Source: Anoxybacillus tengchongensis (lineage in GTDB: Bacteria; Bacillota; Bacilli; Bacillales; Anoxybacillaceae). Taken from it: 49,818 nt of DNA. The position numbers and the translations under genes are program-made. Shown in pieces: positions 1-49,818 of the stretch (position 1 is the stretch's first letter; every line of letters begins with the position of its first letter). The notes under the pieces were generated by a model. That model saw only the letters and a program-made list of their open reading frames with translations, searched no databases and had not been told where the DNA came from. The stretch is from contig NZ_JACHES010000014.1 of NCBI RefSeq assembly GCF_014201585.1, positions 1 to 49,818 of the forward strand. Reading direction: 5' to 3'.

Positions 1-94
<94 letters not shown>

Positions 95-99
95 AATAG

Positions 100-131
100 A
101 AAGACCAAGACTAAATTGTCTTGGTCTTTTA
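100..131 (+). terminator. Intrinsic terminator of the upstream rRNA operon
   Basis: A perfect 12-bp stem (AAAGACCAAGAC at 100-111 with its complement at 118-129) and a 6-base loop, followed by T-rich DNA. It lies directly behind the 5S gene. Confidence 0.9.
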
Positions 132-170
132 TCTTTTTTTACCTTCCCGCACCAAATGATCGTTTTTTAA

Positions 171-200
171 GTATATTGTTATATGAAACTGGGAAAACTG
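171..200 (+). promoter_or_regulatory. Candidate sigma-F promoter of csfB
   Basis: GTATA at 171-175, a 15-base spacer, then GGGAAAACTG at 191-200. This fits the sigma-F pattern GywTA-N15-GGnrAnAnTw except for the last base. csfB is a known sigma-F gene in B. subtilis. The transcript would start close to the Shine-Dalgarno site, giving a very short leader. Confidence 0.6.
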
Positions 201-221
201 TTAGCGGGAGGTGGAGAACGG

Positions 222-404
222 ATGTCTTATAGTAAAACTTGTATGATATGTAACGAACAAAATAAAAATGGAATTTATATTTTTCATCATTTCATATGTA
301 TGAATTGTCATAACGATCTCATTCAAACTGAAACAAATGATGAGAAATATAAATTTTACGTTGATCGGTTGAAAAAAATAGGAGAGAATAAAATATATTC
401 ATAA
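222..404 (+). CDS. csfB: CsfB (Gin), anti-sigma factor of sporulation
   Basis: A 60-residue protein with two Cys-x-x-Cys pairs (CMIC near residue 7 and CMNC near residue 27), the zinc-binding layout of Gin/CsfB, and a C-terminal FYVDRLKKI-type segment shared with the B. subtilis protein. In B. subtilis, CsfB binds and inhibits sigma-G (and sigma-E), keeping late forespore genes silent until engulfment. The ATG at 222 is chosen because GGGAGGTGG at 206-214 is well spaced before it; an in-frame ATG at 183 lies upstream of the likely promoter. The position directly behind an rRNA operon matches B. subtilis. xpaC and yaaN, which follow it there, are absent here. Confidence 0.9.
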   Translation: MSYSKTCMICNEQNKNGIYIFHHFICMNCHNDLIQTETNDEKYKFYVDRLKKIGENKIYS

Positions 405-408
405 CTCA

Positions 409-445
409 AGGCCCCTACTATGATTAGGGCCTGTTTTATTTTAAT
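409..445 (+). terminator. Terminator behind csfB
   Basis: AGGCCCCTA (409-417) pairs with TAGGGCCT (425-432), with one bulged C, followed by GTTTTATTTT. Confidence 0.75.
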
Positions 446-485
446 ATAAATGTATAAAACAACATGAGTGAGGAAGCGGATAAAG

Positions 486-1910
486 ATGGATCAGACAAAC
501 ACACCTTTATATACGCTTTTATGCGAACATGCCTCAAAACAACCTATTTCATTTCATGTGCCAGGGCATAAATATGGAGCTGTGTTTTATGAAGAAGCTC
601 TTTTTTCTTTTGCGCCATTGTTGCATTTAGATGTAACTGAGCTTTCACATTTAGATGATTTACATCATCCAACAGGAGCAATTGAACAAGCGCAACAGTT
701 AGCGGCAAATTTGTATGGGGTAAAACGCACATATTTTTTAGTTAACGGTTCTACGGCTGGTAATTTGGCTATGATTGCAGCCGCGTGTGAAAAAAATAAA
801 AAAGTCATTGTACAACGTAATTGTCATAAATCCATTTTGCATGCGCTACATCTTGTTGGGGCAACACCAATTTTTATTTCCCCAGAATTTGATGAAGATG
901 TTCAAGTGATGTCTTTTGTGTCTTTTGAAACAATTTGTAATACGTTGCGCGAGCACCCAGATGCTGCTGCACTCATTTTAACAAATCCAAACTATTACGG
1001 TATGGCTATTGATTTAACAACAATCGTTCAATTAGCACATTCTTATCGAGTACCAGTTTTAGTTGATGAGGCACATGGTGCTCATTTTGTGCTCGGAGAA
1101 CCTTTTCCAAAATCATCTGTTGAGTGTGGAGCCGACATTGTTGTACAATCGGCCCATAAAACACTTCCAGCCATGACGATGGGATCTTTTCTACACTTTA
1201 ATAGCGAACTTATCGATGAACGTATGTTGAGATACTTTTTGCAAGTTTTCCAGACGAGTAGCCCGTCTTATCCAATCATGGCTTCACTCGATTTGGCACG
1301 CGCTTATGTAGCACGACAAACGCGTGAAACGATTGATGAAATAATTGTTCAAATTCAATTGTTTAAACAAGAATTGCGGACAATTGAAGCGATTCATGTT
1401 GTGGAATCAAGACATCCGCTTATTCGAACAGACTTATTAAAGATTACGTTACAAACACGTAGCGCACATTCAGGATATGAGTTACAACAATTATTAGAAA
1501 GAAATGGAATATTTACAGAGATGGCTGATCCGTATAATGTATTGCTTGTCTATCCGCTTGCGAAAATGAAACAACTACCAGCCATCGCAGATCGTATAAA
1601 GCGTGCGTTGCAATCTATTCGTAGCAAGCCGAAAAATGAACGAGTGCAATTCCAGTTACCGAAGCATTGCCATGCGGTAAGTTACGAATGGACGAAAGGT
1701 CGCCAAACAAAAAAAATTTTGCTTCACGATGCAATTGGGTGTGTTTGCGCTCAAATGGTTGTCCCTTATCCACCCGGGATTCCTATTTTACTTATCGGGG
1801 AAATTGTAACAAAGCAGCATATTGAGCTCATTCAGCATTTGAAGAAAACGGATGCCTATTTTCAAACAGATATAGACGGAGATTACATCGAAGTGTTCCA
1901 GGAGGTATGA
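486..1910 (+). CDS. yaaO: PLP-dependent Orn/Lys/Arg decarboxylase family protein (YaaO)
   Basis: A 474-residue fold-type I PLP enzyme of the Orn/Lys/Arg decarboxylase family. Visible marks are FHVPGHKYG near the N-terminus, [16 protein letters not shown] for the PLP-binding aspartate, and SAHKT with the Schiff-base lysine at about residue 225. The C-terminal decarboxylase domain ends with IPYPPG-like PYPPGIPIL. It resembles B. subtilis YaaO, whose substrate is not settled; related enzymes decarboxylate arginine or lysine. ATG 486 is preferred over GTG 468 because AGGAAG at 471-476 sits 9 bases before it. It is followed one base later by tmk, so the two are cotranscribed. Confidence 0.85.
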
Positions 1911-1911
1911 T

Positions 1912-2541
1912 ATGAACTATTTATTTTTTTCATTTGAAGGTCCCGAGGGGGCAGGGAAAACAACGATCGTCCACATGCTAAAGGATTATTTAACGGAACA
2001 ACATGTTGATGTTGTGGCGACACGTGAGCCAGGAGGAATCGATATTGCTGAGCAAATTCGTGCAATCATTTTACATCCTCATAATGAACGAATGGATGCC
2101 CGAACAGAAGCTTTGCTTTATGCTGCAGCGAGACGACAACATTTAGTTGAAAAAGTAATTCCTGCGTTGAAAGAGGGGAAAATAGTTCTTTGTGACCGCT
2201 TTATTGACAGCTCTCTAGCTTATCAAGGTGTAGCGCGTAGTTTAGGGATAGATGAGATATTAGCTATTAATGCGTTTGCCGTTGAGAATTGGATGCCTAC
2301 ATTAACGATTTATTTCGATATTGACCCAGCGCTTGGATTAGCGCGCATTCGCGAAAATGGATTGCGTGAAGTTAATCGACTTGATTTAGAGGAGCTAGCG
2401 TTTCATGAACGAGTACGTGACGGATATATGATGCTAATGGAACGTTTTCCAAACCGTATAAAAAAAGTCGATGCCACCCAATCGGTAACAAAAGTGTTTG
2501 AAGACGTATGGGCACTGATTGAGCCTTTGATTAGAAAGTGA
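1912..2541 (+). CDS. tmk: Thymidylate kinase
   Basis: A 209-residue kinase that phosphorylates dTMP to dTDP for DNA synthesis. The P-loop GPEGAGKTT spans residues 10-18, followed by TREPGG (substrate binding) and [13 protein letters not shown] (DR-x motif). The length is normal for bacterial Tmk. Its start nearly abuts the preceding decarboxylase gene, with GGAGG inside the end of that gene as ribosome site. In B. subtilis two small genes, yaaQ (darA, a cyclic-di-AMP receptor) and yaaR, stand between tmk and holB; here only 10 bases separate them. Confidence 0.97.
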
Positions 2542-2551
2542 GGGGGTTGTT

Positions 2552-3550
2552 ATGTCTTGGAAAACGCTTGAAACAAATCAACCGCATGTAGCAAAAATGA
2601 TCGTTAACAGCATTAGAAAAGAAAGAGTGGCTCACGCCTATTTATTTGAAGGACAAAAAGGGACAGGCAAAAAGGAAGCGGCTCTTTTATTTGCTAAACG
2701 CCTTTTTTGTTTAGCAAATGTATATGATGAGCCTTGTGAAGCATGTGTCAACTGTCGACGCATTCAATCTGGTAATCATCCAGATGTTCATCTTGTTTCC
2801 CCAGATGGAAACTCCATCAAAAAACAACAAATTGAACAGTTACAAGAGGAGTTTACAAAAACGGCTGTTGAATCGAGCCGTAAATTATATATTATTGAAC
2901 ATGCTGATCAAATGACTGTTCAAGCAGCCAATAGTTTATTGAAATTTTTAGAGGAACCGTCAGCGAAAACGGTAGCGATTTTGTTAACAGAGCAGCTTCA
3001 TCGCATACTTCCGACAATTGTTTCACGTTGCCAAGTGATTTCTTTTCATCCATTGCCAACAGAGCGAATATACGCTTATTTACAACAACAAGGTGTAGCG
3101 CGGGGGTTAGCTATATTGGCTGCAAGAGTAACGAACAGTTTGGAAGAAGCACTTCAGCTAAGCCAAGATGATTGGTTTGCACAAGCACGAAAAATAGTGG
3201 TACAATTATATGAAGCATTAAACAAGCAATATGTACAAGCGTTGCTTGTCATTCAGCAACATTGGCTCACTCATTTTACAAATAAAGAGCAAATGAATAT
3301 AGGATTAGACTTATTATTATATTTATATAAAGACTTGTTATATGTATTACTTGGAGAAGAACAACAAATTGCATATGATGATTGCATGACTGAATTTCAG
3401 CAGTCGCGTTTTCTTTATTCTGAAAAGCAAATTGCTCAACATATGAGAGCGATTTTACAGGCAAAAGCGCGGTTGCATACGAATATGAATCCGCAGCTTT
3501 TAATGGAACAGTTAGTATTGCAGTTGCGGGAGGGATCTGCGTTTGTATGA
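2552..3550 (+). CDS. holB: DNA polymerase III delta' subunit
   Basis: A 332-residue clamp-loader subunit that helps load the beta clamp at the replication fork. It has the AAA+ N-terminus with HAYLFEGQKGTGKK (Walker A-like, about residues 28-41), a four-cysteine zinc module (C...CEACVNC), NSLLKFLEEP and the SRC-type IVSRCQ sensor motif. The C-terminal collar domain is less conserved. The gene begins after a strong GAGGGGG site and overlaps ricT by 8 bases, so translation is probably coupled. Confidence 0.95.
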   Translation: MSWKTLETNQPHVAKMIVNSIRKERVAHAYLFEGQKGTGKKEAALLFAKRLFCLANVYDEPCEACVNCRRIQSGNHPDVHLVSPDGNSIKKQQIEQLQEEFTKTAVESSRKLYIIEHADQMTVQAANSLLKFLEEPSAKTVAILLTEQLHRILPTIVSRCQVISFHPLPTERIYAYLQQQGVARGLAILAARVTNSLEEALQLSQDDWFAQARKIVVQLYEALNKQYVQALLVIQQHWLTHFTNKEQMNIGLDLLLYLYKDLLYVLLGEEQQIAYDDCMTEFQQSRFLYSEKQIAQHMRAILQAKARLHTNMNPQLLMEQLVLQLREGSAFV

Positions 3551-4370
3551 AGTTGTAGGCGTTCGTTTTAAAAAAGCAGGAAAGATTTATTATTTCGATC
3601 CGGGAGACTTACCAATTTCAAACGGTGACTATGTTATTGTTGAAACGGTTCGTGGTATTGAATTTGGAAAAGTTGTTGTAGCTAAAAAACAAGTCGATGA
3701 AAAAGATATTGTTTTACCGTTAAAAAAAGTTATTCGCTTGGCCGATCAAAAAGACAAACTTGTTGTAGAAGAAAATAAAAAAGCAGCAGAAGAAGCGTAC
3801 GACATTTGTTTGAAAAAAGTAGAAGAACACGGACTAGAGATGAAGCTCGTCGATGTGGAATATACATTTGATCGTAATAAAATCATTTTTTATTTTACTG
3901 CTGATGGACGAGTTGATTTTCGTGAACTTGTCAAAGATTTGGCAGCTATTTTTCGTACAAGAATTGAGTTAAGACAAATTGGTGTTCGCGATGAAGCGAA
4001 AATGTTAGGTGGTATCGGTCCGTGTGGGCGTATGCTTTGTTGTTCGACGTTTTTAGGCGACTTCGATCCTGTTTCTATAAAAATGGCGAAAGATCAAAAT
4101 TTATCGTTAAATCCGACAAAAATATCAGGATTATGCGGTCGATTAATGTGCTGTTTAAAATATGAAAACGACGAATATGAGACTGCGAAAGAACAGCTAC
4201 CTGATTTAGGAGAAATGATTGAAACTCCCCTTGGATTAGGGAAAGTGGTTGGACTAAATATTTTAGAACGAGTGCTACAAGTTGAGTTAGTTGAAAAAGA
4301 ACGGGTGGTCGAGTATACAATTGACGAATTGATAAAAGAAAAAGTTCTTCCTACTCAAGCCACAGAGTGA
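3543..4370 (+). CDS. ricT: RicT (YaaT), PSP1-domain regulator of RNase Y
   Basis: A 275-residue PSP1-domain protein nearly collinear with B. subtilis YaaT. Cysteine-rich motifs GPCGRMLCCSTFLGDF and GLCGRLMCCLKYE are clearly visible; in B. subtilis the RicA-RicF-RicT complex carries [4Fe-4S] clusters, assists RNase Y-dependent mRNA maturation and promotes Spo0A phosphorylation, competence and biofilm formation. The start is a TTG at 3543 (first residues MYEVVGVRFKKAGK) inside the end of holB, with GGGAGGG at 3528-3534 eight bases upstream. The holB/ricT/yabA order is conserved. Confidence 0.93.
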   Translation: MYEVVGVRFKKAGKIYYFDPGDLPISNGDYVIVETVRGIEFGKVVVAKKQVDEKDIVLPLKKVIRLADQKDKLVVEENKKAAEEAYDICLKKVEEHGLEMKLVDVEYTFDRNKIIFYFTADGRVDFRELVKDLAAIFRTRIELRQIGVRDEAKMLGGIGPCGRMLCCSTFLGDFDPVSIKMAKDQNLSLNPTKISGLCGRLMCCLKYENDEYETAKEQLPDLGEMIETPLGLGKVVGLNILERVLQVELVEKERVVEYTIDELIKEKVLPTQATE

Positions 4371-4385
4371 TGGGGTGGATGGCGC

Positions 4386-4733
4386 GTGAATAAAAAAGAG
4401 ATTTTTCAATCTGTAACAAGTATCGAGGAGCAAATTGCTCATTTGTATAAACAGCTAGGGGAGCTGAAAAGTTATCTTGGAGAGCTAATCGAAGAAAATC
4501 ATCATCTTCAAGTTGAAAATGACCATTTGCGTAGACGTCTCGAACAATTATCTGAGCAAAAAGTGGAACAAGGCAAAAAACAAACGAAGGCAAAATTAGT
4601 TGATATCGGTGAAGGATATGACAACTTAGCTCGTCTGTATCAAGAAGGTTTTCACATTTGTAATGTACATTACGGCAGTTTGCGGACCCATGGAGATTGC
4701 TTGTTTTGTTTGTCATTTTTAAATAAAAAATAG
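4386..4733 (+). CDS. yabA: YabA, negative regulator of replication initiation
   Basis: A 115-residue protein with an N-terminal leucine-rich coiled coil (about residues 1-60, with repeated EE/L heptads) and a C-terminal zinc domain HICNVHYG...CLFC. This is the YabA plan: the coil tetramerises, and the zinc domain contacts DnaA and DnaN to limit initiation at oriC. The start is GTG 4386 with GGGGTGG a few bases upstream. The stop codon lies inside the stem of the following terminator. Confidence 0.95.
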
Positions 4734-4770
4734 CCTTTCTGACGAATGGTCTGGAAGGCTATTTTGTTGT
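4727..4770 (+). terminator. Terminator behind yabA
   Basis: AAAATAGCCTT (4727-4737) pairs with AAGGCTATTTT (4755-4765), loop of 17, then TGTTG. Only about 20 bases separate it from the next gene. Confidence 0.75.
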
Positions 4771-4787
4771 AGAAAGAGGGATGAAAT

Positions 4788-5522
4788 ATGTTGCGTGAAG
4801 ACGAACGGCTTGACTATTTGTTAGCAGAAGATATGAAAATTATTCAAAGCCCATCTGTATTTGCGTTTTCACTTGATGCGGTGTTGTTAGCGAATTTTGT
4901 ATATGTCCCGATTCAAAAAGGTAATTTAGTTGATTTATGCACAGGGAATGGCGTCATCCCGTTGCTATTAAGTAAACGAACAAAAGGAAAAATTATAGGT
5001 GTGGAAATTCAAGAAAAGATTTATGACATGGCGAAACGAAGCGTGCAATACAACGAATTAGAAGAGCAAATTGAAATCATTCACGGAGATATTAAACATA
5101 TGCCGGCTTATGTTGGACATAGTAAATTTGATGTCGTGACGTGTAACCCTCCTTATTTTCCAACGCCAAATGAGGAAGAGATCAATAAAAATGAACATTT
5201 TGCTATTGCACGTCATGAAATTTATTGCACGCTAGAGGATGTTATCCGCGTCAGCAGTCAATTGCTCAAACAAGGTGGGAAAGCTGCTTTTGTCCATCGG
5301 CCGGAGCGGTTGTTAGATATCGTGACATTGATGAGACAATACCGTTTAGAGCCGAAGCGTTTACGTTTTGTTTATCCAAAGGAAGGGAAAGAAGCAAATA
5401 CCATTTTAATTGAAGGAATGAAAGACGGAAATAAAGGATTGAAAATATTACCTCCCCTCATTGTATACGAACAAAACGGGGAGTATACGAGCGAGTTAAA
5501 ACATATTTTATATGGGGAATGA
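4788..5522 (+). CDS. trmN6: tRNA1(Val) A37 N6-methyltransferase-like protein (YabB/TrmN6)
   Basis: A 244-residue SAM-dependent methyltransferase. The SAM site is [14 protein letters not shown], and the catalytic NPPY motif typical of N6-adenine methylation lies at residues 120-123. E. coli TrmN6 methylates A37 of tRNA1(Val), and this is the usual annotation of the B. subtilis YabB family; the substrate here is inferred. Its stop is 6 bases before rsmI. The small GIY-YIG gene yazA, found between yabB and yabC in B. subtilis, is absent. Confidence 0.9.
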
Positions 5523-5528
5523 GACGAT

Positions 5529-6395
5529 ATGAACGAACAAAAAAGTTTTATCGGTGAAGATGAAAAAGGGATTTTATACATTGTCCCGACGCCAATCGGC
5601 AATTTAGAAGACATGACGTTGCGCGCGATCGAAACGTTACGAACGGTTGATTTCATTGCGGCCGAAGATACACGTCAAACGAAAAAATTGCTCAGTCATT
5701 TCGATATTCATACGCCGCTTGTAAGTTACCATGAACATAATAAACAAGCGAGAGGTGAGCATATTATTGCCTCTCTTTTGCAAGGGAAACACGTCGCTTT
5801 AGTGAGTGATGCAGGAACGCCGACTATTTCCGATCCAGGTCACGAACTTGTTGTTGAAGCGTTACAAGCACAATGTAAAGTTGTGCCCCTTCCCGGGGCG
5901 AATGCAGCTATCACGGCGCTAACGGCTTCTGGACTACCGACAACTCATTTTTATTTTTACGGATTTTTATCCCGTCATAAAAAAGAAAAGAAGCAAGAGC
6001 TTGAACAATTAAAACATATAAAGGATACGCTTATTTTTTATGAGGCACCGCATCGTCTTCAAGAAACGTTAACGATCATGCATGATATATTTGGAAATCG
6101 AAAAATGGCTGTGGCGCGAGAACTAACAAAAAAATTCGAACAATTTATTCGTGGAACGATTGAAGAAGTGATCCATTGGGCAGAACACCATGAAGTACGA
6201 GGAGAGTTTTGCCTTCTTGTGGAAGGGAATCATATGCCAGATGAAGAATCAGTATGGTGGGATGATTTAACGATTGTTGAACATGTCAATTATTACATGG
6301 AAGCGAAACAATATACTTCGAAAGAAGCAATTAAACAAGTAGCGAAAGATCGACAATTGCCAAAACGGGATATATATGAAGCGTATCATAAGTAA
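5529..6395 (+). CDS. rsmI: 16S rRNA (cytidine1402-2'-O)-methyltransferase
   Basis: A 288-residue tetrapyrrole-methylase-fold enzyme. The N-terminus reads LYIVPTPIGNLEDMTLRA, followed by EDTRQTKKLL, YHEHN and VSDAGTPTISDPG, all hallmarks of RsmI (YabC). It 2'-O-methylates C1402 in the ribosomal P site. It is probably in one transcript with trmN6, forming an RNA-modification pair, and ends in the left arm of a bidirectional terminator shared with convergent abrB. Confidence 0.95.
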   Translation: MNEQKSFIGEDEKGILYIVPTPIGNLEDMTLRAIETLRTVDFIAAEDTRQTKKLLSHFDIHTPLVSYHEHNKQARGEHIIASLLQGKHVALVSDAGTPTISDPGHELVVEALQAQCKVVPLPGANAAITALTASGLPTTHFYFYGFLSRHKKEKKQELEQLKHIKDTLIFYEAPHRLQETLTIMHDIFGNRKMAVARELTKKFEQFIRGTIEEVIHWAEHHEVRGEFCLLVEGNHMPDEESVWWDDLTIVEHVNYYMEAKQYTSKEAIKQVAKDRQLPKRDIYEAYHK

Positions 6396-6430
6396 AAAAG
6401 TTTCTCTAGAAAAATCTAGAGAAACTTTTT
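6395..6430. terminator. Bidirectional terminator between rsmI and abrB
   Basis: A 16-bp perfect stem (6395-6410 with 6415-6430) with an AAAA loop. The A-run on the left and the T-run on the right let it serve rsmI (+) and abrB (-) equally. Confidence 0.9.
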
Positions 6431-6713
6431 ATTTTGATTGTTGAAGAAGGTTTTGAATTTCTTGTAATAATGCTTCTGCGCCTTCTTTGCTTAAAATGAT
6501 TTTTCCATCAGCAAGTTTAAAGTTGTCATCAGATACTTCCCCAGTGACTAAGCAAGTCATGTTTGGCTTGTATTTTTTCAAAATGATGCGTTCATCATCT
6601 ACATAAATTTCTAACGCATCTTTTTCTGCGATTCCTAATGTACGGCGCAATTCGATTGGAATAACAACACGACCTAATTCATCGACTTTACGAACAATAC
6701 CTGTTGATTTCAT
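6429..6713 (-). CDS. abrB: Transition-state regulator AbrB
   Basis: A 94-residue swapped-hairpin AbrB protein: the N-terminal DNA-binding half reads MKSTGIVRKVDELGRVVIPI then ELRRTLGI, and the C-terminal half carries the MTCLVTGE multimerisation segment. AbrB represses many post-exponential genes and is itself shut off by phosphorylated Spo0A. It is the only minus-strand gene in the window, convergent with rsmI and divergent from metG. A GGAGAGG ribosome site precedes the ATG. Its upstream region carries a sigma-A promoter and Spo0A boxes placed as in B. subtilis. Confidence 0.97.
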   Translation of the reverse strand: MKSTGIVRKVDELGRVVIPIELRRTLGIAEKDALEIYVDDERIILKKYKPNMTCLVTGEVSDDNFKLADGKIILSKEGAEALLQEIQNLLQQSK

Positions 6714-6776
6714 ATTCTTTCTCCTCTCCTTTTTTCATCTTTTTTCGTCAATATTCGACAAAATCTCTATGGATTT

Positions 6777-6805
6777 ATCATAACAACTTTTCCATTAAGC
6801 GTCAA
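6777..6805 (-). promoter_or_regulatory. Sigma-A promoter of abrB
   Basis: On the minus strand, TTGACG (6805-6800), 17 bases, TATGAT (6782-6777). The start would be near 6770, which puts the tandem Spo0A boxes at 6744-6760 just downstream, the arrangement of the repressed B. subtilis abrB promoter. A second minus-strand TATAAT (6878-6873) lies upstream with a Spo0A box right behind it but no clear -35. Confidence 0.8.
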
Positions 6806-6808
6806 TCC

Positions 6809-6863
6809 TTTTATATGCAACAATAAAAAAAAATGTATGTTTTACATGTCGTTGCATATAAAA
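6809..6863. repeat. 13-bp inverted repeat upstream of the abrB promoter
   Basis: TTTTATATGCAAC (6809-6821) is perfectly repeated in inverse at 6851-6863, separated by 29 bases. It sits just upstream of the abrB -35 box and touches a Spo0A box. It could be an autoregulatory or other operator. Confidence 0.7.
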
Positions 6864-7068
6864 TTCGACAAAATTATAGTTGAAATGACAAAAACCAAAT
6901 GATTTTACAAGAGATGCATAACAGTTTTTAACTACTTTTCAAGACGATACAAACCTTATTATAAGGATTATTCGACAAAATTCAACATAAATTCGACAAA
7001 ATCCTCGTTATTTTTTCGACAAAATTCGACACAAGTGAGCTGTTTACCGACAATCTCATGTCGAATAG

Positions 7069-7098
7069 TTGACAGCGCTCTCTATTTTTATGTATATT
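7069..7098 (+). promoter_or_regulatory. Sigma-A promoter of metG
   Basis: TTGACA (7069-7074), 18 bases, TATATT (7093-7098). An inverted Spo0A box (TGTCGAA, 7059-7065) ends three bases before the -35, so Spo0A could influence metG. Confidence 0.7.
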
Positions 7099-7105
7099 TT
7101 GGTGA

Positions 7106-9155
<2,050 letters not shown>

Positions 9156-9157
<2 letters not shown>

Positions 9158-9189
9158 AGAGGTGTTGCAAAGACACCTCTTTGTTTCTA
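9156..9189 (+). terminator. Terminator behind metG
   Basis: AAAGAGGTGT (9156-9165) pairs perfectly with 9173-9182, followed by GTTTCT. Confidence 0.8.
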
Positions 9190-9273
9190 TTTTGTAATGC
9201 AATTGTTATATAGCTGTGATTTATGTAACGATATTGTATGGTAAACTGAACATCGGAAGAAAAGAGGGGTCAT

Positions 9274-10041
9274 ATGTTATTTGATACACATGCACATTTA
9301 AATGCGACACAATTTAACGAAGATGTTGAACAAGTCATTGAGCGAGCACGTGCAGAAGGTGTGTCACATATTGTCGTTGTCGGTTTTGATCGCCCGACCA
9401 TTCAGCGGGCAATAAAATTAGCTGAGCAATACTCTTTTATTTATGCAGCTGTCGGATGGCATCCTGTTGATGCAATTCATATGACGGATGAAGATCTCAC
9501 TATGATTGAACGTTTAGCATCACATCCGAAAGTCGTCGCACTTGGTGAAATGGGACTAGATTATTATTGGGATCAATCGCCAAAAGAAGTACAAAAAGAA
9601 GTATTTCGAAAACAAATTCGTTTAGCGAAAAAGGTAAAATTGCCGATAATTATACATAATCGCGATGCGACAGCCGATATTGTTCACATTTTACAAGAAG
9701 AGCATGCAGAGGAAGTCGGAGGCGTGATGCATTGTTTTAGCGGAAGTATAGAAGTGGCACGTCAATGCATCGATATGAATTTTTATATTTCATTTGGCGG
9801 TCCTGTTACGTTTAAAAACGCAAAAAAACCAAAAGAAGTGGCAAAAGAAATTCCGCTTAATCGGCTACTTATTGAAACGGACTGTCCATATTTAACGCCA
9901 CATCCGTTTCGGGGAAAGCGGAACGAACCAAGCTATGTAAAGTATGTTGCTGAAGCGATCGCCGAATTAAAAGGGTTATCTTTTGAAGAAGTTGCTCAAA
10001 AAACGTCCGACAACGCCAAGCGATTATTCGGCATTATTTGA
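9274..10041 (+). CDS. yabD: TatD-family metal-dependent deoxyribonuclease (YabD)
   Basis: A 255-residue TIM-barrel hydrolase of the TatD family. Metal ligands are visible as DTHAHL (residues 4-9), GEMGLDYY, IIHNRDA, HCFSGS and ETDCPYL. TatD proteins are Mg-dependent 3'-5' exonucleases on DNA/RNA; the cellular role of the B. subtilis homologue is not firmly known. The ribosome site AGAGGGG precedes the ATG. The position between metG and yabE is conserved. Confidence 0.93.
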   Translation: MLFDTHAHLNATQFNEDVEQVIERARAEGVSHIVVVGFDRPTIQRAIKLAEQYSFIYAAVGWHPVDAIHMTDEDLTMIERLASHPKVVALGEMGLDYYWDQSPKEVQKEVFRKQIRLAKKVKLPIIIHNRDATADIVHILQEEHAEEVGGVMHCFSGSIEVARQCIDMNFYISFGGPVTFKNAKKPKEVAKEIPLNRLLIETDCPYLTPHPFRGKRNEPSYVKYVAEAIAELKGLSFEEVAQKTSDNAKRLFGII

Positions 10042-10245
10042 TAGAGAAACGTGTCGATTGATCGGAAGACTTGTCTAAAGAAAAGATGAAACTTGATCGT
10101 TCTACATCTTTTTTCACAAGCATACAATAGGCTTGTCGACAAGTCTTTCTTCCCTTATGAAAGAATATTTTTAATAATAGATAATAAGCTTCATAGAAAG
10201 GGAGGATCGTCGCGGTTATCTATCGGAAAAGGAGGCGTTTTTATT
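10042..10245 (+). promoter_or_regulatory. yabE upstream region with inverted repeats and candidate promoter
   Basis: A 204-base gap. A weak terminator for yabD is possible: AAAAGATG (10081-10088) pairs with 10105-10112, followed by Ts. AAGACTTGTC (10066-10075) is repeated in inverse at 10138-10147, and the second copy is part of a 12-base palindrome CTTGTCGACAAG (10132-10143). A possible promoter is TTGTCG (10133-10138), 17 bases, TATGAA (10156-10161), so the palindrome would overlap its -35. Confidence 0.45.
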
Positions 10246-11439
10246 TTGATTACGTATGTAAAAACATTATTGCAATCGGCATCAAAGAAAAAGATTGCGC
10301 TTGCCACAGGAGGATTTTTAGCTTTATCTAGCATGACGGGGTATGCCAGTTATGAATGGACGAAAGAAACAGTTACGTTATATGCAAACGGAAAGGAACA
10401 GAAAGTACGCACGCATGCGAATACAGTCGCTGAACTATTAAAAGAACAAAACATTGAGCTGAAACAAGAAGATTTTATCTCTCCCTCCCCACAAGCAAAA
10501 ATTGTTGATCATTTAACAGTCAAGTGGGAAGAAAGCAAACCGATTGTGTTAGTCGTTGATGGGGTAGAAAAAAAATTAAGAACGACAGCTAAAACGGTGA
10601 AAGATGTGTTACACGTTCAGCAAATCCAGCTCCGTGAATATGATCAAGTATTACCGAACGTCGATGAAAAAGTGAAAGAAAACATGAAAATTGTTGTAAG
10701 CAAAGCATTCCCGATTACATTAAATGACGGCGGCAAACAGCAACAAGTTTGGTCTACTTCGACTACGGTCGCTGACTTTTTAGCTAAACAACATATTACA
10801 TTGCGGGAGATGGATCGCGTTCAACCAAAATTGAATGAAGTGATTCAACCAAACACAAAAATAAACATTGTTCGAGTTGAAAAAGTCACCGATGTAGTGG
10901 AAGAACCAGTCAATTATATCATTGTGAAAAAGAAAGATGCACAACTAGAAAAAGGTAAACAAAAAGTAGTTAGCGAAGGAGAAAAAGGGCTTGTCGCTAA
11001 GCAATATGAAGTCATTTTAGAAAACGGCAAAGAAGTATCGCGCAAGCTTATTAAAACAGAGACAATTAAGCCAAGCAAAAATCGTATTGTTGCAATTGGA
11101 ACGAAACAAGCTCCGAAAATATTAGCTTCTCGTGGAAGTCATGAGGCAGCTGAAGAACTTTACGTGATTGCTACAGCTTATACAGCATATTGTGGTGGAT
11201 GTTCTGGCACAACAGCAACGGGTGTCAATTTGCGTTCAAATCCAAACGCAAAAGTGATTGCGGTTGATCCGCGGGTCATTCCGCTTGGAACGAAAGTATA
11301 CGTAGAAGGATATGGATACGCTGTTGCAGCCGATACAGGTGCAAATGTGAAGGGATATAAAATCGATGTATTTTTCCCAGATCAATCAGCTGCATATCGC
11401 TGGGGAACAAAACGTGTGAAAATAAAAATTATAAAATAA
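10246..11439 (+). CDS. yabE: YabE, G5/3D-domain cell-wall protein (putative resuscitation-promoting-like)
   Basis: A 397-residue exported protein. A signal or anchor segment spans about residues 14-36. Three DUF348 repeats follow (each with a VTVNGKEQKVRTHANTV-like start), then a G5 domain (KVTDVVEEPVNY), then a C-terminal 3D domain (TAYTAYCGGCSG...ATGVNL...AVDPRVIPLGTKVYV...ADTG) with the Asp residues of a lytic-transglycosylase-like fold. It resembles B. subtilis YabE, thought to act on peptidoglycan. The start is taken as TTG 10246 behind AAAGGAGG (10227-10234); in-frame codons farther upstream give a non-conserved extension. It ends in a terminator. Confidence 0.85.
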   Translation: MITYVKTLLQSASKKKIALATGGFLALSSMTGYASYEWTKETVTLYANGKEQKVRTHANTVAELLKEQNIELKQEDFISPSPQAKIVDHLTVKWEESKPIVLVVDGVEKKLRTTAKTVKDVLHVQQIQLREYDQVLPNVDEKVKENMKIVVSKAFPITLNDGGKQQQVWSTSTTVADFLAKQHITLREMDRVQPKLNEVIQPNTKINIVRVEKVTDVVEEPVNYIIVKKKDAQLEKGKQKVVSEGEKGLVAKQYEVILENGKEVSRKLIKTETIKPSKNRIVAIGTKQAPKILASRGSHEAAEELYVIATAYTAYCGGCSGTTATGVNLRSNPNAKVIAVDPRVIPLGTKVYVEGYGYAVAADTGANVKGYKIDVFFPDQSAAYRWGTKRVKIKIIK

Positions 11440-11441
11440 CT

Positions 11442-11471
11442 ACAGAGGATTTCACGATCCTCTGTTTTTTT
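11442..11471 (+). terminator. Terminator behind yabE
   Basis: ACAGAGGAT (11442-11450) pairs perfectly with 11457-11465, followed by seven Ts. Confidence 0.9.
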
Positions 11472-11512
11472 CGTTATAATGGGTGAAGAACAACTGAAAG
11501 ATGGAGGATTTT

Positions 11513-12968
<1,456 letters not shown>

Positions 12969-13011
12969 AAAAAAGGTAAGAAAGTATAAAATTTCAGGAT
13001 TAGGTGGAACG

Positions 13012-13187
13012 CTGTCTAGCTCCAAGCGCCATCGGTGTGATTCGCTCCGCCCCTTTCTTTCGGTGGCTAAGCCTCCTCGGTGAGGCTTGTGCGATCTTCG
13101 TGGAGCCAAGGATGGCGACATTTCGCCGTTGCCCGCAGGATGCGGGCTGCCTTTAGGCGAAATTGGGGGCGCTTTGCGCTTTTCTTA
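13012..13187. repeat. GC-rich structured element, possible dispersed Bacillaceae repeat
   Basis: About 175 bases clearly richer in GC than their surroundings and heavily self-complementary. AAGCGCC (13024-13030) pairs with GGCGCTT (13168-13174), enclosing AAGCCTC/GAGGCTT (13069-13075/13082-13088). It also encloses a nested pair, ATTTCGCC/GGCGAAAT (13120-13127/13156-13163), around GCCCGC/GCGGGC (13131-13136/13142-13147). The edges, CTGTCTAGCTCCAAGCGCC and GGCGCTTTGCGCTTTTCTT, resemble from memory the ends of a repeat scattered in Bacillaceae genomes. There is no coding signal. It stops directly at the -35 of the yabG promoter. Confidence 0.6.
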
Positions 13188-13217
13188 ACACGTTCTATCC
13201 TTTCGTTGCATATGTTA
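13187..13217 (+). promoter_or_regulatory. Candidate sigma-K promoter of yabG
   Basis: AACA (13187-13190) and CATATGTTA (13209-13217), the latter a perfect CATAnnnTA. The spacing of 18 is one base longer than usual. yabG is a sigma-K gene in B. subtilis. Confidence 0.6.
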
Positions 13218-13237
13218 CAAACAAAACAAACGAAAGG
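13199..13237 (+). repeat. Inverted repeat covering the yabG ribosome site
   Basis: CCTTTCGTT (13199-13207) pairs perfectly with AACGAAAGG (13229-13237). The right arm contains most of the Shine-Dalgarno AAAGGGCGG, and the sigma-K -10 box lies between the arms. Confidence 0.65.
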
Positions 13238-13247
13238 GCGGACGTGT

Positions 13248-14126
13248 ATGATTCAAGTTGGGGACATTGTTGCGCGGAAATCGTATGAATGTGATGTTTT
13301 GTTTCGAGTTATTGATATTAAAGAAAAAGAGGGAGAAAAAGAAGCGATCTTATATGGAGAAGATGTTCGACTCATAGCTGATGCTCCTTTTTCCGATTTA
13401 GTTGTTATTGATGAACGTGAAAAAAAGAGACGGAAAGAAGAAGAAAAACAACATATTGAGCAATGTTACAAATTGTTGCGTCAAGATTATCGTTTGTTAC
13501 GGGAAAAAAGCGAATATGAATCAACAGGTGGATACGAAGTAAAAATGGATTTTTTTCAACTTCCTGGCCGAGTGCTTCATATAGACGGTGATCCGCTTTA
13601 TTTACGAAAATGTATGCAGTTGTATGAGCGAATTGGAGTTCCGGTATATGGTGTCCATTGCCACGAAACAGACATGCCTGATCGCATTATTCCACTACTT
13701 GAACAAGTTCGTCCTGATATTTTAGTTGTAACTGGGCATGATGCGTATTCAAAATCAAAAGGAGCGATCGATGATTTAAAAGCGTATCGTCATTCGAAAT
13801 ATTTCGTACAGACGGTGAAGCAGGCCCGAAAAAAAATCCCGAATCTCGACCAACTTGTGATTTTCGCTGGAGCGTGTCAATCTCATTTTGAATCACTTAT
13901 TCGAGCAGGTGCTAACTTTGCAAGCTCCCCTGCGCGTGTCAATATTCATGCACTTGACCCTGTATATATCGTTTCACGCATTAGCTTCACTCCTTTTATG
14001 GATCGTGTCAACGTATGGGATGTGCTACGAAATACATTAACGGGGGAGAAGGGACTGGGCGGTGTCGAAACGCGAGGCGTCTTGCGAACGGGAATGCCAT
14101 TTCGGACGATAGATGAGCAAACATAA
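13248..14126 (+). CDS. yabG: Sporulation-specific protease YabG
   Basis: A 292-residue member of peptidase family U57. The N-terminus MIQVGDIVARKSYECDVLF and the central GHDAY, FAGACQSH and SSPARVNIHALDP segments match YabG. In B. subtilis it is made in the mother cell under sigma-K and processes spore-coat proteins such as SafA and SpoIVA. ATG 13248 is used; codons upstream run through the GC-rich element and give an unrelated basic extension. Expression is expected to be monocistronic, with terminators on both sides. Confidence 0.93.
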   Translation: MIQVGDIVARKSYECDVLFRVIDIKEKEGEKEAILYGEDVRLIADAPFSDLVVIDEREKKRRKEEEKQHIEQCYKLLRQDYRLLREKSEYESTGGYEVKMDFFQLPGRVLHIDGDPLYLRKCMQLYERIGVPVYGVHCHETDMPDRIIPLLEQVRPDILVVTGHDAYSKSKGAIDDLKAYRHSKYFVQTVKQARKKIPNLDQLVIFAGACQSHFESLIRAGANFASSPARVNIHALDPVYIVSRISFTPFMDRVNVWDVLRNTLTGEKGLGGVETRGVLRTGMPFRTIDEQT

Positions 14127-14131
14127 CATAC

Positions 14132-14185
14132 TTCTTGTCTTTTTGCCATCGTGGTAAAAAGACAAGAATATCATTTTATTTTTTA
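14132..14185 (+). terminator. Terminator behind yabG
   Basis: A 17-bp stem with one G-T pair (14132-14148 with 14152-14168), a 3-base loop, then T-rich DNA. Confidence 0.8.
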
Positions 14186-14237
14186 ACACTTTTTGTACAT
14201 AATTTTTTTATTATTGTCCATAATAAAGACAAAAGTA

Positions 14238-14267
14238 TTGACATAAAATATTCTTTGTTGATATAAT
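14238..14267 (+). promoter_or_regulatory. Sigma-A promoter of veg
   Basis: TTGACA (14238-14243), 18 bases, TATAAT (14262-14267), both perfect. The veg promoter is among the strongest known in B. subtilis. Directly upstream is a TTATTAT/ATAATAA inverted repeat (14208-14214/14220-14226) in a T/A-rich region that may act as UP element or operator. Confidence 0.85.
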
Positions 14268-14327
14268 TCTTATTTTTTGACTTATTACATTTCGTTTGTT
14301 ATACTACTTAATAGTGAGGTGGATACG

Positions 14328-14597
14328 ATGGGAAAAACATTGTCGGAAATTAAAAAAGTGTTGGATTCGAATCTCGGTAAAAGATTGACGTTAAAAGCGA
14401 ACGGTGGGCGTCGAAAGACAATCGAGCGTTGCGGCGTGTTAGCCCAAACATATCCGTCCGTATTTGTTGTTGAACTGGATCAAGAAGAAAACGCTTTTGA
14501 ACGTGTATCATATAGTTATGCAGACGTGTTGACGGAAACGGTACAGCTGACATTTTTAGATGATGAACAAGTAGCGATGAGCAGCTCACATTCATGA
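14328..14597 (+). CDS. veg: Veg protein, biofilm-related
   Basis: An 89-residue protein with [19 protein letters not shown] in the middle, nearly invariant among bacilli. It belongs to the DUF1021/Veg family (SH3-like small fold). In B. subtilis Veg stimulates biofilm gene expression by counteracting SinR; its biochemical action is not clear. ATG 14328 follows GTGAGGTGG. In B. subtilis the small acid-soluble spore protein gene sspF follows; here there is no such reading frame. Confidence 0.93.
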
Positions 14598-14605
14598 TGG
14601 TTAAG

Positions 14606-14637
14606 GAGGCGACCAATATCGGTGGTCTCTTTTTTTA
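14606..14637 (+). terminator. Terminator behind veg
   Basis: GAGGCGACC (14606-14614) pairs with GGTGGTCTC (14621-14629) with one mismatch, followed by eight Ts. Confidence 0.7.
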
Positions 14638-14724
14638 TGTGTATGGAAAAGGCACGTATTTGTTCACTATTTTTTGTGGTAAAATGTCGATAGGAGTTTG
14701 AAGTCGGAAAAGTAGGTGAACAGT

Positions 14725-15591
14725 TTGAGGTTGTTAGTGAAAGCACCAGCGAAAATTAATTTATCTCTAGATGTGTTACATAAGCGTTCAGACGGTTACC
14801 ATGAAGTAAATATGGTGATGACGACGATTGATTTAGCTGACCGTGTGGAGTTAACGGATTTGTATAGTGATACGATTCAAATTATTTCACACAATCGCTT
14901 TGTGCCAGATGATGAACGAAATTTAGCATATCAAGCAGCTAAACTTCTGAAAGAAAAGCTAGGTGTTCGTCGTGGTGTGGCGATTTCTATCACGAAACAT
15001 GTTCCTGTTGCGGCAGGTCTTGCAGGTGGAAGTAGCGATGCAGCGGCAACGTTGCGCGGATTGAATAAACTTTGGGGACTAGGTTTAAGTTTAGACGAAC
15101 TTGCAGAAATTGGAGCGGAGATCGGATCGGATGTTCCATTTTGCGTATATGGGGGGACAGCGGTTGCGAGAGGACGGGGGGAAAAAATTGAGCATATTCC
15201 GGCCCCTCCACCATGTTGGGTCATTTTAGCAAAACCAACAATCGGTGTATCAACAGCAGATGTATACCGAAATTTACAATTACAATCTGTTCATCATCCA
15301 GACGTAGATGGTATGGTTGCGGCGATTAAAGAGAAAAATTATGAAAAAATTTGTGCGCTTGCTGGGAACGTTTTAGAAAGTGTTACATTAAACATGCATC
15401 CTGAAGTAGCGCAAATTAAAGAACAAATGAAACGTTTCGGTGCAGATGTATCGTTAATGAGTGGAAGCGGACCAACCGTATTTGGACTCGTTCAACACGA
15501 TTCACGTTTACAACGAGTATATAACGGTTTGCGCGGTTTTTGTGAACACGTATATGCTGTTCGATTAATTGGAGAAAGACACGAACAATAA
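14725..15591 (+). CDS. ispE: 4-diphosphocytidyl-2-C-methyl-D-erythritol kinase
   Basis: A 288-residue GHMP kinase of the MEP isoprenoid pathway, phosphorylating CDP-ME at the 2-hydroxyl. [12 protein letters not shown] at the N-terminus, [20 protein letters not shown] (ATP loop) and [11 protein letters not shown] are diagnostic. TTG 14725 is chosen because AGGTGA lies 5 bases upstream and the protein then starts [10 protein letters not shown] as in B. subtilis; GTG 14716 is the alternative. purR follows after 12 bases. Confidence 0.95.
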
Positions 15592-15603
15592 GGAGGTTAT
15601 TAC

Positions 15604-16428
15604 ATGAAATTAAGGCGGAGTAGTCGGCTTGTAGATATGACGCATTATTTGCTTTACCATCCACATCAGCTCGTCCCGCTTACTTTTTTTGCGGAACGAT
15701 ACGGATCAGCGAAATCGTCAATTAGCGAGGATTTGGCTATTATTAAGCAGACATTTGAACAACAAGGGATCGGTTTGTTGCGCACGCTTCCTGGGGCAGC
15801 AGGGGGAGTACAATACGTACCGAAAATGTCAGAAGCAGAAGCGAAACAATTTATTCAACAATTATGTACACGCCTAGCAGATCCTGATCGTTTATTGCCA
15901 GGAGGTTATTTATATATGACTGATCTACTTGGTGATACGCGCATCGTTAACCAAATTGGACGATTGTATGCTTCTGCGTTTGCGCATGAACAAATTGATT
16001 TTGTTGTGACAGTTGCAACAAAAGGGATTCCCCTAGCCTATGCTGTTGCGAGCTTTTTAAATGTACCTGTCGTCATTATTCGTCGCGACAGTAAAGTGAC
16101 GGAAGGGTCAATGGTCAGTATCAATTACGTATCTGGTTCATCGAAACGTATTCAAACGATGGTGCTATCGAAGCGAAGTTTAAAAGAAGGAGCCAACGTA
16201 TTAATTGTAGATGATTTTATGAAAGCGGGCGGAACGATTAATGGCATGATTAGTTTGCTTGCAGAATTTCGTGCCAATGTTGTTGGTATCGGTGTGCTCG
16301 TCGAGTCGGAAGAAGCAGAAGAACGACTTGTCGATGAATACGTTTCCCTTGTGAAACTGACATCGGTTAATGTAAAAGAAAAACAAATTACAGTAGAAGA
16401 AGGAAACTACTTTCATTTTGTCAAATAA
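15604..16428 (+). CDS. purR: Purine operon repressor PurR
   Basis: A 274-residue regulator with an N-terminal winged helix (RRSSRLVDMTHYLLYHPHQL) and a C-terminal phosphoribosyltransferase-like domain carrying the PRPP signature VLIVDDFMKAGGT. In B. subtilis PurR represses purine synthesis genes and is released by PRPP; (p)ppGpp is also reported to bind there. AAGGAGG precedes the ATG. It is followed by ridA, the conserved purR-yabJ pair. Confidence 0.97.
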   Translation: MKLRRSSRLVDMTHYLLYHPHQLVPLTFFAERYGSAKSSISEDLAIIKQTFEQQGIGLLRTLPGAAGGVQYVPKMSEAEAKQFIQQLCTRLADPDRLLPGGYLYMTDLLGDTRIVNQIGRLYASAFAHEQIDFVVTVATKGIPLAYAVASFLNVPVVIIRRDSKVTEGSMVSINYVSGSSKRIQTMVLSKRSLKEGANVLIVDDFMKAGGTINGMISLLAEFRANVVGIGVLVESEEAEERLVDEYVSLVKLTSVNVKEKQITVEEGNYFHFVK

Positions 16429-16461
16429 ATAAAACGATTTTTACATACAGGAGGAAGAGGC

Positions 16462-16842
16462 ATGAAAGTTGTACACACAAATCAAGCTCCACAAGCGATT
16501 GGACCATACTCACAAGGCATTATTGTTAACAACATGTTTTACAGCTCTGGTCAAATTGCTTTAACACCAGAAGGAGAGATGGTACAAGGAGATATTCAAG
16601 CACAAACGCATCAAGTGTTCAAAAATTTACAAGCAGTGCTTGAAGCGGCAGGAGCGTCCTTAGAAACGGTTGTGAAAACAACAGTATTTTTAAAAGACAT
16701 GAACGATTTTGCGGCGATGAATGAAGTATATGGACAATATTTTTGCAATCATAAACCAGCGCGTTCTGCTGTTGAAGTTGCGCGCTTACCGAAAGATGCG
16801 TTAATTGAAATTGAAGTGGTTGCACTTGTCAAACAATCGTAA
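16462..16842 (+). CDS. ridA: RidA family enamine/imine deaminase (YabJ)
   Basis: A 126-residue RidA/YjgF protein. AIGPYSQG near residue 12, the catalytic arginine in [11 protein letters not shown] and the C-terminal IEIEVVAL are in place. RidA hydrolyses reactive 2-aminoacrylate formed by PLP enzymes; in B. subtilis yabJ is also needed for full purR function. GGAGGAAGAGG is the ribosome site. The gene runs into the sigma-H promoter of spoVG. Confidence 0.95.
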
Positions 16843-16860
16843 AAAATTTTTTTCATGTTA

Positions 16861-16889
16861 GCAGGAAAATAAAAAACAGTGTGGAATAA
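16861..16889 (+). promoter_or_regulatory. Sigma-H promoter of spoVG
   Basis: GCAGGAAAA (16861-16869), 11 bases, GTGGAATAA (16881-16889): a full match to RnAGGAwww-N11-RnnGAATww. The A/T run just upstream (16843-16857) recalls the AbrB-bound AT box of the B. subtilis gene. Confidence 0.85.
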
Positions 16890-16930
16890 ATTCACTTAAG
16901 TTCTTATATAGGGAAAAGGTGGTGAACAGA

Positions 16931-17221
16931 ATGGAAGTAACTGACGTGAGATTACGCCGCGTGAATACCGAAGGACGTATGAGAGCGATTGCCTCGATTA
17001 CGTTGGATCATGAATTCGTCGTTCATGATATCCGTGTGATTGAAGGCAATAACGGCTTGTTTGTCGCTATGCCAAGCAAGCGTACTCCTGACGGGGAATT
17101 CCGTGACATCGCTCATCCAATTAACTCAACAACCCGCGGGAAAATCCAAGAGGCTGTTTTAGCTGAATATCACCGTGCTGGTGAGTTGGAAAAAGAGCTT
17201 GAAGAAGCAGGTGCTTCGTAA
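16931..17221 (+). CDS. spoVG: SpoVG, RNA/DNA-binding regulator
   Basis: A 96-residue protein starting [19 protein letters not shown] and containing [17 protein letters not shown], nearly identical to B. subtilis SpoVG. It influences asymmetric division and, in other Firmicutes, binds nucleic acids and affects virulence and capsule genes. ATG 16931 follows AAGGTGGTG. Sigma-H and AbrB control is expected from the promoter. Confidence 0.97.
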
Positions 17222-17228
17222 TCATAAG

Positions 17229-17263
17229 AAAGGACCCTTTCGCTTAAAAAAGGGTCCTTTTTA
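17229..17263 (+). terminator. Terminator behind spoVG
   Basis: AAAGGACCCTTT (17229-17240) pairs perfectly with 17249-17260, followed by Ts. Confidence 0.9.
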
Positions 17264-17343
17264 TATGGAAAATCATGTTTACTCTATTCGTAAAGAACAT
17301 ATGATGAAAATGATGAATTTTTTTGGCAGATGACAATGTTTCC

Positions 17344-17372
17344 TTGAAATACATACATAATTGATATATATT
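17344..17372 (+). promoter_or_regulatory. Sigma-A promoter of glmU-prs
   Basis: TTGAAA (17344-17349), 17 bases, TATATT (17367-17372). Confidence 0.75.
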
Positions 17373-17406
17373 CAATATGGATAAAGAGAGGTATGGAGGC
17401 CTTACG

Positions 17407-18783
17407 ATGAAACGATATGCGATCATTTTAGCGGCTGGGCAGGGGACGCGTATGCGTTCAAAGCTGTATAAAGTGTTGCACCCTGTCTGTGGCAAGCCGA
17501 TGGTACAACATGTAGTGGATGCGATTTCTACATTGCATGTAGATCGACTAATTACCGTTGTTGGTTTTGGAGCAGAACGAGTGAAAGAACAGCTTGGCAA
17601 TCAAAGTGAATACGTCATTCAAGAACAACAGCTTGGGACGGCGCATGCCGTAATGCAAGCAGCACCTCATTTAGCTGATAAAGATGGTGTGACTCTCGTT
17701 GTTTGCGGGGATACGCCATTGATCACCTCAGAAACGATGGAAGCGCTTTTACATCATCATTTGCAAACGAAAGCGAAAGCAACGATTTTAACCGCCCTTG
17801 CAGAGGATCCAACAGGATATGGTCGCATCGTCCGTAATAAAGATGGACATGTTGAAAAAATTGTAGAACATAAAGACGCAACAGAAGAAGAGCGAAAGAT
17901 TCGGGAAATTAATACAGGGACGTATTGTTTCGATAATCGTGCATTATTTGAAGCGCTTACGAAAGTATCAAATGACAATGCGCAAGGAGAATATTACTTA
18001 CCAGATGTGATCGAAATTTTGAAAAAACAAGGCGAAATCATTTCAGCATATGAAACACCGATGTTTGAAGAAACGCTAGGTGTAAATGACCGCATTGCGC
18101 TTGCACAAGCAGAAAAAATTATGCGGGCGCGCATTCATCGCAAACATATGGCAAATGGTGTGACAATCATCGATCCTGAGCATACGTATATAGCACCTGA
18201 TGTAAGCATTGGACAGGATACAATCATTTATCCAGGGACATGGATTGAGGGGCATACGGTGATCGGTGAAAACTGCATGATCGGACCGAATAGTGAAATT
18301 AAAAATTGTCGTATTGGTCATAACACATCGATTCGGCATTCGGTTGTACATGATAGTGAAGTAGGTTCAGAAGTAACGGTCGGACCGTTTGCTCACATTC
18401 GTCCGCTATCTAAAATTGGCGATGATGTAAGAATTGGAAACTTCGTTGAGATTAAAAAAGCGACGTTTGGAAATGGAAGTAAAGCATCGCATTTAAGCTA
18501 TATTGGAGATGCTGAGGTAGGTGCGGATGTCAACATTGGCTGTGGCACCATTACAGTAAATTATGACGGTATGAATAAATACGTGACAAAAATTGAAGAT
18601 GGCGCGTTTATTGGTTGTAATTCGAATTTGATTGCTCCTGTTGTAGTAGGAAGTGGGGCGTATGTAGCGGCCGGCTCAACAATTACCGACGATGTACCAA
18701 GCCAAGCTCTAGCTATTGCTCGTGCTCGACAAACAAATAAAGAAAATTATGTTGAACGTTTACAAGCGAAGAAAAAATCCTAA
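17407..18783 (+). CDS. glmU: Bifunctional GlmU (UDP-GlcNAc pyrophosphorylase / GlcN-1-P acetyltransferase)
   Basis: A 458-residue two-domain enzyme making UDP-GlcNAc for peptidoglycan and teichoic acid. The N-terminal uridylyltransferase has [11 protein letters not shown] (residues 7-17) and CGDTPLI. From about residue 250 the left-handed beta helix shows hexapeptide repeats such as [13 protein letters not shown] and ends in the acetyltransferase site with [11 protein letters not shown] 17407 follows GGAGG (17395-17399). prs begins 17 bases after the stop, a conserved operon pair. Confidence 0.97.
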
Positions 18784-18800
18784 TGGAGGTTTATTGACCC

Positions 18801-19751
18801 ATGTCTCAGTATTTGAATTCTAATTTAAAGTTATTTTCGTTAAATTCTAATCCGATCTTAGCTCAAGAAATCGCAAAAGTAATTGGTGTAGAATTAGGAA
18901 AGTGCTCTGTTTCTCGTTTTAGTGATGGGGAAATTCAAATTAACATTGAGGAAAGCATTCGGGGATGCGATGTTTATGTTATTCAATCAACAAGCGCCCC
19001 TGTGAATGAGCATTTAATGGAGTTACTTATTATGATAGATGCATTAAAGCGAGCATCTGCTAAAACAATAAACATTGTTATGCCGTACTACGGATATGCT
19101 CGTCAAGATCGCAAAGCGCGTTCTCGTGAACCGATTACGGCAAAATTAGTTGCTAATTTGTTAGAAACAGCTGGTGCGTCTCGCGTCATTACGCTTGATT
19201 TGCACGCGCCGCAAATTCAAGGATTTTTTGATATTCCAATCGATCATTTAATGGGAGTTCCGATTTTAGCAGATTACTTTAAAGAAAAGCAGCTTGATGA
19301 TATCGTTATCGTTTCTCCAGACCATGGTGGCGTGACGCGTGCACGGAAAATGGCAGATCGTTTAAAAGCACCGATTGCCATTATTGACAAGCGTCGTCCA
19401 AAACCAAATGTAGCAGAAGTTATGAACATTATTGGGAATGTACAAGGAAAAACGACGATTTTAGTGGACGATATTATTGATACAGCTGGTACAATTACTT
19501 TAGCAGCAAATGCATTAGCTGAGCATGGGGCAAAAGAAGTGTATGCGTGTTGTACGCACCCAGTTTTATCAGGTCCAGCGATTGAACGAATCCAAAACTC
19601 GAAAATTAAAGAGCTTGTTGTCACGAATACAATTGCCATTCCTGAAGAAAAGAAAACGAATAAAATTGTTGAACTGTCCGTTGCTCCTCTTATCGGTGAA
19701 GCAATTATTCGCGTACACGAAGAACAATCGATTAGCGCGTTGTTCGATTAA
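18801..19751 (+). CDS. prs: Ribose-phosphate pyrophosphokinase
   Basis: A 316-residue class I PRPP synthase. ATP site near [26 protein letters not shown], the DHGG metal loop and the PRPP-binding [10 protein letters not shown] are intact. PRPP feeds purine, pyrimidine, NAD, His and Trp synthesis and is also the ligand of PurR encoded upstream. A TGGAGG ribosome site lies before the ATG. No ordinary terminator separates it from ctc. Confidence 0.98.
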
Positions 19752-19755
19752 TGAT

Positions 19756-19781
19756 GTTTAGACCTTCCTATTTTAGGGGAA
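19756..19781 (+). promoter_or_regulatory. Candidate sigma-B promoter of ctc
   Basis: GTTTAG (19756-19761), 14 bases, GGGGAA (19776-19781), each one base from the sigma-B consensus GTTTAA/GGGwAw. ctc is the classical sigma-B gene of B. subtilis. The start is expected near 19788. Confidence 0.65.
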
Positions 19782-19809
19782 GCTATGAGCGATTCTAAAA
19801 TAGGAAGGT
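19762..19809 (+). repeat. 15-bp inverted repeat hiding the ctc ribosome site
   Basis: ACCTTCCTATTTTAG (19762-19776) is perfectly repeated in inverse at 19795-19809. The right arm holds the ctc Shine-Dalgarno GGAAGGTG; the left arm lies within the spacer of the sigma-B promoter. No T-run follows, so it is not an ordinary terminator. Confidence 0.85.
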
Positions 19810-19816
19810 GATTTCA

Positions 19817-20434
19817 TTGTTACAACTTCAATTACGTCCAGACCATCGACGTTCTTATGTGAAACAAATGCGGAAGCAAGGTCATATTCCGGCTGTTTTG
19901 TACGGGAAAGCGACGAATAGCCAACCGGTTTTTGTTGATGCGGCTGAGTTTTTGAAGCAGTTTCGGGCTACAGGCGGTACGGGTCTTTTAGACGCAAAAA
20001 TGAATGACAATCACATTCGTATCATCGTTCGTGATATGCAAAAACATCCGATTCGTCAAGATATTATTCATATTGACTTTTTAGCTGTTGATGCCAAAAC
20101 AGAAATAGATGTTCACGTTCCTATTCATCTCATTGGTGAAGCAGCTGGCGTCAAAGATGGGGGCGTATTGCAACAGGCAATGCATCAATTATCCATTCGA
20201 GCCTTACCGTCAAACATCCCGCCATCCATTGATGTAGATATAACGAATTTGCAAGTAGGCGATGTTATTACAGTTTCACATATTCAAACAAACGGTGCTT
20301 ATGAAATCAATCACGATCCGACAGAAGTGATTGCGTCCATCTTGCCACCAAAACAAGAAGAAGAAATTCATAGCGGTGAAGAACAAGAGTCGGGAAGACC
20401 AGAATCGGAAGAGGGACGGGAAACAACGCCGTGA
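19817..20434 (+). CDS. ctc: Ctc, L25/TL5-type ribosomal general stress protein
   Basis: A 205-residue bL25 family protein with the 5S rRNA-binding N-terminal domain ([22 protein letters not shown]) and the C-terminal TL5 beta domain ([21 protein letters not shown]), ending in an acidic tail. In B. subtilis Ctc joins the 50S subunit under stress. The start is TTG 19817, 7 bases behind GGAAGGTG; the protein then begins [10 protein letters not shown]. Dual supply is likely: read-through from prs and a sigma-B promoter. Confidence 0.92.
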
Positions 20435-20436
20435 CG

Positions 20437-20464
20437 GACGTAGCCATCATTGGTTACGTCTTTT
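20437..20464 (+). terminator. Terminator behind ctc
   Basis: GACGTAGCCA (20437-20446) pairs with TGGTTACGTC (20451-20460) with one G-T pair, then TTTT. Confidence 0.75.
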
Positions 20465-20491
20465 GCAGTATGGAGAGAAGGAGCAGGAGAA

Positions 20492-21055
20492 ATGACAAAA
20501 CTGTTTGTTGGTTTAGGTAATCCTGGGAAAGATTACGAGCAAACGAGACATAATGTAGGATTTATGGTGATAGACGAGCTCGCCCGTCGATGGGGGCTTG
20601 CGCTTAACCAAACAAAGTTCCAAGGTATATTTGCAAGCGGCATTGTTTTAGGTGAAAAGGTTATATTATGCAAACCGCTTACATATATGAACTTATCAGG
20701 CGAATGTGTTCGACCGTTAGTTGATTATTATGGTATTAGCGTCGATGAAGTCATTGTTATTTATGACGATTTAGATCTACCAACGGGAACCGTTCGCTTG
20801 CGTCCAAAGGGAAGTGCCGGCGGTCATAATGGTATGAAATCACTTATTCATCATTTGAAAACAGAGCAATTTAAACGCATTCGTATTGGCATTGATCGAC
20901 CGAAAAATGGGATGAAAGTAAGCGACTATGTATTAGGTCGATGGACAGCTGAAGAAAAAATACAAATCGAACAAGCTGTTCAAAAGGCGGCGGATGCATG
21001 CGAACGATCGTTGCAAATTCCGTTTGCGCAAGTGATGAACGAATTCAACAAGTAA
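20492..21055 (+). CDS. pth: Peptidyl-tRNA hydrolase
   Basis: A 187-residue Pth (spoVC in B. subtilis) that frees tRNA from prematurely released peptidyl-tRNA. [20 protein letters not shown] contains the catalytic His, and [18 protein letters not shown] and [12 protein letters not shown] complete the signature. ATG 20492 follows AAGGAG. Upstream in-frame codons start inside the ctc terminator and are rejected. Confidence 0.97.
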
Positions 21056-21064
21056 TGAATAATT

Positions 21065-21111
21065 CCCGACTAAATGGTTCAAAATGTATTCGATTAAAAC
21101 AACCATTTGGG
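21065..21111 (+). repeat. Inverted repeat before fin
   Basis: AAATGGTT (21072-21079) pairs with AACCATTT (21101-21108); CCC (21065-21067) can extend it with GGG (21109-21111), the start of the Shine-Dalgarno GGGAGGG, leaving a 4-base bulge. A weak sigma-F-like promoter (GAATA 21057, GTTCAAAATG 21078) overlaps the left arm. Confidence 0.4.
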
Positions 21112-21121
21112 AGGGACAAGT

Positions 21122-21352
21122 ATGGCATTACACTATTATTGCCGTCATTGTGGCGTGAAAATTGGAACCATTGATGCGCTTGAGCTAGAGAGTGAACAAT
21201 TGGGCTTTCATCGACTAACAGAAGAAGAAAGGTTAGATATGATTCAATATCTTCCGACAGGGGAAATTTGTGTAAAGTCGATTTGCGAAGATTGTCAAGA
21301 GGCGTTAGATCGGAATCCCGATCTTCATCAATATGAGAAATTTATTCAATGA
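21122..21352 (+). CDS. fin: Fin (YabK), anti-sigma-F factor
   Basis: A 76-residue protein beginning [15 protein letters not shown] with a second cysteine pair CEDC near residue 60, a zinc-ribbon layout. It matches B. subtilis Fin, which is made under sigma-F and then inhibits sigma-F to allow the switch to sigma-G. ATG 21122 follows GGGAGGG. It lies between pth and mfd as in B. subtilis. Together with csfB, this gives two forespore anti-sigma genes in one window. Confidence 0.93.
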
Positions 21353-21409
21353 TTGGCTTTGGGGGACCCAAAGCGTTTTTGTATTTATGTTTGGGGAGGA
21401 GGGAATTTT

Positions 21410-24400
21410 TTGAGAGGGTTACGGCAATATTTTATTAATCATGTGGAGATGCAATCGGTTGCAGAAGGGATTCGCAATGGGCTAAAGGAGCAGCTTGTAA
21501 CCGGTTTATCTGGCTCTGCCCGTTCTGTTTTCATTTCTTCTTTGTATGAGAATACTGAACGTCCTTTATGCATCGTGACGCACAATTTATTTCAAGCACA
21601 AAAAATATATGACGACCTCATTCAATTAATTGATGAGGAAGAAGTGTTTCTTTATCCTGTCAATGAATTAATTGCAGCTGAACTAGCTGTAGCTAGTCCA
21701 GAATTAAGGGCGCAACGTTTAGAAGTATTAAACTATTGGTGTGAACGAAAAAAAGGCATTGTCATTACTCCTATTGCTGCCCTCCGACGACTATTGCCAC
21801 CGAAAGATGTATGGCAACGTTATCAACTTCATTTTCGCGTCGGTGAGCAAATGGATGTGGAACATTGCTTGAAACAATTTGTTGCAATGGGATATGAACG
21901 TGTATCTATTGTTTCGACTCCCGGGGAATTTAGCGTCCGAGGAGGCATTATTGATATTTATCCGCTTACAGCCGAGCTTCCTTATCGTATTGAACTATTT
22001 GATGTGGAGATCGAGTCGATTCGGACGTTTTCAGTCGACGATCAACGTTCAATTGCTGAAATGGACGAAATATTAATTGGACCGGCAACAGAATTGATCG
22101 TTGAACAACAAAATATAAATCAGGCAATTCAACAGTTAGAGGCACAATTTCATCATACGCTCCAACATATTCACAATGAAAAAACAAAAAATCGTTTATT
22201 TGAACATGTGTCATTTGAATTGGAGCAGTTAAAAAACGGAAAATCAATTGAAGAAATGTATAAATATTTCTCATTCTTCTATCCTTCGGCTGCAAGTTTG
22301 CTAGATTATATTCCAGAAAACGGTGTTATTATCATTGATGAAATGAGTCGTATTCAAGAAGTAGCAGAAAAACTGGAGCAAGAAGAGGCAGAATGGTACA
22401 CGAATTTATTAGAAGAAGGAAAAATTGTGCAAAGTGTCTCGATTTCTCATTCGTTCCCCGAAGTATTGCAAAAGCGGATGAGATCAACGATTTATTTATC
22501 TTTATTTTTACGTCACATTCCATATACACATCCTCAAAATATTGTCAATGTATCTTGCAAACAAATGCAAGTGTTTTATAGTCAGATGCAATTGTTGAAG
22601 GCAGAAATCGAGCGATGGCAAAAAGGGAATTATGCTGTTGTATTACTAGCAGGAGATGAAGAACGGGCGAAAAAACTGAAACAGACGTTAGAAGATTATG
22701 ATATTGATGCCGTCCAAATGGGGAAAGACGATGTATTGCTGCATGGGAAATGTCAAGTTGTTTCGTCTAGTTTAGTTGCAGGTTTTGAATTGCCGATGCA
22801 AAAACTAGCCGTTATTACAGAAGAAGAGCTATTTAAAAAGCGAATGAAGCGTCCTTTACGGCGTCAAAAGTTGTCGAACGCCGAACGAATTAAAAGTTAT
22901 ACAGATTTAAAAGTTGGTGACTATGTCGTTCATGTCAATCATGGGATCGGAAAATACTTAGGAATCGAAACGTTAGAGATTAACGGCATTCATAAAGATT
23001 ACATTCATATTCAATACCAAGGGAATGATACGTTATACGTTCCTGTTGATCAAATGGACCTCGTTCAAAAATATGTCGGTTCAGAAGGAAAAGAGCCGAA
23101 AATTTATAAATTAGGTGGAACAGAGTGGAAGAAAGTAAAAAAGAAAGTCGAGTCATCTGTTCAAGATATTGCCGAAGATTTAATGAAGTTATATGCTGAG
23201 CGTGAAGCGAGCAAAGGGTATGCGTTTTCACCTGATAATGAAATGCAACGAGAGTTTGAAGCAGCGTTTCCATATCAAGAAACAGAAGATCAGCTTCGAT
23301 CAATTCGTGAAATTAAACGCGATATGGAAAGCGAACGTCCGATGGATCGGTTGTTATGTGGAGATGTTGGTTACGGAAAAACAGAAGTAGCGTTGCGAGC
23401 AGCATTTAAAGCAATTATGGATGGAAAACAAGTTGCATTTCTCGTACCAACGACGATTTTAGCGCAACAACATTACGAAACAGTTCGTGAACGTTTTCAG
23501 GGTTATCCGATTAACATCGGTTTATTAAGCCGTTTCCGTACAAAAAAACAACAGGCGGAAACCATTCAAGGCTTAAAAGACGGCACGATTGATATGGTTA
23601 TTGGAACACATCGGCTTTTATCTAAAGACGTATCATTTAAAGATTTAGGGTTATTAATTATTGACGAAGAACAACGATTCGGTGTTGCTCATAAAGAAAA
23701 AATTAAACAACTAAAAACAAATATCGATGTATTAACATTAACCGCTACACCGATCCCACGTACGTTGCATATGTCGCTTATCGGTGTCCGCGATTTATCT
23801 GTTATCGAAACACCTCCGGAAAATCGTTTTCCTGTACAAACATATGTGATGGAATATAGCCCGATCATTGTGCGAGAAGCGATTGAACGGGAAATGGCGC
23901 GCGGAGGACAAGTGTTTTTCCTTTATAATCGCATTGAAGACATCGATCGGAAGGCAGAAGAAATTTCAGCGCTCGTACCAGATGCTCGCGTGACATATGC
24001 ACACGGAAGAATGTCCGAACATGAACTCGAAGCGGTCATGCTTGCGTTTTTAGAAGGTCAGTATGATGTATTAGTGAGCACGACAATTATCGAAACAGGT
24101 GTTGACATTCCAAATGTGAATACGTTGATCGTTTATGATGCAGATAAAATGGGTCTTTCCCAACTATATCAATTGCGAGGGCGTGTAGGACGTTCTAATC
24201 GCATTGCGTATGCATATTTTACGTATCGAAAAGATAAGGCGTTAAACGAAATAGCAGAAAAACGATTGCAAGCCATTAAAGAATTTACAGAGCTAGGCTC
24301 CGGTTTTAAAATCGCAATGCGCGACTTGTCTATTCGAGGTGCAGGAAACTTGCTAGGGGCGCAACAACATGGATTTATTGATTCCGTTGGTTTTGAACTT

Positions 24401-24922
24401 TATTCTCAAATGTTGAAAGAAGCGATTGAAGAACGACGAGGAACGAAGCAAGAAAAGCCGTTTGAAGTGGAGATTGATTTAGAAATTGATGCGTATATCC
24501 CAGAGCATTACATTACAAACGAACAACAAAAAATCGAGATGTATAAGCGATTCCGTGGGCTTGATTCGTTAGAAGAACTCGAGCAATTACGGGAAGAAAT
24601 GTTAGATCGCTTCGGTGATTATCCGGACGAAGTGGCCTATTTATTCCAAATTGCCGAAATAAAAATATACGCGAAACAGCATCTCATTCAGTCCATTAAG
24701 CAGACGAAGCAAGAAATTACAATTTTATTTTCACAAGAAACGACAAAGCAAATTGATGTTAGTCAATTGTTTAAGCTCGGTGAGCCGTATGGAAGAGATG
24801 TTGGTTTCGGCATGGATGGAGATTGCTTCAAAATTGTCGTTCATGTAAAAGGAATGAAACCGCAACAATGGTTAATGATCGTTTATGAGTTGCTAAAAGG
24901 GTTAAAATATGCTAAAAAATAA
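21410..24922 (+). CDS. mfd: Transcription-repair coupling factor Mfd
   Basis: An 1170-residue ATPase that removes stalled RNA polymerase and recruits UvrA. In order: UvrB-like domains (about 1-350, with YPVNEL and SAPGEFSVRGGIIDIYPLT-like SVRGGIID), the RNA-polymerase-interacting CarD-like domain (KVGDYVVHVNHGIGKYLG, about 500-570), the RecG-like translocase with GYGKTE (655-659) and DEEQ (752-755), TATPIPRTLHM and RGRVGR, and the C-terminal TRCF domain. The start is TTG 21410 behind GGGAGGAGGG; the first 19 upstream codons are not conserved. Confidence 0.97.
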   Translation: MRGLRQYFINHVEMQSVAEGIRNGLKEQLVTGLSGSARSVFISSLYENTERPLCIVTHNLFQAQKIYDDLIQLIDEEEVFLYPVNELIAAELAVASPELRAQRLEVLNYWCERKKGIVITPIAALRRLLPPKDVWQRYQLHFRVGEQMDVEHCLKQFVAMGYERVSIVSTPGEFSVRGGIIDIYPLTAELPYRIELFDVEIESIRTFSVDDQRSIAEMDEILIGPATELIVEQQNINQAIQQLEAQFHHTLQHIHNEKTKNRLFEHVSFELEQLKNGKSIEEMYKYFSFFYPSAASLLDYIPENGVIIIDEMSRIQEVAEKLEQEEAEWYTNLLEEGKIVQSVSISHSFPEVLQKRMRSTIYLSLFLRHIPYTHPQNIVNVSCKQMQVFYSQMQLLKAEIERWQKGNYAVVLLAGDEERAKKLKQTLEDYDIDAVQMGKDDVLLHGKCQVVSSSLVAGFELPMQKLAVITEEELFKKRMKRPLRRQKLSNAERIKSYTDLKVGDYVVHVNHGIGKYLGIETLEINGIHKDYIHIQYQGNDTLYVPVDQMDLVQKYVGSEGKEPKIYKLGGTEWKKVKKKVESSVQDIAEDLMKLYAEREASKGYAFSPDNEMQREFEAAFPYQETEDQLRSIREIKRDMESERPMDRLLCGDVGYGKTEVALRAAFKAIMDGKQVAFLVPTTILAQQHYETVRERFQGYPINIGLLSRFRTKKQQAETIQGLKDGTIDMVIGTHRLLSKDVSFKDLGLLIIDEEQRFGVAHKEKIKQLKTNIDVLTLTATPIPRTLHMSLIGVRDLSVIETPPENRFPVQTYVMEYSPIIVREAIEREMARGGQVFFLYNRIEDIDRKAEEISALVPDARVTYAHGRMSEHELEAVMLAFLEGQYDVLVSTTIIETGVDIPNVNTLIVYDADKMGLSQLYQLRGRVGRSNRIAYAYFTYRKDKALNEIAEKRLQAIKEFTELGSGFKIAMRDLSIRGAGNLLGAQQHGFIDSVGFELYSQMLKEAIEERRGTKQEKPFEVEIDLEIDAYIPEHYITNEQQKIEMYKRFRGLDSLEELEQLREEMLDRFGDYPDEVAYLFQIAEIKIYAKQHLIQSIKQTKQEITILFSQETTKQIDVSQLFKLGEPYGRDVGFGMDGDCFKIVVHVKGMKPQQWLMIVYELLKGLKYAKK

Positions 24923-24971
24923 TTGATTGCTTCATGTTTATTGTTTATAAATAAGTGGCAATGATGAAGAT

Positions 24972-25003
24972 GGGGGATTTTCACTTTTTAAAAAAAATCC
25001 CCC
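24972..25003 (+). terminator. Hairpin behind mfd, possible terminator
   Basis: GGGGGATTTT (24972-24981) pairs perfectly with AAAATCCCCC (24994-25003). No clean T-run follows, so it may only protect the 3' end. Confidence 0.5.
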
Positions 25004-25011
25004 TTCACTGT

Positions 25012-25040
25012 GTATATAACTTCGCTTGTGACGGATACTA
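25012..25040 (+). promoter_or_regulatory. Candidate sigma-G promoter of spoVT
   Basis: GTATA (25012-25016), 17 bases, GATACTA (25034-25040), close to the sigma-G pattern GnATA and CATnnTA (one mismatch). spoVT is a sigma-G gene in B. subtilis. Confidence 0.5.
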
Positions 25041-25108
25041 ATCACAACAATGGTGAATTATTCAACTGCTTCACCAGTGCCATTTTTAATCACTAGATGA
25101 AAGCGAGG
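25020..25108 (+). repeat. Weak inverted repeat over the spoVT ribosome site
   Basis: CTTCGCTT (25020-25027) can pair with AAGCGAGG (25101-25108) with one G-U pair. The right arm is the Shine-Dalgarno region; the left arm is in the spacer of the sigma-G promoter. Short and possibly chance. Confidence 0.3.
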
Positions 25109-25117
25109 CATCGATAG

Positions 25118-25654
25118 ATGAAAGCAACAGGTATTGTTCGACGAATCGATGATTTAGGACGAGTTGTAATTCCGAAAGAAATTCGCAGAACACTTCGCAT
25201 CCGTGAAGGAGACCCGCTTGAAATATTTGTTGACCGAGATGGCGAGGTCATTTTGAAAAAGTATTCGCCGATTAGTGAGCTAGGTGATTTTGCAAAAGAG
25301 TACGCTGAGGCTCTTTTTGACAGTTTAGGACAACCTGTTCTCATTTGTGATCGCGATGTATTTATTGCCGTAGCAGGCGGATCGAAAAAGGAGTATTTAA
25401 ATAGGAGCGTAAGTGAGCTTGTTGAGAAAGTGATGGAAGATCGTCAGTCTATTTTGCATACAGAAGAAAAAAGTGTATCATTTGCCCAAGGTCATGAGGA
25501 ACATATGCAATCATACGTGGTTGCACCAATTATTGCTGGAGGAGATCCAATCGGAGCAGTCATTATTTTCTCGAAAGATAAGACGCTTGGTGAAGTAGAG
25601 CATAAAGCAGCAGAAACTGCGGCGAGCTTCCTTGCTCGGCAAATGGAACAATAA
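25118..25654 (+). CDS. spoVT: Stage V sporulation protein T
   Basis: A 178-residue forespore regulator. The N-terminal AbrB-like domain begins MKATGIVRRIDDLGRVVIPK and is clearly paralogous to AbrB in this window; the C-terminal half is a GAF-like domain (VLICDRDVFIAVAG, VAPIIAGGDPIGAVIIFS). In B. subtilis it activates or represses sigma-G genes, shaping spore properties and germination. Confidence 0.97.
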   Translation: MKATGIVRRIDDLGRVVIPKEIRRTLRIREGDPLEIFVDRDGEVILKKYSPISELGDFAKEYAEALFDSLGQPVLICDRDVFIAVAGGSKKEYLNRSVSELVEKVMEDRQSILHTEEKSVSFAQGHEEHMQSYVVAPIIAGGDPIGAVIIFSKDKTLGEVEHKAAETAASFLARQMEQ

Positions 25655-25679
25655 AGGTAGCATCTCGCTACCTTTTTTT
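25653..25679 (+). terminator. Terminator behind spoVT
   Basis: AAAGGTAGC (25653-25661) pairs perfectly with GCTACCTTT (25667-25675), then Ts. Confidence 0.9.
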
Positions 25680-25717
25680 GATGTATAATTATATGTAATC
25701 GAAAAAAGGTGAAGTAT

Positions 25718-27274
25718 ATGGAAAAAAGGGATTGGTTGCGCGGTGCGCTTGTGTTGACGGTCGCTGCCTTATTTACAAAAATATTAAGTGCTTTTTACCG
25801 AATTCCGTATCAAAATATTGTAGGTGATATTGGATTTTATATTTATCAACAAGTTTATCCCTTTTATGGCATTTTTATCGCCTTGTCAACGTATGGTTAT
25901 CCAGTTGCGATTTCAAAACTTATTGCTGAAAATAAACAATCAACATATACGTTTGCTGTCGTTCGGCTTTCTTTTTATTTTTTATCATGTATGAGTGTTA
26001 TTATGTTTTCTATTCTTTATTTTGGGGCTTCATCGCTAGCGATGGTCATGGGGGATCACCAATTAGCTTCGCTCATTCGAGCCATTTCATTTGCCTTTTT
26101 ACTTCTCCCGTTTACTTCTGTTTCTCGAGGCTATTTCCAAGGGGTAGGGGAGATGGTTCCGACAGCTGTTTCACAAGTAGTGGAACAATTCGTACGTGTG
26201 TTTTTTATTTTATTCCTTGCTTCCCTTTTGCTTCATCGTGGATTTACCGTTTATGAAGCAGGGGCTGGGGCGATGGTTGGTTCACTTATGGGGAGTTTTG
26301 CGGCCCTCGTTGTACTCGTTGCATATATGTTGCGAAAGCGAATGAATGTTCATACCCGGCTATGGCTTCCAATAAAAGAAAAAAGAAGAGTGCTTTTATT
26401 TTTAGCCGTTCATGGCGTAACAATTTGTTTAGCTAACATGGTTCTCGTTTTAATGCAGCTCGTTGATTCACTTACGCTTCTCCCGTTATTGCAACAAGGG
26501 GGGTGGCATGAGCTAGCTAAAACGGCGAAGGGGATTTATGATCGCGGTCAACCATTTATTCAACTTGGGACCGTAGTGGCCACATCTTTTTCATTAGCGC
26601 TTGTGCCGATGTTATCGAGCGAACAAAAGGAACGACATGCAATATATACGGCTGTTCGCTTGGCGTTTGTCATCGGAATGGGGGCTGCAGTTGGTTTAGT
26701 TTGTATATTAAAACAAGCGAATATGATGTTGTTTAAAGATCATGTTGGTGCAATCGAACTGACGATTTTATCTATTTCTATTCTTTTTACTTCTTTAACA
26801 TTAACGTTTATTGCTATTTTGCAGGGACTTGGAGATGTATTTCGCCCGCTTCTCGTCGTTTGTATCGGCATGATAGCAAAATGGTTGCTAAATGTCGTGT
26901 TCGTTCCTTTATGGCATACAATCGGAGCAGCTGTAGCGACATTTATTGCATATGTTGTCATGTGCGCCATCGCCTTTTTTTATGTACAAAAGCGAATGTC
27001 TCGTCCTCTGCTTTCGCGTTCTATAATCATTCAAACGATAAAGGCTGCAATGATGATGGCAATAGTTTTAGCTGGATATATCATATTGACGAACAAGTTG
27101 CCAGTTCATCAAGGGCGCTTATTTTCGTCATTTCAAGCGGTCATTGGCGTTTTTATCGGGGCGTTTGTTTATATTATAATGATCGTTAAAAAAGAAGTTT
27201 TTGCGGAAAACGACTTATTAGCTTTTCCGTTTGGGCGTTATTTAATAAATATGAAACAAAGAAAGGCTGGATAG
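25718..27274 (+). CDS. yabM: YabM, MVF/MATE-like polysaccharide or lipid flippase
   Basis: A 518-residue membrane protein with about 13-14 hydrophobic segments, of the SpoVB/MurJ-like polysaccharide biosynthesis family (MOP superfamily). FTKILSAFYRIPYQNIVGD and YQQVYPFYG near the N-terminus are typical. Paralogues move lipid-linked precursors across the membrane, but the cargo of YabM is not established. ATG 25718 follows AAAAGGTGA. TATAAT at 25684-25689 may be its -10. yabN starts 2 bases after its stop. Confidence 0.85.
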   Translation: MEKRDWLRGALVLTVAALFTKILSAFYRIPYQNIVGDIGFYIYQQVYPFYGIFIALSTYGYPVAISKLIAENKQSTYTFAVVRLSFYFLSCMSVIMFSILYFGASSLAMVMGDHQLASLIRAISFAFLLLPFTSVSRGYFQGVGEMVPTAVSQVVEQFVRVFFILFLASLLLHRGFTVYEAGAGAMVGSLMGSFAALVVLVAYMLRKRMNVHTRLWLPIKEKRRVLLFLAVHGVTICLANMVLVLMQLVDSLTLLPLLQQGGWHELAKTAKGIYDRGQPFIQLGTVVATSFSLALVPMLSSEQKERHAIYTAVRLAFVIGMGAAVGLVCILKQANMMLFKDHVGAIELTILSISILFTSLTLTFIAILQGLGDVFRPLLVVCIGMIAKWLLNVVFVPLWHTIGAAVATFIAYVVMCAIAFFYVQKRMSRPLLSRSIIIQTIKAAMMMAIVLAGYIILTNKLPVHQGRLFSSFQAVIGVFIGAFVYIIMIVKKEVFAENDLLAFPFGRYLINMKQRKAG

Positions 27275-27276
27275 TC

Positions 27277-28728
27277 ATGGGTACAATTACAATCGTCGGT
27301 CTTGGGGCAGGAGATATAGACCAGTTGTCTTTCGGGGTGTACCGTACACTAAAGCAGGCGAATCGCATCTTTTTACGAACAAAAGATCATCCTGTTGTCG
27401 CACAACTAGAGGAGGAAGGAATACACGTTCAATCGTTTGACGAGGTGTATGAAAAATATGATCAGTTTGAACAAGTATACGAACATATTGTGGAATATTT
27501 ATGTGAAGAAGTGAAAAAAGGGGATGTTGTATACGCTGTTCCAGGACATCCGCTTGTTGCTGAGCGCACAGTAAAGCTATTGCTTGAAAAACAAGATCAT
27601 ATTTCTGTTCGCGTAGAGGGGGGACAAAGTTTTCTTGATGCGTTATTTACCGCTGTTCGTCTCGATCCGATTGAAGGGTTTCAATTCATTGATGCTACTT
27701 CGTTTCAACCGGACGAAATTCAATTAAGAAATCATATCATTTTTTGCCAAGTATATGATTCATTTATTGCTTCCGATGTAAAATTAGCCTTATTAGAAAA
27801 ATTACCACACGATTATCCGGTTTTTATTATTTATGCGGCAGGAAGCAAGCAAGAACGCATCGAAAAAGTTCCACTATACGAACTAGATCGGGTTATAACC
27901 GTAAGCAATTTAACGAGTGTTTATGTGCCAAAAGTAGAAGATGATGAGTTGTTATATCATGATTTTACTACGTTAAGACGTGTGATCGCGACGTTGCGTG
28001 GGCCTAACGGTTGCCCTTGGGATCGGAAACAGACGCACGAATCGCTGAAAAAGTATTTGCTTGAGGAAACGTACGAGCTTCTTGATGCGATTGATCGGCA
28101 AGATGATGAAAATATGATTGAAGAGCTTGGCGATGTATTATTGCAAGTTATGCTTCATGCCCAAATTGGCGAAGATGAGGGAATGTTTTCGATTGATGAT
28201 GTCATCCGATCCATTACAGAAAAAATGATTCGCCGTCATCCGCATGTATTTGGAGATGTTCATGTCGAGCATGCGGAACAGGTCGTACGTAACTGGGAGG
28301 CAATCAAGCAGGCAGAAAAGGAACATGTATTGCATTCATTGCTTGACGATGTTGCCAAGGCGTTACCAGGTACGTTGCGCGCATATGAATATCAAAAAAG
28401 AGCCGCAACAGTTGGGTTTGACTGGTCGGAAGTAGAGTCGATGTGGCTGAAAGTGGAAGAAGAAATGAATGAAGTAAAGCAAGAAGCTCATCACATGGAT
28501 GAACAAAAACTAAAAGTAGAATTCGGGGATTTACTATTTGCGTTGATCAATGTATGCCGATATTATAAAGTCAATCCTGAAGAAGCGTTAGCGATGGCGA
28601 ACGAAAAATTTTATCGTCGCTTTCAATATATAGAAAAGAAAGTGAAACAGTTAGGAAAAGAATGGAACACATATTCGTTAGACCAATTAGATGAAATATG
28701 GGAAGAAGCGAAAAGGGAGGGGCTGTAA
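27277..28728 (+). CDS. yabN: YabN, tetrapyrrole-methylase/MazG fusion protein
   Basis: A 483-residue fusion. Residues 1 to about 220 form a tetrapyrrole (corrin/porphyrin) methylase-like domain (TIVGLGAGDIDQLSFG, VYAVPGHPLVAE). Residues about 225-483 contain two MazG nucleotide-pyrophosphohydrolase repeats with LRGPNGCPWDRKQTHESL, EETYELLDAI and EELGDVLLQV, then a second EFGDLLFALINV. MazG hydrolyses NTPs to NMPs; the role of the fused methylase part is unknown. Length and layout match B. subtilis YabN. Confidence 0.92.
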   Translation: MGTITIVGLGAGDIDQLSFGVYRTLKQANRIFLRTKDHPVVAQLEEEGIHVQSFDEVYEKYDQFEQVYEHIVEYLCEEVKKGDVVYAVPGHPLVAERTVKLLLEKQDHISVRVEGGQSFLDALFTAVRLDPIEGFQFIDATSFQPDEIQLRNHIIFCQVYDSFIASDVKLALLEKLPHDYPVFIIYAAGSKQERIEKVPLYELDRVITVSNLTSVYVPKVEDDELLYHDFTTLRRVIATLRGPNGCPWDRKQTHESLKKYLLEETYELLDAIDRQDDENMIEELGDVLLQVMLHAQIGEDEGMFSIDDVIRSITEKMIRRHPHVFGDVHVEHAEQVVRNWEAIKQAEKEHVLHSLLDDVAKALPGTLRAYEYQKRAATVGFDWSEVESMWLKVEEEMNEVKQEAHHMDEQKLKVEFGDLLFALINVCRYYKVNPEEALAMANEKFYRRFQYIEKKVKQLGKEWNTYSLDQLDEIWEEAKREGL

Positions 28729-28729
28729 T

Positions 28730-28987
28730 ATGCGACTCGATAAGTTTTTGAAAGTTTCTCGGCTCATTAAAAGGAGAACATTAGCAAAAGAAGTCGCTGA
28801 TCAAGGGCGTGTATTTATTAACGGTCAGCAAGCGAAAGCAAGTTCAACAGTAAAAATAGGCGATGAAATTATGATTCAATTTGGCCAAAAACATGTGACA
28901 GTGAAAGTGGTTGAATTGCAAGAACATGCCAAAAAAGAAGATGCGAGTGCGCTATATGAAATTGTAAAAGAAGAGCGAGTACAATAG
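28730..28987 (+). CDS. rqcP: RqcP (YabO), S4-domain ribosome quality control factor
   Basis: An 85-residue S4 RNA-binding protein: MRLDKFLKVSRLIKRRTLA, then GRVFINGQQAKASSTVKIGD. In B. subtilis RqcP works with RqcH on stalled 50S subunits to add C-terminal poly-alanine tails. ATG 28730 comes one base after the yabN stop, with GGGAGGGG as ribosome site. The 66-base gap behind it holds the yabP promoter and hairpin. Confidence 0.95.
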   Translation: MRLDKFLKVSRLIKRRTLAKEVADQGRVFINGQQAKASSTVKIGDEIMIQFGQKHVTVKVVELQEHAKKEDASALYEIVKEERVQ

Positions 28988-29004
28988 CTTGTTCTAAACT
29001 ATTT

Positions 29005-29047
29005 CTCCCCCTCATACACTTGTACAAACGATCGTTGTGAGGGGGAG
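29005..29047 (+). repeat. 10-bp inverted repeat hiding the yabP ribosome site
   Basis: CTCCCCCTCA (29005-29014) is perfectly repeated in inverse as TGAGGGGGAG (29038-29047), which is the yabP Shine-Dalgarno region. The left arm overlaps the sigma-E -10 box. No T-run follows. Confidence 0.85.
29013..29020 (+). promoter_or_regulatory. Sigma-E -10 element of yabP-yabQ
   Basis: CATACACT is a perfect CATACAnT sigma-E -10 box; the -35 (around 28992-28998) is poor. yabP-yabQ are sigma-E genes in B. subtilis. The start is expected near 29027, downstream of the left arm of the hairpin. Confidence 0.6.
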
Positions 29048-29053
29048 ACGTTG

Positions 29054-29347
29054 ATGACTCAAAACATGGGAAGTAAAGGGCCGATTCAAGAACACGACAT
29101 TATCATGCGCAGTCGGCGCACGTTAGAAATTACCGGTGTAAAACAAGTAGAAAGTTTCGATAACGAAGAATTTTTACTAGAAACGGTAATGGGTTTTTTG
29201 TCTGTGAAAGGGCAAAATTTGCAAATGAAAAACTTAGATGTAGACAAAGGAATTGTCTCAATTAAAGGTAAAATTTTTGAAATCATTTATTTAGACGAGC
29301 ATCATACGGAGAAAGCTAAAGGATTCTTTAGCAAGTTGTTTAAATGA
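29054..29347 (+). CDS. yabP: Sporulation protein YabP
   Basis: A 97-residue YabP/YqfC-family protein with RRTLEITGVKQVESFDNEEF and VKGQNLQMKNLDVDKGIVSI, almost invariant in bacilli. It is required for normal spore coat/cortex development in the mother cell; the molecular role is unclear. ATG 29054 is preferred over TTG 29051 because of spacing to GGGGGAG. It overlaps yabQ by 4 bases. Confidence 0.95.
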   Translation: MTQNMGSKGPIQEHDIIMRSRRTLEITGVKQVESFDNEEFLLETVMGFLSVKGQNLQMKNLDVDKGIVSIKGKIFEIIYLDEHHTEKAKGFFSKLFK

Positions 29348-29952
29348 GTTTGCATATGCAGTTTACAACTTTGCTTGCGATGATCGGAACCGGAATGATC
29401 ATTGGGGCATGCTTTGACACATACGCGCACATATTCAATCGTTCCGAGCGTCATCGGTTCATCGTATGGATTGCAGACATTCTTTTTTGGGTCGTGCAAG
29501 CGTTATATGTATTTTACACATTATTAGTCATTAACAATGGGCAAGTTCGCTTGTACATTTTTTTTTCCATATTATGTGGATATGCTACTTATCAAGCTTT
29601 ATTCCAACGTATATACGTTCGTTTGTTGAAAAAAATTATTCACATTTTTGTAACGTTATATCGTCTAATCGTCCGAATGTTTTATTATATCATCATCCTT
29701 CCGCTCCGACTTCTTTACCGTTTTTGTATTTTTTTATTCATCACTACTTGTCATGTTGTTTTGTCAGTTGGTAAAATTTTATATAAAGTAATCTATGGAT
29801 GTATACAATTTTTATTGCGACCATTTATATGGATCGGACGTTTCATTTGGGAAAGAACTCCTTTTCGCTTTCAAGCAGCTGTAGGTCGTTTCTTTCATAT
29901 GGGAAAAGGGTTTTTCTTGAAAGTAGCGAATACATTTAGAAAAAAAGGGTAA
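29344..29952 (+). CDS. yabQ: Spore cortex biosynthesis protein YabQ
   Basis: A 202-residue membrane protein with several hydrophobic segments in the first 150 residues (LLAMIGTGMIIGACFDTY; IADILFWVVQALYVFYTLLV) and a basic C-terminus. It corresponds to YabQ, needed for cortex formation and located in the outer forespore membrane in B. subtilis. Its ATG overlaps the yabP stop, so translation is coupled. Confidence 0.92.
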   Translation: MSLHMQFTTLLAMIGTGMIIGACFDTYAHIFNRSERHRFIVWIADILFWVVQALYVFYTLLVINNGQVRLYIFFSILCGYATYQALFQRIYVRLLKKIIHIFVTLYRLIVRMFYYIIILPLRLLYRFCIFLFITTCHVVLSVGKILYKVIYGCIQFLLRPFIWIGRFIWERTPFRFQAAVGRFFHMGKGFFLKVANTFRKKG

Positions 29953-29975
29953 TGAAAGAAGGAGCGGTGAAAAAT

Positions 29976-30347
29976 ATGGGCGCCCCACAGAGAAGTAAAG
30001 TGAAGAAAATACAAACGTCGTATGTCATTCAACAAGAAAAACAAGAACATAAGAAGGCGCGACGTCGTAAAAAGAAGATGGTGCGTTTTAGTATTGTGGC
30101 AACGGTGGCGTTAGCCGCTTCTTCGCTATTTTTATATACGATGATGGTACAATCTTCTGCAATTGATGAACAACTGAAAACGAAAGAACAGTTAGAAGAA
30201 AAGTTACGCACGCTGCAACAAGATGAAAAAAGATTGAAAGAAGAAGTCGAAAAATTAAATGATGATAAATATATTGCCGAATTGGCTCGAAAACAATATT
30301 TTTTGTCGAAAGAAGGAGAAATCATTTTTATTACTCCTGAGGAGTAA
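29976..30347 (+). CDS. divIC: Cell division protein DivIC
   Basis: A 123-residue bitopic septum protein: a basic cytoplasmic start (KKARRRKKK), one membrane span at about residues 36-58, then a coiled coil (LKTKEQLEEKLRTLQQDEKR) and LARKQYFLSKEGEIIF. DivIC forms a complex with FtsL and DivIB. ATG 29976 is chosen with AAGGAG 11 bases upstream; the ATG at 29952 overlaps the yabQ stop and lacks a spaced ribosome site. It is an essential vegetative gene behind two sporulation genes, as in B. subtilis. Confidence 0.9.
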   Translation: MGAPQRSKVKKIQTSYVIQQEKQEHKKARRRKKKMVRFSIVATVALAASSLFLYTMMVQSSAIDEQLKTKEQLEEKLRTLQQDEKRLKEEVEKLNDDKYIAELARKQYFLSKEGEIIFITPEE

Positions 30348-30368
30348 GTAAGATAGGCAGAAGGCTTA

Positions 30369-30398
30369 TTGACACTTGTTTTTTTCATTATGTATAAT
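30369..30398 (+). promoter_or_regulatory. Sigma-A promoter of yabR
   Basis: Perfect TTGACA (30369-30374), 18 bases, perfect TATAAT (30393-30398). Confidence 0.85.
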
Positions 30399-30441
30399 GA
30401 AAGAAACGATTTTTCAGATTTTAAGGAGGAGCACTTTTTTT

Positions 30442-30834
30442 ATGTCAATTGAAGTAGGCAGCAAGTTACAGGGAAAAGTAACGGGCATTACAAAATTTGG
30501 AGCGTTTGTTGAGTTACCAGAAGGCGCGACAGGCTTAGTACACATTAGTGAAGTAGCCGACAGCTACGTAAAAGACATCAATGAACATCTTAAAGTAGGC
30601 GATGTTGTCGAAGTTCGTGTCATTAATGTTGAGAAGGATGGAAAAATTGGCTTATCGATCAAAAAGGCAAAGGAACAAGCTTCACGTCCGCGCAATAAAG
30701 GAAACGATCGCGCTTCAAAAGAAAGCTTTGAGCAGAAAATTAGCCGTTTCTTAAAAGAAAGTGAAGATCGTTTAGCATCCCTTAAACGCCATACCGAATC
30801 AAAACGAGGAGGACGTGGTGCTCGACGTGGTTAA
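30442..30834 (+). CDS. yabR: YabR, S1-domain RNA-binding protein
   Basis: A 130-residue protein with one S1/OB domain in residues 1-75 (GSKLQGKVTGITKFGAFVEL, GLVHISEVA, GKIGLSIKKA) and a basic, Arg/Gly-rich tail (RGGRGARRG). It belongs to the YabR/general stress protein 13 group, probably ribosome- or RNA-associated; function not settled. ATG 30442 follows TAAGGAGGA. It has its own strong promoter and terminator. Confidence 0.92.
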   Translation: MSIEVGSKLQGKVTGITKFGAFVELPEGATGLVHISEVADSYVKDINEHLKVGDVVEVRVINVEKDGKIGLSIKKAKEQASRPRNKGNDRASKESFEQKISRFLKESEDRLASLKRHTESKRGGRGARRG

Positions 30835-30868
30835 CTTGCTGCCGAATGGGACATGAGGCAGTTTATAC

Positions 30869-30899
30869 AAGCATCCATTTCGTCAGTGGATGCTTTTTC
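30869..30899 (+). terminator. Terminator behind yabR
   Basis: AAGCATCCA (30869-30877) pairs perfectly with TGGATGCTT (30887-30895), then TTTC. Confidence 0.85.
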
Positions 30900-30922
30900 G
30901 TTTGCTTTTTATGAAAAAACTA

Positions 30923-30951
30923 TTGACTTTATCGAAGGAACATAGTAACAT
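30923..30951 (+). promoter_or_regulatory. Promoter of the tRNA pair
   Basis: TTGACT (30923-30928), 17 bases, TAACAT (30946-30951), 17 bases before the first tRNA. Confidence 0.6.
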
Positions 30952-30968
30952 TACAAGTGTCGTTGCGT

Positions 30969-31045
30969 GGCGGCGTAGCTCAGCTGGCTAGAGCGTACGG
31001 TTCATACCCGTAAGGTCGGGGGTTCGATTCCCTCCGCCGCTACCA
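30969..31045 (+). tRNA. tRNA-Met (anticodon CAT)
   Basis: A 77-base cloverleaf with acceptor GGCGGCG, D arm GCTC...GAGC, anticodon loop TTCATAC, T loop TTCGATT and encoded CCA. The G1-U72 pair also occurs in the B. subtilis elongator tRNA-Met at this locus. Confidence 0.95.
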
Positions 31046-31057
31046 AATTGCATAAGC

Positions 31058-31129
31058 GGCCCGTTGGTCAAGTGGTTAAGACACCGCCCTTTCACGGCGG
31101 TAACACGGGTTCGAATCCCGTACGGGTCA
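31058..31129 (+). tRNA. tRNA-Glu (anticodon TTC)
   Basis: A 72-base cloverleaf from GGCCCGT to ACGGGTCA with anticodon loop CTTTCAC and T loop TTCGAAT. The gene ends at the discriminator A and is followed by TAAAAG, so the 3' CCA is not encoded and must be added by the CCA-adding enzyme. Confidence 0.95.
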
Positions 31130-31130
31130 T

Positions 31131-31167
31131 AAAAGCACCAATTTCGTCATGAAATTGGTGCTTTTTG
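31131..31167 (+). terminator. Terminator behind the tRNA pair
   Basis: A perfect 15-bp stem (31131-31145 with 31151-31165), a 5-base loop, then Ts. Confidence 0.9.
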
Positions 31168-31195
31168 TTTATATAAGCCATTTTTTGTGATATCC

Positions 31196-31261
31196 CGTCG
31201 AAAAATTTATATGATTCATCTTCTTTTTTTGACAAAATTTTGATAATTCAGTCTGTATAAT
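31196..31261 (+). promoter_or_regulatory. Spo0A-activated promoter of spoIIE
   Basis: TTGACA (31229-31234) and TATAAT (31256-31261) are separated by 21 bases, the unusually long spacing typical of Spo0A-activated sigma-A promoters such as B. subtilis spoIIE and spoIIG. Spo0A-like boxes with one mismatch lie at 31196-31202 (CGTCGAA) and 31228-31234 (TTTGACA). Confidence 0.8.
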
Positions 31262-31304
31262 ATCAAGTAATAAACAGATATATGGAAAAGGGGAGAGGAT
31301 GAAC

Positions 31305-33770
31305 ATGGAGAGATTAGAGCGGAAGTTAGTCAATCAAATGGCGGAAGTACCTTTAAGTGGAACGAGAACAACGTTGTCGCAATGGTTTCAACGGTTTACA
31401 GTTCGTTTAAGTCATTTATTATTTCAACAAGGCTTTTTATTTCTAGTTATCGGTTTTTTACTTGGACGAGCTCTCATTTTAACAAAGATGACACCGTTTG
31501 CTTTGCCTTTTTTTGCAGCAGTTTATTTACTTCGACGCGATAAGTTGGGATTTGTGTTTATCGCTTTATTTGCAGGATCGTTGACCGTTTCTTTTTACAC
31601 TTCTTTATTTATCGTTGCTTCAATCGTGATGTTTCTTATCTTTTATCGGCTGTTTTTCTGGATTGATGCTCTGCCGAAAAGATTGCCTGTTGTCGTATTT
31701 TTTTCCTCCATTTTCGCGAAGATGGGTATGATTTACGTCTGGGATCATGAATGGACGCTATACGAAGGAATGACGATGTTTATTGAAGCGGGTCTTGCCT
31801 CTATTTTAACGCTCATTTTTTTGCAATGTGTCCCGTTGTTTGATCATCAAAAGTATAAACAAACGTTAAAACCAGAAGAAGTTATTTCTTTTGTCATCCT
31901 CATTTCTTCGATGTTGACCGGAATGGTTGGTTGGTCGGTTTATGGCCTTTCGTTAGAACATGTTGCGTCGCGCTATTTATTGTTGTTATTTGCTTTTGTC
32001 GCTGGTGCGACCGTTGGCTCAACTGTTGGTGTCGTTACAGGCCTCATTTTAAGTTTAGCGAATGTATCGAATTTGTACCAAATGAGCTTGCTTGCGTTTG
32101 CTGGGTTGCTCGGTGGCCTTTTGAAAGAAGGGAGAAAGTTAGGTGTTTCGTTTGGCCTCATCGTTGCAACATTGTTAATCACTCTCTATAGTCAAGGAAT
32201 AGCGGACATTGTCCCGAATATCGTAGAGTCTCTATTTGCTGTTTTGCTGTTTCTTATGACTCCACAATCTTTAACGAGCAAGATGGCGAAATATGTGCCA
32301 GGAACGGTTGAACATACGAATGAGCAACAACAATATGTACGGAAAATTCGCGATGTTACCGCTCAGCGAGTCGAGCAATTTTCTCACGTGTTTCAAGCGC
32401 TATCAAAAAGTTTTTCTTCATATGGGGTACTTACTCATGAAGAGGAAGAAGAGCGCGAAATTGACTATTTCTTAAGCGATGTTGCTGCTAAAACATGTCA
32501 AACATGTTTTAAGAAAGATCAATGTTGGCTCAACCACTTTGATAAAACATATGATTACATGAAGAAAATTATGCAAGAGACGAGTGAAAACGATCAAATG
32601 ACGAACGCAAAGTTGCTTCGCGAATGGAATAAACATTGTGTGAAAGCAAATAAAGTTGTTCAGATCATTGAGAAAGACGTGTCATTTTATAAAGCAAATA
32701 AAAAATTAAAGCAACAAATGAAAGAAAGTAGAAGGCTTGTGGCCGAACAGTTATTAGGTGTGTCGCAAGTGATGGAAGATTTCGCAAAAGAAATTCAAAA
32801 AGAGCGTGAAAATTATTATGTGCAAGAAGAACAGATTTTGCATGCCCTTCAACAGTTCGGTGTTGATGTGAACGATGTAGAAATTTATAGTTTGGACAAA
32901 GGAAGTGTTGACATTGAGATGGTCATCCCATATTGCGATGGAAGGGGAGAATGCGAAAAGCTTATCGCACCGATGCTATCTGACATTTTAGGTGAGACGA
33001 TCATTGTAAAAAAAGAAGATTGTTCTGTCTATCCAAATGGGGATTGTCGTGTTGCGTTTAGTTCTTCGAAAGCGTTTGTCATTGATACAGGTGTTGCATA
33101 TGTTGCAAAGGGCGGAGGGTTCATCTCGGGTGACAGTTATGCGATGATGGAAATTGGCGGTGGAAAATATGCGTTAGCTATTAGTGATGGGATGGGAAAT
33201 GGGGAACGGGCACACCATGAGAGTAAAGAAACGCTCAAACTATTACAAAAAATTTTACAATCAGGGATTGAAGAACGAATTGCAATTAAATCTATCAACT
33301 CCATTTTAGCTTTGCGAACGACAGAAGAAATTTTTTCAACGCTAGATTTAGCGATTGTTGATTTGCAAAATGCGACAACAAAATTTTTAAAAGTTGGTTC
33401 ATCGCCAAGCTTTATTAAACGAGGAAGCAACGTCATGAAAATCGAGTCGAGCAATTTGCCGATAGGAATTATTACTGGGGTAGAGTTTGAGATGATTGAG
33501 GAACAATTAAAAGCGGGCGATTTGCTCATTATGATGAGCGATGGTATTTTTGACGGTGTTTCCCACATTGAGAACCATGATGTATGGATGAAACGAAAAA
33601 TTAAAGAATTAAAGACAAATGATCCGCAAGAAGTATCTGAATTGCTTTTAGAAGAAGTGATCCGTGTTAATGGTGGGGAAATTGAAGATGATATGACGAT
33701 CGTTGTTGCACGTATTAAACATAACACACCGAAATGGGCAGTCATTCCAGCATATCAATATATGAAATAA
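31305..33770 (+). CDS. spoIIE: Stage II sporulation protein E, PP2C-type phosphatase
   Basis: An 821-residue protein. About ten membrane segments fill residues 30-330, a regulatory FtsZ-interacting region follows, and a PPM phosphatase domain starts near residue 590. Metal-binding aspartates are D610 (GGGFISGDSY) and D628 (AISDGMGNG), with MMSDGIFDG and DDMTIVVA near the end. It dephosphorylates SpoIIAA to switch on sigma-F in the forespore and helps asymmetric septation. ATG 31305 is preferred over ATG 31299, which touches GGGGAGAGG. Confidence 0.97.
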   Translation: MERLERKLVNQMAEVPLSGTRTTLSQWFQRFTVRLSHLLFQQGFLFLVIGFLLGRALILTKMTPFALPFFAAVYLLRRDKLGFVFIALFAGSLTVSFYTSLFIVASIVMFLIFYRLFFWIDALPKRLPVVVFFSSIFAKMGMIYVWDHEWTLYEGMTMFIEAGLASILTLIFLQCVPLFDHQKYKQTLKPEEVISFVILISSMLTGMVGWSVYGLSLEHVASRYLLLLFAFVAGATVGSTVGVVTGLILSLANVSNLYQMSLLAFAGLLGGLLKEGRKLGVSFGLIVATLLITLYSQGIADIVPNIVESLFAVLLFLMTPQSLTSKMAKYVPGTVEHTNEQQQYVRKIRDVTAQRVEQFSHVFQALSKSFSSYGVLTHEEEEEREIDYFLSDVAAKTCQTCFKKDQCWLNHFDKTYDYMKKIMQETSENDQMTNAKLLREWNKHCVKANKVVQIIEKDVSFYKANKKLKQQMKESRRLVAEQLLGVSQVMEDFAKEIQKERENYYVQEEQILHALQQFGVDVNDVEIYSLDKGSVDIEMVIPYCDGRGECEKLIAPMLSDILGETIIVKKEDCSVYPNGDCRVAFSSSKAFVIDTGVAYVAKGGGFISGDSYAMMEIGGGKYALAISDGMGNGERAHHESKETLKLLQKILQSGIEERIAIKSINSILALRTTEEIFSTLDLAIVDLQNATTKFLKVGSSPSFIKRGSNVMKIESSNLPIGIITGVEFEMIEEQLKAGDLLIMMSDGIFDGVSHIENHDVWMKRKIKELKTNDPQEVSELLLEEVIRVNGGEIEDDMTIVVARIKHNTPKWAVIPAYQYMK

Positions 33771-33780
33771 AAGGTATAAA

Positions 33781-33831
33781 ATCCCCTCTGAGCGTCGATG
33801 ATGGAAGTATACTACTTTTTTCGGAGGGGAT
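33781..33831 (+). repeat. Inverted repeat hiding the yabS ribosome site
   Basis: ATCCCCTC (33781-33788) pairs perfectly with GAGGGGAT (33824-33831), extendable to 10 bp with one wobble. The right arm is the yabS Shine-Dalgarno. A TATACT (33808-33813) lies between the arms, but no full promoter is clear. Confidence 0.65.
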
Positions 33832-33837
33832 AAACAT

Positions 33838-34581
33838 ATGCGAAAAGGAACGTTGCGTCAAATTTTATTAATTACAGATGGTTGTTCTAATCAAGGTGAG
33901 GATCCAATTGCTATGGCGGCATTAGCAAAAGAACAAGGAATTACAGTTAATGTGATCGGCGTGCTTGACCAAGATATTATTGATGAGCAAGGATTACGTG
34001 AAATTGAAGGTATAGCTCAATCAGGTGGTGGAATTAGTCAAGTCGTATATGCTAAACAATTATCGCAAACCGTACAGATGGTAACAAGAAAAGCGATGAC
34101 ACAGACGTTGCAGGGGGTCATTAACCGCGAGTTAAAACAAATTTTAGGTTCTCATGCTTCAATCGAGCACCTTTCGCCAGAAAAAAGAGTGGAAGTGATG
34201 GAAGTTGTTGAAGAATTAGGGGAAACCGTTAACTTACAAGTTTTAATATTAGTAGACACAAGTGGAAGTATGAAAACAAAGCTACAAACAGTAAAAGAGG
34301 CGTTATTAGATTTATCGATTAGTTTAAATGCTCGTTTGGGAAATAATGAATTTTCTGTTTTTGTATTTCCCGGGAAAAAGGGAGAGGTGGATCGCATTTT
34401 AGATTGGACGCCGAAAATGGAGTCGATTTCAAGTGTATTTCCAAAACTAACATCTGGTGGTATTACGCCAACCGGTCCAGCCATTCGCGAAGCGGTACAA
34501 CAATTCCAGAAAAGACGTTCATTAAAAGGTTTATTTACCCATGACGGTGATGACGATGTATACATCGAACAATCTATGTAA
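33838..34581 (+). CDS. yabS: YabS, VWA-domain protein
   Basis: A 247-residue von Willebrand A-type protein. The MIDAS motif DTSGSM lies near residue 140, with SGGITPTGPAI providing the later threonine. The N-terminus ILLITDGCSNQGEDP resembles the end of a VWA fold. It is next to the kinase YabT in all bacilli; in B. subtilis both are sporulation-expressed and YabS is uncharacterised. It overlaps yabT by 41 bases. Confidence 0.88.
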   Translation: MRKGTLRQILLITDGCSNQGEDPIAMAALAKEQGITVNVIGVLDQDIIDEQGLREIEGIAQSGGGISQVVYAKQLSQTVQMVTRKAMTQTLQGVINRELKQILGSHASIEHLSPEKRVEVMEVVEELGETVNLQVLILVDTSGSMKTKLQTVKEALLDLSISLNARLGNNEFSVFVFPGKKGEVDRILDWTPKMESISSVFPKLTSGGITPTGPAIREAVQQFQKRRSLKGLFTHDGDDDVYIEQSM

Positions 34582-35497
34582 CATTCGAACAGGGACTGTC
34601 ATACAAGGGAAGTGGCATAAACGCCATTATGAAATTATAAAACCGCTCGGTAAAGGGGCGAATGGTGTTGTTTATTTAGCGAAAGAAGGACGAGCGTTTG
34701 TGGCGCTGAAGATAAGCAACGAAGCAACGACCATGATGTCGGAAGTAAATGTATTGAAACGATTTTCGGAGGTCCAGGGAATTACCCTCGGGCCTTGTTT
34801 ATTAGACGTAGATGATTGGCTTCATCCACATGAAAAAAAGATTTATTCATTTTATGTAATGGAATATATTGAAGGGGATGATTTGTTAACTTTTATTCAG
34901 AAACGTGGGAAAGAATGGATAATCGTTATTATATTACAGCTACTAGGCGATTTGCATAAATTACATGAAAAAGGGTGGGTGTTTGGTGATTTAAAACCAG
35001 ACAATTTAATTGTTTCCGGGGCGGTCCCAAAAGTACGATTAATTGATGTAGGTGGCACGACAATTCGTGGGCGAGCGATTAAAGAATTTACAGAGTTTTT
35101 TGATCGAGGTTATTGGGGCATGGGAACGAGAAAAGCTGAGCCTTCGTATGATTTATTTGCAGTTGCGATGATTATGATGAATATGTGCTATCCCAAACGA
35201 TTTGAAAGAAAAGAAAATGGGCGGGAGCAGCTACGGCTTATGATCTCCTCTCATCCTTATTTAAAAAAATATGAGAAGATATTATGGCGTGCATTAGATG
35301 GGAAGTATACTTGTGCTCATGAAATGAGGAAAGATTTGCTGCAATGTATGCAACAGCCGACTGAGCAGAAAGAAAAACGAGAAGGAAGAACGGTGCGCGT
35401 AAAAGGAAAGAAAAAATTCCGCTTATTAGAGACGATGTTCTTGTTTGTTTGTCTTTTATTTATGTATGTGGTTTATTTGTATGTTCAAATTCTTTAA
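34541..35497 (+). CDS. yabT: YabT, Hanks-type Ser/Thr kinase with C-terminal membrane anchor
   Basis: A 318-residue protein kinase. The Gly loop is LGKGANGVVYLA, the lysine is in VALKIS, the catalytic loop is FGDLKPDN and the metal motif is DVGG where most kinases have DFG. There is no extracellular sensor; one membrane span (about 293-316) ends the protein. In B. subtilis YabT is activated by DNA and phosphorylates RecA and AbrB during sporulation. Starts at 34541, 34550 or 34556 are all possible; 34541 has AAAAGG 10 bases upstream. Confidence 0.9.
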   Translation: MTVMTMYTSNNLCNIRTGTVIQGKWHKRHYEIIKPLGKGANGVVYLAKEGRAFVALKISNEATTMMSEVNVLKRFSEVQGITLGPCLLDVDDWLHPHEKKIYSFYVMEYIEGDDLLTFIQKRGKEWIIVIILQLLGDLHKLHEKGWVFGDLKPDNLIVSGAVPKVRLIDVGGTTIRGRAIKEFTEFFDRGYWGMGTRKAEPSYDLFAVAMIMMNMCYPKRFERKENGREQLRLMISSHPYLKKYEKILWRALDGKYTCAHEMRKDLLQCMQQPTEQKEKREGRTVRVKGKKKFRLLETMFLFVCLLFMYVVYLYVQIL

Positions 35498-35573
35498 TTT
35501 TTTGCATTCGCTTTGAGTGTGGGCAATAAGATATGGTACCATTGTAAAAAACGACGTTACTAAGAGGGAGAGT

Positions 35574-36956
35574 ATGCTAGAAGTTGTGCATGAATTTATC
35601 GAAAAGCATCAATTGCTTCAGCGTGGTACAACTGTTGTTGTTGGCGTGTCGGGAGGTCCAGATTCGTTAGCATTGCTTCATTTTTTATGGAGCGAGAAGG
35701 AGCGTTACGATATTCAACTTGTTGTCGCACATGTCGACCATATGTTGCGAGGAAAACAATCAGAAGAAGATATGCATTTTGTGAAACATTTTTGCGAACA
35801 ACGCAGTATTATATGTGAGGCAACACAACTGAACGTCCCGGCATATATGGAGCAAACAGGGAAGGGTGTGCAAGAGGCAGCACGTGACTGTCGATATACT
35901 TTCTTTAAGCAGGTGATGTCGAAATATCATGCGCATTACGTTGCTTTAGGTCATCACGGTGATGATCAAATAGAAACCGTACTTATGCGACTAGTACGCG
36001 GAAGCACAACGAAAGGATATGCAGGCATACCGGTAAAGCGACCGTTTAGTAATGGATATATTATTCGTCCTTTTTTATGTATTGATCGACAGCGAATCGA
36101 TCAATATTGTCAAAACAACGGGTTACATCCTCGCCAAGATCCGAGCAATGAAAAAGATGATTACACGCGCAACCGTTTCCGTCATTTCGTTTTGCCTTTT
36201 TTTAAACAGGAAAACAGTCGGGTTCATGAACATATTCAACAGTTTAGCGAGATGATGAGCGAAGATGAAGCGTTTTTAGAACAATTGACAAAAGAAACGT
36301 TGAAACATGTTGCCGACCAAAAAGAAGGATGTGTCCGTATAGATATCCTTTCGTTTATGAGCATGCCAAAACCTTTACAAAGACGAGGGATTCAACTAAT
36401 ATTAAACTATCTTTATGGGAATGTCCCATCGTCATTATCTTCTATACATATAAATCAAGCGTTACAATTTTTAAAACGGCAACATCCTTCAGGTATGCTT
36501 CATTTTCCAAACGGATTAAAAGTTATTCGTCAATATGAGGTGTGTATATTTACGTTTCAACAGGAACAAACGAATGAATATGAATTTCTTTTCCATGTTC
36601 CTGATACGCTCGTATTACCAAATGGATGTCAACTGATCAGTCAGTTGGTTGATCACTATCCTTTCGTTGAAGGCGATAATTATGTTGTATTTGATGCTGA
36701 CCAGTTAAGGCTACCCCTTCGCGTACGAACGCGAAATGATGGAGATCGTATGAAAGTAAAAGGAATGGAGCATCCGAAAAAAGTATCGCGTATTTTTATT
36801 GATGAAAAAATTCCAGCGAGCGAGCGGGCACAATGGCCAATCGTCGAAGATGCAAACGGAAACATTATATGGATTCCGGGTGTAAAAAAATCAGCTTATA
36901 CAGCAACAAATATTACAAAAAATCGCTATATTGTATTACACTATAAAAAGCAATGA
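35574..36956 (+). CDS. tilS: tRNA(Ile)-lysidine synthase
   Basis: A 460-residue PP-loop ATPase that converts C34 of tRNA-Ile(CAU) to lysidine. SGGPDS is at residues 26-31, [23 protein letters not shown] and the C-terminal TilS domain ([10 protein letters not shown]...[12 protein letters not shown]) follow. ATG 35574 has AAGAGGGA upstream; earlier in-frame codons lack a ribosome site. hprT starts 20 bases after its stop, a conserved pair. Confidence 0.96.
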
Positions 36957-36976
36957 ATGATGTAGGAGGAAAGAAT

Positions 36977-37522
36977 ATGGGTATGCATCAAGATATGGAA
37001 AAAATTTTAATTACGGAAGAACAAATTCAACAAAAGGTAAAAGAGTTGGGAGCATTATTGACGAAAGAATATGAAGGGCGCTTTCCGCTTGCGGTTGGCG
37101 TACTAAAAGGCGCAATGCCGTTTATGGCAGATTTAATTAAGCATGTAGATACATATTTAGAAATTGATTTTATGGATGTATCAAGCTATGGAAATGCAAC
37201 GGTATCATCAGGAGAAGTCAAAATTTTAAAAGATTTAAACACATCGGTTGAAGGGCGCGACGTACTCATTATTGAAGATATTATTGATAGCGGCTTAACG
37301 TTAAGCTATTTAGCCGATTTATTCCGTTATCGCAAAGCAAAATCGATTAAAATTGTAACTTTGCTTGATAAACCGTCTGGTCGAAAAGCGAATATTGAGG
37401 CAGATTATGTCGGTTTTATCGTTCCGGATGAATTCGTTGTCGGTTATGGGTTAGACTATTGTGAGAAATACCGAAATCTTCCGTACATCGGTGTGTTAAA
37501 ACCAGAAGTGTACAGCAAATAA
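36977..37522 (+). CDS. hprT: Hypoxanthine phosphoribosyltransferase
   Basis: A 181-residue purine-salvage enzyme forming IMP/GMP from base and PRPP. The PRPP loop is [13 protein letters not shown], with [10 protein letters not shown] and [12 protein letters not shown] near the end. ATG 36977 follows TAGGAGGA by 6 bases. In several Firmicutes HprT binds FtsH or is limited by (p)ppGpp; the tilS-hprT-ftsH order is kept here. Confidence 0.96.
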
Positions 37523-37540
37523 TTTTTTCATGCACATCGT

Positions 37541-37570
37541 TTGTTTTGGAACGTTTTTCTATGATACTAT
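37541..37570 (+). promoter_or_regulatory. Possible promoter of ftsH
   Basis: TTGTTT (37541-37546), 18 bases, TACTAT (37565-37570). Only a moderate match. Confidence 0.35.
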
Positions 37571-37608
37571 TGACTATAGCGTGTTTTAAGTGTGGGAGGA
37601 GGTAGGAG

Positions 37609-39492
37609 ATGAACCGCATTTTCCGTAATACAATCTTTTACTTACTTATTTTTCTTGTCGTCATTGGTGTTGTCAGCTTTTTGAATGGCGGCAATCAACG
37701 GGCGGAGCGGATGACGTACGATGCGTTCATTACCCATTTAGAAAACGGTGATGTAAAGTATGTCTCGTTGAAGCCAGAGCGAGGAGTTTATGAAATTCGT
37801 GGACAACTCAAAACGTACGCAGAAGGACAGTTTTTTACAACTTACGTAGCCAACAGCCCGCAAGTTCTTCAGCGAATTGATGAGGCGGCAAAACAGGCAA
37901 AAGTAGAAGTGTTGCCTGCGGATGAAACGAGCGGATGGGTGACATTTTTTACGTCCATTATTCCGTTTATCATTATTTTTATTTTGTTCTTCTTTTTACT
38001 AAACCAAGCGCAAGGCGGCGGCAGTCGTGTCATGAATTTTGGCAAAAGCCGTGCGAAACTGTATAACGAAGATAAGAAACGTGTTCGCTTTAAAGATGTT
38101 GCTGGTGCGGATGAAGAAAAACAAGAACTTGTTGAAATTGTCGAGTTTCTAAAAGATCCTCGTAAATTTGTCGAACTCGGAGCTCGCATTCCAAAAGGCG
38201 TTCTTCTCGTCGGACCGCCTGGGACGGGAAAAACGTTACTAGCGAGGGCGGTTGCTGGAGAAGCTGGTGTTCCGTTTTTCTCCATCAGTGGTTCAGATTT
38301 TGTTGAAATGTTTGTCGGTGTCGGTGCTTCGCGTGTACGTGATTTATTTGAAACAGCGAAGAAAAACGCTCCTTGTATTATTTTTATTGATGAAATTGAT
38401 GCAGTTGGACGTCAACGTGGTGCTGGTTTAGGTGGAGGCCACGATGAGCGGGAGCAAACATTAAACCAATTGCTCGTTGAAATGGATGGATTCAGCGGAA
38501 ACGAAGGAATTATCATTATCGCTGCGACAAACCGTCCTGACATTTTAGACCCTGCCCTTTTACGTCCAGGTCGTTTTGACCGACAAATTACGGTTGATCG
38601 CCCAGATGTGAAAGGTCGCGAAGCTGTCCTTCGCGTGCATGCACGCAATAAGCCACTCGATGAGTCAGTCGATTTAAAAGCGATTGCGATGCGTACGCCT
38701 GGTTTTTCTGGTGCTGATTTAGAAAACTTATTAAATGAGGCTGCACTCGTTGCTGCTCGACGGAACAAGAAAAAAATTGATATGAGCGATATTGATGAAG
38801 CAACGGATCGCGTCATTGCTGGTCCTGCTAAGAAAAGTCGGGTTATTTCTGAAAAAGAGCGAAAAATTGTCGCTTATCATGAAGCGGGTCATACTGTCAT
38901 TGGTATGGTGCTTGCGGATGCGGAAATGGTTCACAAAGTAACGATTGTGCCACGCGGTCAAGCTGGTGGATATGCGGTCATGTTACCGAAAGAAGATCGT
39001 TATTTTATGACGAAACCAGAGTTGCTTGATAAAATTACAGGGCTTCTTGGCGGACGGGTGGCTGAGGAAATCGTATTTGGCGAAGTTAGCACAGGAGCGC
39101 ATAATGACTTCCAACGCGCAACAAGTATTGCTCGCCGTATGGTTACAGAGTTTGGAATGAGCGATAAGCTTGGACCAATGCAGTTTGGTCAGTCTCATGG
39201 TCAAGTGTTCTTAGGTCGTGATTTGCATAATGAGCAAAATTATAGTGACCAAATCGCATATGAAATTGATCTTGAGATGCAACGCATTATTAAAGAATGT
39301 TACGAAAAGGCGAGACGCTTACTAACGGAAAACCGTGACAAATTAGAATTGATTGCCAATACATTGCTTGAAGTGGAAACACTTGATGCCGAGCAAATTA
39401 AACATTTGTTCGAACATGGTACGTTACCAAATCGAAATGACAATAAACAAGAAGAAGTAAAAGTAAATATTCAAACGAAAAAAGAAGAATAA
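37609..39492 (+). CDS. ftsH: ATP-dependent zinc metalloprotease FtsH
   Basis: A 627-residue membrane AAA protease. Two membrane spans (about 7-25 and 109-130) flank a small external domain; the AAA module has GPPGTGKT at 202-209, [13 protein letters not shown] and [19 protein letters not shown] (second region of homology); the zinc site HEAGH is at 424-428. It degrades membrane and regulatory proteins such as Spo0E, which affects sporulation entry. The ribosome site is GGGAGGAGG. Confidence 0.98.
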
Positions 39493-39526
39493 AGGTGTCT
39501 CTTTTTATAAGAGGCATCTTTTTTTA
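39492..39526 (+). terminator. Terminator behind ftsH
   Basis: AAGGTGTCTC (39492-39501) pairs with GAGGCATCTT (39511-39520) with two wobbles, then Ts. Confidence 0.8.
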
Positions 39527-39592
39527 CCGTTGGGTTAAACGATTATGATATGATGAAAAAAGGAACAAATTGTGAAAAAGTGGGGATGAGTG

Positions 39593-40366
39593 ATGATTTT
39601 TGTATTAGACGTTGGAAACACAAACACAGTATTAGGTGTATATGATGGGGATGAGCTTAAGTTTCATTGGCGCATTGAAACGAGCCGAAGCAAAACAGAA
39701 GATGAATATGGAATGATGATCAAAATGTTATTGCAAGATGTCGGCTTGCGCTTTTCTGACATTGATGGCATTATTATTTCTTCTGTTGTTCCCCCAATTA
39801 TGTTTGCATTAGAGCGCATGTGCACAAAATATTTTCATATTAAGCCGCTTATTGTAGGTCCTGGCATTAAAACGGGGTTGAACATTAAGTACGACAACCC
39901 GAAAGAAGTCGGAGCGGACCGAATCGTTAATGCGGTAGCAGGCATTCATTTGTACGGTGCGCCGCTCATTATTGTCGATTTCGGTACTGCGACAACATAT
40001 TGCTATATTAATGAACATAAGCAATATATGGGAGGGGCTATTGCGCCAGGGATTACGATTTCTACAGAAGCGCTTTATTCTCGAGCCGCTAAACTTCCGC
40101 GTATTGAAATTGCCCGTCCGGATGACATTATTGGAAAAAATACAGTCAGTGCGATGCAAGCAGGCATTTTATATGGATATGTCGGACAAGTGGAAGGAAT
40201 TGTGTCGCGAATGAAAGAAAAAAGTGTCATTCCTCCAAAAGTTATTGCGACAGGTGGATTAGCATCTTTAATTGCTCATGAATCGAATGTCATTGATATC
40301 GTCGATCCTTTTTTAACGTTAAAAGGATTACAGTTGTTATATGAGCGAAACAAGAAAGGTGAGTGA
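39593..40366 (+). CDS. coaX: Type III pantothenate kinase
   Basis: A 257-residue CoaX (ASKHA fold), first step of coenzyme A synthesis. [16 protein letters not shown] at the N-terminus, [10 protein letters not shown] and [12 protein letters not shown] are diagnostic. ATG 39593 is chosen over GTG 39590 by spacing to GGGGATGAG. It overlaps the ribosome site of hslO, so the two are coupled. Confidence 0.96.
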
Positions 40367-40371
40367 CAGCG

Positions 40372-41259
40372 ATGGCAGATTATTTAGTAAAAGCGCTAGC
40401 ATACGGTGGTCAAGTGCGTGCATATGCCGTGCGCACAACAGAAACAGTACGGGAGGCGCAGAGAAGACATCAAACATGGCCCACAGCATCTGCAGCACTT
40501 GGTCGTGCGATGACAGCAGGTGTGATGATGGGGGCGATGTTAAAAGGAGATAGCCAAATTACAATTAAAATTGAAGGTGGCGGACCTATTGGACACATTC
40601 TCGTTGATAGTAACGCCAAAGGCCATGTACGTGGTTATGTATCTAATCCGCATGTTCATTTTGAATTAAATGCAAACGGAAAGCTTGATGTTGCTCGGGC
40701 AGTTGGAACGAATGGAACGTTAACTGTTGTAAAAGATTTAGGATTACGTGACTATTTTACAGGACAAGTTCCGCTTGTATCTGGGGAGCTTGGTGAGGAT
40801 TTTACATACTATTTCGTTTCCTCTGAACAAACGCCATCATCGGTTGGGGTTGGTGTACTAGTCAATCCAGATTATACGATATTAGCGGCTGGTGGTTTTA
40901 TTTTACAACTCATGCCGGGTACAGAAGAAAAAACAATTGCACATATTGAAAAAAATTTAGCTACCATCCCACCAATTTCAAAAATGATTGAAAGTGGCTT
41001 AACACCGGAACAAATTTTATATGCATTGCTTGGCGGCGAGCAAAATGTAAAAATTCTTGAAACAATGCCGGTTTCATTCTTTTGTCGTTGCTCGCGTGAG
41101 CGTGTAGCTGATGCGATTATTAGCTTAGGGGCGGAAGAAATTCAACAAATAATTGATGAAGAAGGAAAAGCCGAGGCGTCCTGTCATTTCTGTAATGAAA
41201 CATATGCATTTTCAGCTGAAGATCTCGAAGAATTAAAAAAGTTAGCAAAACAAAAATAA
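40372..41259 (+). CDS. hslO: Hsp33 redox-regulated chaperone
   Basis: A 295-residue Hsp33. The C-terminal redox switch CRC...CHFC is intact (about 238-275); oxidation releases zinc and activates holdase function. N-terminal [17 protein letters not shown] and [10 protein letters not shown]-like [12 protein letters not shown] fit the family. ATG 40372 follows AAGGTGAG. The peptidyl-prolyl isomerase gene yacD that follows in B. subtilis is missing. Confidence 0.95.
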
Positions 41260-41263
41260 ATGA

Positions 41264-41292
41264 TTGACAATTTCGAAAATAACTGATAAATT
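41264..41292 (+). promoter_or_regulatory. Promoter of cysK
   Basis: TTGACA (41264-41269), 17 bases, TAAATT (41287-41292). The leader is only about 40 bases, so no S-box or T-box fits. Confidence 0.65.
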
Positions 41293-41336
41293 GGTTACAA
41301 ATTCTATAAAAATACTCGGGATTAGAGGTGAATGAG

Positions 41337-42263
41337 ATGGCACGTGTAGTACAATCTATTACAGAGTTAATTGGTCAAACGCCGGTAGTAAAGTTAAATC
41401 GCATCGTTGATGAAGATAGTGCAGATGTATATTTAAAGTTGGAGTTTATGAACCCAGGAAGCAGCGTGAAAGACCGTATTGCGTTGGCGATGATTGAAGC
41501 AGCCGAGAAAGCAGGAAAAATTCAGCCTGGTGACACAATTATTGAACCGACGAGTGGAAATACGGGAATTGGTTTGGCAATGGTTGCCGCTGCAAAAGGA
41601 TATAAAGCCATTTTCGTTATGCCTGATACGATGAGTTTAGAGCGTCGTAACTTACTTCGTGCTTACGGGGCAGAACTTGTTTTAACGCCAGGAAGCGAAG
41701 GAATGCGTGGAGCGATTCAAAAAGCGGAACAGCTCGCACAAGAGCACGGATATTTTATGCCGCAACAATTTAAAAATGAAGCAAACCCAGAAGTGCATCG
41801 CTTAACAACAGGAAAAGAGATCGTTGAGCAAATGGGTGACCAACTAGATGCATTTGTAGCTGGAATCGGAACAGGTGGAACAATTACAGGGGCTGGAGAA
41901 GTGTTGCGTCAAGCGTATCCAAACATTAAAATTTATGCTGTTGAACCAGCCGATTCTCCTGTGCTCTCTGGTGGAAAGCCAGGTCCACATAAAATTCAAG
42001 GAATTGGAGCGGGTTTCGTTCCTGATATTTTAAATACATCTATTTACGATGAAGTCGTTACTGTAAAGACAGAAGAAGCATTTGCTGCCGCTCGTCTAGC
42101 CGCTCGCCAAGAAGGTATTTTAGGAGGGATTTCATCAGGCGCAGCCATTCATGTCGCATTGCAAGTAGCGAAAAAATTAGGAAAAGGAAAGAAAGTATTA
42201 GCTATTATCCCGAGTAACGGTGAACGTTATTTAAGCACACCATTGTATCAGTTTGAGGAGTAA
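41337..42263 (+). CDS. cysK: Cysteine synthase A (O-acetylserine sulfhydrylase)
   Basis: A 308-residue PLP enzyme making cysteine from O-acetylserine and sulfide. The PLP lysine is K45 in [31 protein letters not shown] and SSGAA are all present. ATG 41337 follows AGAGGTGA; GTG 41328 lies in the ribosome site. In B. subtilis it also forms a complex with the repressor CymR. Confidence 0.97.
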
Positions 42264-42295
42264 TTCGGCAAGGACATTCTTGCCGAATTTTTTTT
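42262..42295 (+). terminator. Terminator behind cysK
   Basis: AATTCGGCAAG (42262-42272) pairs perfectly with 42279-42289, then a T-run. Confidence 0.95.
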
Positions 42296-42359
42296 CGTGA
42301 TTGTTTCTATATGTTCGTTGTACAATAAGCGTATGGACTGATGGAGAGGAGTGGCATCT

Positions 42360-43784
42360 TTGAGCAAGCAAAGGCGAAGAGCAATGATCAAAAAAGTCAC
42401 ATACGCACAACGCGATTGGTTTTCGCAATATAAAGATTTATCGCGGCAACAGTTGCATCATGTCTTGCTTGAAAGCGGGCGAGACGGCCGATATAGCATA
42501 GTCGGTTTGCAACCATTTGCAGTGATCATTGGTAAAGACGACAAACTGACAGTATGGCAAAAGCATCGTACCGAAACATTTGACGGGAACATATTGCAAT
42601 CGTTGAAAAAATGGTTCAATCAATGGAAAACAGACAAGTTAGAAGAAGGACCTGATTTTCAAGGGGGGGCCATTGGCTATATTAGTTACGATTGTGCTCG
42701 TTATATTGAAAATCTTCCTTCTATTGCATGTGATGACTTGAATATGCCGGATTTATATTTTTTAGTATTTGATGATGTGTTCGTATATGATCATTGTGAA
42801 TCTTCCCTTTATTTCATTACTCATTATGTAGAAGGGGAAGAACAACAAGCGAGCGAGCGCCTCGAGCGATACGAGCAACTATGGACAACCGATGTTTCCG
42901 GCGTTTCCCGTCCGTTTATTCCGAACTACGAAAAAGAAGAAACGGTGTCCATGAGCGAAAAACAGTTTATGGAAGCTGTCGAAAAAGTGCGGTCGTATAT
43001 TGCGCAAGGTGATGTTTTTCAAGTGAACTTGTCTGTACGACAATCGAAACGCTTACTTACACACCCGCTTACGATTTATGAAAAATTGCGCACATTAAAC
43101 CCATCGCCGTATATGGCGTATATGCATTTCCCTGAATTTCAAATCGTAAGCGGTTCTCCGGAACTACTTGTAAAAAAGAAAGGTGAGTATGTAAGTACGC
43201 GCCCGATTGCAGGAACACGTTCACGTGGTAAAACGATTCAAGAAGATGAACAAATTGCGCAGTCACTATTAGCAAATGAAAAAGAACGCGCGGAACATTT
43301 AATGCTTGTTGATTTAGAACGGAATGACCTTGGACGTGTATGTGCATACGGAACGGTGAAAGTAGATGAGTTTATGGTTATTGAAAAATATTCTCATGTC
43401 ATGCACCTCGTCTCTCATGTTTCTGGTCAGCTTGCAGCCGGAAAAGATGCATTCGATGTCATATCAGCTACTTTCCCAGGCGGAACGATTACGGGAGCTC
43501 CGAAAGTGCGAACGATGGAAATTATCGAGGAGCTTGAGCCTGTTCGCCGCGGCATTTATACAGGTTCCATCGGTTGGATCGGATTTAATGGTGATATGGA
43601 GTTAAATATTGCGATTCGGACCATGATTGCGAAAGACGGTCTTGCGTATGTGCAAGCAGGAGCAGGAATTGTCATTGATTCACAACCGCAACACGAGTAT
43701 AAAGAATGTTTAAAGAAAGCATTTGCCTTATGGAAGGCAAAAGAGCTGAGCGAAGAAGAGCACGTACAATTAAGCATGAGGTGA
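42360..43784 (+). CDS. pabB: Aminodeoxychorismate synthase component I
   Basis: A 474-residue chorismate-binding enzyme giving 4-amino-4-deoxychorismate for folate. [17 protein letters not shown] near the N-terminus, [10 protein letters not shown], and the C-terminal core with [22 protein letters not shown] and [13 protein letters not shown] are clear. TTG 42360 ([12 protein letters not shown]) is favoured by GGAGAGGA and by similarity to the B. subtilis N-terminus; GTG 42351 and ATG 42384 are alternatives. It is the first gene of the folate operon. Confidence 0.95.
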
Positions 43785-43789
43785 GCCAA

Positions 43790-44359
43790 ATGATTTTAAT
43801 GATTGATAATTATGATTCGTTTACGTATAACCTCGTTCAATATTTAGGGCAATTAGGAGAAGAGCTAATTGTCAAACGAAATGATGAAGTGACGATTGAG
43901 CAAATTGAACAACTTCAACCGCATTTTTTAATGATTTCACCTGGCCCATGCAGTCCGAACGAAGCGGGTATTAGCATGGAAGCTATTGAATATTTCGCTG
44001 GGAAGATTCCGATTTTTGGTGTATGTCTTGGTCATCAGTCGATTGCACAAGTGTTTGGGGGGGAAGTTGTCCGCGCTGAACGCTTAATGCATGGCAAAAC
44101 ATCATCGATTTTTCATGATGGGAAAACCATTTTTACTCACATCCCTAATCCGTTTGTCGCTACTCGTTATCATTCGTTAATTGTAAAAAAAGAGACGTTA
44201 CCAGATTGCTTTGAAATTTCTGCATGGACAGAAGAAGGAGAGATTATGGCTATTCGTCATAAAACATTGCCAATTGAAGGGGTTCAATTTCATCCAGAAT
44301 CAATTATGACGGAGCATGGGTTAGAAATGCTTAAAAACTTTATTACATTATACAGATGA
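43790..44359 (+). CDS. pabA: Glutamine amidotransferase of PabB (and probably TrpE)
   Basis: A 189-residue class I amidotransferase. The triad is C79 in FGVCLGHQ plus the His and Glu of VQFHPESI. In B. subtilis the same protein (PabA/TrpG) serves both aminodeoxychorismate and anthranilate synthases; whether that holds here depends on a separate trpG elsewhere. ATG 43790 follows GAGGTGAG, 5 bases after the pabB stop. Confidence 0.95.
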
Positions 44360-44371
44360 AAGTGATGATAT

Positions 44372-45241
44372 ATGTTTATTTATGTCAACGGACAAATCGT
44401 AAAAAAAGAAGATGCACGCATTTCTCCGTTTGATCACGGGTTTATGTATGGGCTTGGAGTGTTTGAAACGTTTCGTATATACGATGGACATCCGTTTTTA
44501 CTTGACGATCATTTGACACGTATTCAAAATGGGCTTGATATGTTAAATATTTCATTTTCCATCACCCGAAATGATGTGTTGCCAATTCTTTCTCAACTGT
44601 TAAAGGCTAACGGTTATCGTGATGCGTATGTTCGCCTAAATATTTCTGCTGGAATCGGAGACGTTGGACTGCAAGTAGAACCGTATACAAATCCGACGAT
44701 TATTATGTATATGAAACCGATTCCGACGTTTTCAGAAGAAAAAGTATGTAAAACATTACAAGTGAGACGGAATACACCGGAAGGCCCGATTCGTTTAAAG
44801 TCTCACCATTATTTAAACAATATTTTAGGTAAACAAGAAATTGGTCATCAACCGAATGTAGAAGGTATTTTTCTTACAAAAGAAGGATTTGTAGCAGAAG
44901 GTATTGTCTCCAACGTTTTTTGGGCAAAAGACGGCACCGTGTACACTCCTTCGCTAGAAACAGGTATTTTAAACGGTGTAACACGATTGTTTATCATTGA
45001 CTTGTTGCGTTCATGGGGAGTCGATGTACAAGAAGGATATTATTCACTACAACAACTCAAAAAAGCAGATGAAATATTTTTAACAAATTCCATTCAAGAA
45101 ATCGTGCCCGTTTGTCGGCTAGATGGCGATGTATATCCCGGGAAATGTGGGGAAATGACGAGTCGTCTCCAACGTGCGTATGCCTCTTTTACTACACATT
45201 TATGGACAAGGTATGAAAGAAAGGATGGGTACGTCAATTGA
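44372..45241 (+). CDS. pabC: Aminodeoxychorismate lyase
   Basis: A 289-residue fold-type IV PLP enzyme releasing pyruvate from aminodeoxychorismate to give p-aminobenzoate. The PLP lysine is K143 in RLKSHHYLNN; FDHGFMYGLGVFETFR, EGIVSNVFW and FLTNSIQEIVPV complete the pattern. The related branched-chain aminotransferases share the fold, but operon context supports PabC. It overlaps folP by 4 bases. Confidence 0.94.
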   Translation: MFIYVNGQIVKKEDARISPFDHGFMYGLGVFETFRIYDGHPFLLDDHLTRIQNGLDMLNISFSITRNDVLPILSQLLKANGYRDAYVRLNISAGIGDVGLQVEPYTNPTIIMYMKPIPTFSEEKVCKTLQVRRNTPEGPIRLKSHHYLNNILGKQEIGHQPNVEGIFLTKEGFVAEGIVSNVFWAKDGTVYTPSLETGILNGVTRLFIIDLLRSWGVDVQEGYYSLQQLKKADEIFLTNSIQEIVPVCRLDGDVYPGKCGEMTSRLQRAYASFTTHLWTRYERKDGYVN

Positions 45242-46074
45242 GCGATATTATTTATTGCGGAAAGCATAAACTTGATTTGAGAAAACAAACGATCATCATG
45301 GGGATTTTAAATGCTACCCCCGACTCTTTTTCTGATGGAGGAAAGTATAATCATGTAGAGCAAGCTGTTGAACGTGCCAAGCAACTTGTAGTTGAAGGAG
45401 CGCACATCATTGATATTGGGGGAGAATCGACTCGTCCTGGAGCTGAAAAAGTATCACTTGAAGAGGAGTTGCGTCGCGTCATTCCAATTGTAGAAGCAGT
45501 CGCTAAAGCGGTGGATGTGCCAATTTCAATTGATACGTATAAGGCGGAAGTAGCCAAACAAGCCATCGAAGCTGGGGCGACGATAATTAATGATGTTTGG
45601 GGAGCGAAAGCGGACTCGAATATGGCTCAAGTAGCTGTTCATTACGGTGTGCCAATTGTATTAATGCACAATCGTCACGATCGGAAATATAAAGATATCA
45701 TTTCCGATATGATTAACGATTTAAAAGAAAGTATCCATATAGTTAAACAAGCTGGTGTGAAAGATGAACAAATTATTATTGATCCAGGGATCGGGTTTGC
45801 CAAAACAGTAGAGCATAATTTGGAAGTGATGCGTCGGTTAGATGAACTTGCAGTTCTTCATTATCCCATTTTGTTAGGGACATCGCGAAAATCATTTATC
45901 GGGCATGTACTCGACTTGCCGGTATATGATCGATTAGAGGGAACGGGAGCGACGGTTTGCCTCGGTATTGCAAAAGGGGCGCACATCGTTCGGGTACATG
46001 ATGTTTTACCGATTGCTAGAATGGCTAAAATGATGGATGCGATGCTAGGAAAAGGGGTGCAGCATGAGGGATAA
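45238..46074 (+). CDS. folP: Dihydropteroate synthase
   Basis: A 278-residue TIM-barrel enzyme joining p-aminobenzoate to dihydropterin pyrophosphate; the target of sulfonamides. MGILNATPDSFSDGGKY, DIGGESTRPGA, ISIDTYKA and GTSRKSFIG are standard. The start is TTG 45238 overlapping the pabC stop, with AAGGATGGG upstream. It overlaps folB by 11 bases. Confidence 0.97.
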   Translation: MSDIIYCGKHKLDLRKQTIIMGILNATPDSFSDGGKYNHVEQAVERAKQLVVEGAHIIDIGGESTRPGAEKVSLEEELRRVIPIVEAVAKAVDVPISIDTYKAEVAKQAIEAGATIINDVWGAKADSNMAQVAVHYGVPIVLMHNRHDRKYKDIISDMINDLKESIHIVKQAGVKDEQIIIDPGIGFAKTVEHNLEVMRRLDELAVLHYPILLGTSRKSFIGHVLDLPVYDRLEGTGATVCLGIAKGAHIVRVHDVLPIARMAKMMDAMLGKGVQHEG

Positions 46075-46426
46075 AATTTACGTTCAACAAATGGAATTTT
46101 ACGGTTATCACGGAGTGTTCCCAGAGGAAAATAAACTCGGCCAACGTTTTTATGTTGATGTCATCATCGAAACAAATTTAAAACAAGCAGGCATAACCGA
46201 TGATTTAAATGAAACAGTGAGCTATGCACATATATACGACATATGTCAAAATATTGTCGAAGGAAAGCCATTTAAATTAATTGAGGCTGTGGCGGAACGC
46301 ATTGCTGAGCAAATTTTATCCACGTATGCAACGGTGTCATCGTGTACTGTCAAAGTAACGAAACCAAATCCGCCAATTAAAGGTCACTATGCATATGTGG
46401 CGGTTGAAATTACGAGAGGACGTTAA
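46064..46426 (+). CDS. folB: Dihydroneopterin aldolase
   Basis: A 120-residue T-fold enzyme. MEFYGYHGVFPEENKLGQRF at the N-terminus includes the conserved glutamate, and VTKPNPPIKGHYAYVAVEI closes the fold. It converts dihydroneopterin to hydroxymethyl-dihydropterin, the substrate of FolK encoded next. Confidence 0.97.
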   Translation: MRDKIYVQQMEFYGYHGVFPEENKLGQRFYVDVIIETNLKQAGITDDLNETVSYAHIYDICQNIVEGKPFKLIEAVAERIAEQILSTYATVSSCTVKVTKPNPPIKGHYAYVAVEITRGR

Positions 46427-46429
46427 TAA

Positions 46430-46966
46430 ATGGAACATATTTCTTATATTGCATTAGGTTCGAATATCGGTGACCGTTTTGAATATTTGCGCAAAGCGGT
46501 AATGGCGTTACGTGATCATACACATATTTCCGTTTTAGCGACATCCTCAATTTATGAAACAGATCCCGTTGGATATGTTGACCAAGCTTGCTTTTTAAAT
46601 ATGGTTGTCAAGGTGGTTACATCGTTATCTCCATTTGCTTTGTTGGCAGCCGCGATGGACATTGAAAAACAGTTTGGTCGCAAGCGGGAAGTGCATTGGG
46701 GTCCACGGACGTTAGACCTTGACATTTTGCTATATAATCATGAAAATATTGAAACAGAGCAACTTATTATTCCACATCCGCGTATGCTTGAACGGGCGTT
46801 TGTACTCATCCCGTTGTTTGAAATAGATGAATCTTTAATTATTCCATCTGTTCAACGTCCTTTACGTTCGTATGTTGAACAGTTATCCGATCAAGGAGTT
46901 CGTATATGGAAGAGTCGAGAAGCAGTAGCGGAACTATTTATGCCTTCAGGAAAGGAGGGGGGTTAA
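46430..46966 (+). CDS. folK: HPPK (hydroxymethyl-dihydropterin pyrophosphokinase)
   Basis: A 178-residue kinase. ALGSNIGDR near the start, the GPRTLDLDIL metal/ATP motif and IPHPRMLERAFVLIPL are diagnostic. Its stop overlaps the dusB start by one base. In B. subtilis the small DNA-binding gene yazB lies between them; it is absent here. Confidence 0.97.
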   Translation: MEHISYIALGSNIGDRFEYLRKAVMALRDHTHISVLATSSIYETDPVGYVDQACFLNMVVKVVTSLSPFALLAAAMDIEKQFGRKREVHWGPRTLDLDILLYNHENIETEQLIIPHPRMLERAFVLIPLFEIDESLIIPSVQRPLRSYVEQLSDQGVRIWKSREAVAELFMPSGKEGG

Positions 46967-47967
46967 TGTTCAAGATTGGGAATGTACAAATCAATAACCC
47001 TGTCGTGCTTGCACCGATGGCAGGAGTATGTAATTCGGCTTTTCGTCTAACTGTAAAAGAGTTCGGTGCTGGACTTGTTTGTGCGGAGATGGTGAGCGAC
47101 AAAGCGATCTTATTTAATAACCCAAAAACGATGGGTATGCTTTATATCGATGAACGTGAAAAGCCATTAAGCTTACAAATCTTTGGTGGGGAAAAAGAAA
47201 CGCTTGTACAAGCAGCTAAATATGTGGATCAACATACAAACGCCGATATCATTGATATTAATATGGGGTGTCCCGTACCGAAAATTACAAAATGTGATGC
47301 AGGAGCAAAATGGCTATTAGATCCAAATAAAATTTACGATATGGTAGCAGCCGTTGTTGATGCAGTAGAGAAGCCAGTCACAGTAAAAATGCGAATCGGT
47401 TGGGATGAAAATCATATTTATGCTGTCGAAAATGCTCAGGCAGTAGAACGGGCCGGTGGACAAGCAGTTGCTGTTCATGGACGAACGCGCGTACAAATGT
47501 ATGAAGGAAAAGCGGACTGGAACGTCATTAAACAAGTAAAAGAAGCGGTTAACATTCCTGTTATCGGTAACGGTGATGTGCAGACTCCTCAAGATGCCAA
47601 ACGAATGTTAGAACAAACAGGTGTCGATGGAGTGATGATTGGGCGTGCTGCCCTCGGTAATCCATGGATGATTTATCGTACTGTTCGTTATTTGGAAACA
47701 GGTGAGCTCATTCCGGAACCGTCTGTGCGTGAAAAAATCGAAGTGTGTATTTTGCATTTAGATCGTTTAATTGCTTTGAAAAATGAATATATTGCTGTAA
47801 AAGAGATGCGTAAACACGCGGCATGGTATTTAAAAGGCATTCGTGGAAATGCCAAAGTTCGCAATGCGATAAATGAATGCCAGACGCGTGATGAACTTGT
47901 GACGTTGTTGATGAATTTTGTCGAAGAAGTTGAATCCAAAGAACATCATGTTGCAATAGAATCGTAA
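46966..47967 (+). CDS. dusB: tRNA-dihydrouridine synthase
   Basis: A 333-residue FMN enzyme reducing uridines in tRNA D-arms. LAPMAGVCNSAFR, NMGCPVPKITKCDAGA (catalytic Cys), VKMRIGWDE and VHGRTRVQMYEGKADW are present. ATG 46966 follows AAAGGAGGGGGG. It is translationally linked to the folate genes by overlap although its role is in tRNA modification. Confidence 0.95.
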   Translation: MFKIGNVQINNPVVLAPMAGVCNSAFRLTVKEFGAGLVCAEMVSDKAILFNNPKTMGMLYIDEREKPLSLQIFGGEKETLVQAAKYVDQHTNADIIDINMGCPVPKITKCDAGAKWLLDPNKIYDMVAAVVDAVEKPVTVKMRIGWDENHIYAVENAQAVERAGGQAVAVHGRTRVQMYEGKADWNVIKQVKEAVNIPVIGNGDVQTPQDAKRMLEQTGVDGVMIGRAALGNPWMIYRTVRYLETGELIPEPSVREKIEVCILHLDRLIALKNEYIAVKEMRKHAAWYLKGIRGNAKVRNAINECQTRDELVTLLMNFVEEVESKEHHVAIES

Positions 47968-47970
47968 AAC

Positions 47971-48005
47971 ATACTGTCAGCAGCTTATGCTGGCAGTATT
48001 TCTTA
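47971..48005 (+). terminator. Terminator of the pab-fol-dusB operon
   Basis: ATACTGTCAGCA (47971-47982) pairs with TGCTGGCAGTAT (47988-47999) with one wobble, then TTTCTT. Confidence 0.85.
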
Positions 48006-48030
48006 AAAAAATAAACGGTTATTGGAGTGA

Positions 48031-49521
<1,491 letters not shown>

Positions 49522-49528
49522 TTTTGAG

Positions 49529-49567
49529 AAAAACTGAGTGAGGTATTTTTCCTTACTCAGTTTTTCT
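49529..49567 (+). terminator. Terminator behind lysS
   Basis: A 15-bp stem with one G-T pair (49529-49543 with 49551-49565), then Ts. Confidence 0.9.
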
Positions 49568-49587
49568 TAAAAAAATAAAAAAACATC

Positions 49588-49698
49588 TTGCTTAAAGATG
49601 ATGAAATGTGATATATTACTAAGCGTCCGTATTAAAGGTAACATGTAAAAATAAAAAATAAAAAAGTTGTTGACAAGAAAAATAGTAAATGTTATATT
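49588..49698 (+). promoter_or_regulatory. Tandem rRNA promoters P1 and P2
   Basis: P1: TTGCTT (49588-49593), 18 bases, TATATT (49612-49617). P2: TTGACA (49670-49675), 17 bases, TATATT (49693-49698). Two tandem promoters are usual for bacilli rrn operons; P2 is the better match. Confidence 0.75.
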
Positions 49699-49706
49699 AA
49701 AAAAGT

Positions 49707-49782
49707 CGCTCAAAGAGCGGCAAAGATGTTCCTTGAAAACTGAACGAAGCGAAAAGTGTACAAAAGCTAAGGATAACTTTTC
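49707..49782 (+). promoter_or_regulatory. rRNA leader with antitermination-like and processing elements
   Basis: A CGCTC/GAGCG hairpin (49707-49711/49715-49719) resembles boxB, and TGTTCCTTGAAAACTG (49727-49742) resembles the boxA region of rrn leaders. GAAAAGT (49751-49757) pairs with ACTTTTC (49776-49782) near the 16S 5' end. Confidence 0.6.
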
Positions 49783-49818
49783 TATGGAGAGTTTGATCCT
49801 GGCTCAGGACGAACGCTG
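49779..49818 (+). rRNA. rrs: 16S ribosomal RNA, 5' end
   Basis: GGAGAGTTTGATCCTGGCTC and the following AGGACGAACGCTG are the universal bacterial 16S start. The gene runs off the window. The exact 5' end is placed by analogy and may be off by a few bases. Confidence 0.95.

Follow-up and report, generated by a model that had tools for sequence, protein, structure and literature searches.

Promoter spacers complementary to the Shine-Dalgarno sequence suggest a means of separating tandem genes in Anoxybacillus tengchongensis and its relatives

In Bacillus subtilis, a 20+ bp hairpin has been proposed to block translation of the RNA that reads into sigG (spoIIIG) from PspoIIG, and it cannot form in RNA made from PsigG (PMC5942855). 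The proposal is credited there to Masuda 1988 and Sun 1991, and the sections of that source on sigG treat a single gene and do not put it forward as a general design (PMC5942855). In phage T4, the long early transcripts of gene e, and also of soc, 49 and I-TevI, fold over the initiation region, with about 100-fold less lysozyme (PMC3014915). Transcripts from T4-type late promoters lack the 5′ part, and according to the same account the late promoters of related phages sit in the stretch encoding the 5′ strand (PMC3014915). These cases concern few genes, and phage late promoters rather than cellular sigma factors. In IS10 and IS50, outside transcripts sequester the Shine-Dalgarno sequence (SD) of the transposase, whereas the element's own transcript does not; these are mobile elements whose arms derive from terminal repeats. 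Transposase-like genes also rank high in the screen reported below.

The principle is already known from T4 gene e and sigG. An earlier note on the DNA studied here pointed to T4 gene e as working in the same way and knew of no general rule of this kind in spore formers; for one spore gene, sigG, the principle has in fact been published. The breadth of the design and the spacer rule described below were not found in print.

Inverted repeats over promoter and SD in the window

The window, which is the whole stretch of 49,818 nucleotides of A. tengchongensis DNA analysed here, had been said to hold seven sporulation or stress genes with an inverted repeat ending in the SD. For 43 window genes, we compared the duplex between left arm and SD with those obtained after dinucleotide shuffling of the upstream part (300 shuffles). 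The shuffle p was 0.003 each for ctc, yabS, yabP and fin, 0.007 for yabG, 0.017 for csfB and 0.21 for spoVT, while spoVG, named earlier as a gene without such a repeat, indeed gave p=0.50. Seven genes outside that list also fell below 0.05 (tatD 0.003, spoVB 0.003, rnmV 0.007, cysK 0.017, metS 0.020, ridA 0.040 and divIC 0.047), so that csfB does not stand out from cysK and metS. Family models identify csfB (Gin), YabG, Ctc/L25, Fin, YabP and SpoVT; for YabS they give a VWA protein only, and we presume the name from position and recall. Of the seven genes, four (ctc, fin, yabP and yabS) give good support to the design in which an upstream arm guards the SD; for yabG it holds in the window's genus only, and for csfB and spoVT it does not hold. 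The features of the four genes are as follows.

19756..19761, + strand: ctc promoter -35, sigma-B type GTTTAG (read from sequence)
19762..19776, + strand: ctc left arm ACCTTCCTATTTTAG, the entire 14-nt spacer and the first -10 base (sequence reading, shuffle test, alignment)
19776..19781, + strand: ctc promoter -10 GGGGAA (read from sequence)
19795..19809, + strand: ctc right arm CTAAAATAGGAAGGT, SD inside (sequence reading, shuffle test)
19817..20434, + strand: ctc, L25/general stress protein Ctc, TTG start (family model)
21057..21061, + strand: fin promoter -35, sigma-F type GAATA (read from sequence; relatives GTATA/GTTCATACTA)
21065..21079, + strand: fin left arm CCCGACTAAATGGTT, spacer and beginning of -10 (shuffle test, orthologue motif analysis)
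21077..21086, + strand: fin promoter -10 GTTCAAAATG (read from sequence)
21101..21115, + strand: fin right arm AACCATTTGGGAGGG, SD inside (shuffle test, opening energy)
21122..21352, + strand: fin, anti-sigma-F factor (family model)
28991..28998, + strand: yabP promoter -35 GTTCTAAA (read from sequence; TTCTA..CATA motif in 88/101 cases)
29004..29014, + strand: yabP left arm TCTCCCCCTCA, spacer and beginning of -10 (shuffle test, orthologue motif analysis)
29013..29021, + strand: yabP promoter -10, sigma-E type CATACACTT (read from sequence)
29038..29048, + strand: yabP right arm TGAGGGGGAGA, the SD (shuffle test, opening energy)
29054..29347, + strand: yabP, sporulation protein YabP (family model)
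33774..33778, + strand: yabS promoter -35, sigma-F type GTATA (the same in all 22 sequences of the family alignment)
33781..33790, + strand: yabS left arm ATCCCCTCTG within the 15-nt spacer (shuffle test, orthologue motif analysis)
33794..33803, + strand: yabS promoter -10 GTCGATGATG (comparison of relatives, family alignment)
33822..33831, + strand: yabS right arm CGGAGGGGAT, the SD (shuffle test, opening energy)
33838..34581, + strand: yabS, VWA-domain protein (family model)

The upstream arm of ctc, fin, yabP and yabS corresponds to the -35/-10 spacer of a sigma-B-, sigma-F-, sigma-E- and sigma-F-type promoter, respectively, and it pairs with the SD. The arms form 15 perfect bp in ctc, 13 pairs flanking a two-by-two internal loop in fin, 11 bp in yabP and 10 pairs, one of them G-U, in yabS. 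The ctc letters are those that we take to be a sigma-B motif. The ctc gene of B. subtilis is described as having a category I SigB motif with an N14 spacer (PMC9847131).

The predicted cost of opening the SD was higher in the read-through RNA than in the own-promoter RNA for ctc (19.4 vs 5.2 kcal/mol), fin (14.9 vs 5.4), yabP (21.6 vs 4.8) and yabS (15.5 vs 4.2). Opening energies thus predict an SD closed in the longer RNA and open in the shorter for all four genes; unpaired probability agrees for fin, yabP and yabS but not for ctc, where its mean over the SD was the same in both window RNAs (0.22 and 0.23) despite the differing opening energy. Among orthologues of the four genes, the predicted median extra cost was 7.4-9.3 kcal/mol, compared with about 0-2 in controls (seven genes with their first 60 orthologues each, cut at -32), and it exceeded 4 kcal/mol in 181/217 cases vs 19/420 controls.

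We propose the following mechanism for a tandem gene pair with no terminator between its members, in which the second gene's own promoter would lie inside the 5′ half of the inverted repeat and the -35/-10 spacer would be the complement of that gene's SD. Polymerase running in from the upstream gene would transcribe the spacer, the RNA would fold and the SD would be closed, so that leaky transcription would yield little protein. With the proper sigma factor, transcription would start between the two arms, and the resulting mRNA, lacking the left arm for that reason, would be translated. In our judgement, the best explanation for the arms before tandem genes, and a probable one, is that the promoter spacer provides a translational insulator of this kind. 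A riboswitch or RNA thermometer acting on the gene's own mRNA was rejected, as it needs both arms in the own-promoter mRNA and, by motif-derived starts, the left arm sits in the promoter motif.

The repeats might instead serve the upstream genes as intrinsic terminators or attenuators and overlap the SD by accident. In tatD, spoVB and rnmV, the left arm does consist of the 3′ arm, with U-tract, of the upstream gene's terminator. However, at the window's ctc, fin, yabP and yabS genes the combination of GC stem, short loop and T-tract was not found; there is no T-run after the right arm and no terminator-like site on the + strand in the gap, and together with the evidence from relatives given below this makes the terminator reading improbable. 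We give about the same low weight to a hairpin that serves the upstream mRNA, as 3′-end protection or a processing site, and hides the SD incidentally: a stable predicted stem does start 9-16 nt past the stop codons of prs, pth, rqcP and spoIIE, but it is unlikely that four different genes would have their SD covered by accident, though the score itself requires that overlap.

Conservation and co-evolution of the two arms

Against shuffled upstream sequence, 188/347 orthologues of ctc, fin, yabP and yabS reached p<=0.05, compared with 77/1260 for a set of 23 further genes from these regions; the remaining 159/347 missed this level. An equal frequency of such arms before ordinary genes, which the earlier note had held would speak against its proposal, was therefore not observed. 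These counts exclude tblastn matches that began after residue 25 or covered under half of the query and cases with <150 upstream bases or Ns; one locus per genome was kept, the picking of starts favours strong SDs, and two loci with identical upstream regions in the four genes (L001 and G040) were both counted. Conservation is patchy and weaker among B. subtilis relatives. At four loci that we assign, as an assumption, to the B. subtilis and pumilus groups, yabS passes in 4/4, the yabP arm lies in the spacer in 4/4 but at p 0.14-0.17, the ctc arm lies there in 3/4 but at p 0.11-0.44, and the fin arm was not significant (p 0.46-0.93). The structure was kept through sequence change, patchily, in ctc, fin, yabP and yabS, and was not kept in csfB and spoVT.

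The promoter motif was found in 44/99 fin, 48/84 ctc, 41/67 yabS and 88/101 yabP cases. In 130 of the 136 significant motif-bearing cases, at least 5 nt of the left arm fall within the spacer, and in 135 the arm stops short of the motif-derived start; these starts were placed from motifs drawn after the alignments had been inspected. The claim that the left arm precedes the gene's own start stands for the four genes by motif-derived start.

Spacers preferred their own SD to the same gene's SD from other species, with z -7.9 to -10.8 over the four genes after removal of identical spacer and SD rows (ctc -7.9, 35 distinct rows; fin -10.3, 43; yabP -10.8, 86; yabS -9.0, 36), and the preference was also present in the named loci alone (p=0.0002 for each gene). 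Absence of covariation between the arms, the other observation that would have counted against the design, was accordingly not found for these genes. It is possible, although unlikely, that the pairing of purine-rich SDs with pyrimidine-rich spacers is an unselected consequence of composition and shared descent. When the left window was widened, genes without the design reached z of -4.8 (spoIIE), -4.0 (spoVB) and -3.8 (ksgA), indicating that shared descent or composition adds signal. However, it is the SD of the own gene that is preferred: in a comparison that gave z -9.0 to -11.0 for the own gene's SD, the four genes' spacers gave z from -3.1 to +3.9 against the SDs of nine other genes from the same genomes. 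Dinucleotide shuffles are also beaten, and the pairing reaches beyond the SD when relatives are compared. The 27 nt upstream of the -35 gave z -0.7 to -1.7 against the own SD.

An alignment (A3) of the window with 20/29 family ctc orthologues had 91.1% of cells paired in the ctc helix and 40-60% when the helix was slid; double-change pairs (3) were not above shuffles in this helix (97/500). Alignments A2 and A4 contain register slips and were inspected only.

Loop lengths range from about 20 to 80 nt among relatives, which is at variance both with a terminator and with a DNA operator, a dyad recognized by a regulator of the promoter. The operator reading could draw on the palindromic arms and on the position of the left arm within the promoter, but the letters of the arms differ between genera and yet stay complementary, unlike a single protein's operator, and we consider it very improbable. 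Significant arms are rarer among yabP orthologues that have a terminator-like site (3/18) than among those that lack one (48/82; p=0.0015, relatedness not corrected); this tendency towards mutual exclusion again argues against the arms being terminators. In spoVG and spoIIE, a terminator-like site is nearby in only 7% and 0% of relatives, yet there is little or no arm.

The features of the other three genes are as follows.

13199..13207, + strand: yabG left arm CCTTTCGTT, directly upstream of the sigma-K type -10 (shuffle test, comparison of relatives)
13209-13217, + strand: yabG -10, sigma-K type CATATGTTA (comparison of relatives)
13229..13237, + strand: yabG right arm AACGAAAGG, SD inside (shuffle test, opening energy)
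13248..14126, + strand: yabG, sporulation peptidase (family model)
143..150, + strand: csfB left arm CTTCCCGC, right behind the terminator-like end of the 5S rRNA gene (shuffle test; conservation failed)
204..211, + strand: csfB right arm GCGGGAGG, the SD (shuffle test)
25019..25027, + strand: spoVT putative left arm, at chance level (p=0.21)
25099..25107, + strand: spoVT SD region (shuffle test)

The yabG arms form 9 bp, and opening of the SD is predicted to cost 17.1 kcal/mol in the read-through RNA vs 3.1 in the own-promoter RNA; the arm is strong in its own genus and present in 8/28 relatives overall. As conserved cases csfB (only 6/26 relatives at p<=0.05) and spoVT (23/110) were rejected, and these are the two 8-bp cases for which chance had been feared from the outset. 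For spoVT, the predicted opening costs of 6.6 and 5.9 kcal/mol do not separate a closed longer RNA from an open shorter one.

A genome-wide screen and further genes

In a screen of 1159 genes, which left out two repeated transposase-like families, z<-4 was reached by 14 of the 302 tandem genes whose gaps measure 40-150 nt (none in the shuffled run), 3/271 divergent genes (1 in the shuffled run) and 1/405 genes at gaps <40 nt. At z<-3, divergent genes exceeded the shuffled run (10/271 vs 2, p=0.04); this small excess is not predicted by a guard against read-through and favours unselected pairing. Of the top 40 matches, 11 are divergent and 21 belong to the tandem class with 40-150 nt gaps. A terminator-like site lay in the gap of 4/19 matches at z<-3 (p=0.053) and 2/15 at z<-4 (p=0.016) vs 105/232 others. 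On the other hand, the left arm was inside a terminator-like site in 5/19 tandem matches at z<-3, as the terminator reading would have it.

The earlier note had described the design for sporulation and stress genes. It is not peculiar to their sigma factors, as sigma-A-like promoters and high-ranking transposase-like genes are among the matches, and it is not confined to sporulation. Functional enrichment of the top matches is weak: in the 30 of the top 40 that were scanned, 4 had a spore-named NCBIfam match at 1e-20 vs 0/20 controls (of 40 drawn), and 6 at looser limits (1 above the model cut-off). SpoVS, detected by Pfam, is among the matches. An HTH match with a sigma-F-like motif (L172:8844) was rejected as a spore gene, being transposase-like and found in 37/41 genomes, many with several copies.

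The published sigG hairpin scored p<=0.013 in 30/30 family genomes with the same geometry; by eye, and with the sigG promoter elements as we presume them to be, the promoter spacer contains its left arm, as in ctc, fin, yabP and yabS. A YhcN/YlaJ-type gene scored in 27/30 family genomes; RNAalifold found only 5 pairs in its alignment (22/30 sequences), and its stem terminates in GGGGGTTTT, a point in favour of a terminator. An MntP/YtaF-like gene scored in 17/30, the YtkD arms in 8/9 within the genus and 3/21 elsewhere, and a PEGA-domain set in 13/29, where several out-of-genus starts were misplaced by the start picker.

As a genome-wide substitute for terminators, the hairpin is only suggestive. 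We tentatively consider, at slightly less than even weight, that in compact Firmicute genomes genes with their own promoter behind a terminator-less neighbour have their spacer selected as an anti-SD. This would involve ~4-6% of the tandem genes separated by 40-150 nt, or dozens of genes in each genome, with sigma-A, -B, -E, -F and -G promoters all represented and the insulator taking the place of a terminator. The co-change of both halves of the fold, as read from the sequences, suggests a little-noticed means of separating neighbouring genes, which could also serve as a compact insulator part in engineered operons. Sporulation regulons are mostly understood in terms of transcriptional switching, and the bases from -35 to -10 are usually taken to be almost neutral. 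Were the rule true, spacer sequence would be under a second constraint, RNA counts would over-call late genes during growth, with RNA present and protein absent, and the early appearance of the anti-sigma factor Fin and similar proteins would be prevented post-transcriptionally.

SD-complementary arms in the window and among relatives

The window is one contig of a 2.73-Mb genome, probably that of an Anoxybacillus-type thermophile, with Thermolongibacillus as the nearest named relative found. It holds a Bacillaceae region comprising, in this order, a 5S rRNA end, csfB, yabG, spoVG, prs, ctc, pth, fin, mfd, spoVT, rqcP, yabP, spoIIE and yabS. Family models back csfB (Gin), YabG, Ctc, Fin, YabP, SpoVT, Prs, Pth and SpoIIE and recognise YabS as a VWA protein only; no NCBIfam model matched the 85-aa rqcP product at 1e-15, and the remaining names follow gene order.

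For 43 genes, we took the best duplex that the Shine-Dalgarno (SD) region forms with the remainder of the 130-nt upstream sequence and compared its score with 300 dinucleotide shuffles. An inverted repeat over the SD had been described for seven genes. Five have arms clearly above background, namely ctc, yabS, yabP and fin (p = 0.003 each) and yabG (p = 0.007), while csfB is borderline (p = 0.017) and spoVT is at chance level (p = 0.21); spoVG, described as lacking the repeat, indeed has no SD-pairing arm above shuffles in the window (p = 0.50). Level with csfB or slightly above it in p are cysK (0.017), metS (0.020), ridA (0.040) and divIC (0.047). Beyond the original seven, low values were obtained for tatD and spoVB (p = 0.003 each) and rnmV (p = 0.007), in which the intrinsic terminator of the preceding gene supplies the left arm with its 3′ arm and U-tract; a significant arm is found in 5/27, 11/98 and 7/28 relatives, respectively. 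The terminator-derived SD pairing of tatD, rnmV and spoVB lies at 9171-9272, 11455-11511 and 25668-25712 (p ≤ 0.007).

The conservation analysis took in 35 genes and at most 110 genomes per gene (30 relatives and 80 named loci; 2080 cases). Arms at p ≤ 0.05 were present in 49/83 cases of ctc, 38/66 of yabS, 50/98 of fin and 51/100 of yabP, giving a pooled 188/347 versus 77/1260 for 23 other, mostly housekeeping genes (yabQ and veg among them), so that the arms are not equally frequent before ordinary genes. The corresponding counts were 8/28 for yabG, 6/26 for csfB and 23/110 for spoVT, and the last two, for which chance had been suspected, are not conserved cases. The region's other sporulation-related genes (spoVG, spoVB, spoIIE, yabE, yabT) gave 44/309. 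Among the named loci alone, ctc reached 20/54, yabS 18/36, fin 28/69 and yabP 22/70, with positives spanning Bacillus, Metabacillus, Neobacillus, Oceanobacillus, Halobacillus, Paenibacillus and others; yabP positives drop with distance, from 20/32 in loci L001-L034 to 2/38 in the more remote L035-L080. In four loci that we take to belong to the B. subtilis and pumilus groups, yabS alone is significant (4/4); the best arm falls in the spacer for yabP and for 3/4 ctc, yet below significance, and fin has no arm in these four.

Left arms within promoter spacers and their co-evolution with the SD

In the four main genes, the left arm occupies the spacer between the -35 and -10 elements.

Arms and guarded gaps in the window
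19762-19776, + strand: ctc left arm, the whole 14-nt spacer of GTTTAG / GGGGAA plus one base
19795-19809, + strand: ctc right arm, including the SD
21065-21079, + strand: fin left arm, covering most of the GAATA / GTTCAAAATG spacer
29004-29014, + strand: yabP left arm, spacer of GTTCTAAA / CATACACTT, extending two bases into the -10
33781-33790, + strand: yabS left arm, inside the GTATA / GTCGATGATG spacer of 15 nt
19752-19816, 21056-21121, 28988-29053 and 33771-33837: the four guarded gaps

The sigma factor of yabS, left unassigned earlier, can now be given as sigma-F type from the motif GTATA / GTCGATGATG. The guarded gaps are nearly the same length (65, 66, 66 and 67 nt) despite different genes and sigma factors. 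The promoter of B. subtilis ctc is described as strictly sigma-B-dependent, its spacer measuring 14 nt (PMC9847131).

Covariation of the arms among relatives was borne out by a swap test, in which spacers were set by promoter motif alone, the motifs having been drawn after the alignments had been viewed. The motif was present in 88/101 yabP, 44/99 fin, 48/84 ctc and 41/67 yabS cases, window counted. Each spacer preferred its own species' SD over the same gene's SD elsewhere (z = -10.8 for yabP, -10.3 for fin, -7.9 for ctc and -9.0 for yabS; p = 0.0002 each), and the preference persists when only the named loci are used. In control comparisons, pairing these spacers with the SDs of nine other genes in the same genomes gave z of -3.1 to +3.9, and pairing the own SD with the 27 nt that precede the -35 gave -0.7 to -1.7. 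It is this narrow window that should be relied on, because a wider left window lifts the background (spoIIE z = -4.8, spoVB -4.0, ksgA -3.8, divIC -3.0). With that swap value, 13/57 relatives at p ≤ 0.05 and a window p of 0.09, spoIIE (upstream region 31214-31304) may be a weak further case. In an alignment of the window with 20/29 family orthologues, 91.1% of cells in the ctc helix are paired versus 40-60% when slid, and 8 double-change cells compare with 0/500 shuffles; counted by pairs, double changes (3) are unexceptional there (97/500 shuffles).

Predicted folding of the two RNA forms and the place of terminators

Read-through RNA, holding spacer and SD, would close the SD, and RNA from the dedicated promoter, starting between the arms, would leave it open. 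We folded both forms, with own-promoter starts placed by hand from motifs and that of csfB put at the arm itself.

Predicted SD opening energy (kcal/mol) and mean unpaired probability of the SD in the window, each as read-through / own-promoter RNA
ctc: 19.4 / 5.2; 0.22 / 0.23
fin: 14.9 / 5.4; 0.25 / 0.50
yabP: 21.6 / 4.8; 0.08 / 0.48
yabS: 15.5 / 4.2; 0.01 / 0.60
yabG: 17.1 / 3.1; 0.11 / 0.42
csfB: 17.6 / 0.8; 0.00 / 0.85
spoVT: 6.6 / 5.9; 0.23 / 0.58

By opening cost, an SD closed in read-through RNA and open in own-promoter RNA is predicted for ctc, fin, yabP and yabS, but not for spoVT; the unpaired probability agrees for fin, yabP and yabS, and for ctc it is practically the same in both RNAs. 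Over relatives, the median energy difference was 9.3 for yabP (n = 87), 7.4 for fin (43), 8.4 for ctc (47) and 8.5 for yabS (40), and it exceeded 4 in 181/217 cases of these genes versus 19/420 controls (the first 60 orthologues of each of seven genes, with the cut at -32), for which the difference was -0.4 to 1.9. With left arms starting 9-16 nt past the stop codon of the preceding gene, a ribosome that terminates there would probably hold them open only briefly.

No terminator-like site was found on the + strand in the ctc, fin, yabP and yabS gaps of the window. The weak cases csfB and yabG lie behind such sites in 42% and 43% of relatives; in the window spoVT follows mfd at a distance of 195 nt, and a terminator-like site within 130 nt was seen in 0/110 genomes. 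For yabP, the arm occurs in 3/18 species with a terminator-like site versus 48/82 without (p = 0.0015, a statistic that ignores relatedness), a pattern that fits a guard standing in for a terminator. In the screen of the congener G002 described below, such sites accompany 4/19 matches at z < -3 versus 105/232 others (p = 0.053), and 2/15 at z < -4 (p = 0.016). At the fin-mfd boundary there is a terminator-like stem (21356-21374), and termination may separate mfd from fin.

Known systems and a screen of a congener

For sigG, a hairpin of 20+ bp has been proposed to keep read-through RNA from being translated; transcripts from PsigG are unable to form it (PMC5942855). We found the sigG arm at p ≤ 0.013 in 30/30 family genomes, the window's own among them (30 cut from 41 with a match). 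Judged by eye, its left arm also lies in the promoter spacer. In phage T4, the stem's 5′ portion is missing from late transcripts of gene e, and related phages have their late promoters within the stretch encoding that portion (PMC3014915). Both share with the four window genes the working principle of a shorter own RNA without the left arm, and on sequence and predicted features ctc, fin, yabP and yabS would belong with this type. We found no paper putting forward an SD guard as a rule common to spore formers, which is weak evidence, most subscription papers lying outside the search scope.

When matches from the G002 screen were followed into orthologues, arms were found for a YhcN/YlaJ-like lipoprotein gene (27/30 orthologues, stems long and changing), a MntP/YtaF-like gene (17/30, pattern TTCTAAA-spacer-CATATG), a PEGA-domain protein gene (13/29) and the YtkD gene with a sigma-A-like promoter (8/9 in the genus, 3/21 elsewhere). 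In the upstream 100 nt of the YhcN/YlaJ-like gene (L337-L366), stems reach about 19 bp, and the promoter lies in the loop, which often carries a further small hairpin; since the right arm finishes with GGGGGTTTT, the stem might double as a terminator.

The unbiased screen covered 60 evenly spaced 20-kb stretches of G002 (43% of the genome; 1204 genes predicted, 1159 scored), two repeated transposase-like families being left out of the counts. Some true cases are missed, because the gene finder agrees with the hand-set window genes for 31/43 starts (42/43 stops).

Matches in G002 at z < -4 and z < -3, with the shuffled run in brackets
Co-directional neighbour, gap 40-150 nt: 14/302 and 19/302 (0 and 2)
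Divergent: 3/271 and 10/271 (1 and 2)
Gap <40 nt: 1/405 and 2/405 (0 and 3)
Gap ≥150 nt: 1/150 and 2/150 (0 and 1)

The tandem excess over divergent genes at z < -4 is significant (p = 0.014). Divergent genes also exceed the shuffled run at z < -3 (p = 0.04), and this excess falls outside what an insulator, or read-through from the predicted neighbour, explains. Strong arms before divergent genes were seen at L203:764, L189:12408, L179:14469 and L158:8709 (locus:position). The arms lie within terminator-like sites in 5/19 tandem matches, and the 14 strongest include the transposase-like L172:8844 and, by eye, L183:12141.

SD-closing arms also precede transposase or transposase-like genes of G002 at L213:7446, L172:5027, L214:7631, L162:6631, L163:15384, L172:8844 and L177:9216, called by a family model for L177 alone (Mutator), by copy number for L172:8844 and by repetition in the sample for the rest; such arms are as would be expected of guards against outside transcription.

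The screen matches include spore-type families, and at L159:8341 and L178:7194 the arm lies, by eye, in a TTGAAA/TATAAT or TTGACT/TACACT spacer. Given this mixed set, the design seems to track the tandem arrangement of genes, not the sporulation programme.
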